52,688 nt of DNA from a virus. The stretch spans positions 1 through 52,688 of the IMG/VR virus record IMGVR_UViG_3300007504_000014, one strand, 5' to 3'. The translations under genes and the position numbers were made by a program. This document shows positions 1 to 52,688 of the stretch, in pieces (positions within the stretch are counted from its first letter, which is position 1; each line of letters begins with the position of its first letter). The notes beneath the pieces are model-generated. The model made no database searches. It was not told the DNA's origin and saw nothing but the letters and a program-made list of their open reading frames with translations.

Positions 1-1
1 A

Positions 2-238
2 GCGGGCTACTTCCACAACGTCGGCCACGAAGCTGTCGTGCTGAAGACGGATCTCTCGCCGGAGCTGGTGGCAGCGTCCATCGCAACCACCTCTGGGCTT
101 CAGGGGCAGGTGCGACACAGCGGATCCTACCCGAACACCTACCGCTGGATCAGCTACGAGGTCTCCTCGACGGAGGCCCGACGCCGGGACTTCGGAACCT
201 ACACCCGATTCTCTATCGAAGTCCGGCGCCTGACATAG
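2..238 (+). CDS. 3' end of an unknown protein, cut by the window edge
   Basis: The frame is open from the first bases of the window to the TAG at 236-238, giving 78 codons. A GTG at 38 could act as a start, but no ribosome binding site precedes it and the reading frame continues upstream, so this is better taken as the C-terminal end of a longer gene. The visible part is a mixed alpha/beta sequence with no Cys and no hydrophobic segment; the end reads YTRFSIEVRRLT. I do not recognise the family. It converges on the minus-strand lipoprotein-like gene and overlaps its 3' end by 26 bases. It may belong to another plus-strand accessory cassette that starts outside the window. Confidence 0.45.
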   Translation, partial: AGYFHNVGHEAVVLKTDLSPELVAASIATTSGLQGQVRHSGSYPNTYRWISYEVSSTEARRRDFGTYTRFSIEVRRLT

Positions 239-905
239 TCACCTCGATAGCGACGTAGGTGTAGCGGTCATCCTGAGTAGGGACGCTCCCCGTAGTCACC
301 ACTAGCGTGTGGTCTCCCCGATCCCACTCGCGGTAGACTCGGACATATCCCCACTCGACTGCGTAGAAGAAGGGGACTTGGCTGCTCTCCCAATCCCGAC
401 AACGGAAGTTGGTGAAGTAGCCCTGAGCGGAGGGGTTGCTCCAATCGCAGTGCTTCCCGGGCGTCCGGGAAGGGGTCGGGAGGGAGCGCATCCTTCCCCG
501 GCCCTCCTTCAACCAGAGTGCCTCATCCCAGACGAAGGACTCTTCGTACTCCCCCTTGAGGGACGCCGTGAGAGCCTCGAAATAAGCCCACTCTTCGTCG
601 GTGGATCGCTCAGGGCTGTAGAAGAGCTGGCTGTCGTTCCCAGGGTACAACGGCTCCGGGAGGAACAACCACTGAACCAGTGTCCCCCCTTCGTCGAACC
701 TGTACTCCGTCTCCCCCGCAACCCCCATCCGAGTCTCCTTGTACCGGAGAATACCGGACTGGACCAGGAGAGGCGGGAGGCCCTGATGGGCGTGGCGGAC
801 CAGATGCTCGGAGGAGCCCAGCGGGGGCCCCATCATGTCAAAGGTCACGGGGCCCTTGTCACAAGCCAGGGTCAGCAGGCAGAAAATCGTCGGGGGAAGT
901 CTCAT
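213..905 (-). CDS. Putative phage-encoded lipoprotein of unknown function
   Basis: 230 aa. The N-terminus (MRLPPTIFCLLTLAC) is a short signal-peptide-like stretch ending in a lipobox-like LTLAC, with the candidate lipidated Cys at residue 15 followed by Asp. In Gram-negative bacteria, Asp at +2 usually keeps a lipoprotein in the inner membrane. The rest is soluble-looking, rich in Trp, Tyr and acidic residues, with Cys at about 152 and 168. A TCGTATA promoter motif lies 23-33 bases upstream and a UUCG hairpin separates the gene from the structural operon, so it is probably expressed on its own. The RBS before ATG 905 is weak. Small phage lipoproteins often act in superinfection exclusion; that role here is only inference. 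The signal peptide lacks the usual two Lys/Arg, so secretion is not certain. Confidence 0.6.
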   Translation of the reverse strand: MRLPPTIFCLLTLACDKGPVTFDMMGPPLGSSEHLVRHAHQGLPPLLVQSGILRYKETRMGVAGETEYRFDEGGTLVQWLFLPEPLYPGNDSQLFYSPERSTDEEWAYFEALTASLKGEYEESFVWDEALWLKEGRGRMRSLPTPSRTPGKHCDWSNPSAQGYFTNFRCRDWESSQVPFFYAVEWGYVRVYREWDRGDHTLVVTTGSVPTQDDRYTYVAIEVTMSGAGLR

Positions 906-927
906 CTCATTGCTCAGTAGTTCCCTT

Positions 928-938
928 CCCTATACGAA
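928..938 (-). promoter_or_regulatory. TCGTATA-class promoter motif for the lipoprotein-like gene
   Basis: On the minus strand the sequence reads TTCGTATAGGG, ending 23 bases before ATG 905. The core TCGTATA recurs upstream of plus-strand accessory genes at 8065, 9198, 25280 and 25550. An A-rich AAAGTTT element lies about 12 bases upstream, comparable to the AACT-type elements at 9177, 25260 and 25532. Confidence 0.5.
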
Positions 939-946
939 CCCGCCCA

Positions 947-970
947 GGAAACTTTCCGAAGAAAGATTCC
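947..970 (-). terminator. Stem-loop with C(UUCG)G tetraloop after the structural operon
   Basis: On the minus strand the RNA would form GGAA-U-CUUUC, loop UUCG, then GAAAG-U-UUCC. That is nine base pairs interrupted by one U-U mismatch and closed by the very stable C(UUCG)G tetraloop. It sits 33 bases after the stop of the 1004-aa structural gene and just upstream of the TCGTATA motif of the next gene. There is no long U-tract, so it could be a terminator, an mRNA 3'-end stabiliser, or both. Confidence 0.55.
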
Positions 971-1002
971 AAGAAACCTGTGGGCCCGCGTATATAGGGG
1001 GT

Positions 1003-4000
1003 TTACGAGCGGATAATTTCCAAACCCACGAGGCCGCGGAGGTTATCTACGGTGCCGCTGCTACCCCCCTGCTCCAGGTTGAGGGCCTTCCCTCCGGCGG
1101 TATCCTTGATGATAACCTTCACGAGGACCGGGACGGTCCCTTCAGCGGAGACGAAGAGAGTCGCCGCTGGACCTACGTGGACCCGCACCTGACACTCCAC
1201 AACGCCCGAGACAGCGTCCACATCATCAAACGTGGCAGGTCCCGTGACCTGACAGCCGGCTCCATCTTGGAAGGAATCCTGCTTGCTAGGGCCGGCACCG
1301 TCGCCCCGCCCAAGGTCCATCCAGGTCGTCCGTCCAGGGACCTTGACCAGGATAGCAATCTCCGGAGCCCCAGGCCCGGGAGGATCGTAAGCGAAATCGT
1401 TGAGGAGAAGGCCCTTCACCTTGAGAGTGAATAGGGCTGAACCTTCGGCTGCAACCGGGGTACCCGAATTCTTGAACCCTACATCGAAGGCTCGGATGTA
1501 GATCCGGTCTCCAGTCTCCGAGCTGTAATCCGGCTGGTCTGCGGCGATATCAGAATCCCCTGAAGGACCGGAGGGACGCATCCCGGAGCTGTAGTCGTGC
1601 TGGGGGAAAATCAACACGCCTGCGCTGGGGAAAGCAGACGCCACCCCGTCCGAGAGGGGCGGGTTCCGATCCGGGAGACCCGCGACCTGAAGCTCTCCCG
1701 CAGGGATGGAGCTGAGATGGTTCCCAAGCTGCACCCAGGAACTCGTATCGTAGCCCGAGACCGCCGTAGTCCCCGCTCGTACAGGGACGTCAATCGCAGA
1801 AGAGGCCCCGCCGAGCCCTGGCCCCACCAGGAGAGCCTGATCTCCCGCCGACACCCCCGGGAAGGTAGCATCATAGCGGTAGACCTCATCAAGGAACCGC
1901 TCCTCTACGTCCTTCTGAGCCGTCTGAGTACCCGCCGCCGCAGTGGTCGCCGTCGCGGGGTTGGCATACACGGACTCATCGGTGCTGTGGAAGAGCAGGG
2001 TGTCCCCGTTGGTCTCCAGAATCGTTGTTCCATACACGGCCGTCGCCGCTGCGCTGTTCCCCAGGGGACGACGGATAAACATCCTGACCCGAGCATCCCT
2101 GGAGAAGCTGGGAGCCGAATCGTCCCCCGTGGGCTGGAAGCCTGTACCGGCGATCGTAAAATCAGCCTTGTCCGTGAGACCAGGAGGGGCGACCAGGGAG
2201 AAAGGACCGTCAGTGTCCCCGAGATGAGTCATGTTCATCTCAATCCGGCCTGCCTTGGACGTGCCTGTACCAGCGGGCACGGAAAAGGTCGTCCCCTGAG
2301 CGAACGGGCCCACCCAGAGGAAACCGACGTCAGGGCCTTCCAAGCCAGAAGAAGCGGGGGTCCCGTTCCCCACTCGATAGCTGCTATCCCAGACCCCCGT
2401 CGCCTCCATCGGGAGCGACGTGATCTTCCAGGGGTTGAGCTGGGTGGACGGGATGAAGTAGCTGACACCGCTCAACACCTGGACGTTCACCGGAGAACCC
2501 GGGTCAAAGGTGTAGACCGTGTTGACAAACACGGGAGCCGCCGTGCCGTCATCATCCTCGATATGAGCACCGCGGACGATGCGGTAGCTCCCCGCCGGAT
2601 CGAAGGGCGAGGAACCCGTGGAGAGGTTGGCCGGAAGCTCCACGTTGGTCCAATTGACGATATTGGCAGACCATAGGGCACTGTCCGCAGGGGAGGTGCC
2701 GTCCACCACGAGGGCCTCAAAAGCGGCCTCCGTCTTGAAGTGGAGGAGCAGGAAGGAGCCGATATCCCGGGCGTCGCCGCCAGCTACCGTGGGGAACTCG
2801 AACCGCTGACGGAAACGAGCCAATTGGAAGGTCCAATAGGTCGTCTCAAAATCGGTGAAATCACCCGCCTGAGTGAGATCCGTCCCTGCATTGAGGGCGA
2901 TTGTCGGCTTGCTGAAATAGCGAGTCCGCTCTGCCGTCGGTGTGAATCGCAACCCCGTCGAGGTGCTGTAGTCGTTCAGGTAGGGCAACCTGTATCGGAA
3001 GAAGTTGTTGTCATCCCGGTTGTCCGCCGCTCCCGCGAGTGTGGGAGCCGACGCGGAGGTAGTTCCCCCGAGGATATCGAAGCCCAGACGGGTCATGCCG
3101 ACCGTCGTGTCCGCCGCCGGGGGGGAGACGCCACCCGTGGAAGAGACTCCCGTGTGCAACTCAGAGAGATCAAACTGACCTGTTGCTCGCCCAGGGAAGG
3201 TATAGGGATCAAAGCCGTCTGAAGTCGAGTCTCCCAGCGTGAACATCCCGCCCGGGTCACCGTCGCATCCAGAAACCTTCCCCGATCCAAGGGAGAGAGC
3301 GGCGATGCACCGAAGGTTCTGAGCCTGACCGGTGAAATCCGCAAGGGTTCCTCCGGCTGGGAAGTACAGGAGAGCCAACACGCCTCGATCAGCGGGGTAA
3401 ACCGCGCCGCTGACTACAGCGTAGCTGTTCCCTGATCCGGGCTTCGGCATCACCCGAGCGGTCTCGATGACCGCACTCCCCCGAGTGAACCCGCCCTGAT
3501 AAGTGTCCCCTGAACCCCCGCCCGTATAAGTCCCGTCCGCGACGTTGAAGGTGCTGTCCGTTGAGGGGTCATTCCCCGGCGTCGTGAAGCCGTCAGCGTA
3601 CTTCGGGAGGACGTGGAAATAGGGGTAGATATCCGTGTCAGCGTTGGGGGCTGTTATGTCCGGACATGTCACCACACCATTAGCGACGAGGCCGGCGTCG
3701 TTCAGCTTCAGGACTCCCCAATCCGGGACACCAGAGAACGTCAGGTAGCTGAGATCCTTCCCCAGACCAGGAGGTCGGGGCGGAACCAGAGCAGCCAGCT
3801 CGTCAAAACCCTCCTGCGTGCTGTCTCCGTCAAAGGAGCCCGACTCGTCTTCCAGAGCGATGGCTGACGCCGCGTGAGCGGCTGTCGGGTCATCAACATG
3901 CCCGCTGACGCTGGAAACCCCGCCCGCGCTTGGGGCAAGGGAAACAGCCTCAACGCTGTCCTGGGCAGCGAGACCCGACCCGACCTGGAGGTCACCGGGG

Positions 4001-4017
4001 TTGTTACTACGAGGCAT
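1003..4017 (-). CDS. Large virion structural protein, probably tail fibre or baseplate appendage
   Basis: 1004 aa. The sequence is rich in Gly, Ser, Thr, Asp and Pro, with long beta-type stretches and very few Cys, as in phage fibres and adhesins. Near the N-terminus a DDPTAAHAASAIAL segment resembles a short motif often seen near the start of phage tail proteins (from memory, not searched). No enzymatic motif was seen. It is the last gene of a two-gene unit: its ATG at 4017 overlaps the stop of the upstream 1096-aa gene (TGATG), so translation is likely coupled, and the RBS of its own is weak. A UUCG hairpin follows it. The structural role is inferred from composition, length and context; the exact virion position is unknown. 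Confidence 0.65.
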   Translation of the reverse strand: MPRSNNPGDLQVGSGLAAQDSVEAVSLAPSAGGVSSVSGHVDDPTAAHAASAIALEDESGSFDGDSTQEGFDELAALVPPRPPGLGKDLSYLTFSGVPDWGVLKLNDAGLVANGVVTCPDITAPNADTDIYPYFHVLPKYADGFTTPGNDPSTDSTFNVADGTYTGGGSGDTYQGGFTRGSAVIETARVMPKPGSGNSYAVVSGAVYPADRGVLALLYFPAGGTLADFTGQAQNLRCIAALSLGSGKVSGCDGDPGGMFTLGDSTSDGFDPYTFPGRATGQFDLSELHTGVSSTGGVSPPAADTTVGMTRLGFDILGGTTSASAPTLAGAADNRDDNNFFRYRLPYLNDYSTSTGLRFTPTAERTRYFSKPTIALNAGTDLTQAGDFTDFETTYWTFQLARFRQRFEFPTVAGGDARDIGSFLLLHFKTEAAFEALVVDGTSPADSALWSANIVNWTNVELPANLSTGSSPFDPAGSYRIVRGAHIEDDDGTAAPVFVNTVYTFDPGSPVNVQVLSGVSYFIPSTQLNPWKITSLPMEATGVWDSSYRVGNGTPASSGLEGPDVGFLWVGPFAQGTTFSVPAGTGTSKAGRIEMNMTHLGDTDGPFSLVAPPGLTDKADFTIAGTGFQPTGDDSAPSFSRDARVRMFIRRPLGNSAAATAVYGTTILETNGDTLLFHSTDESVYANPATATTAAAGTQTAQKDVEERFLDEVYRYDATFPGVSAGDQALLVGPGLGGASSAIDVPVRAGTTAVSGYDTSSWVQLGNHLSSIPAGELQVAGLPDRNPPLSDGVASAFPSAGVLIFPQHDYSSGMRPSGPSGDSDIAADQPDYSSETGDRIYIRAFDVGFKNSGTPVAAEGSALFTLKVKGLLLNDFAYDPPGPGAPEIAILVKVPGRTTWMDLGRGDGAGPSKQDSFQDGAGCQVTGPATFDDVDAVSGVVECQVRVHVGPAATLFVSAEGTVPVLVKVIIKDTAGGKALNLEQGGSSGTVDNLRGLVGLEIIRS

Positions 4018-7000
4018 CAGCTACTCACCGTCAACAAGAGGTTGCGAGTCCGATAAACCGCGGCACAGGTTCGGTTACCTGAGTCCACGAATCGGACAGT
4101 GTTTTCCTCGTCCAACTCTGCAAGGCGACTGACCACCACCAACAACACCTCATCCTTCCGGAAGAGCAGCGAGTCCGCCGTCGCTCGGGCCAGGAAAGGA
4201 ATGAAGACCTTGTGGCGGACGACTCCGCTGAGACCCTGGGCGAACGCGGTAGGCCGGTAAGAGGAGGTGTCCGAGACCTTGTACATTGCCCGGAACTCAA
4301 CATCCTTGTCCGCAGACGAGAACGTGAAGTTCCCGGTGCCGTCTACAGGAACCAGCCCACGGAGGTTGAGCAACCCTGTCTCTGCGTTGAAATCGTCAAT
4401 GGAGATGTTGCTCGTCGCCGCGAAGTACCACTCACCTGGGAAGTTGCTGGTCCCGTCGTCGTTGACGGGAATCTGATCCAGGGGAGCCAGATACGGGTAA
4501 GGCAGATCGACCGACCCCATCCCTACCTGACCCGTCCACAGCCCCTCGGACATAACCAGAGGTTCTACCGTCAGGGGATCCGGAAGCTCGCTCATCGGAG
4601 CGTTTCGAGTGCCCACAGTTTGAGGTGCGTTGCTACGGAAGTAAACCCCGACCTGATAGCCGCCCCCGCTGGCACCATAGTTCGGGACCGGGTCCTGAGC
4701 GAAATACGTGATCTGGCAGAGGGTCTGCCCCGCTCCGGAGAGAGGATCCTTGGACGGTGATCCACCCGCAGTGTCGAGCACGATCTTTCGGCTACTCGAC
4801 CCGTACTCGGTAGACGCAGCGGCTACATCATGTGCCTGAGAAGCCACCTGATCCGTAACCCCCGTGAGGTGAGACCCTGACCCGTAGATCCGGCGAAGAG
4901 GGTGGATGTTGGTCGTGTCCCGTGAGACCACCGTGTCCGTGATAGGGGTACCTGATCCGAAACCGGTCCCGGGGTCGTTCGCTATATACTCCAGCCCGAC
5001 CTCACGATAACCGCTACGGAAAGTCGGGCTCAAGAGATTCTCCATGTCGCCGGGGCGTTGGCTGGTGGCGTTCTCCAGAACCGGACCACGAGGCCAGGGG
5101 CCAGCGTCCGGGCTCAAGGTCACGTCCGGGGTATCCGTGACGCCCACACCCATCGGGTAGGTCAGCTCAACCTCAAGGAAGACCCGCCGCTGAGAACCAA
5201 CGTCCGAGCTGGTGCCCACCATCGCATGATCAGGGTTCCCAGAGTCGCCCCCGTTCACCTGAACCTCATTAGCGTCCAGAGTGAGCTGGAGATGACCCGT
5301 CCCGACCCCGGTGATGGACTTGAACTGGACCGCCTGATCTACAGCGGTGGTGTAGTGCCCGTCATCATGCCACGCCCCGAGAACATCCGTAATCATCGTC
5401 CCTGGAGGAGCGAAATCAAGAACACTCGCGTTGTGACCAGGACCGGGGCCCGAGAAGGTCGCGTTCGCGGGATCAAAAGCCCCCATCGTGGAAGCATTCA
5501 ACTCCGTCAAGTCCAGGTTGAGAACGTCGCCCTCACCCCAGCCATTCCAGGCTCCATTCGCCTGGGCCACATACTTCCCAGGGTATGTCCCTGAGTCATA
5601 GGAAGGCACGAACTCGAAAACCACCCGCTCGACCACCGCCTGATCAGCAAATCGTCGAGCGACGTGATCGAAATTCCGGATCGTGTCACCGCGAGTTGTC
5701 GAACCGCTCGTGGGGTTGTTTCCGCCGTGGGTCGTGTCTCGGCCAATCTGATTGCAGACCAGGAACTTCGTGGACACATCACCCGAGCCTGACCCGAGGG
5801 TCTGCTTGTCCGAAGCGTCCACAGCCCAGGTAGCCGTCTGCCCGTCAAGGAGACTCTGCATCTGGAATTGCAGCTCAGCGGCGAAGTCAAAGCCCATCGC
5901 CGCGACGTGCCGCCGGAGGTCAAGGAGGTCCCGGCTGTTAATCGCGTCCGAGAAGGCGCCGTCAGGACGATCGGACTCTCCCACCGCAATGACACCAACC
6001 TGAGGATTCGTGAACCCCGTGTGCGTGCTGGGGAGCCCTCCGTTCGCGTTCGTCTGCGGATCCCAACCTGATCCAGCCCCCCCGTTGTAGGAGTTGTTCC
6101 GCCGGAACACGAAACATACCGGGATGGCGTAGACGAAACCATCTACCGTGCCCAGAGCACTCGCCGCAGTGGAGGAACCATCACCCGCGACCCACAACCC
6201 GCTGTCCTCTCGATCATAGGCGACAGCGGAGCTGTTGGAGCTGGTAGAAGACAGGTCCGCGGCGACAAAGGGATAGCCAGCGACCGGGCTGGCTTCCGCC
6301 CCTTGAGCGAGAATCGCGGTGTTGGAGAAACCCTCGGGCTGTGTCTTGTGGTTGACCGCGATGGTCTGACCCGTCGTGCGAAGCCGATACTGGACCTGCA
6401 CCCGCTTGGTCGTCTCCGCGTCCACCACCGTGTCCTCGATATCATCATCAAGCCACACGCCGCTGGGAGAGTCTACATTGCCGTGCCGGTAGATCTTGTC
6501 CTGAGCAGGCTTGTTCGCCGTATCAGAACCCCCAGCCAGAGTCGCCCCGGATAGGACGAAAGCCGTCGCATCGCTAGTCGCCAGAGTGATCGAGTTGCCG
6601 GCGGCGCCTGGGGTCGCGGCCTTGACGGTGACCGTGTCCGTTCCGTTGGACGCCGCGGTCACCGTCGTGATGTAGGTCCCGATAGCCGAAGCGAGGTTGG
6701 ACGCCGTCAGAACATCCGACGCCCCAATCAAAAACTCGTTCGCCCCGGGAGCAGCAGCCCTCGCCGTCAGCACAGTCCCGTCAATGGTCGTTGTGTCCCC
6801 GTCGTCCATATTGGAGGTGACCGTCTGAATAGTCCCGGACGCCCGAGGGGACCGAGAAACCAGGGCTCGCCACACCTCCAAGAAGACAAAATCTGTCCGC
6901 TTCACGTCCGGGGCTGAGCCCCCGAAGACCGGAGCCGAGTCCAGGGTGATCAGGTTGTCTCCGCTCGTGGTGGTCCCCGTAAACTCAACCACCACAGGCA

Positions 7001-7307
7001 TCCCGGCGACTACAGCGGTCCTCCTCGTCATATGGAAGGCGTCAACCGCAAATCCGGGATCCGCAGGAAGATCAAAGCTGAAATCGGCGTACCCGTTGTG
7101 TCGAGTCTGACCCCTGAGCCAACCCGAGGGATGCTGCCATTGGCGGAGCAAGCCCCGAACCTCTTGAGCGATATCCCCCGGGAGGTTCAAATCCGCGTCC
7201 AAGACCGGATGACCCGCCTGCATCACCACGGCATCGAAGGACCGCTCCCCTGCGGGGAGATGCCGCGATACATCTGATCCCGAGAAATACTTATCGCGGT
7301 TCGCCAC
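4017..7307 (-). CDS. Large virion structural protein with DUF6519-like N-terminus
   Basis: 1096 aa. Residues 27-41 read VVMQAGHPVLDADLN, close to the QQGRVxLDADxN signature at the start of DUF6519-type phage and tail-associated proteins. Around residues 160-275 there is a Gly/Thr/Ala-rich beta module with the pattern DGDTTTIDGTVL, of a kind common in phage tail proteins. The remainder is beta-rich, without Cys clusters or catalytic signatures. The start is ATG 7307, with a good RBS (GGAGG, 5-6 bases upstream). A CTCTATAGC motif lies 37 bases upstream, so this is probably the first gene of a two-gene late unit with the 1004-aa gene. It is likely a tail-fibre or baseplate-periphery protein; the precise role is unknown. 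Confidence 0.65.
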   Translation of the reverse strand: MANRDKYFSGSDVSRHLPAGERSFDAVVMQAGHPVLDADLNLPGDIAQEVRGLLRQWQHPSGWLRGQTRHNGYADFSFDLPADPGFAVDAFHMTRRTAVVAGMPVVVEFTGTTTSGDNLITLDSAPVFGGSAPDVKRTDFVFLEVWRALVSRSPRASGTIQTVTSNMDDGDTTTIDGTVLTARAAAPGANEFLIGASDVLTASNLASAIGTYITTVTAASNGTDTVTVKAATPGAAGNSITLATSDATAFVLSGATLAGGSDTANKPAQDKIYRHGNVDSPSGVWLDDDIEDTVVDAETTKRVQVQYRLRTTGQTIAVNHKTQPEGFSNTAILAQGAEASPVAGYPFVAADLSSTSSNSSAVAYDREDSGLWVAGDGSSTAASALGTVDGFVYAIPVCFVFRRNNSYNGGAGSGWDPQTNANGGLPSTHTGFTNPQVGVIAVGESDRPDGAFSDAINSRDLLDLRRHVAAMGFDFAAELQFQMQSLLDGQTATWAVDASDKQTLGSGSGDVSTKFLVCNQIGRDTTHGGNNPTSGSTTRGDTIRNFDHVARRFADQAVVERVVFEFVPSYDSGTYPGKYVAQANGAWNGWGEGDVLNLDLTELNASTMGAFDPANATFSGPGPGHNASVLDFAPPGTMITDVLGAWHDDGHYTTAVDQAVQFKSITGVGTGHLQLTLDANEVQVNGGDSGNPDHAMVGTSSDVGSQRRVFLEVELTYPMGVGVTDTPDVTLSPDAGPWPRGPVLENATSQRPGDMENLLSPTFRSGYREVGLEYIANDPGTGFGSGTPITDTVVSRDTTNIHPLRRIYGSGSHLTGVTDQVASQAHDVAAASTEYGSSSRKIVLDTAGGSPSKDPLSGAGQTLCQITYFAQDPVPNYGASGGGYQVGVYFRSNAPQTVGTRNAPMSELPDPLTVEPLVMSEGLWTGQVGMGSVDLPYPYLAPLDQIPVNDDGTSNFPGEWYFAATSNISIDDFNAETGLLNLRGLVPVDGTGNFTFSSADKDVEFRAMYKVSDTSSYRPTAFAQGLSGVVRHKVFIPFLARATADSLLFRKDEVLLVVVSRLAELDEENTVRFVDSGNRTCAAVYRTRNLLLTVSS

Positions 7308-7343
7308 GTAGCCTCCGAAGGACTCGACCTTACCTGCTGCCTG

Positions 7344-7349
7344 CTATAG
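7344..7349 (-). promoter_or_regulatory. CTATAG-class promoter motif before the 1096-aa structural gene
   Basis: The minus strand reads GCTCTATAGCAG, with the core 37 bases before ATG 7307. The same CTCTATAGC occurs before ATG 27580, and a CCTATAGCC variant occurs before ATG 19588. No convincing -35 box is visible, so it may be recognised by a phage late factor or by an extended -10 mode. The spacer 7308-7368 holds nothing else recognisable. Confidence 0.45.
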
Positions 7350-7368
7350 AGCGCCTACCGGAAGAGGA

Positions 7369-8025
7369 CTACGATTCGCCTTCATTGGTGACCCAGAAGT
7401 CTCGGGTCAGCATAGAAGCTCGCCCCTCAGACATGCTTATGGCTTCCTTTACCCGCAGGCCGATCCCTGACTTGAGCGTCTGCGAACCCTGCTTGAGACG
7501 ATGAAGGTTCAAATACACAATCTCTTGCGCGGTCACGTCCACGAACCCAACAAGAAGCTGGGAAGGGTCGTCCGCGAGGAGGAGGCTATGACCCTCAAGG
7601 GCTCTCGCCCTCATCGTCTTCAAGTAACTATCCAACGAATCAGGCCGGATAACCGCTCGCCAGTCCGAATTTGGGTTCCGCCCTGTGTCTATGTCGTCTG
7701 AAGGCAGGGGATCCCCGGACCAGAAGGCTTCCGTCAGAAGGAACGCCCGTCCAGCCGGGTACCGGATTGCTTCCCGGATTCTTTGAGCTTGGGAGCCCGC
7801 CGGCTCATCGTCACCGCCTCCCCATCCCTTGATGTATCGAAGGCCCACCTTGAAGGACTCGCCTGTATCCTTATCCACGAAGCCAATATGTCGAGTCCGA
7901 GGGTTATCCTCGCTCTCCAAGGAGGCCCCCGCCTCTACCCGAAGCTTGATCTCCGCAAGAAACTCGTCGAAGGAGTAGAACTCAACGATCTTACCCAGAT
8001 CAAAGACACCGTGCCCTTTTTTCAT
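7369..8025 (-). CDS. Unknown protein made of two tandem copies of a ~90-residue domain
   Basis: 218 aa from ATG 8025, chosen because a strong RBS (GGGAAGAGAG) directly precedes it; a frame extension upstream to 8106 would run across the promoter region. The protein is an internal duplication. Copy 1 (about 13-102) and copy 2 (about 124-211) share an N-terminal Asp-containing helix (FDEFL / LDSYL), an A/G-rich loop before a (V/I)GFVD strand (residues 47-51 and 159-163), an (R/K)EAI helix (84-87, 193-196) and a closing GRA-x-x-LT-x-x-FW segment (92-102, 201-211). No signal, membrane helix or known catalytic motif was found. It stands between the structural genes and the plus-strand cassette and shares an upstream region with that cassette. 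Function unknown. Confidence 0.7.
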   Translation of the reverse strand: MKKGHGVFDLGKIVEFYSFDEFLAEIKLRVEAGASLESEDNPRTRHIGFVDKDTGESFKVGLRYIKGWGGGDDEPAGSQAQRIREAIRYPAGRAFLLTEAFWSGDPLPSDDIDTGRNPNSDWRAVIRPDSLDSYLKTMRARALEGHSLLLADDPSQLLVGFVDVTAQEIVYLNLHRLKQGSQTLKSGIGLRVKEAISMSEGRASMLTRDFWVTNEGES

Positions 8026-8064
8026 CTCTCTTCCCTCTATGCCTGGGCACATTACCCGAGATAC

Positions 8065-8075
8065 TCGTATAAGAG
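8065..8075. promoter_or_regulatory. Palindromic TCGTATA motif between divergent genes
   Basis: CTCGTATAAGAG at 8064-8075 contains TCGTATA on the plus strand; the minus strand reads CTCTTATACGAG, a near-palindrome. It lies 39 bases before ATG 8025 (minus) and about 130 bases before GTG 8203 (plus). It may therefore serve both directions, with the plus direction belonging to the TCGTATA accessory class. Confidence 0.45.
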
Positions 8076-8099
8076 CGTGACCCTCAAACCGAGCAACCT

Positions 8100-8213
8100 T
8101 TGACACCGCTCCAAGAACTCTGCTGCCTCGTAGGATTCCCGGCCAGCATCGACCGAGACCTGCTCATCACGAGAGCCGTGAGCCGACACTGCGGAGGCAA
8201 CCGTGTTCCCTAG
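8100..8213 (+). CDS. Possible 37-codon micro-ORF, leader-like
   Basis: A TTG at 8100 opens a frame of 37 codons ending at TAG 8211-8213, overlapping the next gene's GTG start by 11 bases. It lies just downstream of the TCGTATA motif and fills most of the otherwise empty leader. The peptide begins with TPLQELCCLVGFPASIDRDL after the start and is amphipathic with three Cys. There is no good RBS before the TTG, so this is only a candidate. It would be the first gene of the plus-strand cassette, or simply an untranslated leader. Confidence 0.25.
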   Translation: MTPLQELCCLVGFPASIDRDLLITRAVSRHCGGNRVP

Positions 8214-8649
8214 CCACGACCTGTCCGGTCTCTATGGCTTCCTCTCCCCTTCCCAGGGTCAGCAGTTGGCAGCCCTGGAGAAGGACTACCGGAGGCTCCT
8301 CGCAGCCGCGGAAAAGGACCGTCAGATTCTCCTCGGCGTGCTCGACACCATCGGAGTGCGGCTGGACGAGCTGGTCCCGGACCCCGAGGTAGCCAAGGCC
8401 CGGGTTCTCCACTATATGAACCTCTGGAAGGAGGATAGGGCAGACTCCTCCCGATGGCAGGAGATCGACCAGGAAGACGAATCGACGTGGCCCCCGAACA
8501 ACGAGTGGACTCTCAACTGGAACGAGAGTGAGTGGTACGTCGAGGTCCCCGGGAATTTCCGAGGGATGGTGGACGAGTCCCCTGAACACTTCCACGGGAT
8601 CAAATACCTCATCCTCTCCTTCCACGGGAAGGTGCCCGGTGGATCCTGA
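8203..8649 (+). CDS. Unknown accessory protein, first clear gene of the plus-strand cassette
   Basis: 148 aa from GTG 8203, supported by GGAGG about seven bases upstream. Residues 15-55 look like one long amphipathic helix (QGQQLAALEKDYRRLLAAAE), likely coiled coil. The second half is acidic and Trp-rich, ending in a beta-type segment. No known catalytic motif is visible. It is followed at once by the DUF262 gene, whose GTG start overlaps its last codons, so the two are probably co-translated and may act together. It is the head of a cassette that is oriented against the virion operons, which suggests an accessory rather than a structural role. Confidence 0.6.
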   Translation: MFPSHDLSGLYGFLSPSQGQQLAALEKDYRRLLAAAEKDRQILLGVLDTIGVRLDELVPDPEVAKARVLHYMNLWKEDRADSSRWQEIDQEDESTWPPNNEWTLNWNESEWYVEVPGNFRGMVDESPEHFHGIKYLILSFHGKVPGGS

Positions 8650-9181
8650 ATCCTGGCCCGCCGCCCTCCCCAGCGGCAGCACCTACGCCAATATCCAACA
8701 TCCGGTACTCGCCCGAAGTCAATCGCACAAAGAGCCCGTGAGAGCGATCCTAGGCCCCTATCGGCGGGGTGAGCTGGTCGTCCCCGACTACCAGAGGGGG
8801 CGAGTCTGGACGCCTCGACAGCAGGCGGAATTCACGGGCTTCCTGCTGGAAGGCGGACCCGTCCCCGCGATCTTCATCCGAGACGTGGACACCGACGATG
8901 GGTTCCGAGACGAGCTGGTAGACGGGCAGCAACGGATCCTCGCCCTCATCGCGTGGGAAGATGAGAAGATCCCCGCGATCCTGCCCTCGCAGAACCGCTG
9001 CATCTGGAAGCGAGATATGGAGTGGCCCGGCTGGAGGATGAACATCTGCCTACCGGTTGGCCGTTTCCGAGGAACCCGAGCAGAAGCCATGAGCCTCTAC
9101 CTCGCCATCAACACCAAGGGGACGCCGCATACACAAGCGGAACTCGACCGGGTTCGGGGAATGTTGGAAAAGGAGAGGTAA
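8639..9181 (+). CDS. Standalone DUF262 (ParB/GmrS-like) domain protein
   Basis: 180 aa from GTG 8639, chosen because GGGAAGG lies just upstream and the earlier in-frame ATG would overlap the preceding gene by about 40 codons. The DUF262 signatures are clear: VPDYQRGRVW at 48-57, a helix and PVPAIFI strand at 74-80, and DGQQR at 95-99, the nucleotide-handling motif of the ParB/sulfiredoxin-like fold. An INTKGTPHTQAEL segment near residues 158-170 fits the usual INxxGTxLxxxEL helix. DUF262 proteins such as GmrSD normally carry a C-terminal DUF1524 HNH nuclease; this one stops after the N-terminal domain and has no HNH motif. It lies in the plus-strand cassette, overlapping the preceding gene by 11 bases. 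Fold assignment is confident; the role (anti-restriction decoy, NTPase or DNA-associated regulator) is unknown. Confidence 0.72.
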   Translation: MDPESWPAALPSGSTYANIQHPVLARSQSHKEPVRAILGPYRRGELVVPDYQRGRVWTPRQQAEFTGFLLEGGPVPAIFIRDVDTDDGFRDELVDGQQRILALIAWEDEKIPAILPSQNRCIWKRDMEWPGWRMNICLPVGRFRGTRAEAMSLYLAINTKGTPHTQAELDRVRGMLEKER

Positions 9182-9197
9182 CTCTTAGGGGGTTGGT

Positions 9198-9204
9198 TCG
9201 TATA
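9198..9204 (+). promoter_or_regulatory. TCGTATA-class promoter motif before the 72-aa gene
   Basis: GGTAACT at 9177-9183 and TCGTATACCCC from 9198 have nearly the same layout as GGTAACT 25260-25266 and TCGTATATACCC from 25280 (offsets 21 and 20 bases). The RBS GGAG at 9217-9220 and ATG 9227 follow at normal spacing, giving a leader of roughly 15 bases. Confidence 0.55.
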
Positions 9205-9226
9205 CCCCATTAACCTGGAGTTGAAC

Positions 9227-9445
9227 ATGTCCCCCCGACTCATCAACCTCACCAAGAGAATTCTCCGGGCGCGTTCCGTCATCGCGGCGGACGTGAATCG
9301 GGCGAGTCCTGAGAACGACCTCCTGAGAGGGGTCGCTGGGAGCCTGTCTCACCTCACCCGGGATATCGCGACCCTGACCGTTCTCATGGAGAACGAGGGT
9401 GCCGCCTGGGAGGAAATCCTCGCTCATCTGGAGAACAGCTCGTGA
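9227..9445 (+). CDS. Small helical accessory protein
   Basis: 72 aa from ATG 9227, with GGAG six bases upstream; a TTG two codons earlier would sit on top of the RBS. The product is predicted to be almost entirely helical: a basic first third (LTKRILRARS) followed by an amphipathic helix and an acidic end. There are no Cys and no membrane segment. It has its own TCGTATA motif and shares a GTGA stop-start overlap with the next gene, so the two form a small operon. The family is not recognised. Confidence 0.6.
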   Translation: MSPRLINLTKRILRARSVIAADVNRASPENDLLRGVAGSLSHLTRDIATLTVLMENEGAAWEEILAHLENSS

Positions 9446-9732
9446 CCGTCGAACGTTTCGTCAAGTCTCCTGGGGAAGCCCCCTCCACCACCCTCCCCGA
9501 CGGCTCCACGATGACCGTCTACGGCGACCACACGCCCACCTGGGTCCGCCTCCCGCCGGACCTGGGAGGCGCCCGAGTGGCCGTGACCCACGCCCGGGAA
9601 GTGACGTGCCCCATGATGGGCTGCGGGAGTCACCGGGGCTTCGTTACCTCCGCGCCCGCTCCCAGGGACGGGATGATCGCCTTGGTGGAATGCCCAGAGT
9701 CCTCCCGGATCTTCTGGGTTCGGGTTCAGTGA
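9442..9732 (+). CDS. Small unknown accessory protein with a Cys pair
   Basis: 96 aa from GTG 9442, whose GTGA overlaps the stop of the 72-aa gene, a typical coupled start. The sequence is mostly beta, Pro-rich, with a CPMMGC pair near residues 56-61 and one further Cys near 84, which could bind a metal, although three Cys alone are weak evidence. It ends about 35 bases before the next gene, which has its own RBS. Function unknown. The position in the cassette suggests an accessory role. Confidence 0.55.
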   Translation: MTVERFVKSPGEAPSTTLPDGSTMTVYGDHTPTWVRLPPDLGGARVAVTHAREVTCPMMGCGSHRGFVTSAPAPRDGMIALVECPESSRIFWVRVQ

Positions 9733-9766
9733 GACTCGCCTGGAGTCTCCTCTCGGAGGCTGAGAC

Positions 9767-10288
9767 GTGAACCTCCCAGACTTATGCGAAGCCCTCGGGA
9801 TCCCTTATTCTCCGGACACCGCCCATCGTACCGAAGACAAGATGTGGGAGACCCCCTGGGATGGGAAGCAGCTCCACGGGGCTTGTGAGGGCGGCCTGAG
9901 TCGTGAAGCGGACCTCTTTCACGATATCGGACACTGGCTAGTGGCGTCTCCTGACCGCCGACACCTCATCGGTTTCGGTCTAGGACCGTCCTACGACGGA
10001 GCTGGGGGGGATCAAAAAGACGATCCCCTCTTCAAAGCCTATGTCCTGGTGGAACCGGAAGTCCAAGCCTCCGCCGTTGGAATCCTACTCCACGCACAAC
10101 AGGATCCAACTCAGGCCGGCTTCCATGCCGACGAACATGGCTGGTTTGACCCCGGGGATCGCTGGACAGATCTCCGAGAATCTATCCGGAAAGAGATCCC
10201 GGAACGAGTCCTCGTGCTCCTAGAATCCGCTGGTGTGGAGATTGACTGGTCCTGCATCGATTTCAGGAAGTCAACCCCTCCTCAGTGA
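9767..10288 (+). CDS. EpmC-like (EF-P hydroxylase-like, DUF462) protein, tentative
   Basis: 173 aa from GTG 9767 (CGGAGG seven bases upstream). Residues 52-57 read HDIGHW; six residues later comes RR (64-65), then FG (70-71), then EVQASAVGILL (98-108). EpmC, the EF-P hydroxylase of enterobacteria, has HExxHW, six residues, RR, then FGYW, and later EVKPQALDWL. The spacing and order match closely, so the HxxxH (52, 56) plus Glu 98 could form the metal site. This comparison is from memory. The N-terminal 45 residues do not match anything I recall. If the match is right, the protein may hydroxylate EF-P or another substrate; alternatively it is an unrelated metal-binding protein. Its 3' end overlaps the convergent 103-aa gene by 26 bases. 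Confidence 0.5.
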   Translation: MNLPDLCEALGIPYSPDTAHRTEDKMWETPWDGKQLHGACEGGLSREADLFHDIGHWLVASPDRRHLIGFGLGPSYDGAGGDQKDDPLFKAYVLVEPEVQASAVGILLHAQQDPTQAGFHADEHGWFDPGDRWTDLRESIRKEIPERVLVLLESAGVEIDWSCIDFRKSTPPQ

Positions 10289-10574
10289 CCGTGAATTCAT
10301 CCCGCTCCGTCACCTCGTTCATCTCCTTGGAGTCCGGTGCATACTCCTTGGGGAGACCCTTGACCTTCAAACGGTCAATCCCATCCCCATCCACGAACAC
10401 CTTGACGACCCGACTGGAACCCCAGACCCCGAGTAGTTCCACGGCTCCAAGGAAACGACAGATCTTCTGGACGGTCTCGGGTCTCCCCGAGATTTTCAAG
10501 TCCACCGTCTCGGTCTCCTGAGCCTGACGACGAAGCCAATGGCCGGCAACACGAGAGGATGAGGGTTTGGACAC
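10263..10574 (-). CDS. Small unknown protein, mixed alpha/beta
   Basis: 103 aa from GTG 10574, chosen because an AGGAGG lies five to six bases upstream; ATG 10592 and an earlier codon in the same frame would place that RBS inside the gene. The sequence has a basic N-terminus, a Val/Ile-rich alpha/beta middle (VDLKISGRPETVQKICRFLG, then AVELLGVWGSSRVVKVFVDG) and an acidic tail ending in EEGLTS. It looks like a small cytoplasmic fold; no family was recognised. A CTCTATG element lies about 27 bases upstream, similar to the CTATAG class. The last 26 bases overlap the convergent EpmC-like gene. Confidence 0.6.
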   Translation of the reverse strand: MSKPSSSRVAGHWLRRQAQETETVDLKISGRPETVQKICRFLGAVELLGVWGSSRVVKVFVDGDGIDRLKVKGLPKEYAPDSKEMNEVTERDEFTVTEEGLTS

Positions 10575-10599
10575 GGTAACCTCCTGTTCCATCCAGGAA

Positions 10600-10607
10600 C
10601 ATAGAGG
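10600..10607 (-). promoter_or_regulatory. CTATAG-like promoter element before the 103-aa gene
   Basis: The minus strand reads CCCTCTATGTTCC, a variant of the CCCTCTATAGC found before ATG 27580, at a comparable distance (about 27 bases) from the GTG start at 10574. The remaining gap up to 10713 holds only two AGGTTTTC copies (10661-10668, 10683-10690) and a weak five-pair inverted repeat. Confidence 0.35.
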
Positions 10608-10713
10608 GACTACCACCTCAAACGAAACGACCTAGCTCGTCCCGTGACGACAAGCAGAGCAGGTTTTCATGCCTGGGATATTAGGTTTTCCCTACCCGCT
10701 ACGTCAAGTGATT

Positions 10714-11361
10714 TTAACCCGAGCTGATCCGCCACGTAACCCCGAAACGAGCCGTTGCGGCGATCGTGACGACCCCGTGGGTCAAGTAGTTCGCGAGGAT
10801 ATCGTAGTTGGTGAGGTCCACCGTCGTATCCCGAGTCGGGTAGGTGTCCGGGTTATGGTTCTTCACCGCGACGTTGGAGGAGATGGTGGACAACAAGCCC
10901 ATCTCATTGAGAGGGCCTACAGCCTCTCCCTCCCCGAACGAGACCGTATAGTCCACGATGTTGGTCGGGTAGCTGACCGCTGCCCCATCAGTATCCCGAT
11001 AGACGACGGAGCTGAAGGCTTTCCGGGCGATCTCAGCGTTGAGCTTCCGCTGAGCCTTGTCAGGAGCGTCAGGGGACAGCAGGGCTCCTGTAGCCCCGGT
11101 ACCCACCGCCAACATGTTGATCCCGTTGGTTCGACTGGAAGGATCCTTGAGGAGGATCGCGGCTAGGATGCCGGCGTCGTGGGTGATGAGGTTCCGCTTG
11201 TGGAACTTGTGGAGGGTTCGCCCGGTCTTCGCATCCCAGGCGTGGAAGAACACCTCCCCGATCTTCTGACCCGGAGCCGGGTCAGCGTAATGGAAGTGGA
11301 AAGCCATCGACACGTCATCGCCGCCGGGCTTCATCTCGTCGTAGTGAATGATGTTGCTCAT
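10714..11361 (-). CDS. Probable virion protein, tail-fibre associated
   Basis: 215 aa from ATG 11361, with GAGGA eight bases upstream. The layout follows a pattern seen in many phage structural proteins of this size: an early KRNLITHDAGILAA segment, then INMLAVGTGATG, a helix with LNAEIARKAF, and a GEAVGPLNEMGLL stretch before a C-terminal beta region. There is no signal or enzyme motif. It lies 29 bases after the 1749-aa fibre-like gene in the same direction, so it is probably the last gene of that late unit. The role as a fibre-associated or tail-periphery protein is inferred from context. Confidence 0.6.
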   Translation of the reverse strand: MSNIIHYDEMKPGGDDVSMAFHFHYADPAPGQKIGEVFFHAWDAKTGRTLHKFHKRNLITHDAGILAAILLKDPSSRTNGINMLAVGTGATGALLSPDAPDKAQRKLNAEIARKAFSSVVYRDTDGAAVSYPTNIVDYTVSFGEGEAVGPLNEMGLLSTISSNVAVKNHNPDTYPTRDTTVDLTNYDILANYLTHGVVTIAATARFGVTWRISSG

Positions 11362-11390
11362 AAAGTCCTCGATGCCACCTTACCGGGGCC

Positions 11391-14300
11391 TCAGTTAGCT
11401 GCTTCCACGGAACCATCCGTGATCGTCGGAGCGTCCACGGCAGCCCCACCGAGAAGAACGAATTCGCTGCCATCCAGAGCGACCCCGCCCGCCAGGAGAC
11501 TCTCCTGGTTGAGAGCGACGAGCCCCGGACCCCAGGGGGCCGCTCTGGAGTAGAGCCCGGCACCGTCCGTGATTCGATACGCGGCAGCCCCGTTGCCTTC
11601 CGCCCCTGCGGTGCCGTTGCCCCCATCGACGGTCGCCGGAGGAGCATTGTCCGTCCCCAGAGCGACCGTGTCCTCAAGAGCCGTCTCACTCCCAACATCA
11701 TTGGCGTCGGTCAAAACCGACCGGATCTTGAGATCCCAGGAGACCCGCTTTCGGGTGGGGCTCCGGGTCGATTGACCGGAGTGCTGAGCATTGGGCCAGA
11801 GGAGCATGGTGCCTGGGCCCAGAGTCCCTCCGGTGTACACTCCCCCAGAGCAGAAGAACAGGCTCGTTTGCTGGTGGCTGTTGTCCAGGCTGTCCTGAAT
11901 CAGGGCATCTGACTTGACCGCCTGTTCGGTAAACTGCGTCCCCTCCAGCGTGATCTCAATCAGCCCCTCACCGATAGCAGGACCATCGCAGAGCATAGAG
12001 AGGAGTCCTTCCTCCCCCCCATCGTCCGCCTCAAAGAAGTCCAGGGATTCATAGCGGGCGTCGGGGTCCTTCGTCTGAACCGTCCGATAGGGGTCGTTCA
12101 GGATGAAATCCATGTCCCCGAGCGTGTCGTTGGGGTCGTTGACCCGCGACCCGTGCTGGACCTCCGTGGTTGTCGTTCCCAGCTCGCTCTTGGGGAAGGG
12201 GGGAGTCCCCTCGTTCAACCGGGTGACCGTTTGATGGAAAGCCTGCCCCTGGAGGTACGTGCTGGTAACCGGACCCCCAGGAGCGAAAGTCACCGTCACC
12301 CCGGAGGTGGGGTCAGTCAACGCCGTCGTCAGGGTGATCGTCTGGGCGTCCGCGTCGAAAGTCCAAGCGGAGGAACTGAGTACGACCCCACCCGCAGTCA
12401 CCGAGAAGACCCGACTCGCGTTGATGTGGGCGGGGCGGAGGGAGACCAGGGTGGCAGTCAAGGGAGTGACTACCACGGTCTCCACCGACACATCTGTCCC
12501 CAGCTCGCCGCTGTGGATGATGTTGCCGCGGTTGAGAACCATGTGGTGCGGCGAGATGAAGTCTTCTGTCGGATACTGGTAGATCCGGTAGCGGACTTCT
12601 TTCCATCTCTGCTGGGTAATCGAGCCCGCCCCTAAAGCCCCCCAACGGACCATTCCGAAGGACTCGCTGGACCGCGGGAGGTCCCGGTACTCTACGTTGA
12701 TCCACGCCGCGGAAGGCTCCGTGGTCTCCGTCGCGAAGTCCCCATCATACCCTGAAGGCAGGTCCATATCGGGGCGGAGGAGACTGACTCCCCAGGCCGG
12801 ATCCCGATGGAGACGGAGACGAATCGGGCTCCTCCAATCCATTTCCTGAAGCGTGGCTGCCGTAGAGGAGTTGACTGCGTCGGTCCCGTCCGTCCGGGGT
12901 AGCCGCCAATGGTCAATATCCCCCGGCGTTGTCCCTACGAAGATGCCGAGAGTACGCTTGGCGGTGGCGGGAGGAAGCTCTTGGACGCTGAAGGAATCGA
13001 CGTCCATTGAAAATGCCGTGTCGGCCCCCATCGCACCCACAAACGCCATTGTATCCGTGGTCGCGAGGGTAAAATCAGTGAGCGTCGCCGTCCCCTGGAG
13101 GACGTCGTCCACCAGGAGGGAGACCACACCCGTCGTGGGATCCGCCAACACTCGATAGACGTGATGAGCCGCATCAGTCCAGTCAAAGCTGAAGGTCGCG
13201 ATCGGGGTCCCGTCGCTGTGTAGGATCACCCTCGCCGGGTTGGCGAGGAAACCCACGGCTACCGTCCGAGCCGCTGGCGCGGTGCCTACCTCCGCTCCCC
13301 AGACAGGCCCCATTTCATCCGACCCGTTCGCCGTGTAGCTGAGCACGGCAGCCCGAGCCTCGATGATCCGACCTCCGCTGGCTGGGGTTTTCAGGTCGGA
13401 AAACCATGTCCCCGTCTGACCGACGACCTGGGTAATCCTGATGAGCGAGTTTTCAGCCGCCGCCGTGATATCCAAACCCGTAGCCGCGGTCCAACCGGCT
13501 CCCGCTGGTGTCTCAAGCCCGGAGAGAGACGCCTCGCTCAAGGTCAGGAGAGATCGGGTGGAGCCCGACTCCTGGTAGAGCAACGTCCCGAGCTGAACCT
13601 TCCGAGTCGCGTCGTCAATAACGAGGGTGGCGTCCCCCGGAGCGGTCCCGCTGTCCAGCCAGAAATGAGCATCCAGATCGAGATACCTGGGTGCTGTCAA
13701 ATGAGGCTCGACCCGACCATAGCCAAACGTCGTGGCCCCCCCCGAAGACCCTCTCAGGAGAAGTGTATCCCCGGAGCTGTCGATCTCCGAAGTCCCGAAA
13801 GACTGCGTGATGAACCACTTGTTGTTGCTGTCGTTCTCGGGCTTGGCCCCCATCTCTGCCGCGACGACCACCCCTCGGGAGTGGTAAGTGGTCGCGTCCG
13901 GAGTCACCCCGTATCGACGGAAAGCCCACCGAGATCGGCTCTTCGCCGCTTCAGACAAAGACCCGAAGAAGAACTGCCCCTGGTCTCCCGTAGGGAGGAG
14001 CAACCCGGTCTGAGCAGGAAACGCGGTCGCAGAAGATAGGCTCGCAGCTTTTCCCGCCAACTCCCCCGCGATATGTAGCTCCGCCTGTCCGGTCTCCGGG
14101 GTCGCCGCCAACCGAAGCGTCGTGAGGGTGCTGGACCAGTCCGTCTCAAAATAAACCGTAGGGTTGTCATTCCCCCACAGCTTGTAATCTGCCGGGAAGG
14201 ACGACTTCAGGACCACCGTGCTCGTCCCGTTCGTCAAATGCGAAATCGAGCTGACGGTGTAAATCCCAGCTTGGTTCCCCGAGAGTACCTGAAGCCGAGT

Positions 14301-16640
14301 GTCCTCCGCGATGTTCTGAGGGAGGAGGCTCGTCGTAGCGGAGAATGTAGTCGCCGCCGTGATTTCTACCTGGACCCCCAACCCGATCTGCCAAGAAGCC
14401 ACCAGATCGGGCCTGGAGGCGTCTTTGAGCAGGCCGATATGCTTGACCCCGTTAACGTCGAGACAGCCCGCCAGGAACAAGCTCAGGCTGTTGTGGAAGC
14501 CAAAACCGACACCGCAGAAGACCCCGGTAGCCGTGTAGGACTCCACCAGGATTCGAGCAGAATCCGTGACCGAAGAAGAATAGGAGAAATCCCCCTCGCG
14601 GTGATAGACAGCGGCGGTCGTCGCCCCCTGATCATCAACGATCCAGGTCTTGTCTGCGAAGTTCCCAGACCCGGACTCCGTCCCCGTAAGACCCCACCCT
14701 GAGGATTGCGGGTCGTCAGGGCCTTCAAACGCAATCGCGACTCCCGGAGGAGTCCGGGTCATGTCGTGGAGTCCCGCCCTATGGGGGTCCCGGTTGAGCA
14801 AGAGCGTAGAGGAGTTGAGTAGAGCACTCTGCTCCCGCTCAAATCCCATATACCGGTGTCCGATGAACTTGGGCTTCTTACGGGCCGGGGGGCCTAGGAC
14901 CACGCTCATCGGGAAGCGGTTGGACTTGGCGACTCCGTTTGGAGAACTCGTTGAGGTGGTGTTCCTGCCCTGGGGATGATCCCACTGATTGAGAACCAGC
15001 CCGAGCGTGTTGAGTCCAGAGAGCGAAATCAAAGGAGTCTGGAACCAAGTGTAATCCACCTGGACCGTCATCTCCCCGATCGGCATTCTCGGGATAGGGG
15101 TCGCCAGCGTCACGAGACCCGTATACGGGTTGATCTGGCTGATGGTCACCGCGGTTCCGTTGACCCGGACAGTCACGTCCTCTTTAGCAGCAGGGGTTCC
15201 ATCGCCCCACCCCTTCACTAGCGGGCCCCGCTGAGTCTGCAATGTGGAGAGAGCGAGCCCGTCATCCCCCGTGAAAGTCGTAGTGCCGCCATGAACGAAG
15301 TTCCAGGCGGAGGAGAACACCGTCTGACTGCTGGTGAAGTCGAGGCTCTTGAGGGGGAGCTGAGTCACCCCGTGCGTGACCCCCAGGGTGAACTGACAAC
15401 CCGGAGAGATAGTCGGAGAGCCGTCTAGAGCCGTAGAGGCTGCGGAGAGAAGAGGGGTGTCGTTGAAAAGGAAGCCGAAGAGGGACCCCTTCTGATTCCG
15501 AACGACCGTGATCTTGGACTGGTTACTGGACCAAGCCGCCGGCACCTGCGCTGTGTAGGAACCGCTAACGATATCCAACACATCGACACTGCTGACCCGC
15601 TTGAGCGAGATGCTGAGCTGGACCGATCCGTCTGAAACTATCCAGGTCCCGAGAGTCGTGTCCCCCAGAGCGGGGCTGTAGGTCGCGGAGGTTGGGTCGA
15701 TGACCAGATCGACCCGGTAAGAGGACCCCGCCTGAATCTTCCCCGTCGTGTCTTGGAAGCTCCAGCCATAGGTGTCCCCTTCCGCTTTTGTCAAAAGCAG
15801 ACCTGAGACAGCCACCGCTGACGACCCGACGCCGACTTCCACCCCCGTGAATCCTGTCGCCGCTGTAGGGAGCACGTCACCGTCATAGTCGATCGCTGTC
15901 GCGGGACCGATCTCCGCCGTGTAAGCGGCGGTCGTCTGCCCTTTCACCGTCAGGACAACTTGATCGGCCTGAGGCTGGTCTACCTCGGTGACCGCGAGAG
16001 TCACCGGGTAGCTGGAGGTAAAGACATAAGCGGAAGTCGTCTCGATACCGGGAGAGAACTCCGTCTCCGTCAGCATGTCCTGACTGAAATCTACCTGGAG
16101 GCTGTCCCCCGCGGTCGGGGTGACCGTGAACGTCGGAGTCGAACCCAGGGAGTAAAAACTCGCAGTCCAGACCGAGTCTACCTCGTTATCTGAGAGATCC
16201 GTGACCCCCGAAACAGCGATAAGATAGCTGCCGCCCAGAGTCGTCCCTGAATGGGTCACGATGACGCTGGTGTAGCCGCCATAGGAACCTTTCACCCCGC
16301 CGGCCACACTCGTCGCTGTCGCAGGTGCTCCGAGGGTCGGCGTGAAGGTGTAGTTCGTGGCGTCCTTCAAAACGGCGTCGTCTTTCATCTCTTCGGAGAA
16401 GAAGACTTCAACCCGGGAGCCATCGAGTGACTGAGCCGACGTGACCCGAGGGCTCGTAATATCCGACGAGCCATAAGGACCCGTTCCGTAAGGGCTGCCG
16501 CCGTATCCACCACCAGGAGGATAGGGGCTCCGCGGGAGCAAGGCTCCGCCATAAGGCGAGAAGCCATATTCCGGGCCGCCGTAGCCATACCCTGCTGGTG
16601 GGCTCGGGATATAGAGCCCGCTGACAGGATCAATAGGCAT
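11391..16640 (-). CDS. Giant fibre/adhesin-like structural protein with Gly-Tyr-rich N-terminus
   Basis: 1749 aa. The first 55 residues are low-complexity, with repeated GYGG, SPYGG and PYG units. Residues from about 60 to 165 look like an Ig-like domain of the surface-layer type (SLDGSRVEVFFSEEMKDDAV, then LIAVSGVTDLSDN), and a second similar block follows. The central part contains several jelly-roll or LamG-like segments (around 700-1250), with glycine-rich turns and alternating Trp/Tyr. The C-terminus is beta-rich. Such multi-domain beta proteins bind surfaces or carbohydrates in tail fibres. Its ATG at 16640 overlaps the stop of the preceding 982-aa gene (TGATG), and the RBS is weak, so translation is coupled. 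No intramolecular-chaperone peptidase signature was found. Confidence 0.65.
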   Translation of the reverse strand: MPIDPVSGLYIPSPPAGYGYGGPEYGFSPYGGALLPRSPYPPGGGYGGSPYGTGPYGSSDITSPRVTSAQSLDGSRVEVFFSEEMKDDAVLKDATNYTFTPTLGAPATATSVAGGVKGSYGGYTSVIVTHSGTTLGGSYLIAVSGVTDLSDNEVDSVWTASFYSLGSTPTFTVTPTAGDSLQVDFSQDMLTETEFSPGIETTSAYVFTSSYPVTLAVTEVDQPQADQVVLTVKGQTTAAYTAEIGPATAIDYDGDVLPTAATGFTGVEVGVGSSAVAVSGLLLTKAEGDTYGWSFQDTTGKIQAGSSYRVDLVIDPTSATYSPALGDTTLGTWIVSDGSVQLSISLKRVSSVDVLDIVSGSYTAQVPAAWSSNQSKITVVRNQKGSLFGFLFNDTPLLSAASTALDGSPTISPGCQFTLGVTHGVTQLPLKSLDFTSSQTVFSSAWNFVHGGTTTFTGDDGLALSTLQTQRGPLVKGWGDGTPAAKEDVTVRVNGTAVTISQINPYTGLVTLATPIPRMPIGEMTVQVDYTWFQTPLISLSGLNTLGLVLNQWDHPQGRNTTSTSSPNGVAKSNRFPMSVVLGPPARKKPKFIGHRYMGFEREQSALLNSSTLLLNRDPHRAGLHDMTRTPPGVAIAFEGPDDPQSSGWGLTGTESGSGNFADKTWIVDDQGATTAAVYHREGDFSYSSSVTDSARILVESYTATGVFCGVGFGFHNSLSLFLAGCLDVNGVKHIGLLKDASRPDLVASWQIGLGVQVEITAATTFSATTSLLPQNIAEDTRLQVLSGNQAGIYTVSSISHLTNGTSTVVLKSSFPADYKLWGNDNPTVYFETDWSSTLTTLRLAATPETGQAELHIAGELAGKAASLSSATAFPAQTGLLLPTGDQGQFFFGSLSEAAKSRSRWAFRRYGVTPDATTYHSRGVVVAAEMGAKPENDSNNKWFITQSFGTSEIDSSGDTLLLRGSSGGATTFGYGRVEPHLTAPRYLDLDAHFWLDSGTAPGDATLVIDDATRKVQLGTLLYQESGSTRSLLTLSEASLSGLETPAGAGWTAATGLDITAAAENSLIRITQVVGQTGTWFSDLKTPASGGRIIEARAAVLSYTANGSDEMGPVWGAEVGTAPAARTVAVGFLANPARVILHSDGTPIATFSFDWTDAAHHVYRVLADPTTGVVSLLVDDVLQGTATLTDFTLATTDTMAFVGAMGADTAFSMDVDSFSVQELPPATAKRTLGIFVGTTPGDIDHWRLPRTDGTDAVNSSTAATLQEMDWRSPIRLRLHRDPAWGVSLLRPDMDLPSGYDGDFATETTEPSAAWINVEYRDLPRSSESFGMVRWGALGAGSITQQRWKEVRYRIYQYPTEDFISPHHMVLNRGNIIHSGELGTDVSVETVVVTPLTATLVSLRPAHINASRVFSVTAGGVVLSSSAWTFDADAQTITLTTALTDPTSGVTVTFAPGGPVTSTYLQGQAFHQTVTRLNEGTPPFPKSELGTTTTEVQHGSRVNDPNDTLGDMDFILNDPYRTVQTKDPDARYESLDFFEADDGGEEGLLSMLCDGPAIGEGLIEITLEGTQFTEQAVKSDALIQDSLDNSHQQTSLFFCSGGVYTGGTLGPGTMLLWPNAQHSGQSTRSPTRKRVSWDLKIRSVLTDANDVGSETALEDTVALGTDNAPPATVDGGNGTAGAEGNGAAAYRITDGAGLYSRAAPWGPGLVALNQESLLAGGVALDGSEFVLLGGAAVDAPTITDGSVEAAN

Positions 16641-19588
16641 CAGTCAATCCGGAAGAGTAGCTCGAAATAGGTACCTGACCCGTTGAAGGCGCCATTGTCC
16701 GACGCGAAGCTAGCCGTCCAGCGGTCTCCATCGGAGAAGCTCAGGTCAGCCGCGTTTGCGGTCAACGTTACCGGGGTCACCGTCGCTGGGCTCAACGTGT
16801 TCATATCGAAGGGGGTGGCATTGAGAACCGTGTTCCCCGTCGCTTCGTTGGTCACCGACAAGTCGTAGGCTCCCGTTGAGTTGACAGTCTGCATGTAGAC
16901 CGTCACCCGCACCAGCGTGCAATCCCAGGAGACCCACCCGCGATGGTTCACCGTGGAAGCGGGAGCCGGAGCTACGTTGAACTGGAAGGGGATCTGATAA
17001 GAAGAGACCGCCTCCGGGGTGGCATCGCTAGCCGCTCGGAAGTACAGGGCTCCCTGCTGGAGGCCCCCAGACCCGTCGCTGACGAAAATAGCTCCCTTCC
17101 CGGCAGCCGTCGTCGGGGCCGCCGCTTCGTCGAAGATCAATCCCGTGGGATCAATCAAGCCCGGGACCGTCAGCTTGCCCGTGACCGCATCATAGACGAG
17201 GTCATTGACCCCGTTCCCAATCGTGACCTGCTGGGTGCCAGAGCAGGACATGTCCACGAAGGTCGGGTAGGTGCCCGCTGTAAAGGTAGCCCCCCCGGCG
17301 ACCGTAAAGTCACCCAGAGCGGCGTTGACACCGGCATCGGCGGAGAGGAAGAAGACCTCCGCCGTAGAGCCCAGGGCGACCGTCGTTACAGTAATGACGC
17401 CAGCGGCTTCAGCAGCCGTGAGCCCCTTGAGAGCGGAGAGCTTGGTCACCACCTGAGCCAGCGTATCCGCTGAGTCCAAGCTCGCGGTGACAGCCCCCAT
17501 GCTCGTGGCGAAGGTCACATCCCCGGTGACCCCGATGGGATCTGCCGAAGCGGCATTCGCTTCCAAAGTAGCCGCCGTCGCCGCCGTGGGATCCACCAGA
17601 CGAACCGATGAAGCGGTCGATCCGGTCAACTCCTGACCGGGGACAAGGAACAAGGTTCCTGCGTCGCCGCCATTCGCCGGGTCGTAAGCTGAGCCCGCGA
17701 TCAGATACAGGTCCGCGGCGTTGGGTGGGGTCGCGTCCGGAAGGGAATCCCCCCCTTGAAGGACCAGATTCCCGATATCCGAGCCGGAGACGCCGCTCTC
17801 CGTCTGAATCAGCAAGTTGTAATTCCGAGCCAGGACTTCCTGGCTTCGTGCCTGGATTCGGGCGTTCCCTTCCGCGTGGGCTACATCTGCGGGGATGACT
17901 GCCCAGCCCAGGGAGATCTGAGGACCCGCTCCGTAGGGGTTCGGGTCAAGAGAAATCTCCGGCTTGGTCAAAGCCCCGAGCGAAACCGCTCCCACGACCT
18001 CCAAGCCGCCGTCGGTGTTGCCGGCAGGCGGGGGATCTGAAGGGCTAGCGGCGTCTACGATCTGAACCGCCCCCTGATCCGCGATGATCGTCCGCCCACC
18101 ACCGGAAGCCGCGACGCCATTGTCATAGGCGTCATCCAACGAGGTGACCAGGACGGAGAGACCATGAAGTTCATCCAGGGCGGCCTGGACCTCCGCCGCG
18201 GTCATCCCCGTGGTGCTGTTGTCGTAGAAGAGGGTGCTAGAGAGTACCGTCGCCGCGATGGTGGGCGAGCCTGTAGTAGAGACCCCACCGTGATAGGTAG
18301 AGCCCGCGTGGAGGGCTCCAGTCCCCGAGACGCCCGTGTCGTCAATGGTGATGGACCCGTCCACCCAACACCAGCGGAGACGGGCTCTCACGTCCCCGGA
18401 GATAGCTCCCCCGCTCGGGTGAATCGCGAGCGGAGTCCCCGTCCCGTCCATCTCAATCCGCGTATACTCCAAGAGGAGCAACTCCGCTGACGACTGGATG
18501 CCCGTAGCTCCCGTTCCGCTGGTCTGAACCAGACACCCCACCATCGTACAGGTGGCCGAAGCGTCCAGGGCGAGGTTGATATCAGCTCCGCTCGGGCCCT
18601 TGAACTTGCAGCGGTGAAACTCCGCCGTGGTGCTGCTGCCCGTCTGGGTATACGCCAACCGATCTGCGGCCCCACCCGACGCGAATTCGATCCAGCAGTC
18701 GTGGGCCAGAAGAGATCCCCCGCTCAAATCCAGAGCGGGACCCTGGCTAGCTGAAATCCCATCCTGAACAACATGGCAGCGGTAGAGGACCAGCTCCCCC
18801 GCCCCCGACTTGTCCAGCGTCGCGGATGCCGAGGTGTTGACATTCTCCAGGGTCAGCCCCGAGACAGAACAACGATCCCCGCTGTTCGTCAGTGGAGCTG
18901 TGTGCAACCCCCGAAGAGCGGCGACGTTGTTGTCCTCGTGTCCCTTCTGATTCCCAGGCCACCCAACGAGGTGAACGTGGGCCTTCAGGGTGAGATCTTC
19001 CGCGTAGACACCCGGCCGGATGGCGATGACGTAAGGCGAAGCCAGGGTGGCTCCTGCCGTGTCCGCGGCATCAATCGCCGCCTGAACCGTGCTGTGATCC
19101 GCGTACCCGGTCGCGGATCCATCCACGTACAGGATCTTCCCCGAGGCCGACACCGACTTGCAGAAAGCCAGGAGCGTCTGAAAGTTGGCGTTCTGCTCGT
19201 TGGTCCAACCCTCGGTGTCCACGTCTACCGGGATCGTTCCCGTGCCATCCCGCCGCTCACCAGCAGCGACCAGCTTGAGACTTCCAAACACCGTCAGAAC
19301 ACGCAAGCGGACATGCTGCGTGCTCTCGGAGCCGAGCCCGGCGTCTACCGTCAGGCGGACCAGATAGGGGCCTTCCTTGTCCGCGACGAAGCCGCCCGGA
19401 GACACCGCAGTGACGTCCCCGGAGAACGTCGCTGTGCTGCCCTCAGGCACGAAAGCGAGGGTCCAGGCGTAGGTGGTCGCGGAATCCACCGAGGAGACCG
19501 TGACGGTATCTCCAACGCCTACATCGTCGCGGCTCTGCCCATCAAGCTGAGACAGCCCGTTGACCAAACTACGGATGTTGGCGGCCAT
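16640..19588 (-). CDS. Fibre/spike-like protein with PKD-type domain and right-handed beta-helix
   Basis: 982 aa from ATG 19588, with GAGGAG six bases upstream; an in-frame TTG four codons earlier overlaps that RBS and is rejected. Residues about 20-110 read like a PKD/Ig domain (TYAWTLAFVPEGSTATFSGD). From about 165 a STVQAAIDAADTAGATLASP segment and VIAIRPGVYAEDLTLKAHVH open a typical right-handed beta-helix, with regular beta coils up to about 450. A MTAAEVQAALDEL stretch near 465 matches the xxVQAAIDEL motif common in phage fibres. The C-terminal third is beta-rich. It is the first gene of the fibre unit, behind a CCTATAGCC motif. The protein is likely a host-recognition fibre or depolymerase-type spike; no catalytic residues can be assigned. 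Confidence 0.68.
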   Translation of the reverse strand: MAANIRSLVNGLSQLDGQSRDDVGVGDTVTVSSVDSATTYAWTLAFVPEGSTATFSGDVTAVSPGGFVADKEGPYLVRLTVDAGLGSESTQHVRLRVLTVFGSLKLVAAGERRDGTGTIPVDVDTEGWTNEQNANFQTLLAFCKSVSASGKILYVDGSATGYADHSTVQAAIDAADTAGATLASPYVIAIRPGVYAEDLTLKAHVHLVGWPGNQKGHEDNNVAALRGLHTAPLTNSGDRCSVSGLTLENVNTSASATLDKSGAGELVLYRCHVVQDGISASQGPALDLSGGSLLAHDCWIEFASGGAADRLAYTQTGSSTTAEFHRCKFKGPSGADINLALDASATCTMVGCLVQTSGTGATGIQSSAELLLLEYTRIEMDGTGTPLAIHPSGGAISGDVRARLRWCWVDGSITIDDTGVSGTGALHAGSTYHGGVSTTGSPTIAATVLSSTLFYDNSTTGMTAAEVQAALDELHGLSVLVTSLDDAYDNGVAASGGGRTIIADQGAVQIVDAASPSDPPPAGNTDGGLEVVGAVSLGALTKPEISLDPNPYGAGPQISLGWAVIPADVAHAEGNARIQARSQEVLARNYNLLIQTESGVSGSDIGNLVLQGGDSLPDATPPNAADLYLIAGSAYDPANGGDAGTLFLVPGQELTGSTASSVRLVDPTAATAATLEANAASADPIGVTGDVTFATSMGAVTASLDSADTLAQVVTKLSALKGLTAAEAAGVITVTTVALGSTAEVFFLSADAGVNAALGDFTVAGGATFTAGTYPTFVDMSCSGTQQVTIGNGVNDLVYDAVTGKLTVPGLIDPTGLIFDEAAAPTTAAGKGAIFVSDGSGGLQQGALYFRAASDATPEAVSSYQIPFQFNVAPAPASTVNHRGWVSWDCTLVRVTVYMQTVNSTGAYDLSVTNEATGNTVLNATPFDMNTLSPATVTPVTLTANAADLSFSDGDRWTASFASDNGAFNGSGTYFELLFRID

Positions 19589-19621
19589 GCAGCTCCTCAA
19601 CCAGTTTCTACTCGCTGGGGG

Positions 19622-19627
19622 CTATAG
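19622..19627 (-). promoter_or_regulatory. CTATAG-class promoter motif before the fibre operon
   Basis: The minus strand reads CCGCCTATAGCCCCC, with the core 34 bases before ATG 19588, comparable with 37 bases at 7307 and 24 at 27580. No -35 box is evident. The rest of the 19589-19735 gap holds the leader of the plus-strand 80-aa gene. Confidence 0.45.
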
Positions 19628-19707
19628 GCGGACCATTGACCAGCAGGAGTAGGGTCACATATGAACGCCCAATTCCACGAGCCACTCTGAGAATTTCAGA
19701 GCCCGAG

Positions 19708-19714
19708 TCGTATT
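19708..19714 (+). promoter_or_regulatory. TCGTATT promoter-like motif before the 80-aa gene
   Basis: GAGTCGTATTCTCC is a one-base variant of the TCGTATA class. It ends 21 bases before ATG 19736, with GAGAGG at 19723-19728 as the RBS. A GAATTTC at 19691-19697 sits where the other members carry their AACT-type element. Confidence 0.4.
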
Positions 19715-19735
19715 CTCCTGTAGAGAGGCATCGAC

Positions 19736-19978
19736 ATGACCTGCCAGGGAACGCTGAAAGAAACTCTCCGGGTTCAGACCCGGCTACTGGAAGAGCTACA
19801 CCGAGCAGAGAGGGAAACGGACAAGTGGTTCCCCCACCAGAACAAGGGACAGTTCTGTGCCCTCGTCAGAAACTCGCTGGAGGCGGCTGAGGCGATCCTC
19901 GGTCCTCATGACCCGGTCATGGCGGGGGCCTGGACCATGTTCGACCAGTACGCCGGGATCTACAAGAGGGGCGGCTAG
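19736..19978 (+). CDS. Small helical accessory protein between two virion operons
   Basis: 80 aa from ATG 19736 with GAGAGG eight bases upstream. The product is likely all-helical: an N-terminal charged helix (LKETLRVQTRLLEELHRAER), a middle segment with one Cys, and a C-terminal aromatic part. No membrane segment or known motif was found. It is the only plus-strand gene between the fibre and baseplate units. It has its own promoter-like motif, and its stop overlaps the convergent baseplate gene by four bases. This is the pattern of a moron-type insertion. Function unknown. Confidence 0.6.
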   Translation: MTCQGTLKETLRVQTRLLEELHRAERETDKWFPHQNKGQFCALVRNSLEAAEAILGPHDPVMAGAWTMFDQYAGIYKRGG

Positions 19979-21270
19979 ATATAGAACTGAGCCGACACGT
20001 CTTCCGCCGAGACGACCTTCGGTACCCGCATCCCGAGCCGGTCTACGGTCACCTCATACGCTTGCCCTGTCCCCACCGCGGGCATTCTCTTCCGCAACCG
20101 GAGAATGCTGGGGGCCGCTCGAACCTTGGTAGCGGGTCCAGATGCCGTCCCTACCGGACCACCAGACGCCCCCAGGAGCGTCTTGAGGAGATAAGTCCCG
20201 ATGTTGGCCCCAGCCGTGAAAGTGATCGTCTCTCCCTCCACAGCCTGTCCAAAATCCTGGGAGGCGTCTTCGATCACGTCCTCCGTGACGGTCGCTGTCC
20301 CGGTCAAGCCGGTAGGCGAGGTCGTGTAGCTCCTCGCTGTGCTGTCGTTACCCGCTGGGAAGACGAGTACATCGCGGACCTCATAGCGGCCGATATTATC
20401 CCCTGCCGAGAGCACCAGGAGAGCGTCGGCGGAGATGCTGGTGAAGTCCCGGGAGGGATCCGAGAATAGAGTCCGATCCGTGTGCGTCTCCCCCGCCGTC
20501 CCCGTAATGGACTTCGCCCCGTAGCAGTAACCCCGGAGATCGTCGTAGTAATAGTTCTCGACGGTCCATGAAACCGTGTCCGTGAACACATCTCCGAAGG
20601 CATCCCGGAACAAATGCCTGTACTCATAGAGAGTGTGGGCAGGCTTAAGAGCCTTCAGAACCAGCCGGACGTTCTCCTGAAGTATGATCGGGTCCTCTTC
20701 CGGCCACTCGGTTCCACCCTCCCGCTCGACGTTCACCTCAAAAGTAAATTGGTCGTCGAACCCCCAAGCGGTCCCCTCATCATGAGCATGAGCCACCTTG
20801 TCAATGACGGTTACGTCAGCGGTGGTGAGAAGATCTACTCCTTCTTCCATTGTGGCCCGGGTGGCTCCCTTCAAGAGCAGAACCACCATGTTCTTCAGAA
20901 AGGCCCGATAGGTTACGTCCCCATCGATCTGGGGAATCGACCCATGACGGAGAGACTCCGGGAAGATGAGCTGACCGAGAATCTGCCAGAGGAATTCAGC
21001 CCGCGTGTAGTCGAAGTCCGTATCTAAGAAGACCTGCTGAGCCCCGACCTGAATCCTCGCCAGCTCCTCCGCGAGAGCCTGGAACTGGAGGGTGTACCAG
21101 GGGCCGTTGACCTGGGCGATGTAGTTCGACGGGAGCACCTTGAGGAAGGCCGCCATGACCTTCTGCGTCTGGGCTTCGACTCGGTTCTCATAGTCCTGAC
21201 CAGAGAGGTCCGCCTGAGCGGGGTTCTGCTCAATGAGGTCAGGGAGCCCGTGCTGGGTAGGATCCGCCAT
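19975..21270 (-). CDS. Baseplate protein, tail-protein-I/wedge-like by position
   Basis: 431 aa. The N-terminal 230 residues are helical and acidic (NYIAQVNGPWYTLQFQALAE, then LARIQVGAQQVFLDTDFDYT), followed by a segment, YRAFLKNMVVLLLKGATRAT, that recalls baseplate proteins placed after J in phage tail gene clusters. The C-terminal half is beta-rich with Thr/Gly-rich repeats. It is the third gene after the J-like wedge and is coupled to the 157-aa gene by a TGATG overlap at 21270. By position it corresponds to P2 gpI or a T4 wedge component linking the baseplate to the fibres. Sequence similarity to gpI is not strong, so this is a contextual call. Confidence 0.55.
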   Translation of the reverse strand: MADPTQHGLPDLIEQNPAQADLSGQDYENRVEAQTQKVMAAFLKVLPSNYIAQVNGPWYTLQFQALAEELARIQVGAQQVFLDTDFDYTRAEFLWQILGQLIFPESLRHGSIPQIDGDVTYRAFLKNMVVLLLKGATRATMEEGVDLLTTADVTVIDKVAHAHDEGTAWGFDDQFTFEVNVEREGGTEWPEEDPIILQENVRLVLKALKPAHTLYEYRHLFRDAFGDVFTDTVSWTVENYYYDDLRGYCYGAKSITGTAGETHTDRTLFSDPSRDFTSISADALLVLSAGDNIGRYEVRDVLVFPAGNDSTARSYTTSPTGLTGTATVTEDVIEDASQDFGQAVEGETITFTAGANIGTYLLKTLLGASGGPVGTASGPATKVRAAPSILRLRKRMPAVGTGQAYEVTVDRLGMRVPKVVSAEDVSAQFYI

Positions 21271-21743
21271 CAGACGTTGAACCGCTTCCGAGCGTCCGCA
21301 GGAGAGGAGCCGTTGGGGAGATAAACCGCCCCGTCACCGATCCAACGGTTTCCGACTTGATACTCCAGCACCCACTTTTCCGTGTTGAGCCGACCCATAG
21401 CTCTGACGCCGCTGTCCGGACCAAGGCCCCGCACCCGATAGGGAGTCCCCTCATACTCGAAATGATCCACCCCATGACGAGCCAGCCGGATCCGTCGGGA
21501 TCCGTCGTAGAGTCTCCACGCCATCCCGTCACCGGAATAGTCGTAGCTGGCTTGCTCTTCGACCCATCCCCGGATCCGCTCCAGGGACTCGTCGAAGATC
21601 AGCTCAAGAACGGCACCGTCCGGGCGAGCAGAACCCACGGGGGTCATGGTGACCTTGCGGAGACCCCGGCCGAACTCCTCCTCGGCTTCCATTTGAACCA
21701 GCTCCAGGTTGTCCTTTCGCGATTCCACAATCACGCCGATCAT
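21270..21743 (-). CDS. Small baseplate-cluster protein
   Basis: 157 aa from ATG 21743, with GAGGA upstream inside the J-like gene and an ATGA overlap with its stop. It starts with a beta strand (MIGVIVESRKDNLELVQMEA), then short strands and turns rich in Gly, Arg and aromatic residues, suggesting a small compact beta domain. No known motif was recognised. Its place between the J-like wedge and the 431-aa protein, with overlaps on both sides, strongly suggests a baseplate structural or assembly role. Confidence 0.55.
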   Translation of the reverse strand: MIGVIVESRKDNLELVQMEAEEEFGRGLRKVTMTPVGSARPDGAVLELIFDESLERIRGWVEEQASYDYSGDGMAWRLYDGSRRIRLARHGVDHFEYEGTPYRVRGLGPDSGVRAMGRLNTEKWVLEYQVGNRWIGDGAVYLPNGSSPADARKRFNV

Positions 21744-24700
21744 GCCGAATCCTCGTCGTAGGTGAAGGTGAGGGTGCCCACGCTCAGATAGGCCGCCTTG
21801 CTCGGGTCGATGTTCTTCGCACCCGTGTCCGTCCCCACAATATAGGTCACCGTGTAATCGTGCTCTGAAGGGGCATCAGCCGCAGCCAGGGAAATGACTA
21901 CCCGATTCGCGGTCAACTCCTTCAGCCGATCTTCTTTCTCCTGGTCCGTCTCATACCCAGCGGCGTCCAAGGTCGTGTCATCCGTCAAGCCCTCGATCAG
22001 ATGACCATCTGAGCCGATGATATAGGCTCGACCCGCGGCGAGGCCCAACGCCGTCTGAGGCGGCACAATCTGGAGATCCAACTCGTCGTCGTCCTGATAG
22101 ACCCCGCGATACTCCGTGGACGCACCCCCTCCGGTTGTCGTCGCGGCGTCCAGCTCCTCTTCAATCAACCACACGCTGATCTCAGGAGTGGACCAGGAGG
22201 CAAGGTAGGTGACGTCTCCTGACTGGTCGGTTCGCAGAGCCTCCCGAATCACCTGTGACCCAGCTTGCCTCACCATGAGGGTGAGAGGCTCCACCACATA
22301 GGAGACTTGAGTGGCCCCGCCGATAGACCCGGTGACGTTGGATTGCCGAAGCGGCTCGCCAAGCCGAAGCCCGCTGAAGAGATTTTCGAGGTTGGTCCGA
22401 ATGGCTGAATCCGCGGCTGCTTGATCGGCTCTCTTCTTCAATACGACCGTAGCTGAAATATCTACCGGGATTTTCACCGCGTCTTTGACCAGGATATCGC
22501 TGCACACATGGCGGGAGCTATCCAGGTCTCCCTGAGCGACTGAGACCACCTGATTGACTTCGTACTCAACCGTGAAGTTCTCGTCGTGCTTATAGCTGAT
22601 CAGGACGGAAGCCCCTGAGGCGATGTTCCCTCCCTCGACTCTCTTGACGGACACCGCAGTCGTCTGATTCCCTTCGACGATGGTGTAGTCACTCACTCCA
22701 GAGCTGTCGTTGGGGCCCCGGTGAGTCGTGAGCCCGTCTGAAGACTTCACCACCAGAGTCCGCGAATCACACCCGAGGTTGTTCAGGTACTCCAGGTACT
22801 CCCCAATCAGAGTGTGAGCCTCATCCGTCACCTGGATGCTATCCCCGCTGGGTGTCAGCACCCCAGCGGAGTTCGTCGTCCCCGTGATCAAGAGATAGTC
22901 TCCCGCCTTGGTAGACCTCCCGATCCCCAAAGGGGCCTCCGGGTGGTAGAGCGCATAGGCGGCGGAAGCCAGCTCGCCGCTGATCACCCCTGTCACGGAC
23001 TTGATCGAACGAGCCGGCTGACGAGGCAACGTAAACTTGCTCCCTGTCCTATAGCGATAATCCCCCAACACCACGTCCGTCAGGGTCACAGCAGGCTGGG
23101 CGACGCTGGTGTCCAGAACGATGGTGTCGTAGCTGGAGATGGTCACGTCGTCCAAGGTGAACACCTGACCCGTGCTGGCGTTTCTCAGTTCATACCCCGC
23201 GTCGGAGTCGTCCAACATCTCAACGATCGGGTTCTCCAGGGAGAGATTAGCGTCCACCGCCCGGAAAGTGAGATCAGCGGGATCCCCGACGACTTCAAAT
23301 TGAACGTCCTGCTTGATTTCAAAGGTGAAGGCGAAGGTGTCTGTGACCTTCGCCACGTTCTCCCCCTGGAGCCAAACATCCACCTTTCCGCCGACATGCT
23401 TGGAGCCGTCGTAGTCTCGTTGCATCAGCGTTTCGCCTGCGGTCACCACCTCCGCTTGAAGGACGCCGGACACATCTGCCGCGATCTGTAGGAGACCCCG
23501 CTCCGTCCCTGAGTCCACGCTGGCGAGAGCGTTCTGACACCGCTCCGCGAGTTCCTTGTTGGACTCCGAATTTTTACCGCCGAAGGTCGCTGCCGCGTTG
23601 CTGACCGAGAGCCCGAGAGACCGAGCTGCGTTGCTCTGGATGGTCCGAATCTGACCTGCCCCAACCTCACCGGCAGATCCCACAGAAGAAGCCTTCACCG
23701 GCAGCGTAACCGACCAACGACCCGTGGAAGGGTTGTAGTGGCTGGCAAGACTGGACAGGCTGATACTCCCCGCCCGGGTGGTCTTGAAAGAAACCGAGCC
23801 TGAAGAAACTGTCGTCCCGATCGCCACCGTCAAAGTCCGAGTCGGCTGGGAGGTCGTGTAAAAAGTCACCTCCCCCCGAGCAAACTGACCCGCCCGACGG
23901 GTCGCTCCATAACGAGCCGCCAAGGCTTCAAACCCGCGATCAATGAGACTCTGAACGTCAGAGTTGCTCGTCAGGAAGAATGCCTTCTTCAACGCCTGCT
24001 TGTACGTCGAAGCGGATACGTCCACGCTGCTGCCCGTGCCTGAGGGGTCGTCGATCAGCAACAGCGAAGAGAAGCTCGCCATTCGGTGCAAGAAATCCTG
24101 AATGAAACGAAGCCGTTCCGCTTCCGCCATCGCAGGATCGATCACGGTATCCCTGAGGACACTCCCCGGACCCACTTTGATTTGAGGATTGCTCCGATAG
24201 ATGGCGGCGACCATCGTCCTGGTAAGCTGTTGACGAGTCCTCGCGGGGAAACTCCCAAGCGTGTTGGTCACCGTCACGGGGCGAGCCGCTACCTCCGATG
24301 AGTACCCGGATTCAATCTCTCTCCGGGTGGTCGAGTCGTAGTAAATCGCCGTGACCACGTAATAGAGAGGGTCCTCGACCCGAGTCGCGGCGAAGTCGCC
24401 ATTGGAGATCGTGGCCGGGGTAGAAGTCGGCCCCCCTGATCGAACGTGGTCGAAGCTGTATGAGGTGATCTGGCGAACGGTGTCGATCTGAGCCGTCACC
24501 CGCACATCTGTCGCCGTCTCCGGGATCTCCAGCTTGTCGTCAAAATCGCTCTGGAGGAGGAGATCCTTGCTGTCTACCTGCGTGCCAACAACCCGGACAT
24601 AGAGAGGATCCGAAGCGTGGTCTCCTGCGGCGTCCAGCTTGATCGAGTTGTCCGCCGTGATTGACCCGACGGAGGTTACCTCTTCCTCCGTCGTACCCGA

Positions 24701-25204
24701 ATCCACCGGGCTCAAGTTGATGAGCTGGTACCCCGTGGTACCCCCGCCGGACTCCGTCGAAGCGTAGAAGTTGTACCCGATAACGTTGGAATCGGAGAGG
24801 CCCTCGACCTTGATCCGAACCTTGTTGTCAAAGCTCTCGACCGAGATGTTCGTAGGGGCATTCGCGACAACCCCCACGTCCGCTTCCTGAACCAGGGTCG
24901 CCTCAATCACCACAGGCTCACTGACCTGTCCTGTGGACGCAATGGACCTCACCTGGAGGTTGTTCACTCCAGCGATGAGCGGGAGACCATCCGGGTACGC
25001 CGCCGGGTTGGGCAGAGTCCAAGCCGTACCCGTGAAGTACACAAGGTCCGGGTCCGAGACGAACGCTCCACCCCGAACCGAGACCTCCATGTCTACCGTG
25101 CTGGAGTCCATCGTCCCTGAGAAGAACCGAGTCCCCAAGGTAGTCGAGAACTTCCATGAAGCCCGAGCCACGCTATCCGAGCCCGTTACCACCGGGGCAG
25201 CCAT
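21740..25204 (-). CDS. Baseplate wedge protein, J/gp47 (T4 gp6-like) family, extended
   Basis: 1154 aa from ATG 25204, with GGAGTGAGG upstream. The N-terminal ~300 residues are not part of the usual J protein: they include an Ig/FN3-like segment around 110-160 (VIGYNFYAS, then GYQLIN). From about 310, RTMVAAIYRSNPQIKVGPGS and VLRDTVIDPAMAEAERLRFI match the start of the baseplate J domain, followed by the LIDRGFEALAARYGATRRAG region, a beta block, and SNKELAERCQNALASVDSGT with the following region typical of the J core. Wedges of this family join the hub to the fibre-bearing periphery and are present in contractile tails. Coupled to the 157-aa gene. This is one of the most secure functional calls in the window. 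Confidence 0.8.
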   Translation of the reverse strand: MAAPVVTGSDSVARASWKFSTTLGTRFFSGTMDSSTVDMEVSVRGGAFVSDPDLVYFTGTAWTLPNPAAYPDGLPLIAGVNNLQVRSIASTGQVSEPVVIEATLVQEADVGVVANAPTNISVESFDNKVRIKVEGLSDSNVIGYNFYASTESGGGTTGYQLINLSPVDSGTTEEEVTSVGSITADNSIKLDAAGDHASDPLYVRVVGTQVDSKDLLLQSDFDDKLEIPETATDVRVTAQIDTVRQITSYSFDHVRSGGPTSTPATISNGDFAATRVEDPLYYVVTAIYYDSTTRREIESGYSSEVAARPVTVTNTLGSFPARTRQQLTRTMVAAIYRSNPQIKVGPGSVLRDTVIDPAMAEAERLRFIQDFLHRMASFSSLLLIDDPSGTGSSVDVSASTYKQALKKAFFLTSNSDVQSLIDRGFEALAARYGATRRAGQFARGEVTFYTTSQPTRTLTVAIGTTVSSGSVSFKTTRAGSISLSSLASHYNPSTGRWSVTLPVKASSVGSAGEVGAGQIRTIQSNAARSLGLSVSNAAATFGGKNSESNKELAERCQNALASVDSGTERGLLQIAADVSGVLQAEVVTAGETLMQRDYDGSKHVGGKVDVWLQGENVAKVTDTFAFTFEIKQDVQFEVVGDPADLTFRAVDANLSLENPIVEMLDDSDAGYELRNASTGQVFTLDDVTISSYDTIVLDTSVAQPAVTLTDVVLGDYRYRTGSKFTLPRQPARSIKSVTGVISGELASAAYALYHPEAPLGIGRSTKAGDYLLITGTTNSAGVLTPSGDSIQVTDEAHTLIGEYLEYLNNLGCDSRTLVVKSSDGLTTHRGPNDSSGVSDYTIVEGNQTTAVSVKRVEGGNIASGASVLISYKHDENFTVEYEVNQVVSVAQGDLDSSRHVCSDILVKDAVKIPVDISATVVLKKRADQAAADSAIRTNLENLFSGLRLGEPLRQSNVTGSIGGATQVSYVVEPLTLMVRQAGSQVIREALRTDQSGDVTYLASWSTPEISVWLIEEELDAATTTGGGASTEYRGVYQDDDELDLQIVPPQTALGLAAGRAYIIGSDGHLIEGLTDDTTLDAAGYETDQEKEDRLKELTANRVVISLAAADAPSEHDYTVTYIVGTDTGAKNIDPSKAAYLSVGTLTFTYDEDSA

Positions 25205-25279
25205 CAGACCTCACTCCAAGTCATCTCAACCAACCCAACCTGATAAAGCCAATACCGCAGGTAACTTTTTCTCCCACAC

Positions 25280-25286
25280 TCGTATA
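25280..25286 (+). promoter_or_regulatory. TCGTATA-class promoter motif before the Cys-rich mini gene
   Basis: GGTAACT at 25260-25266 precedes CTCGTATATACCC from 25279. The arrangement almost copies that at 9177-9204. A strong RBS (AGAGGAG, 25295-25301) and ATG 25308 follow. The other strand of this 103-base gap must also drive or lead into the J-like gene, but no clear CTATAG motif is present there. Confidence 0.55.
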
Positions 25287-25307
25287 TACCCGTAAGAGGA
25301 GTTCAGA

Positions 25308-25532
25308 ATGAACCTGCCCGGCTACGATTCATGGAAGATCGACGGAAACCGAACTTACTGCTACGACTGCGGGGAATACTGGTATGAAGCCTACGGGTGT
25401 GCCTGCGACGAGGGTGATGTGCCCGACGACCAGGACTACCCGGACGAGAACCCGGCCCCGGCTTGTGGAGACCCCGAGTGCGAGGAGCCCGAGTGCCAGC
25501 CCGTCGGTGGGGATTTCTCTCTCCCCTTCTGA
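25308..25532 (+). CDS. Cys-rich, acidic mini protein, probable zinc-binding
   Basis: 74 aa from ATG 25308 with a strong AGAGGAG RBS. Residues 18-33 hold CYDC and CAC (Cys 18, 21, 31, 33), spaced like a zinc ribbon. A second set, Cys 53, 58 and 63, lies in an acidic, Pro-rich tail (CGDPECEEPEC). The N-terminus is aromatic-rich. The charge is strongly negative, which is uncommon for DNA-binding proteins but common for inhibitors that mimic DNA or bind host enzymes. It has its own promoter motif and is followed 31 bases later by another accessory gene. Function unknown; zinc binding is inferred from spacing only. Confidence 0.6.
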   Translation: MNLPGYDSWKIDGNRTYCYDCGEYWYEAYGCACDEGDVPDDQDYPDENPAPACGDPECEEPECQPVGGDFSLPF

Positions 25533-25549
25533 AAAACTCCGGGGGTCGG

Positions 25550-25556
25550 TCGTATA
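25550..25556 (+). promoter_or_regulatory. TCGTATA-class promoter motif directly before the 213-aa gene
   Basis: GGGGGTCGGTCGTATAGGGG precedes ATG 25564 by only seven bases, with AAAAACT at 25532-25538 as the upstream element. It resembles GGGGGTTGGTTCGTATACCC at 9189. If transcription starts the usual six to eight bases after the -10, the mRNA begins at or next to the start codon. Confidence 0.55.
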
Positions 25557-25563
25557 GGGGACC

Positions 25564-26205
25564 ATGAGCTACATCGCGACCCCTTCCCGCAGTACCCTGC
25601 CCACCTCCATGAAGAGTCGCTTCTACGACTCCTTCCAGCCCCGGACGTGGTCCGAGCTGGCGGAGCACGCCGGCATGTCCTCCCGCCCGGCGTACTACTC
25701 CGGGCGGGGGGTAAACCGCGGGGACCTCGGCTATCGCGAGCTGACCTGCATCTACCGCTACCTGGAGGCCGGAGCCAGTCAACGGCACTTTCCGGAGACC
25801 GCTCCCGAAGGATTCATCTCGATGGTCCTGAGCATCGAGATCCTCTCGGCCACCGCTTTCCTCAATCACTTGAGGGACCTCGCCAACAACGGCTGGGTCT
25901 GGTACGAGGCCGCCCCCAAGGAGCAGCACATCGCGGTGGACCGGAATGAGGATGGGAGTCCCGGCCCCGGGGCGATGGCTCAGACGCTCTTCGGAATCGT
26001 GGGGAAGAGAGAGAGAAACACGAGGATGGAAACTCGGGAGACCAAGGGTTTCCAGCGGTCCTTCCTGGCGAAGATCGACCAGAGCCACAGGATGCCACCT
26101 CGGGAGACACCTGAGGTGTCGGAATACTGCTGGGGGGCTGGGTGGGGCGAGGACGTTTCCGACTACGATGAGTGGCTGGGGGAGCCCTGGCCGCCGCCGG
26201 ATTGA
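25564..26205 (+). CDS. Unknown accessory protein, possibly translated from a leaderless mRNA
   Basis: 213 aa from ATG 25564. There is no normal RBS; the promoter motif ends seven bases upstream. Residues about 26-60 (RTWSELAEHAGMSSRPAYYS) have a helix-turn-helix-like look, followed by a helix-rich region to about 120 and a charged, unstructured C-terminal third rich in Glu, Arg and Trp. No family was recognised, and no catalytic or membrane segment was seen. It is the second plus-strand gene in the baseplate gap and ends two bases from the stop of the convergent gp25-like gene. It is probably an early or accessory protein; a DNA-binding role is a guess from the helical N-terminus only. Confidence 0.55.
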   Translation: MSYIATPSRSTLPTSMKSRFYDSFQPRTWSELAEHAGMSSRPAYYSGRGVNRGDLGYRELTCIYRYLEAGASQRHFPETAPEGFISMVLSIEILSATAFLNHLRDLANNGWVWYEAAPKEQHIAVDRNEDGSPGPGAMAQTLFGIVGKRERNTRMETRETKGFQRSFLAKIDQSHRMPPRETPEVSEYCWGAGWGEDVSDYDEWLGEPWPPPD

Positions 26206-26207
26206 TA

Positions 26208-27281
26208 TCAGAGCCCGAGGCTTAGTCCGTTGCTCCCCATCAGGGCGACAGCACCGGGGACGGTGAACACCGTGGTGACCACCACGGGCTCCCCTGAGGC
26301 GTTGTAGGCGACCACGTCGATCATGAAGGACGTCTGATCGCTGACATGAGGAGTGACCTCGATCGAGGCGACTCGATACAGCTTTTCCTTCAGGCTCACA
26401 CGCTGGTACCGAGCCTGATGGGTTTGGGCTTCCTGCAACTTGGCGAGAGCGTTCTGAACATCCTCTTGGAGGAGTGTCGCGACAGCCCCGATTGCCTTGT
26501 GGCCGGTGCGGCTCATCAACAGGCTCCCGTACCAGGAGTGATACGGGTTGGAACCACGGCGGGTGAGGAGGATCTTCAAGGCCGCCTGCTGGAGCAGGTT
26601 CTCATCCTCGACCAGGACCACATCACCTGAGATACTGAACCGCCAGTCGTTCTCCACGAAGGTCGCCCGACAGCGGAGACAACGCTGCGGCGGGACAGAA
26701 TAGGTGACCTTGAAATTCGCCTGTTGCTTGACCGGCTTGACGAACTTCGGGAACCTGTTGGTGATCGTGTCCTGTCGCGTCGCGAGACCCCACCCGGGAT
26801 ACAGCTCCTTCCCGCGAGAAGCATACTGGCCTCCGAATCCAAGGGCGGCGGTAGCCGTCCCGCTGACTTGAATCCGAGAGGCCGGGCCGATGGCAGCCCC
26901 GTCGGTGAAGGCAAGATGCCCGCTCTCGTTCTCTGGAACCACATCCGACAGAACCGGGAGCAGCTTCCTGACAACAGCATCCGTCGTCACCCTGTACCCG
27001 GTCGGGAGAGTCACGGTCGCCGTCTCACCACTCCCGGTCACCGTCAGGGTCTCTGACCCCGCGGGGATGTAGAACGGACCACTGGAAGCCCCCTTGAGCC
27101 GAGCAGGGATAGAGAACCCGCCGGAGGGGATATAGAAGCTGTTGTTGACCATCACCCGGACCAGCCCGGCGGCACCCACCGGCTGCATCGTCTCCAAAGA
27201 AACCCTGTCCGACCCGAGAGCCACAGGTTCCTCAATAGAGATATGAGGGCAAGGCCACCCGAGTTGGATCTCCTGGCTCAC
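26208..27281 (-). CDS. Baseplate wedge protein, gp25/GPW-like with large insertion
   Basis: 357 aa from GTG 27281 (AGGAAG upstream; GTGA overlap with the preceding gene's stop). The start, IQLGWPCPHISIEE (5-18), recalls the N-terminus of gp25/GPW proteins. Residues 225-256 (VEDENLLQQAALKILLTRRG, then SNPYHSWYGS) match the gp25 helix and the LLTRxGExxxxPxFG loop. Between them lies a 200-residue beta-rich insertion, and residues 201-204 form a CLRC pair. Classical gp25 is about 110-150 aa. The C-terminal strands (SIEVTPHVSDQTSFMIDVVA) fit the usual gp25 ending. gp25 links the tail sheath to the baseplate wedge in contractile tails. The assignment rests on remembered motifs and gene order. Confidence 0.62.
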   Translation of the reverse strand: MSQEIQLGWPCPHISIEEPVALGSDRVSLETMQPVGAAGLVRVMVNNSFYIPSGGFSIPARLKGASSGPFYIPAGSETLTVTGSGETATVTLPTGYRVTTDAVVRKLLPVLSDVVPENESGHLAFTDGAAIGPASRIQVSGTATAALGFGGQYASRGKELYPGWGLATRQDTITNRFPKFVKPVKQQANFKVTYSVPPQRCLRCRATFVENDWRFSISGDVVLVEDENLLQQAALKILLTRRGSNPYHSWYGSLLMSRTGHKAIGAVATLLQEDVQNALAKLQEAQTHQARYQRVSLKEKLYRVASIEVTPHVSDQTSFMIDVVAYNASGEPVVVTTVFTVPGAVALMGSNGLSLGL

Positions 27282-27580
27282 CTGTACTTCCTGAGAACCC
27301 CCTCAAGAACACCCCGGAGAGACCGACCCCCAGGGTCACCGCCACGACGGATATCTCGGACAGCTCGGGCGATCTCCGAGTGGGAGTCCGCCAGGGAGGG
27401 GCCACCGTCCCGACGGTCCAGGACGTCCACGACGTCCTCCAGCATCCCGAAAGGGTCGGAGAGTTCCTTGATCGCCCACACAAGATCGCTCCGGTCACTG
27501 GCGACCAGAGCCCTCAAGAGAGCCGGGCGAATCTCCGGGTTCTGGTGAGCGAGACGAATAACTTTGCGGCGAAGCGACAT
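27278..27580 (-). CDS. Small helical protein with RLAxxNPExRPxLL motif
   Basis: 100 aa from ATG 27580, chosen for a GAGGT RBS and a CTCTATAGC motif just upstream; the longer frame overlaps the 274-aa gene. Residues 2-20 read SLRRKVIRLAHQNPEIRPA, a short helix-forming motif of the type (K/R)xIRLAxxNPExRPxLL that I recall from N-termini of diverse phage proteins. The middle is helical and acidic, and the C-terminus is basic and Gly-rich (RRGGDPGGRSLRG). It is the first gene of a unit continuing to the gp25-like gene. It could be an assembly or targeting factor for the wedge; this is inference. Confidence 0.55.
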   Translation of the reverse strand: MSLRRKVIRLAHQNPEIRPALLRALVASDRSDLVWAIKELSDPFGMLEDVVDVLDRRDGGPSLADSHSEIARAVRDIRRGGDPGGRSLRGVLEGVLRKYR

Positions 27581-27603
27581 GGTAGACCTCTGCCTTTGAA
27601 TAG

Positions 27604-27609
27604 CTATAG
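27604..27609 (-). promoter_or_regulatory. CTATAG-class promoter motif before the 100-aa/gp25-like unit
   Basis: The minus strand reads ATCCCTCTATAGCTATTC, with the core 24 bases before ATG 27580. It lies in a 34-base gap directly after the stop of the 274-aa gene, so the gp25-like unit may be transcribed separately from the upstream baseplate genes. Confidence 0.45.
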
Positions 27610-27614
27610 AGGGA

Positions 27615-28439
27615 TTAAAGCTCGGTCCCCACCTCGTAGTCCTCATCTGACATAAGGAAGGGGTAATAAGCCAGGGCATCCTCATTCGGGGTGTCCATAT
27701 CTCGCACCCCGTCCTCATCTTCAGCGTAGAAGACTGCGTCGATAAAGCTAACCAGGGAAGCGACGTTAAACTCCCGATTGAAGTCCTCTCGATTCACGCT
27801 GTTCAAGGCACCCACGGTGCCCCCTACAGCCAGAATGATTCTGGTGACTTCTTGCTCAAGCTGCTCTCGCAAATCCGCGAGCTTGATAATCCGAGCCTCC
27901 AGGTCATGACGCTTCGCTCGGATTTCCTGGGAGACCCATCGACGGCTGTGGTCCACATGGAAGACCGCTCGATCGATATTATCCCGGCGAACCCTCCCGC
28001 CGGTTCTAGGGGCAGGATCGTTGCCGATGCTCATGTACCCCCCGTCATACTGCGTGGCGTTGATGCTCCCTTGCTTGGGGTACACAACGCCCCCGCCCGG
28101 ATACGCCTCGCTGGTCACCCCATCGTTGTAGGAAGTCTGGTCCGGGAGCAGAAAATGGCTGATGCTCATCGGATTACCCCCCTGAGCGACATACGCCTGA
28201 ACCAGCTTCCCTAGCGAAGACCGCTCGGGGACAAAGAATCCCACCCGCTGCTCTGAAGCCACGCGATTCCCCTGATCATCCTCCGTCGTCTGATACTCCA
28301 CCAGGACATACCCGATCCGAACCAGCTCAGCCCGGATCACAGCGAGGCGGTTACCCACATCACGTCGCTCCTCCAAGACGAAGCGGCGAAAGTCCCGCCA
28401 AGACCCCTGACGGAACATCCCGAGCCAACCAAAGGACAC
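27615..28439 (-). CDS. Baseplate-cluster structural protein
   Basis: 274 aa from GTG 28439, which has GGAGGG and GAGG upstream inside the preceding gene's end. The N-terminal 70 residues are helical with basic clusters (FRRFVLEERRDVGNRLAVIR), the middle is beta with Gly/Tyr-rich loops, and residues about 175-205 form a coiled coil (KRHDLEARIIKLADLREQLE). The C-terminus is acidic. No known family was recognised. It is placed between the 801-aa protein (one base away) and the gp25-like unit, so a baseplate or tail role is very likely. Confidence 0.6.
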   Translation of the reverse strand: MSFGWLGMFRQGSWRDFRRFVLEERRDVGNRLAVIRAELVRIGYVLVEYQTTEDDQGNRVASEQRVGFFVPERSSLGKLVQAYVAQGGNPMSISHFLLPDQTSYNDGVTSEAYPGGGVVYPKQGSINATQYDGGYMSIGNDPAPRTGGRVRRDNIDRAVFHVDHSRRWVSQEIRAKRHDLEARIIKLADLREQLEQEVTRIILAVGGTVGALNSVNREDFNREFNVASLVSFIDAVFYAEDEDGVRDMDTPNEDALAYYPFLMSDEDYEVGTEL

Positions 28440-28440
28440 C

Positions 28441-30846
28441 TCAACCCTCCTCAGGGAAGAAGAGCTTGAGCAACTCGATCGTCACTGACGGCAACCCGCC
28501 AGCGACCACGACGACCCCGGCTCCATAGGAGGAGGCTGCATCTGAAGGCTTGTTCTCCGCAGTAACCAGCCCACTCACCAGCCCATCCGTCCCGTTCCCC
28601 GTCACCACCAGCCCGTTCATCGACGGGAACTGGAAGTCCAGCATCCTCTGAATGAGGGCGTTGATCTTCACGATCAACGCCTGAATCTGGAGGATGCGAG
28701 CCTCCACGAAGGCGATGTAAGCGAGGATCGCCTCAACGATAGAGTCCGCCGCCGCTTTCAAACCTTCCAGCCAATCAAGGAGCTGCTGGAGAGCGTTCTC
28801 CAGGTAAGGAATTCCCTGGGGGAGCAGCTTGTACGCCACCCAGGCGCCGTCCTCTGCCGGGAGAGAGCTGGATGCCGAAGCGATGTTCAGGACAGCCGCA
28901 GCAGCCGCGTAGACCTCAGCCGTCAGAACGTTCCGACAGAAGAACGTCTCAGTAGCCGTGAAATACACCGGGGAGCTATCCACGGACCCCTTCACAATTA
29001 CCCCTCGCATCCTCTGGCCGAATCCGGGTCCCCGGTCCATCAAGTGCAAGCGAGCCCTGCCGGATCTCTGTTGGGAGACGGTGGTCCCCCCAAACGAAAA
29101 TGGATTCCTCGTAATCCCTGTCGAAGCCGTGGACTCCAAGGCTCCGATCAGCGTCGTGCTGTCCGACCACTGCCAATCCAGAAGCGGCTCACCGAGCCCG
29201 ACAACGTGTTCCTCCACCGCCGCCCCCAGGGTGCTCGACTGGCGGATCATCAGGTTCGCCATGTTGCGGCACCGATAAAGCACCTGCCGGCGAAACACCT
29301 GCGGGTCAGAGGGCTGCTTCCGGAACCAGTCTGAGGGGTTCCGGATCATCTGGGGAACAAGGGTGTCCGCGAGATCTTCCAGGCCCGTTGCGGTGAGGGC
29401 ATACCCGGGCCTGAACGTGTCTGACACAGGCAGATCCGACCGGGACAACACCATGACGATCAGGGCTGCCGTCACCGTATCAAAATACTGAGCTTCCTGG
29501 GGGAAGCTCACCACCACGGCATCGCTGGTGGGGCCTTTGTCGCTCTCCTCCACGGAAGACCCCGACGCCTGCACCATCACGGGTTGTTTCAAAGCCGACC
29601 GACCGATCACATCAGACGGGCTGACAAGGTACTGGAAAGCCGTGCTCGTCGTCACCGCGTCCGAGACCGCAGAGACCCGGACGTATAAAGTCGTCGCAGG
29701 ATCGTCATCCAGGGTCACCGAGGCCGCTCCGGTTGATCCGTCCCGAACCACCTCCGCGTGGTAAGGCATGTCTTCTGCGTTCAGGGTCACCTGATATCCC
29801 TGGCCCGGGACCATCGTGGTCGTCAGGGAGTTTTCCACGTAGAAAACCCGCTGGAAGACGTACCTGTCGCCTTGCTTCAAAGCCTCCAAAGGAATCGGCG
29901 TCGCCTCCGCGGGCGACTTGAAAGCATAGATCCAGACTTTGCCTGGACCACGGGTGCCGTCGCTGTTGAGAGCCTCCAGGCTCTCAAGGTCTCCGCTCAA
30001 AGCATCGTAGCCACCGTAGAGACGGAAAGCCTTCCCACCCTCCCCCACGAACACGCCACCGATCCGGGTCTCCTGTCCGTCCCCGTCCGTCTTGGGATCG
30101 GAGATCGGAGCCTCCCACCCGATCAAGAGACCCTCCTTGAGGGTGCTGACCTCAATCAGGAAGCCGTCCGGGGCTGGCATCGGATACGAGACCCCGCCAG
30201 CGATGACAGAAGCCATCCTCCACCGGATCTGGACAGAGACCGGGAGTTCTTCCCGCCTGAGAAGCTGCCCCAACTGCTTGAACCCAGCGATTCCGGTAGA
30301 CTCGTTGCCATACCCCACCTCCAAGCCCACCGGCTTGGAGTAAAGCTGCATCCGGCCCTCTCTCATCCCAAAGAACCGCTTGATCAGCTTGATCACTCGG
30401 ATGATGAGCTGGATGTTCGTAATATCGACGTTCACATAGAGGAAGATGGCTACCGCAGTCGTCCGCCCGCTGAAATCCGGTCGGGTAGGGTCCGCTCGGT
30501 TGACCAGCCGCGCCAGCATCCTCCGCTCATAGGCGGAGAAGCCACCCAGGATATCCTTGTATGGAGCCTCAATCTTCAGGTCGCCCGAGTAGTAGATCCC
30601 AATGTCCCGGATATCCTGAAGGAGACCCTCAATGGTCGAAATGATGGCTTCCAGAATGGCGATCAGGGGATCGAGGAAGCCGATCAGGAACGCCTTGACG
30701 AAGTTGAGGATGGTGAGGGCGATGTTGAGGATCGCGAGCAGAGCCGTCGCGACGGAGTCAATCTGCTCCGCAAATGTCTGAAGCTGCTCCGGCACCCCGG
30801 GCTTCATCTGCACCCAGGTACCTGACCCGACCTCGACCTCTGGCAC
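28441..30846 (-). CDS. Baseplate-cluster protein with hydrophobic helical ends
   Basis: 801 aa from GTG 30846 (GGAGGAGG seven bases upstream; TAGTG overlap with the preceding stop). Residues about 30-78 are very hydrophobic and helical (SVATALLAILNIALTILNFV and following), and about 680-737 form a second long helical stretch (SIVEAILAYIAFVEARILQI and following). Between them lies a beta-rich body with Ig-like character. Two long hydrophobic helices in an otherwise virion-type protein could form an intersubunit bundle in the tail core, or a membrane-active segment released at infection; I cannot tell which. No peptidoglycan-hydrolase motif was found. It is coupled to the 74-aa and 274-aa genes. 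Confidence 0.6.
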   Translation of the reverse strand: MPEVEVGSGTWVQMKPGVPEQLQTFAEQIDSVATALLAILNIALTILNFVKAFLIGFLDPLIAILEAIISTIEGLLQDIRDIGIYYSGDLKIEAPYKDILGGFSAYERRMLARLVNRADPTRPDFSGRTTAVAIFLYVNVDITNIQLIIRVIKLIKRFFGMREGRMQLYSKPVGLEVGYGNESTGIAGFKQLGQLLRREELPVSVQIRWRMASVIAGGVSYPMPAPDGFLIEVSTLKEGLLIGWEAPISDPKTDGDGQETRIGGVFVGEGGKAFRLYGGYDALSGDLESLEALNSDGTRGPGKVWIYAFKSPAEATPIPLEALKQGDRYVFQRVFYVENSLTTTMVPGQGYQVTLNAEDMPYHAEVVRDGSTGAASVTLDDDPATTLYVRVSAVSDAVTTSTAFQYLVSPSDVIGRSALKQPVMVQASGSSVEESDKGPTSDAVVVSFPQEAQYFDTVTAALIVMVLSRSDLPVSDTFRPGYALTATGLEDLADTLVPQMIRNPSDWFRKQPSDPQVFRRQVLYRCRNMANLMIRQSSTLGAAVEEHVVGLGEPLLDWQWSDSTTLIGALESTASTGITRNPFSFGGTTVSQQRSGRARLHLMDRGPGFGQRMRGVIVKGSVDSSPVYFTATETFFCRNVLTAEVYAAAAAVLNIASASSSLPAEDGAWVAYKLLPQGIPYLENALQQLLDWLEGLKAAADSIVEAILAYIAFVEARILQIQALIVKINALIQRMLDFQFPSMNGLVVTGNGTDGLVSGLVTAENKPSDAASSYGAGVVVVAGGLPSVTIELLKLFFPEEG

Positions 30847-31070
30847 TAAGAGCCTCCTCCATGCTTGATCCTATCCACCTGCTCGTATAGCTCCGCTACC
30901 CGGTTCTGGTCCTGCTCCAACTGATGCTCCAAGAGAGCCTTCACCTGAAGCAACGCCTCCTTTTGCTTTTCCACCAGAGGAGATTTCCGAACACCTCCAG
31001 GTGATTCACGCCAGGAGTCTTGTTGGATTCCCAGGGCTTCAAGCTGAGCCTGAATCTCTTCAAGCGTCAT
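30846..31070 (-). CDS. Small coiled-coil protein in the baseplate operon
   Basis: 74 aa from ATG 31070, with GGAGGG seven to eight bases upstream. Nearly the whole protein is one amphipathic helix: LEEIQAQLEALGIQQDSW, a short Gly/Pro break around residue 25, then EKQKEALLQVKALLEHQLEQ and a second heptad pattern to residue 68. The C-terminus is Gly-rich. It is coupled by TGATG to the giant 3525-aa gene, whose own C-terminus also ends in a coiled coil, so the two may interact. It could be a small linker or assembly factor. Confidence 0.65.
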   Translation of the reverse strand: MTLEEIQAQLEALGIQQDSWRESPGGVRKSPLVEKQKEALLQVKALLEHQLEQDQNRVAELYEQVDRIKHGGGS

Positions 31071-34000
31071 CAGGTGCCCTCCATGCTCTCTTGAATCTGG
31101 AGCAGGTTTTCCTGCTCCTCCAACCGCTCTTCCAGGCTCTCATCAAATCTCTCCACCGCGGGGAGGGTCCCCGTGACCCGGTGAGATCGGTAGTTGATCC
31201 AGGTGTAGCGGAGGTTTCTGAATCTGTCCGTCCGGTCCAGGGGGTCATCCAGCCGATCCGGGAGCACCGGCCTTCCCTCTCCGTCACCCTGAAAATCGGA
31301 GTACGGATCGCTGAAAGAAGCGTAGGCAGGAGGGGTCAGGTAGTCCAACCTGAGGTCCAGGCACCAGAAACGCCGACCGAGGACGCTGAGACAGTCACTC
31401 GTGTTGGCGTAGGGGGACACGAGTACCAGCCCCTCGATATCCGTAATCAGGTCGTTGAAAGGCACCCCGAGCCCGTTGGGGTACGGGCCGATATCCGTGA
31501 TGTGCTCCTCAGACTGGAAATCGAGGTAGCTCCCCGAAGCGTCCCCTTCCATCGGGACCGCCATCTCCTCCATCCAAGAGAGCATCCTCTCCCGCATGAA
31601 CAGGATGAGGTCGATCGTCTCCGTACTGAAGAGACTGGAGGGCCTGATGATTTTGTAGCTGAAGTGCTCTACCGAGTAGTTGTCCGCAGCGTAGCTGTCC
31701 CCCCCATCCGAAGGAGCTGTGGGGCGGAGGTCATTCTGATTCTCCCTCCCGCCTACCGCCCAGGGAGCCGTGGAAGCGTTCACCGTAGGCAAGACCACAT
31801 ACTCATAGCCCACCCCGCCGAACACCACGTCACTCCCGTCTCCGGCGAAGGTGTGGGCCGGAGAGACGACGATCTTGTCCGGCTCCACGCTGGTCACCCA
31901 ATAGTGGCCCCGGTTGTCATCCAGGTCGCTCGGACCCCTCGCCTCATAAGGCCCACCGGGCACGTCCCGATCAGGACAGGAAACGTCGCCAAAGGGACGC
32001 ATCCCGTCTTCTACCGGGGACGCCGGGTTGCCGGATGCCCCGACCAGGGAGCCCGCGGGGTCTACCAGGAGAATATCCCCCGCCTGGATTCCCAGGGTGG
32101 TGTAGTCCAGCCCGGAATCTCCATCCTTCAACTCGTTGACGGTCTCGACCCGGCCACCCTCCCCCGCCAGGGGGTCACCTGTCTGGTCAAGCAGAACCGC
32201 GTCTGTGATGTAGCTGAGTAGCTCCTCGTTGGATTGCTGGTGGGGCACCGGGGCTCGCTTCAGGTAAATCTGGAAGCGGGCTCCTGAGGCCACTGAGAGC
32301 CCTGGGGGGCGCAACTTCAGCGTTGTCCCTGACTGGATAACGGCGACCTCCGCTTGGCTGAGAACAACACCCTCCCCATCCAGAACTCGCACCGCATCTC
32401 CAACGCTGACATTCACATCAGCGTCCTCGAAATCCCCAAGCTGGGTTCCCCCGGCCGCGGTAAACACCCGCGTCCCGGCGTCATAGGACCAGGAGGTCCC
32501 TTCGCGAATCTCGTAAGCGAAGCGGAGAGGAGATAGGTTCGACGAGATATCCAGCGTCAAGGCGTGCCAACGTCGAATCCGACGAACCTCAAAGGTGACG
32601 GCTTCCGTCGCGGACCCCCCAAAGCTGCTGGGATCGCGCATCCCAACCAGGAGGCCCGTGCCGGAGTTGCTGGCGTCCACCACCTTGAGGAGACCGTCCC
32701 CGAGATCTTGAACCGGGGTCGGAGTGCTAGGCTCAAAGAAGATCCCCGCGGCAGCCCGGAAACCTGCCGTACCCGTCTGGTCAGCGGAGCTGTTCAAGAC
32801 AAACTGGTCTCCAACTACGGGACAGGTGATCCCCTTCACCGCAGAAGAAGCCCCACCCCGGATCGTCTCCCACTCCGCCGCCGTCATCCCTGAGATATCC
32901 ACGTAGTCGGGGACGCCCGCGAAGTAGGTCGCCACTGAGCTGGTGTAAATCGCAGGATCAGCCGTGGACCTCTCAGAGACCACCAGAGAGCCCGCCGTGC
33001 CCTGAAGCGTCATCCCCGAGGTGTAGCTGTATGTCTCGGAGCCGCCCTCTTTCGGGTCATACACCGTCAGGTGAAGAAGTCCGGCGGCGGTCGTCGTCCC
33101 GCTGTCATAGCCTACAGCGTTGGCTTCAAGGAGCGACCCGATCTTGTCGTTCATCGGGAGGTAGACCATCCCGCTGACTCGCTGGCCTGCGACGAGGGTT
33201 GCCCAGAAAGTCGCTGCGGACACCGCAGTTACCCCGTCAGCCTCCAACACCGTAGCGTCATTTACGGTGAAGGTCCGAGAGGGCACATCCAAGCTGGTGT
33301 AGGTCACCTGGACGGTCAAGGAATAGTTCCCGACGTTCACCAGGACAAAGAGGGTGCCCCCCGAAGCATCCCAGGCGATACCGTTTGCCGGCTCATTCGT
33401 GGTCTGGAGAGCGTCCACCGTGATCGTCCCCGCCCCGTCATCCCAGGACGAAATGACGGGGAACACCACGTTCAACCATGCCCCTGAACTAGGCGCCGCA
33501 GCCTTGGCAGAGACCTCCGCGTATCCTGTCGGGGCCGCCGGGTTGGAGTCCGCCACCGACCCCCGAATCACATAGGTCCCGGCGGTAGCCGCAGCTTCCC
33601 CAGAACCCGACGCCGTGATCCGGCAGAGGTCCCCAATCTCGATGTTCGACAGCCCCGCGGCGGTAGTGGGATCCGTGATCCCCGTGAGGCTATTGAGAGG
33701 GCCTCCAGCGACAGCCGTGCCGGTGCAAATAGCCGCCGCTTCATTCTCCCCCGAGCTGGGGATAGCGGAGAAGGAAATACTGGATGCCGGAGTCAGAGAG
33801 GAATCGTCACCCAGAGCTGCCGAGTGAGCCTCAAACGCCATCACCTTGAGAGAGCCTTCCTCGTCCCCAGCTCCCGAAGACCCCGCAGCCGCGAACGTCT
33901 CAGAGACCCCTCCACCGCTGGCCCGCGGGAGGAAGGTGAAAGCAAAGCCTCCGTTGACCTCTGCCGGAGCGTTCACCGTCAGGAGTGCGGCCTCTCCTGT

Positions 34001-37000
34001 CACCTGAGTTACCGAGAGGCCGCACTCCACCGAAACCGCGTTCGCAGTCTCAGTACCCCGCTCCAATGCACGCCGGAAATCGATCCGCTCGTTGAAAGTC
34101 AGCCTGTCCGTTCCGATGTAAGCGGTCTGACTCCCTCCTGCGGTCGCGTCGATAGAGAGGGAGAAGTCTCTGTAGGTGCCACCCCCGATATTCAGGACAG
34201 CTCCCGCTGCCCCACGGAGGATGACGGACTGCCCATAAAACTCCGGCACTGAGGTCAAAGTCGCAGGGGATCCCGCCCCATCACCCGTCACCGTCGAGCC
34301 TGTGATCGTCACCGTCTCCAGAGGATCCCCGGCAGCGTCGAAGATCTGGAGAATGATCGAATTGGTGTTGGGATAGGCCGGGTAGCCCACGAGGTTGTTC
34401 CAGCCTCCGTTGGCCTGATTGTCGTCCGCCCCATCGTTGAGGTAGATCCCGCCCAGGCTGGCGATGCTGAGAGTCACGTCTGTCCCGTCATCCGTGATCT
34501 CCACCCCCGCCGTCCCGTAGGTCGGCGCGAGGTAAGCGACTGCGTGGTCCACCCGATAGAAAATGTCGGACCCCACCTGAGTCGGAGAGACGAAGCGAGG
34601 GACCTCCAGGGCACCAGCAGAGACCGCCCCGATTTCTAGAAGCCCCTCCATCCCATCGTCTACAGCCTGACCCGACTGAACCAGCAGGAGATCGAACTCT
34701 TCGACAGGACCAACTCCCGAGTGTGCTACGAAGGTCGGAGAGAGATCCTGACTGGTGAGGAGAGTCGCCGGGGGCTGAGCCCCACTCGCCGCCGCGAGGA
34801 GTTGACCATCCGAGCCAACGATCTCATCGGGGTACACTCCCCGATCCCCACTCACAGCGTCCGGGCCCAGGACCGCACGAAAAGTGCTCGCTGCCTTCCC
34901 CAAGCGGTCAAGCTCCGTATTCGCGGCCCCCATGTAGGGGATGGTGTAGTCGCCGGAGTCGTTCGTCGTGGCCCCCAGAAGAGCCGGGAAGGCGAAGGGC
35001 TTCTTCCGACCGTTGGCGAATTCGATATCCGCCTCAATCGTCGTCATCGGAGCCGGGACCTTCTGACCCGTAATCTCCTTGAGCATTAAGGGAGAGGGGT
35101 CCTGAATGCTCGGAAGGGTGTTGTCCACGAAGAGACCACGCCGTCTCTTCTGCCCGAGCTGGAAGCGACGATACAGGTTCGTCTGGTCCTCAATCTCCTT
35201 CAACTCCTTCCGGGTCGGGGGATCACTCAACTCCAGGGTTTCCAGATCCAGCCCGCCCGGAGGCACGATGAACACCGTGTCTCCCTGAGAGAGACTCAAG
35301 GTGCTGGATTCCAACTCCCCCGCCCCAACCTGGAACAACTCCGAGGCGTCCGTAATCAGATTGCCCTGGTCATCTGCGAAGGTCAGCACGCACCCGGAAA
35401 TGACCTCCCCGATGTAGACCGCCTTGTACCGGGGGTTCATCTCAAAATCACCCAGGGCAGCCGGGATCGAACTGATCACCGTCCCCGTCCCCGCCTCGTA
35501 GATGCTCCCGTTGGGCTTACCAAAAGCGACCTGCTGGTACAGCCGAGTGTCCGGGTCCACCGCCTTGAAAGCAGGTGTGTGAAGCTCGGCGTCCCCCGTA
35601 GAGAGATCCGACAAGGAACCCCCATTGGCCGAGAGCTGCGTGAGATCGGGCCAACCATCATCCCCCACGGGGAAATCCTTCAACGGAAGGACCGTCGCGA
35701 TCACCGCGGGGCGGGGATTAGATGAGAACGAGGCGTCTACGTCGGGGAACCCCGTCGCGCTGAAAGCCCAGATACGAGCCCGAGGATACCTGTCCCGAGC
35801 ATCGCAGTCCGTCACCTGGGTGAACTCCCCCCACGCAGGGTTGCTCATGACCCCGATCGTTGTCCGGAAGGTCGAGCCAAACACAGCCGGCTCTCCCCGG
35901 AACAGGGAAGGGGGCTCCAGCATTTTGAGGAAAGCGTACTGCCCTACGTCCCCCGTCGCCAGATTGGCCTGCATCCCAGGATACAAGGTGGTGAACACCA
36001 GAGCGGCCTCTGGGAAGAGCCTGGACAGGTGGTGCGGGTCTGCCATACGGGCATAGCGACCCTTGATCCAGAAGAAGGGGAGGCTGATGCTCATCTTCGG
36101 GAACCCCGGGCCCGTCAAAACCCGGTCGTCCATGTCATTCTGGATATAGTCCCGCTGGGTCTGGATGTAGAACTTCACAAGGAACCCATCCATCGGATCG
36201 CCTTCCACCTCCTTCGTGTCGCTGGTTTGCGTAGCCGATTCCGGGTCTACGATCGGGTCTCCCTCAACCACCCGGAAGCTGCCCGAAGCAGCCTCAAAGA
36301 GATCCGCCCAGATCAACCTCGGGTTCAGGTGACCCGTGATTTCATCCTCGTACCCCGGGGGAGGGTACGCCTTGTGGCGTCCAACCAGGAATCGAAACTT
36401 CCCGTCGCGATCACCGATCACCAGACCGCTGATCGTCTCCTGAATCTGCTCAAAGGCAACCACCGCTGAGTTGTAGAAAGAGATGAAGGTGCGGGCTGCC
36501 CTGTCCCGATCCAAGAGATCCGCCCGCTCAGCAAGGAGCCCGACCGTTCCGTAGGACCAATTATCCGTACTCGCCCCAGAAGTGACCGCGGGGCCCGAGT
36601 GCGGGAAACTACCCGACGCCGCTGAAGCCGCAGCCTGAGCTACCTCCCCCATGTAAGTCGAGAGAGGCACCGCTCGACAGTAAAACGTGTCCGGGCTCCG
36701 GAACGTGTAGGTCCCCTGAAGGACGCCACCCAGATAGCCATTCGCCGCATCCGGGATCGTGACAAAGGCATAAGACGCCTTGAACCGCGGAAAAATCAGA
36801 ACCCCGCCGGAAAAGAAAGGCCCGATCTCGCGAACCCGAGTGTACCGGAGAGCCAGATATTGTCCGGCCGCCAAAGCAGCCTGCCTGGGTTCCAACAGCT
36901 CCACCCGTCCGGTCGTCGGATCGAGGGAGAACTCCGTGGTCTCGGTGAGTGTCCTCCCTGGGAGGGGATTCCCATCGCCGTCTACTTCACCGAACAGGAC

Positions 37001-40000
37001 AAGCTCGTAGTCCTCGAAAGGCAGGAGGGGGTAGACCCCGTCGAACTCCCGAGCCCCCGGAGGGTAGATCGGTCGAACGGAGAGCTTGACCGCGTCCTGT
37101 CCGTAGTTGTACCCAGCGAGGAACGGGCTGCTGACCTCGATAGTCGTGTAGCGACCATCATCCGACAACAGGCTCCCTGAGATATGGTGAGGTACCCCGC
37201 CAATCTCCAGCAGGTGTCCCGTCCGAGCGTACTGGCGGACGTCTCCTTGAAAGACGATCCTCATCATGCCGCGATCAACCGGCTCATACTCCGCCGTGAC
37301 GGTCAGGAGGAACCCCGCTCGGGCTCCCGTGGCGTCTCCATCTACCACCGTGGCGACTGCTTCCGAAGACAGGAAAGCCTCGGCGTCATGACCAGGAGCC
37401 CGAGACCCCACTTCCTCCTGCATCGTCGGGTACAGGGTCACCGTGGTCTTATCCGTGGACGCCGAATAGCTGGATGACTTGATGTAAAAGACGACCGGAC
37501 CTACCCTGAAGGTCATTCCAGCCACCAACTCAGCCGTGCGGTTAGTCTCCAGGGTGAACGAGCTGGTGTTGGCTGCGAGGAAAAACGGGGGCCGATACAC
37601 CGGACGCTGGCTTACCGTGTATGTCTGCTCGCCTCCAAATGCCTCATAGACGGCATAATTGAGGGTGACGACCGCGCTGCTGTCCACAGCTTCAGCGAAG
37701 TGAAGCTCATCGTCATCAAAGTTCACGACCACCGAAGTCGTGTTCCCATAGTTCTGTAGCTCCGGGCCCACCCACACGCGCATCAGGACCGCCTGAGCAA
37801 CCGTCCGACCATCGCTGTTGAAAGCATAGGTGGTCTCGTCTACCCGAGTAGCGACCTCCTGCCTGATGTACACCGGCAGCTTTTCAGTCACCTGAACCGG
37901 CACGCCGTCGTCGTCCAGCTTCTTTTCGCCCTGGCTGTCCGCCTGGAAGTAGTCCACCTCCACGAGCTGACCATCCCGGAGAGCCTGGGGCAGATAGAGG
38001 GCCCCCATCATAGGGCTGATCCGAGCATCCAGCCCGGCCTCCGTGATGAGCTGCTCCACGAAATACGCCGTGACCCCGGCATAGGAAGCCATGTCCGCCG
38101 CAGAGAGGTTCAGCTCCCCGGTGAGTGGGTCGTACTCCACCACCCCAGCCGAAAGATCGGTCGGATCCGTAAACGCCTGGAGGTAATAGACCTCGTCCGA
38201 GGCGTGATCGGTCAGGGTGTCTGCTCCGAAATTCAACTGGCCCTCTACAGGACTCCCCGCGACCCCATACTCAATCTGATCACCTGAGAGATCTGTGGTC
38301 AGGGACGAGACCCCCACGAGGTTCGACGCCCCGGTGGTGTACACCGAGGAACCCACCTGAATCGAAAAGGCGTCATTGACGAAATGAGCCTCAGCGAGAT
38401 CGGGGACCGCCAGGGCATCATTCGCTACCAGCCCCAGGCGAGTCTGAGTCAACCCGGTCAGGGTCGCAGACGGATCCGTGCTCGCTTGTCCGAAGCGAAG
38501 CGAGATGATCCGCCCACTGCTCAAAGCTTCCGACAGGACTGCCTGAAGCCTCGCCGCAGCCTGAGCGGCTGCGTTCACAGGGACCGCCCCCACCGAGTGC
38601 AGGAGCCGAACCTTAAAAGGCTCCTCTGAGAGATGATTGAATTCCTGATAGACCAGATCCGCGACAACCCCGGGGTCATAGACCTCCCTAGAGTAGCTCT
38701 TGTACACCGTCCATGTGACCTGCGAAGCCGCCGCCTGGAAGGGCACCCCCGCGGCTACCGTGAGCGTCCCCCCAGAGACACCAGAGATGACATAGGTTCC
38801 CTGATTGTCCCCGCTCGTCACCTGAAGCCAGTAATCCGCGAGGACACCCAGAGCGGCCCAATCCGAGACGTTGCTGTCCGTGAACGCACCAGGGAGAGCC
38901 GCTGCCCCGTTGGAGCCCGACGCGACTTCACCACCAACCACCTCGATGAGATGAACGATCCCCGGGTCGCCGTCATCCGGGAGGAGATACTCCACCCCCT
39001 GAGTCAACAACGTGAGAGGGCCGCCGTCCTCCGACGAATACAAGCCCCCACCGCTAATCACAGCAGGATGCAGGGAGTCTCCGACGACGAGCTGATTCCC
39101 GAACGCCAGATGCCGCGTCGGGTGCTCCACCGCGGAGGTCACCGTTGCCGAATCCAACCACCCGAAGCGGGAATTCGGGAAGTTATAGAGCACCTCCGTC
39201 ATGTGGTTGAGATACTTGAAATTGATCCCGTCCACGAGACGGAAGAACATCCCGGAGTCGTACCCCGGAATATCCAACAGGGGTGCCTGATCGACGAAAA
39301 AGTAGGGGGAGGCCCCCACGGACTTGGAGAGCACCTCGCCGCTGAAGCGGCTCCGAGAACGGAAATCCGGCTTATCCTTGGAGCGGTCTCGGTTCAGGGG
39401 ACTCCGATAGACTCCGAAGCTCATACCGGAATCGGGCAACCACGTCTCTCCCCCCGCCGGGTCCACTCTCCAACCGGGGAGGAACCCCAGAGCAGCGGAG
39501 CCTGACAGGTCTCGGTCAGAGGGGGCCCCGCTTGTAGTCGAGCCAAAGCCGATCTCCACCGTCCCCGTAGTCAGGCTAGCCCCCTGGAGGATCACCCGAC
39601 CCCGACTCGCCGTGACTGCGGTGGCGTGCCCCCCTGCCGTGGTGACGGCAGCCTGGAGATCCGCGGCGACCTGAGCCGCCGTAAATTCCTCCGCAGTCCC
39701 TACGACGGAAACCAACCCCGCTGAAGTCCAATCGACATTCGTCGTATCGATTCGGAAAGCGAGAGCCTCCGTCCCGTCAAGACTGAAAGGCTCTTGGACA
39801 CGAGAGTAAATCCGAGCTTCGGGAGCATAGACAGCCGGGGTCACCATCGCGTGTCGGAAGTAGATGCTCTCCCCGGAGAATTGTCGGCGGTCTTTCAGCC
39901 CGACAGCGACCCGAGGGATATCCGCCCCGGTGTCCTCAGACTGCAAGGCAACCCAGATCCTCCCGCGGCGGATCAAGAAGGCGAAGTCCGGGAGGCTGTC

Positions 40001-41647
40001 TGAGTTTCCGAGACCCTTTTCAAACTCGACGATATTCGTCGTGTGGAAAGCCCCTTCCCGAGTAAAGAAGACCTTGTCTCCGGGGGCCTCCAGGGAGCGG
40101 ACCATCCCGGTCCCCCCGGCTCGCGACCTCCATGTAGAAGTCGTAGTGGGCTCCGTGCCGGAGTTGTCGTACACCCGGAGAGCCCCAGAGACCCCGGGGA
40201 ACGGGAGGGGCTGAGCCTCGGGGAGATAAAACTTGCTGGTTGCGTCTACCGTCTGAACGGTAGAGCCATCCGACTCCGTCAACTGGCATGGGGAAGGGAG
40301 CGGGACCGACGAGGTCGTCAGGGAGACACCGTCGTAGACCACCTCACAAGCAAGGTAGAGCACGTCGAATCCAACGGCGTCCGGATCTGCCTTATCAATG
40401 TCCGTCTGAGAAAGCTTGATCCGTCCAGTGGACTTCGCCCAATAAACCTGCCCTTCGCTCACGGAACCCGGAAGGTCGGCCTCCGTGTCCACAGCCACAG
40501 GCGTCAGATACCTCCGCGACCCCAGGCTGATAAAGGGCCTGTCCGTAGGTCCGGGGACAGGGCAGAGGAACAGCCCTCCGGCGGCGTCCTTCAGAGCACC
40601 CAGGGAACCCGTAGAGGTCTCCTGAAAGTCTTCAAACAGGTACCAGATCGTCTTCCCGGCGTGGGTCTCCAGAAAGTCGGTGTGGAACCGGAGGATGCCA
40701 TTCGCCACCCCCAACACAGCATCCGGAGTGTTGCTCACCGGGAAGACGTACTCGGTATCTTCCGCGTCTTCATCCGAGATGACCAGGACCGTGACTGGAA
40801 GAGAGGAGGCCGAAGCGTCATCCCCGACCCGAACCATCGCGTAGGCATCTTGAGCTGCGGGATCCCCCGGGAGGTTGTCTCCTACCGAAAAACGAGAGGG
40901 ACGGGGTACCAACAGATAGTTGGTGTCTGGGAGCAGGGTCCCGATATTGACGGGGGCGGTCCCCTTGAAAGGCCCCCACCGCTGAGCCTTCCCATTCCAG
41001 CCGAAGCGAGTAGCGTACTGGTCATTTCGAGTCCACCAGAACCGCTGCCCCGCCAGGACGTAGGTCACCGAGGAAACCGCATCTCCGCGAGCTACTGAGA
41101 CCCCGTCCCCCAACGCCGTCAAGGTAGTGGAAGAGAGGGTGACCAAGCCAGCATCGGCGTCCTGGGAGTCGAAGTCCTCGGCGGCATCGGGACCCGCCTC
41201 GATTGGATTGTCCGGATCGTCCCCCCGGAGAATCGTGACCTTCCGGATAGAAGAGAGGCTCCGCCCAGCATTATCCGTGATCACCAGACGAGTGCTGGCG
41301 TCCGTCTTGACCGAGCTGTCGGAGGTGTCCGTGACGCTGATGGATCCCGGGGGGACGACCCCGACCCCCTCGTCAGTCACCGCCCAGGCGTTGTCCTCAA
41401 CCATCGAGAGGTTAGAGCTATTCGCTGCCCAGATCAGGTATTCCTGAACCCCGCTGACTGGATGTTGGAGCACCGCTGCCCTGTACATGTCGGCGTAGGG
41501 CTCCACGAGATCCCCTGGGAGAGCGTAGCTCCCTGGGAGGTCCCGAATGTCTCGCAGGACACCGGAGTCTCCGTCCGCCGTAGAGATGGCGTTGGACGGA
41601 GCACTCCGTGGTGAACGCAGAACATATCCAGTAAGGTCGAAAGCCAC
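31070..41647 (-). CDS. Giant (3525-aa) baseplate or tail structural protein
   Basis: The gene covers 20% of the window. It starts at GTG 41647 with AGGAG seven bases upstream. The sequence is almost entirely beta-rich, Gly/Ser/Thr/Asp-rich and poor in Cys, consistent with a chain of virion domains. There are many modules of the type seen in phage fibres (for example GDNQGTYVISGVSGGTLTVA near residue 980), a more alpha/beta middle (roughly 1600-2000, with FYIQTQRDYIQNDMDDRVLT), a long Ala/Gly/Thr-rich region (2300-3000) and a short coiled coil at the C-terminus (ERFDESLEERLEEQENLLQI). I saw no protease, glycosidase or lyase signature. It lies between the small P-loop-like gene and the coiled-coil gene inside the baseplate operon, so it is probably a core scaffold of the baseplate. 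Confidence 0.68.
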   Translation of the reverse strand: MAFDLTGYVLRSPRSAPSNAISTADGDSGVLRDIRDLPGSYALPGDLVEPYADMYRAAVLQHPVSGVQEYLIWAANSSNLSMVEDNAWAVTDEGVGVVPPGSISVTDTSDSSVKTDASTRLVITDNAGRSLSSIRKVTILRGDDPDNPIEAGPDAAEDFDSQDADAGLVTLSSTTLTALGDGVSVARGDAVSSVTYVLAGQRFWWTRNDQYATRFGWNGKAQRWGPFKGTAPVNIGTLLPDTNYLLVPRPSRFSVGDNLPGDPAAQDAYAMVRVGDDASASSLPVTVLVISDEDAEDTEYVFPVSNTPDAVLGVANGILRFHTDFLETHAGKTIWYLFEDFQETSTGSLGALKDAAGGLFLCPVPGPTDRPFISLGSRRYLTPVAVDTEADLPGSVSEGQVYWAKSTGRIKLSQTDIDKADPDAVGFDVLYLACEVVYDGVSLTTSSVPLPSPCQLTESDGSTVQTVDATSKFYLPEAQPLPFPGVSGALRVYDNSGTEPTTTSTWRSRAGGTGMVRSLEAPGDKVFFTREGAFHTTNIVEFEKGLGNSDSLPDFAFLIRRGRIWVALQSEDTGADIPRVAVGLKDRRQFSGESIYFRHAMVTPAVYAPEARIYSRVQEPFSLDGTEALAFRIDTTNVDWTSAGLVSVVGTAEEFTAAQVAADLQAAVTTAGGHATAVTASRGRVILQGASLTTGTVEIGFGSTTSGAPSDRDLSGSAALGFLPGWRVDPAGGETWLPDSGMSFGVYRSPLNRDRSKDKPDFRSRSRFSGEVLSKSVGASPYFFVDQAPLLDIPGYDSGMFFRLVDGINFKYLNHMTEVLYNFPNSRFGWLDSATVTSAVEHPTRHLAFGNQLVVGDSLHPAVISGGGLYSSEDGGPLTLLTQGVEYLLPDDGDPGIVHLIEVVGGEVASGSNGAAALPGAFTDSNVSDWAALGVLADYWLQVTSGDNQGTYVISGVSGGTLTVAAGVPFQAAASQVTWTVYKSYSREVYDPGVVADLVYQEFNHLSEEPFKVRLLHSVGAVPVNAAAQAAARLQAVLSEALSSGRIISLRFGQASTDPSATLTGLTQTRLGLVANDALAVPDLAEAHFVNDAFSIQVGSSVYTTGASNLVGVSSLTTDLSGDQIEYGVAGSPVEGQLNFGADTLTDHASDEVYYLQAFTDPTDLSAGVVEYDPLTGELNLSAADMASYAGVTAYFVEQLITEAGLDARISPMMGALYLPQALRDGQLVEVDYFQADSQGEKKLDDDGVPVQVTEKLPVYIRQEVATRVDETTYAFNSDGRTVAQAVLMRVWVGPELQNYGNTTSVVVNFDDDELHFAEAVDSSAVVTLNYAVYEAFGGEQTYTVSQRPVYRPPFFLAANTSSFTLETNRTAELVAGMTFRVGPVVFYIKSSSYSASTDKTTVTLYPTMQEEVGSRAPGHDAEAFLSSEAVATVVDGDATGARAGFLLTVTAEYEPVDRGMMRIVFQGDVRQYARTGHLLEIGGVPHHISGSLLSDDGRYTTIEVSSPFLAGYNYGQDAVKLSVRPIYPPGAREFDGVYPLLPFEDYELVLFGEVDGDGNPLPGRTLTETTEFSLDPTTGRVELLEPRQAALAAGQYLALRYTRVREIGPFFSGGVLIFPRFKASYAFVTIPDAANGYLGGVLQGTYTFRSPDTFYCRAVPLSTYMGEVAQAAASAASGSFPHSGPAVTSGASTDNWSYGTVGLLAERADLLDRDRAARTFISFYNSAVVAFEQIQETISGLVIGDRDGKFRFLVGRHKAYPPPGYEDEITGHLNPRLIWADLFEAASGSFRVVEGDPIVDPESATQTSDTKEVEGDPMDGFLVKFYIQTQRDYIQNDMDDRVLTGPGFPKMSISLPFFWIKGRYARMADPHHLSRLFPEAALVFTTLYPGMQANLATGDVGQYAFLKMLEPPSLFRGEPAVFGSTFRTTIGVMSNPAWGEFTQVTDCDARDRYPRARIWAFSATGFPDVDASFSSNPRPAVIATVLPLKDFPVGDDGWPDLTQLSANGGSLSDLSTGDAELHTPAFKAVDPDTRLYQQVAFGKPNGSIYEAGTGTVISSIPAALGDFEMNPRYKAVYIGEVISGCVLTFADDQGNLITDASELFQVGAGELESSTLSLSQGDTVFIVPPGGLDLETLELSDPPTRKELKEIEDQTNLYRRFQLGQKRRRGLFVDNTLPSIQDPSPLMLKEITGQKVPAPMTTIEADIEFANGRKKPFAFPALLGATTNDSGDYTIPYMGAANTELDRLGKAASTFRAVLGPDAVSGDRGVYPDEIVGSDGQLLAAASGAQPPATLLTSQDLSPTFVAHSGVGPVEEFDLLLVQSGQAVDDGMEGLLEIGAVSAGALEVPRFVSPTQVGSDIFYRVDHAVAYLAPTYGTAGVEITDDGTDVTLSIASLGGIYLNDGADDNQANGGWNNLVGYPAYPNTNSIILQIFDAAGDPLETVTITGSTVTGDGAGSPATLTSVPEFYGQSVILRGAAGAVLNIGGGTYRDFSLSIDATAGGSQTAYIGTDRLTFNERIDFRRALERGTETANAVSVECGLSVTQVTGEAALLTVNAPAEVNGGFAFTFLPRASGGGVSETFAAAGSSGAGDEEGSLKVMAFEAHSAALGDDSSLTPASSISFSAIPSSGENEAAAICTGTAVAGGPLNSLTGITDPTTAAGLSNIEIGDLCRITASGSGEAAATAGTYVIRGSVADSNPAAPTGYAEVSAKAAAPSSGAWLNVVFPVISSWDDGAGTITVDALQTTNEPANGIAWDASGGTLFVLVNVGNYSLTVQVTYTSLDVPSRTFTVNDATVLEADGVTAVSAATFWATLVAGQRVSGMVYLPMNDKIGSLLEANAVGYDSGTTTAAGLLHLTVYDPKEGGSETYSYTSGMTLQGTAGSLVVSERSTADPAIYTSSVATYFAGVPDYVDISGMTAAEWETIRGGASSAVKGITCPVVGDQFVLNSSADQTGTAGFRAAAGIFFEPSTPTPVQDLGDGLLKVVDASNSGTGLLVGMRDPSSFGGSATEAVTFEVRRIRRWHALTLDISSNLSPLRFAYEIREGTSWSYDAGTRVFTAAGGTQLGDFEDADVNVSVGDAVRVLDGEGVVLSQAEVAVIQSGTTLKLRPPGLSVASGARFQIYLKRAPVPHQQSNEELLSYITDAVLLDQTGDPLAGEGGRVETVNELKDGDSGLDYTTLGIQAGDILLVDPAGSLVGASGNPASPVEDGMRPFGDVSCPDRDVPGGPYEARGPSDLDDNRGHYWVTSVEPDKIVVSPAHTFAGDGSDVVFGGVGYEYVVLPTVNASTAPWAVGGRENQNDLRPTAPSDGGDSYAADNYSVEHFSYKIIRPSSLFSTETIDLILFMRERMLSWMEEMAVPMEGDASGSYLDFQSEEHITDIGPYPNGLGVPFNDLITDIEGLVLVSPYANTSDCLSVLGRRFWCLDLRLDYLTPPAYASFSDPYSDFQGDGEGRPVLPDRLDDPLDRTDRFRNLRYTWINYRSHRVTGTLPAVERFDESLEERLEEQENLLQIQESMEGT

Positions 41648-41656
41648 CTAGGCTCC

Positions 41657-42061
41657 TCAGTACAGCCCGTTGAGCAGAATGGTGTAATCCATCCCGCGGA
41701 TCCTGCTTGGGATACCCGGAGGGTTGTGAACCACTACCGGGCGAAAAACCCACTCCCCATCCAGGCTAATCTTGCTCTCTTCCTCGCTGTACACCCCAGG
41801 GGCGAGACAATCGAGGAATCGGAAAAGAGTGGCTATATGTTGTCTACCCTGGTCTCTATTAGAAACCAGGAGAACCACCATCTCTCCCCGGAGAATATCC
41901 CTGGCCGCCTGGACCAGAAGGGTTGTGGTCCTCCCGGTCATGCGGGTCACCCTTTCAAGGGAAAGCCACTCTGCCCTGTCGGGACAGCTCAAGGCTTTGA
42001 TAAGGAAGGTGTTGGGGTCTTCCAAACCAAGCTGGCGATAAACTCGGAGGTGCTCAGACAT
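41657..42061 (-). CDS. Small P-loop NTPase-like protein with degenerate motifs
   Basis: 134 aa from ATG 42061 (GGAG upstream, TAATG overlap with the preceding stop). Residues 40-47 (RMTGRTTT) look like the second half of a Walker A loop with Arg instead of Lys, followed by the expected helix (LLVQAARDILRGE) and a strand MVVLLVSN (61-68), then RDQGRQH as in terminase- or helicase-like ATPases. The protein ends at RGMDYTILLNGLY (122-134), where a Walker B strand would normally be followed by Asp-Glu; here the acidic pair is missing. It may be an inactive, truncated ATPase fold serving as a tail-assembly chaperone or structural subunit. GRT-type variants occur in small phage proteins, as far as I recall. 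Confidence 0.55.
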   Translation of the reverse strand: MSEHLRVYRQLGLEDPNTFLIKALSCPDRAEWLSLERVTRMTGRTTTLLVQAARDILRGEMVVLLVSNRDQGRQHIATLFRFLDCLAPGVYSEEESKISLDGEWVFRPVVVHNPPGIPSRIRGMDYTILLNGLY

Positions 42062-42639
42062 TATAAGACTCCGCTGACAGAGGTTCCACTAGCCGGAGAG
42101 GGGCCCGCAGAACCGGCCACTCCACCAGTACCCGCCCCGGTCAGGAGCAACGCTGCGATAGCCGTCCCCAGGGCTCCGGAGACTTGCCCCATCTGCATAC
42201 CGGACCACCCTTGACCTGCCATGTTGCCTTGGATCAGGGCAACGAGAGCCGGCCCATTGGCGATCGTCACCTTGGATACGTCGGTTCCGGAGCCCACCCC
42301 AAAAGACTCTCCGAGGTAGATCCCCTTCGTCGTAAACTCAGAAGGGACAGCGACCCCGACCGCCCGAGCCAACGGGAGAGCGGTCGGGCCCAGGAGCCCG
42401 TAGGAGCTGAAGATCCCGGAGACCAGAGCCGGGTTGGCCGGGACCACCAACTTCCCCGTCACCACGCCACTCCCGCTAGCCCCGGAAGTCACTCCCTGGA
42501 GCATCAGGTTGGTCCTTAGACGGGACCACATCGCAGTAGACCGAGCGATAATGGAGGCCAGCCCGAGCCACTTCCGCCCCGTCATGTCTGGGGCGGAGGC
42601 CAGTAAAAGCTGCCCCAACCCCACCGCAGAAACCGGCAT
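42061..42639 (-). CDS. Conserved-type tail-tip structural protein
   Basis: 192 aa from ATG 42639, four bases after the spike gene's stop, with GGGTGAGG upstream. It opens with a helix (LGQLLLASAPDMTGRKWLGL) and continues with small-residue-rich segments (GVTSGASGSGVVTGKL, YGLLGPTALPLARAVG, GESFGVGSGTDVSKVT). The C-terminal 60 residues are Ala/Gly/Ser-rich and mildly hydrophobic (LGTAIAALLLTGAG). No enzyme motif was seen. Its position directly after the central spike would suit a tail-tip, spike-associated or assembly protein. I recall similar Gly/Ala-rich proteins in other large phages, but cannot name the family. Confidence 0.55.
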   Translation of the reverse strand: MPVSAVGLGQLLLASAPDMTGRKWLGLASIIARSTAMWSRLRTNLMLQGVTSGASGSGVVTGKLVVPANPALVSGIFSSYGLLGPTALPLARAVGVAVPSEFTTKGIYLGESFGVGSGTDVSKVTIANGPALVALIQGNMAGQGWSGMQMGQVSGALGTAIAALLLTGAGTGGVAGSAGPSPASGTSVSGVL

Positions 42640-42642
42640 ACC

Positions 42643-44997
42643 TCACCCCAGCCTATGCCCAGGTGACCCCATGCCGTACAAGGCCAGGGGGAGGCCGGTC
42701 AGGGGATCTCTGTCCGTGTTGCAAAGGATCAAGCCCTTCTTCCCAGGACCAATCAGGGTCACTCCGGCCCCGCCCTGGACCGTCGCGGGCCCCACGCTCG
42801 CCATCCTCGCGGAGACGCTCCCGCTGATGGTCGAAGACCCGGCGATGGCTCTCACCGAGACTGACCCGACGACCGCCCGACCAGTGATTCCCGTGATGGA
42901 ATTCGTCGTCCATTCATTTTGACCCGCCTTGTTCTGGACCGACCCGACCGTGGACTTGTTCCGGACATTGCCCACCCGAGTCCGGGTCTCCACATCTCCG
43001 ATCCCCGTCGTATGTTGGGTCTTCCCCATGCTCACGTCGGTCTTCTTCACCACCCCGGTGGTCGGGATCGAAGTCGAAATGTTCTCTTCGACGTAGGGGC
43101 CATTGGTCGGCCGGAAGTCTTTCGGCCCGGAGGCGTTCAGCGTGTGCTTCCCGGTGGTAGTCGTTTCCACCGAGTTGCTCGTCTGACGAATCATGGTCCC
43201 CGCGGCGAGGGAAACCTCCGCGGAGGCGTTGAAGCCCATCGACGCCACATCACTCAGATCAAACTTGGGGGCTTTGATTTGAACCTGGGCTGCCTCCAAC
43301 TTGAGGACCGTGCTGGCCTTCAAATGCAGGGAAGGCTGATCAGCCTCCCCCTTGCCCACCCCGGCCCCGGCCACGACTGCCCCTCGACCTGTATTGAGAG
43401 GCCCCTCCGCGGAGATGAGCACCCCACCGCCAGAGCGGACCAGGAAGCCGGCGTTATCCTCCCGGCGGCCACCTGACTCGAAAACAACCGCCCCATCGCC
43501 CGCGAGGCGAAGGCTCTCCCCCGCCGGGGAACGACCCATCCACAACCGACCCCCGCGAGAGAGTGAACCTTCCAGGGAAGGCGATCCCGGGGGGCCTCCA
43601 AGAGACAACAGGGCTCTCCCAGACTTGGTTACAGACCACCACGTCGTAGGAGTGGCTCGTCCTGTAGGGGGCTGCATCCTGAACAGCATCGCGGCGTGAT
43701 CGTCGAGACTCCCCGCGGCTCCCGGGACAAGAGCAGGGCGGGGAGTCTCCCCCTCCCCAAAGACCACTGGAGCCAGAGGCTTCCCGTAGGACTCCCGACC
43801 GGAGAGAGAGAACGGATCATTCCCAACAACCGTCCCGTAGACCACCTCCAGAAAGGCTCGATTAGCCGACTGAACAGATGTGGTCGCCTCCTCCGGGTTC
43901 GCGTTGGGGAGGCGGTCAGCGTCGAAGCTGTCCGTCTGCTCCGTAACCGGGAGAGTCCCGTCGGAGGTGTGAGACAGCTCGATTCGATATTCAGTAAGGG
44001 CGTCAGCTTCGGCTGAGCGGAAAGCATTATCCTGACTGGAGCCTTCCGCTACCCGATAGGCAAGCTTGCCTCCATAGGCCCCTGAACCGGGGACCTTCGG
44101 GTCCAGACGGTAGCCGTCTGAAGAAATGAAGAGCCCCTGCTGGAGAAACGAACCAGGGTCTACCCAGGTATCAAAGTCCAGGTCTTCCGAGAAAACCGAG
44201 TGGGGGCGGAGAGTATTCGGAGTCCCGGAGTACGCCTCCAGAGCGGTCTCAAAGACCGGCTCCCCCTCCGAGCCAAGGAGCTGGACCGTATCCCAGAGCC
44301 TCCTCCCAGAGAACATCTGGGAGGGCAACAGGGTAGCGTCTCGCTGAACCATCCCAGCGTACACCCTGAATCCCGCCCCGGCGTGGAACTGCTGAAGGGA
44401 CCGGACGACGATGGCTTGATCTGCATCGCGAAGTCGGATCTCATTCGCCCGCCGGTTGGTCAACGTCGCGGACTCGTCCAAGACAAGGTCCGCACCCTGA
44501 GCACTGCTGGCGACGATATTCCCCGGCTGCATGTGGCGGAGCTTGTGACGGATGCGGTCCATCACCCCTTCCTGACGAATCGCATCCGAAGGGCTCTGGC
44601 TGTACTCCTCAGGGCTGAAGGGCTGGATAGGCATCCACTGGTGCCCGGACTGGACCCCGGGGATCACCCAATTGATGATCACCGGTTGTCGATTGTGACC
44701 GCTCTCCTGAGCCTTCCAGCCGATCTGACAGATATCCCCAGGCTGGGGGAGGGAGCCGAAGAAATGCCGCGACCCGGCCCCTGGGAAGGCCAGGGGAACC
44801 TCGGTCTCAAAGGTCTCTCCGGTCTCGATGCGGAGAACACAGGTGAAGTCTTCGTAGTTCACGCGAACGACCGCGGCGTACCCCATCGCGTACCGCTGGG
44901 GTCCCTGATTCGCAGACGAATCCAAGGGTCGCGGGGAGGCGAGGTCATACTTGATCTTGGAAGACCCCGGGCCCGGATTGTAGGTCACATCAGCCAT
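42643..44997 (-). CDS. Central spike protein, gp5/VgrG-like (OB-fold plus beta-helix)
   Basis: 784 aa from ATG 44997, chosen because GGAGGAG lies eight bases upstream; an earlier in-frame codon at 45051 would place it inside the hub gene. Residues 38-113 have the features of the N-terminal OB domain (YAAVVRVNYEDFTCVLRIET, then PQPGDICQIGWKAQESGHNR). The middle contains Trp/Gly-rich beta segments, and from about 560 short repeated beta units (VSLAAGTMIRQTSNSVETTT, KHTLNASG, then Thr/Val-rich hexad-like repeats to about 740) suggest a triple-stranded beta-helix needle. Unlike T4 gp5, no lysozyme domain is apparent. It follows the hub gene with an eight-base overlap, the usual hub-spike pair. 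Confidence 0.72.
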   Translation of the reverse strand: MADVTYNPGPGSSKIKYDLASPRPLDSSANQGPQRYAMGYAAVVRVNYEDFTCVLRIETGETFETEVPLAFPGAGSRHFFGSLPQPGDICQIGWKAQESGHNRQPVIINWVIPGVQSGHQWMPIQPFSPEEYSQSPSDAIRQEGVMDRIRHKLRHMQPGNIVASSAQGADLVLDESATLTNRRANEIRLRDADQAIVVRSLQQFHAGAGFRVYAGMVQRDATLLPSQMFSGRRLWDTVQLLGSEGEPVFETALEAYSGTPNTLRPHSVFSEDLDFDTWVDPGSFLQQGLFISSDGYRLDPKVPGSGAYGGKLAYRVAEGSSQDNAFRSAEADALTEYRIELSHTSDGTLPVTEQTDSFDADRLPNANPEEATTSVQSANRAFLEVVYGTVVGNDPFSLSGRESYGKPLAPVVFGEGETPRPALVPGAAGSLDDHAAMLFRMQPPTGRATPTTWWSVTKSGRALLSLGGPPGSPSLEGSLSRGGRLWMGRSPAGESLRLAGDGAVVFESGGRREDNAGFLVRSGGGVLISAEGPLNTGRGAVVAGAGVGKGEADQPSLHLKASTVLKLEAAQVQIKAPKFDLSDVASMGFNASAEVSLAAGTMIRQTSNSVETTTTGKHTLNASGPKDFRPTNGPYVEENISTSIPTTGVVKKTDVSMGKTQHTTGIGDVETRTRVGNVRNKSTVGSVQNKAGQNEWTTNSITGITGRAVVGSVSVRAIAGSSTISGSVSARMASVGPATVQGGAGVTLIGPGKKGLILCNTDRDPLTGLPLALYGMGSPGHRLG

Positions 44998-47900
44998 CAC
45001 CCAGCTCCTCCTGAATCGTACCCACCTCCTGATCAATGCTGGAAGACGCATTCTCTACCAGAGATGCCCGCCTCTCGCTGTCCGTTAGCTGCTCGACCGC
45101 CGCCGTCAAAAGCCCGGAAGTCTGCTCCTCGTACTCTCCCCGGAGGGCTCCTTGATTCTCTGCCCAGGAGGTCGAAGCCTCAACCATCTGGTTAGAGAGC
45201 CACTGCGAGACGCTGTCCGGTTGCTCTACCTCCACATAGGCCGCTTCCCCTCCTTCAGCGAACGCCTGTAGGAACAGGTCTGCCTGAGCACCCTTGCACT
45301 CGCAGACCTCACGACTCAACGTGACCCCCATGTCGGCCAAGCTGTAAGCCGCGTTGACAGCCGTGATCTTGAACACCCGCTCCGTCCCCACATTCGCCGG
45401 CCGGTTCATCAACCGCTGCTCAAAAACCGTCCGACCATCCCCATCTGGAGCGATGATTCTGGATTGGGGAACCCCCTCTTGCTCAGCGAGAGCGGCTGCC
45501 GTCTCGGCGTCCAGGGTTCCACCCTCCCCAACAGGAGCATATCGCCCTGAACCCAGCTCACGGACGAAGTTTTCTACCGAGTTGATATCCGACCACGAAA
45601 AACCGTCCTCCATCGTCAGTTGCTCCCAAGAGCCCCCAGGGAGGACCGAAAGCCCTCGCCCATACCGATAGGAGCCGACCACCTCGTAGCCGTCTGCGTC
45701 GCTTACCGGGAACACCGGGGTGTACACGGACTTTGTCTCCGGGACCAGGGAATTACCCGTATCCAGCCCATGCCCCTCTGACGTGTTCAGGAAATGACCC
45801 CCGCCTCGTACCTCGTCCAGGGCAGCAAAAAGATCGTTGACACGCTGACCGGCTCCATCCCAGGCAGCCACCTTGTCCTCAAACGTTCGCCCCGAAGGGG
45901 GATCCGCCCGAACAGACCCCCACTCCGCTTCCAGGTCCGCATTCACCCCGTTGATCGCCCCCAGGCAGGCATCCGTGATGTAGATAGCCATCTCCCGAAC
46001 GTAAGCGTCATTGACTATCTCCTGCGGCCCGATCACTACAACAGGATTGTCCGCCTGGAAGGACGCCCAGGACACACTCACGGTGGGGTAGACCGTCGCC
46101 GCTGCGGCGGCGACTTCATCAAAAATCCCGGCAAAGAGGGTCTCAGGAGCGGCACTGGTCGTCTGACTGCTCCTGAAAAGAGCCTCCATCCCGGCCTCAA
46201 GAGCCCCTCGATCCGCCGTAGGCAAACTCCCTGATTTGAAGTACGTCCGCATCACCATCTTTGTGTAGGTGTGCTGGGCGAAACTCAAGGTCTGAATGAG
46301 ATGGGTCGCGGTAACCTCCGGGTCTGGAGGAGGAGCGTTTGGGTCACGGGCTTCCGTGCTCGTGGGAGCCGCGAGAGGGATGCCATATCGGCAGGTGACG
46401 TCGCCAATCTGAACCTGACCTTCCCGGTCTACGAGACCCTTGATCGTCACGGGCGTCTCCAGGGCGTATTTCTCCCCGGTCGTCGGGATGCCGCCAGCCT
46501 CCTCATCTGCGATAAACTGCGGCATCCCCTGAGCGACCTGATCTTCCAGGGACGCCGTGTAATAGCGGTAATAGCCGGGAAGAGCCGCCCCAGGATTGAA
46601 CGACGCCTTCATATCGTTGAGGGCATCAAGGTAGTTCCAGGTGGCCTTCCCATCCGGGATATCTGTCCAGACGGGGCCACCCGCTGCCCTGACCAACTCG
46701 TAGAACTGCGAAGCGTTGCTGTGGGCCGCCTCCAGGGTTGCCTCTCTCTCCGCCTGAGTCTCCCCGTCATAGGGATTGTTCTGGGCGTCACGAATCGATT
46801 GAACCTGCTCTAGAACCTGCTGCGGGGACTGGATCTCCACGACTGTCCCGTCATCCTGCCCGGAGTGAAGCATGAAGGGGCCCTGTAGCCACTGCTGCTC
46901 CGGCGTCATCTCCGTCTGAGCCTCGCCTAGGGAGAGCCGACCTGACAACCTCGCCGCCCGGATCAAGATGTTGATCCCCTCCGTCGTCGCGAGGTTCTCC
47001 AGATCCGCCCCGACGACGAAGAAGAGAGGGTTGATTGTCTCCGGGTCCAGAGCCATGACGACATTCGGAACACCCACCAATCGAGGGTGACCGTCATCCC
47101 CGATCAACTGAAGAGGGAGCTTCGGCATGGTCGTCGCCGCGAGATCGAGGTTGGCGACACCAGCAGGCTCACCATCCCCAGCCTCCCCGGGAGCCATGAA
47201 CTTCGCCCGGATCCCGACGAGGTTCAGGGTCGTCGTACACTCCCCGCCGAACTGGTGGCTGTGGTTCATGGACTGGATGTATCCATACACATCCAGGTGC
47301 TCGATATACACCGGGTAACCAGGGCGAAGCTCCGGTCGTACAGGGATCTGAACCGAAGCGGACCTGACCCCGATATTGAACAGGTCCATCCGGTTGACGG
47401 CGGAAAAGAACATCGCCCGAGGGTCGCCGTAATACTGCGTCTCAAACGTCTCCTGACGCCAGCCGTACTTCGCAACCAGCCGGTAGTCCAGATACTCCGC
47501 TCGGATGCCCCACTCGCCCGTCAGGCCCACCTGGATGTTGGAAAAAGCACCCCCGGTGCCCTTCACCGTGGTCGCCTCGGGCTCCGTCTCCCGGAAGGAG
47601 ATGGACCTGATATCCACCGGTCGGATCCGATACGCCGGAGCATCCTTCGTGTCCAGGTTGTAGAAGGGGGGCTTGAACACCAGATCCCCGTCCACGTCCA
47701 TGAAGAACTCGAACCCCGTGATCTGGGAGACCGCCTTGGCGATATCCAACTTGGTCTCGTACTTCGACTCCCAGAGGTTGACCTGACCCCACTGGCTCAC
47801 GTCATGGACGAACGCCTGCATCTGGGTGACGTTGATTCCCAGGTTGTCCCCCTGAGCGTCCGCCTCACTAGCCCCACCAAGCCGCACTGAGGTCTTATCC

Positions 47901-48832
47901 CAACCGAGGGCTCGGGCTTGAAGAGCTGTCTTCTCAAAATCAGAAGTCGGCTTGGCGGGGAGCTGGGAGAAATCGTATTTCGCGAGATCCTGAAACTGGC
48001 TGTGTGCCAGGGTCGCCAGGAAAGCCTGCTCAAAGCAGTTGTACAGGCTCCCGTCGGCTCCGTACATCCTCAGGCTCATCATGGACTCGGAGAACCGCTG
48101 CTCCCAATAGCGGATCATGAAGGACCAGAGAGAGGAGTTGAGCCCCGAAGAGGAGGCAGCCGAGTTGGTCTCGTTCCCCATCGCAAACTCGACACCGCCA
48201 GCTTCCCCGAAGCTGTCTCGCCAGAGGTTGTAGATGATCCCGTAGGGAGTCATCCCGTTGAGTTTGTGGCCTACAAGGTTCGGCTGCACCTTGGAGTTGG
48301 TCGGTCGATTACCAAACACCGAGGCGTTGGTCGCGACCCGCTGATACTGCCAGAAGTGGAGGAGATCCGCGCAGCTCAAAGAAGCCGTGTGCTCCCCCCC
48401 GCTGTACTCATGGCTGACCTCCGTGACCACCCCGTGATGGACAAGGTAGTAGGGGTACAGGACCGCCCGGGTGAAATCCACCTCCGAGTCCACGGGAGCC
48501 CCTCTCAGCATGTCACTGACCGGGAAGTAACCCCGCATGTAGATGTGGACCTCCAGCCCCGCCTCCAGAAGAAACTGACCATCGCGGAAGAGGTCATCCC
48601 CAAAATGCCTGGGGATCTGCATGGTGATCTGAGCCGTAGCCGGTGGCTGCAACGTGGGATCCACCGTCACCGACGTGATGAACTTCTGGAGGTCGATCCG
48701 ACCCGAGCATGTCCGACAGCCAGGGACCTCCAGGTTGCCGTTCACGTAGACGAGGCAATCCGGAGTGTGCCGGACCACCGAATGCTGGTTCAGCCTCCAG
48801 GTGCCCACATAGGGACGATCCTCGACACCCAT
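44990..48832 (-). CDS. Baseplate hub protein, gp27/gpD-like, extended
   Basis: 1280 aa from ATG 48832, with a TGATG overlap with the preceding stop. The N-terminus contains CLVYVNGNLEVPGCRTCSG (26-44, a three-Cys cluster) followed by strands (FITSVTVDPTLQPPATAQIT) and a hub-like beta barrel around 60-170 (AGLEVHIYMRGYFPVSDML, then VVTEVSHEYSGGEHTASLSC), as in the gp27/gpD family, which have QxxVxxVxxxxxxGxxxxxL strand patterns. The region around 370-560 looks like the second barrel. From about 600 the sequence is not part of the classical hub: a helical/acidic segment, a GGGHFLNTSEGHG stretch near 1010, and a long coiled-coil-rich C-terminus. Hubs form the trimeric base of the spike. Position beside the spike gene is strong support. 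Confidence 0.68.
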   Translation of the reverse strand: MGVEDRPYVGTWRLNQHSVVRHTPDCLVYVNGNLEVPGCRTCSGRIDLQKFITSVTVDPTLQPPATAQITMQIPRHFGDDLFRDGQFLLEAGLEVHIYMRGYFPVSDMLRGAPVDSEVDFTRAVLYPYYLVHHGVVTEVSHEYSGGEHTASLSCADLLHFWQYQRVATNASVFGNRPTNSKVQPNLVGHKLNGMTPYGIIYNLWRDSFGEAGGVEFAMGNETNSAASSSGLNSSLWSFMIRYWEQRFSESMMSLRMYGADGSLYNCFEQAFLATLAHSQFQDLAKYDFSQLPAKPTSDFEKTALQARALGWDKTSVRLGGASEADAQGDNLGINVTQMQAFVHDVSQWGQVNLWESKYETKLDIAKAVSQITGFEFFMDVDGDLVFKPPFYNLDTKDAPAYRIRPVDIRSISFRETEPEATTVKGTGGAFSNIQVGLTGEWGIRAEYLDYRLVAKYGWRQETFETQYYGDPRAMFFSAVNRMDLFNIGVRSASVQIPVRPELRPGYPVYIEHLDVYGYIQSMNHSHQFGGECTTTLNLVGIRAKFMAPGEAGDGEPAGVANLDLAATTMPKLPLQLIGDDGHPRLVGVPNVVMALDPETINPLFFVVGADLENLATTEGINILIRAARLSGRLSLGEAQTEMTPEQQWLQGPFMLHSGQDDGTVVEIQSPQQVLEQVQSIRDAQNNPYDGETQAEREATLEAAHSNASQFYELVRAAGGPVWTDIPDGKATWNYLDALNDMKASFNPGAALPGYYRYYTASLEDQVAQGMPQFIADEEAGGIPTTGEKYALETPVTIKGLVDREGQVQIGDVTCRYGIPLAAPTSTEARDPNAPPPDPEVTATHLIQTLSFAQHTYTKMVMRTYFKSGSLPTADRGALEAGMEALFRSSQTTSAAPETLFAGIFDEVAAAAATVYPTVSVSWASFQADNPVVVIGPQEIVNDAYVREMAIYITDACLGAINGVNADLEAEWGSVRADPPSGRTFEDKVAAWDGAGQRVNDLFAALDEVRGGGHFLNTSEGHGLDTGNSLVPETKSVYTPVFPVSDADGYEVVGSYRYGRGLSVLPGGSWEQLTMEDGFSWSDINSVENFVRELGSGRYAPVGEGGTLDAETAAALAEQEGVPQSRIIAPDGDGRTVFEQRLMNRPANVGTERVFKITAVNAAYSLADMGVTLSREVCECKGAQADLFLQAFAEGGEAAYVEVEQPDSVSQWLSNQMVEASTSWAENQGALRGEYEEQTSGLLTAAVEQLTDSERRASLVENASSSIDQEVGTIQEELGDG

Positions 48833-49857
48833 CAGAGCAACTCAAACGGGGTGGTCGCGAGGTCCACCGCTGAGGTTGGCGGCGTCTGAGGCAAAACAGA
48901 GAGGCCGACGCTGGAATGGTCGTACATGCGGTCCACCTTGAATTCAGCCTCCCAGGTCACCCGGAGAGGAGAGTTTTCCTCGAAACCGAAGCTGAAGGAC
49001 TCGAAATGACCCACGTAGGTCCACTGATCATAATCAATCGCGATAGCTCCGATGAAATGATTGGCGTCCGTGTGGTTGACGTTGTCGAAGATGTAGCCGT
49101 TGTTCCTGTAGAACAGATAGAGGGCCATGAAGTTCTGCCACCCCGCGGAGTCCCGACGGCTGGCCTCCTGGTACCCGCTGACGCTCGTGGTCTCCCCCGT
49201 GGACTGGCTGAGGGTCACCACGTCATCTCCGAAGTAGGTCCCCGTGCTGTTAGAAGAAGCCGCCCCCGCAACAAAACCTGCGGTGGAGCCCGAGATCGAG
49301 AGCGTCGGCTGCTCCTCTCCCCAGGACTCAAACAAAGAACTGTCCCGAGTTTTGGTCCCGAAAGACTGCACCTTGCTGTACGCGATGCTCAAGCTCTCCG
49401 GGTTGACCAGGAGAACCAGCGGAGGAGCCTCCAGCATGGACTTGAGCTGGAGAGTGATATCCGCGGCGGCGTAGATATCTGCGAGAGCCGGGTAGAAATC
49501 GCCTGGGCTGAGGTTGGTGTTCAAGCCACCAGCCAAGACCGACTCCAGGCTGCTCCGAGTTGCCGACGTCACCGGGTACGAAGAGTTCAACGCCTCCGCG
49601 ACCCGGTCTGCGTCCGAAGAAGCCCACCGAGCCGCAGCCCCGATCAACCCCACATCCTCCCCCTCGCTCTCTTCAGTAGAAGAGAGCAGGTCATCCGGAG
49701 GGACAAACCGCAGCCTGAATGGGGAGAGCTGGCGGAGGAGAGCCTTGGTGCCGTCAACCGGCACACCCTCCTGAGACTCAAACAGGTACGCCATCACCCG
49801 GCCGACAGAGATCCCGTCGTACCTGGAAAAAGCCTCCGCGGTTCCAAACTGAGCCAT
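48832..49857 (-). CDS. Tail/baseplate-core protein, paralogue of the 220-aa neighbour
   Basis: 341 aa from ATG 49857 (GGGAGA upstream, directly after the neighbour's stop). Residues 150-196 (LVNPESLSIAYSK, then a WGEEQPTLSISG segment and GFV) and about 240-320 (MALYLFYRNNGYIFDNV, then YVGHFESFSFGFEENSPLRV and VDRM) align along the entire length of the 220-aa protein. The N-terminal 140 residues are extra, helix-rich and lack a match. The NPxSLxxxYSK opening recalls LysM-like or Afp7-type tail-tip proteins that connect tube, hub and sheath. It sits between the tape measure and the hub. The duplication is seen directly; the family is inferred. Confidence 0.65.
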   Translation of the reverse strand: MAQFGTAEAFSRYDGISVGRVMAYLFESQEGVPVDGTKALLRQLSPFRLRFVPPDDLLSSTEESEGEDVGLIGAAARWASSDADRVAEALNSSYPVTSATRSSLESVLAGGLNTNLSPGDFYPALADIYAAADITLQLKSMLEAPPLVLLVNPESLSIAYSKVQSFGTKTRDSSLFESWGEEQPTLSISGSTAGFVAGAASSNSTGTYFGDDVVTLSQSTGETTSVSGYQEASRRDSAGWQNFMALYLFYRNNGYIFDNVNHTDANHFIGAIAIDYDQWTYVGHFESFSFGFEENSPLRVTWEAEFKVDRMYDHSSVGLSVLPQTPPTSAVDLATTPFELL

Positions 49858-50520
49858 TTACTCTCCCGGCCACTGCCCAATATCAACCGACTCTCCCGTC
49901 TCATCCGAGACGACAGACGCGGTCTGGTGAGACCTCCAGGTGAGCAACTCTCGCTCCACCGTAAAAGCCGCGTTCAAAGTGAACTGATAGGGCTTCTCAG
50001 CCGCCTCCGTCACCGAGAATGAAGAGAACCAACCATAGTAAGAAGCCCCGTCAAAGGTCACCTTGATCTGACCCTGGAGAACGACGTGACCGTGGTTATC
50101 GTAAACCGAAGCGTTGTTCTTAAACAACGCTAACATATCCAGGTACTTATCGTAAGCTATGGTCTCCCTCCGGGTGCCTTGAGCGGTGCCGTCGTCGAGG
50201 TAATCGGGGGAAGTAATGTTGGAGAGTCCCGAGTAGAGTCGAACGAAGCCTCCCGTCGCCATATCGAAGGTGATTTCTCGGGTTGAGTCTCCCCAATGCT
50301 GTTCGACGAAGCCGCCCTTCGTTTGCATCCGGGTGATCTCCTTGCTGTAGGAGATCTTCATGCTGCTGGGGTTGACGTGGAGGACAAGGAAGAGATCCTC
50401 CGGGAGGAGGGAGGTCTCCCAATCAGGCCCCAGGATATCGAAGACCACGGGCCTCTTCCCAGAGCCGCTCTCCGCTTCTGCATGACCGCCAGGGAAAGCG
50501 GATCGGATCCGCTGGGGCAT
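49858..50520 (-). CDS. Tail/baseplate-core protein, shorter paralogue
   Basis: 220 aa from ATG 50520, with GGGAGA upstream and a TGATG overlap with the tape-measure stop. Residues 49-60 (VNPSSMKISYSK), 67-95 (TKGGFVEQHWG with following strand) and about 130-205 (YLDMLALFKNNASVYDNH, then YYGWFSSFSVTEAAEKPYQF and FTVER) match the next gene product in order and spacing, so the pair arose by duplication. The first 30 residues are a basic, flexible arm. By position (tape measure, this pair, hub) the proteins correspond to small tail-tip proteins such as T4 gp53/gp54 or Afp7, but the sequence alone does not decide between them. Confidence 0.65.
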   Translation of the reverse strand: MPQRIRSAFPGGHAEAESGSGKRPVVFDILGPDWETSLLPEDLFLVLHVNPSSMKISYSKEITRMQTKGGFVEQHWGDSTREITFDMATGGFVRLYSGLSNITSPDYLDDGTAQGTRRETIAYDKYLDMLALFKNNASVYDNHGHVVLQGQIKVTFDGASYYGWFSSFSVTEAAEKPYQFTLNAAFTVERELLTWRSHQTASVVSDETGESVDIGQWPGE

Positions 50521-52688
50521 CAGTTAGGTCTCCCCGTCGCAGAGTTGACCGCTTTCCTCACAACGTCGTAGACCTTGCCCATGTCCTGAGGGTTCCGGAC
50601 GTTGATGTTCACCGTGGAAGAGCCCCCGCCACCCTGAGCAATCGCCTGATCCGCCGGCCCCCCAGGCATCATTCCGATAAACTCATCGGCTCGATTGATG
50701 GGCGTGATGGAGCCACCGCCGGCACCCCCTCGATAGATGAAGTCGTCCATCCCCGGGAGCAAGTTGCTGTTGCGGAGCCAATCCACCAGACCCGCTCGAA
50801 TCAGGGCCTCTTCCAGCACGGGGGGAAGAGCCTCTGACTTCGACCCTTTCAGAGTCATCAGCCGCGCGGCGAAGTCCTCGTGCATCCGACCCGCCATCAT
50901 CTGTTCGCCGTAAAGCTGGCGAAGGCCAGAATCGTGGATCCCCGCCGCGGACAAGGCTTCGTCTATGCGGTTCTCCTTGAGGGCTTTGAACACATGCCCT
51001 TCAAGGTTCGTGTCGATGTTCTCGGTCCCCCCGACGATCTTGACCATCTCCTCTTGGAGAGCCTTCTCTTCAGCTAGCAGGGAGTCCACGTAGCCCCCCA
51101 TCCCATCTTCAATCCCTTCTGCCACGTTGGTCTTCTGACGAGAATCGTCGCCCAGCAAATCCGAGACCTCAGCCATAGGGCCCACGACTTCAGCCCGCTT
51201 GGCGTCGGCTCGGTCTTTATCGGCATACGCCGCCGCACCGGGACCATCCACCGACCCCGAGGCGTAGGCGTAGCCGCCAAAATCCATCAGCGGCGGAGAG
51301 ACTCCCGCGTCCGCCTTCCGGACAGCGTCAGCCACATCAGGCGAGCGACGGAGTAGCTCCTTCTCGACCTCACCGACCATCTCTTCACGGCTATCCGGAG
51401 CATCCCAGGAAGCCGTGTCCCGGATGATGCCCCGCAAAGCCTCCTGCTCCTTCATCTTGGCCTGAATCCCCTCCTTCTTCTGAAGGAAAACCGCCGCATC
51501 CCCCTTCAGCTTGTTTCGGGCTCCCACCTCATCGCCGGCAAGCTGGGAAGCCTGTTGGCGATTGTCGCTCAACTGGTTGTTGATTTCCACCAGCTTTGAC
51601 CGAAGTTTCTCCGACACTTTCTGGGAAGCGTCCAGGGCTTCCTGCTGAACAGCCCTCTCTTCCGGGCCCATCGCCATCGTGGCCTGATAGAGCGACTGAA
51701 TCCCCTGGTAGATCTGCTCCAGCCAATATTGAACGCCCGTCTCCAGAATCGTCGCCACGGAGGTCGTCTGACGAGTCAGCTCTTTCGCCCTCGTGTCAGC
51801 GGCGGAGAGACTCCCCTCCGCGGTGGCCTGAAGCAGGTCACCGTTCGATTGAATGTAGTCTCCCAGCCCCTTTAGCTCATGCTGGAATCCGCTCGCGTCC
51901 TCTGTCTGAACGTTGCCGTGCTCATCCACCCGAGCAGCCACCACCTTCCCGTTTCGGATAGTGGCTCCGAAGTTCTCCGCAAGCCGCTTGTCTCGCTCGC
52001 TGTTCGCTACAATGTTCTCCCCCCGCATCCCCTCCAGGGTATCCCACTGACCTCTCATCGCGAGATCCACCCGCTTGAGGGCCTCAAGCTGCTCCCCTGA
52101 CACACCCGCATACTGCTCAAAAGCAGCCAGCTCGATCGCTCCCATATCACTGAGAGCCCGGTCGCCAAGAGCCTGGAGCATCGTAGCCAGCTTCCCGCCC
52201 ATGTCCAGGGAGCCCATCCCGATCGCCTGCTCGCTCATCCCACCTTGCGTCCCCCTCGCGAGGTTGACCATCGACTCCAGCCGACGGGCCGACTCGTCAT
52301 CACCCCGGAGCCGCATCTGGGCAAGAGCCTTGCCCAGCTCCTCCTGCGTCACACTCCCCATTCGCTGAGCAAGCTCCCGAGCTGTTCCCTCGTCGTTGAG
52401 ATCCGAGCCCATGAGGCGATTGATATCCCCACCCAACCCCAGGTCCATCGACCCGAAGTCCTGCCGGAACTGGCGAGCAGTGTCCTCCAGGGACCGGCTC
52501 ATAATGTCAGACATGTCGCCCCCACCAGCGATCATGATCTTCTTGAACCGCTCCGTGTAGCTCTCCTGCGTGAAGCCCTTGGTCAAGTCCTGAGCGAGGG
52601 CTTCCGCGAGATCCTCGCCCACCACGGTGGCGAGATCCGCGAGTAGTTCTGCGGTCTCCTCAATCCGGTTGTTGTAGATCGCCATCCC
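50520..52688 (-). CDS. Tape-measure protein, C-terminal part (cut by the window edge)
   Basis: At least 721 codons remain open to the right edge of the window; the ATG at 52685 has no visible RBS, so the gene probably continues beyond. The sequence is mainly helical, Ala/Gln/Glu-rich with coiled-coil stretches (for example EKLRSKLVEINNQLSDNRQQ). The end has the signature of tape-measure proteins: FIYRGGAGGGSITPINRADE, then a GGPADQAIAQGGGG linker, then STVNINVRNPQDMGKVYDVV and a final helix. In phages the tape measure sets tail length and passes into the host with the DNA. It precedes the baseplate-core genes, as in most contractile and siphovirus tail clusters. Confidence 0.72.
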   Translation of the reverse strand, partial: GMAIYNNRIEETAELLADLATVVGEDLAEALAQDLTKGFTQESYTERFKKIMIAGGGDMSDIMSRSLEDTARQFRQDFGSMDLGLGGDINRLMGSDLNDEGTARELAQRMGSVTQEELGKALAQMRLRGDDESARRLESMVNLARGTQGGMSEQAIGMGSLDMGGKLATMLQALGDRALSDMGAIELAAFEQYAGVSGEQLEALKRVDLAMRGQWDTLEGMRGENIVANSERDKRLAENFGATIRNGKVVAARVDEHGNVQTEDASGFQHELKGLGDYIQSNGDLLQATAEGSLSAADTRAKELTRQTTSVATILETGVQYWLEQIYQGIQSLYQATMAMGPEERAVQQEALDASQKVSEKLRSKLVEINNQLSDNRQQASQLAGDEVGARNKLKGDAAVFLQKKEGIQAKMKEQEALRGIIRDTASWDAPDSREEMVGEVEKELLRRSPDVADAVRKADAGVSPPLMDFGGYAYASGSVDGPGAAAYADKDRADAKRAEVVGPMAEVSDLLGDDSRQKTNVAEGIEDGMGGYVDSLLAEEKALQEEMVKIVGGTENIDTNLEGHVFKALKENRIDEALSAAGIHDSGLRQLYGEQMMAGRMHEDFAARLMTLKGSKSEALPPVLEEALIRAGLVDWLRNSNLLPGMDDFIYRGGAGGGSITPINRADEFIGMMPGGPADQAIAQGGGGSSTVNINVRNPQDMGKVYDVVRKAVNSATGRPN

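Follow-up and report, generated by a model that had tools for sequence, protein, structure and literature searches.

TCGTATA sites in the window

The window, the whole 52.7-kb virus record analysed here, is part of a jumbo-phage genome. It holds six exact copies of TCGTATA, compared with 1.15 expected from dinucleotide shuffles, and six copies were reached in 0 of 100 such shuffles of the window. A preliminary description had listed these six copies and one TCGTATT variant; all seven are present, with positions corrected by 2-3 bases for those at 931 and 30883. The sites and the genes downstream of them are as follows.

213-905, minus strand: gene downstream of the 931 site, 230 aa, without a Pfam match
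931..937, minus strand: -10 TCGTATA, promoter of the gene at 213-905 (28.9 bits)
947..957, minus strand: -35 GGAAAGTTTCC, fitting the GGnAAnTTTCC consensus of 45 sites
8065..8071, plus strand: -10 TCGTATA with a weak -35 (19.7 bits)
8203-8649 and 8528-9181, plus strand: genes downstream of the 8065 site, GmrSD_N/NsnA-like and defence-related
9177..9185, plus strand: -35 GGTAACTCT, overlapping the TAA stop of the gene before
9198..9204, plus strand: -10 TCGTATA (16.0 bits)
9227-9445, plus strand: 72-aa gene, its ATG 22 nt after the 9198 site, with a Shine-Dalgarno-like GGAG
19689..19697, plus strand: -35-like GAGAATTTC
19708..19714, plus strand: -10 variant TCGTATT (15.5 bits, genome-wide matrix)
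19736-19978, plus strand: 80-aa gene, its ATG 21 nt after the 19708 variant
22440..22446, minus strand: TCGTATT within the baseplate gene at 21740-25204 (minus strand), accompanied by a -35-like element (20.6 bits)
25260..25268, plus strand: -35 GGTAACTTT, the best consensus match
25280..25286, plus strand: -10 TCGTATA (26.9 bits)
25308-25532, plus strand: 74-aa gene, its ATG 21 nt after the 25280 site
25530..25540, plus strand: -35 TGAAAAACTCC, overlapping the stop of the gene before
25550..25556, plus strand: -10 TCGTATA (26.6 bits)
25564-26205, plus strand: 213-aa gene, its ATG exactly 7 nt after the 25550 site; predicted leaderless mRNA
30883..30889, plus strand: TCGTATA inside the small ORF 30846-31070 (minus strand), no -35 element (11.3 bits)

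Targets in the window are mostly small plus-strand genes, lying opposite the long minus-strand structural run. The site at 8065 is the weakest by eye, with a poor -35 and without a start codon in the usual range. The copy at 30883 is probably a chance occurrence, and the TCGTATT at 22440 may be a promoter internal to the baseplate gene.

Distribution across the phage genome

A search with the baseplate protein from the window recovered G002 (84 kb) and G001 (62 kb), which match at 99.9-100% and belong to the same phage, and relatives at 42-45% (LR745208.1, 485 kb; G006, 152 kb; G009, 289 kb). Scanning with the full motif yielded further contigs of the window's phage. Overlaps with the window or G002, at 99.7-100%, identify G011, G012 and G013 as such contigs. 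G010 (126 kb), which has no overlap with the other contigs of this phage, was putatively assigned to it from its base composition, its motif excess (18 copies versus 3 for the reversed control) and its complementary set of conserved genes. The assembly (~306 kb) is incomplete, with ~10% of the genome missing, and lacks 8 of the 80 genes common to LR745208 and G009; DNA polymerase, PhoH and the sigma factor described below are among the eight. Genes were predicted by a simple in-house caller, and the motif statistics cover 295.6 kb without redundancy.

In these 295.6 kb, 45 of 51 TCGTATA copies are intergenic, compared with 12.4% of bases (p~1e-34), the strongest intergenic skew among 8031 7-mers; the runners-up are mostly fragments of CRISPR repeats or of the TCGTATA motif itself. 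The 45 include the window copy at 30883, whose small ORF was omitted by the caller, and recounting it as genic made no substantive difference. As the preliminary description had expected for the whole genome, TCGTATA is more frequent between genes than inside them beyond the window as well (39 of 45 copies intergenic versus 12.4% of the DNA). Because G010 was recruited through the motif, the most independent test is that on G002, where 8 of the 9 copies outside the window are intergenic. A position matrix at a threshold of at least 16 bits gave 45 sites, 44 of them intergenic, and none in shuffled DNA. Adding the variants GCGTATA, TCGTATG and TCGTATT raises the number to ~55, so that the class comprises about 45-55 sites, many more than the preliminary description had covered.

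Promoter architecture and start spacing

Alignment of the sites (n=45) revealed a bipartite element, GGnAAnTTTCC-N9-TCGTATA; counted from TCGTATA, GG occupies -20/-19, AA -17/-16, TTT -14 to -12 and C -11. The upstream element that had been noticed in several window sites is genuine; it begins 20-21 nt 5' of TCGTATA, and at 25260 and 9177 its AACT stops 13-14 nt short of TCGTATA. As in sigma-type promoters, the -35/-10 pair recurs at constrained spacing, lies between genes and points to a downstream start.

An ATG lies exactly 7 nt after TCGTATA in 10 of the 45 sites (p~4e-11), and in most of the others a start codon follows at 17-25 nt, frequently preceded by a Shine-Dalgarno-like sequence. 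The fixed distance in the ten sites implies leaderless mRNAs and, if those mRNAs are leaderless, fixes the transcription start. Such a start would be compatible with the 5-9 bases downstream predicted earlier. A promoter of the T7 kind, with TATAGGG at the start site, was rejected, as a -35 element exists and the leaderless ATGs put the start 8 nt beyond TCGTATA.

Genes downstream of the motif

Relatives in other phages were found for 5 of 33 genes behind the motif, versus 117 of 246 overall (p=5e-5). Under a stricter core definition the targets in the window's phage were 28 non-core and 2 core (p=3.5e-5). Targets of the relatives' own motifs (below) were 28:8 non-core to core in G009, 32:1 in LR745208 and 18:4 in G024, each significant singly, and the bias was absent in G029 and G032; the p values from these six tests are uncorrected. 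The proposal of a phage-specific promoter class is upheld, and a single regulator for a scattered regulon fits these data. "Reserved for accessory genes" holds as a strong bias, in this phage and in three relatives, but not as a rule, since five conserved genes lie behind the motif. A candidate second class, CCTATAGC, precedes some conserved genes in a signal too weak to claim.

Promoter classes and sigma-like proteins in related phages

The same k-mer test gave five related jumbo phages a genome-wide promoter of their own each. The classes of these five and of a further jumbo phage, G032, were as follows.

G009: TGCGGTTGC..TCCGTATA
G029: TAACGTAAA..TCGTATAG
G024: GGGTTCAACT..TCCGTATAG
LR745208: CGATTTC.CTAAAAAGT..CCGATAGG
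G021: GGTTTCAA..CGCGTAG
G032: GGGCGTAA, then ATG mostly 8-9 nt later

The -10 side is mostly CGTATA-like across the relatives, with G029 sharing the -10 of the window's phage, and the -35 sides are unrelated between phages. No clear class was found in G006 or in the partial contigs G030, G031, G037 and G038.

Searches of the relatives with sigma region 2 uncovered a divergent family (A4, A5, A8) in more than 30 contigs. The alignment of the A8 profile with sigma-H (3mzy; E=1.7e-9) spans both domains of an ECF sigma, regions 2 and 4. Sigma70_r2 was matched at E<=1 by 22 of 28 A8 members, some above and most below the Pfam cut-off. The top Foldseek matches of an A8 model were ECF sigmas, with weak E-values (~2e-3) and a model pTM of 0.38. 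Mean identity over 300 pairs within the sigma family is 50% in region 2 and 21% in region 4, and between the G009 and G029 proteins it is 82% and 26%. A conserved region 2 with a variable region 4 is the same pattern as that of the promoters, in which the -10 elements are similar and the -35 elements differ.

The sigma gene itself lies behind a near-perfect sigma-70 promoter in 2 of 5 relatives, TTGACA-N16-TATATT in LR745208 and TTGACA-N17-TACAAT in G029. Promoters matching at 11 of 12 positions precede only 3 of 478 genes in LR745208, the sigma gene included, and only 1 of 156 in G029, which is the sigma gene. This arrangement suggests a cascade in which host sigma-70 would switch on the phage sigma, and the phage sigma the accessory regulon. 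It also lends no support to the preliminary idea that the targets may be early genes: with a phage sigma as reader, the promoters could be of the immediate-early kind only if virions brought the sigma with them. The timing of the TCGTATA regulon is an inference.

No sigma homologue of the window's own phage was found in the ~306 kb, nor by an HMM of 28 relatives run against all six frames. Scans of viral contigs for sigma and polymerase, and with promoter-variant and CRISPR-repeat patterns, returned no new contig of this phage. The missing sigma is not conclusive because the assembly lacks other shared genes too (DNA polymerase, PhoH). The G021 contig (98.7 kb) likewise has its own motif and no sigma match. 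A phage multisubunit RNA polymerase was rejected as reader, since no Rpb2-type subunit (Rpb2_6) was matched in the window's phage or its relatives.

Interpretation

We consider it likely that a phage-encoded, divergent and fast-evolving ECF-like sigma acting on host RNA polymerase drives a post-early accessory regulon. The promoter would consist of GGnAAnTTTCC (-35), ~9 nt, TCGTATA (-10) and 7 nt to the start site. The sigma gene would be transcribed early from a host sigma-70 promoter, and its product, loaded onto host RNA polymerase, would read the TCGTATA promoter and activate the scattered, mainly lineage-specific genes. We infer that the sigma family reads these promoters and that the window's phage encodes a member. 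Within the clade, region 2 and the -10 would stay alike as region 4 and the -35 diverge, and such divergence would leave each phage with a private promoter code. That a sigma whose -10-reading half is conserved and whose -35-reading half is hypervariable gives each phage of the clade its own code for accessory genes is a tentative generalisation, to which we give slightly less than an even chance.

A host ECF sigma, from which the phage would have adopted a stress promoter, is an unlikely reader. ECF promoters, e.g. TGAAAC-N16-CGTA, resemble the TCGTATA promoter, whose architecture (GGTAAC, 15 nt, CGTATA) is ECF-like, and the ~306 kb yielded no sigma of the phage's own. However, 257 Gb of genomes contained 70 exact full-motif matches, at or below chance, spread over many unrelated taxa at one per locus without a genus-level regulon. 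The -35 elements of the relatives are, moreover, unrelated, in step with a phage sigma family whose region 4 varies.

Less probable still is that a 203-aa protein carrying two sigma region-4-like HTHs in tandem (G010:39904-40515) reads the promoter, whether by itself or as the part of a split sigma that binds the -35. It occurs in the window's phage and in ~80 jumbo-phage contigs and matches Sigma70_r4 at E=6e-12, but region 2 was not detected in it, and across the clade its HTHs keep 69-74% identity despite the unrelated -35 elements; a shared role, e.g. as co-activator, is more likely. It is very unlikely that TCGTATA serves a DNA-binding regulator as operator instead of being a -10 element that a sigma recognises. 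Position-specific motifs 5' of genes can be operators as well, and some sites carry the palindromic form TCGTATACGA, but that form sits at diverging promoter pairs (G011:7137/7140, G010:88566/88569), as expected for overlapping -10 elements, and both the spacing within the bipartite -35/-10 pair and the fixed 7-nt gap before leaderless ATGs suit initiation.

Using nothing but sequence, the analysis maps the accessory regulon of an uncultivated giant phage across its genome. It suggests that jumbo-phage accessory genes join one regulon on acquiring the cognate promoter. If each phage of the clade does have a private code, that code could be read directly from DNA, and its privacy perhaps shields accessory genes from rival phages, from defence or from regulation by the host. 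The relatives form a natural sigma-promoter series in which regions 2 and 4 evolve at very different rates; it could teach how sigma specificity evolves and could supply orthogonal sigma-promoter pairs.

Comparison with known systems

A clade-wide private promoter code with matched divergence of sigma regions 2 and 4 was not found in the literature searched, in which subscription journals were mostly uncovered. Sigma factors are also encoded by group 2 jumbo phages, which have no RNA polymerase of their own, and in some of these sigmas a single HTH domain is left (PMC7824862). No promoter code for them was found there, unlike here, where the divergence of sigma regions 2 and 4 is matched to the -10 and -35 elements. 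The jumbo phages phiKZ and AR9 also have phage-specific promoters, but use multisubunit RNA polymerases, of which no Rpb2-type subunit was found here. Bacterial ECF sigmas (group IV; sigma-E, sigma-H, SigW) share the region 2 plus region 4 layout, the -35/-10 spacing and the CGTA-type -10; the present case differs in its multi-copy phage regulon and in a family (A8) that falls mostly below Pfam cut-offs.

The phiEco32 sigma, phi32_gp36, is a phage sigma as proposed here and recognises the consensus tAATGTAtA, with starts 6-8 bp downstream; that promoter is a single element without a -35, and its sigma lacks region 4 homology, whereas the -35 is clear in our phages (PMC8948821). A close parallel in mode of action, a phage-encoded sigma on host RNA polymerase with a bipartite promoter, is the phiEco32-like phage 7-11, whose SaPh711_gp47 recognises GTAAtg-(16)-aCTA, with starts 6-9 bp away, at eight promoters before late genes (PMC8948821; also PMC4331800). 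The 7-11 and phiEco32 sigmas are 15% identical, and the 7-11 promoter diverged from that of phiEco32 along with its sigma (PMC8948821), as promoters and sigmas did across the relatives studied here. Unlike phage 7-11, the jumbo phage of the window has ~45-55 promoters, mostly at accessory genes, with many leaderless sites.

Further motif classes and a tandem-HTH protein

In G032, a contig of a related jumbo phage (sequence pieces L394-L407), GGGCGTAA was found at 35 intergenic sites, with ATG 8-9 nt downstream at many and no clear -35 element for these sites. It is a further leaderless class, as predicted from sequence. In contigs of the phage under study, CCTATAGC precedes some large conserved genes by 24-33 nt (G013 26852, G002 70007, G010 113459), and is a possible candidate for a late promoter class, for which the statistics are weak. 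The following gene lies downstream of a dnaX-like gene, and its product was found in approximately 80 jumbo-phage contigs.

L089 1366-1977 = G010 39904-40515: gene for a protein of 203 aa, in which two HTHs resembling sigma region 4 stand in tandem

Other features of the phage genome

The window includes a gene that is possibly a phage-carried defence gene.

8528-9181, plus strand: gene with GmrSD/NsnA-like N-terminal domain

A 175-bp segment is duplicated in G002 (47453-47627 and 50386-50560, the latter being window 1-175); the copies are 99.4% identical and lie ~2.9 kb apart.

The DNA ligase gene contains an intein-like sequence, and inteins and homing endonucleases look common in the genome. 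Several replication-type genes are apparently split or enlarged (G002 7949-8635; G010 48499-55787 and 69657-78949).

CRISPR arrays with a 36-bp repeat, GTTGCCATCCCTCTAGGGGTAGGCAGGTATTGAGAC, are also present, and the phage's contigs tend to end at them.

CRISPR arrays and adjoining cas genes:
L077 (a piece of contig G011) 1-519 and 530-2600
G011 19099-19561
G002 66-363
G013 34739-35650

Together with the adjoining Cas6, Cas5b-like and Cas7b-like genes, these arrays are a phage-borne type I-B-like system.
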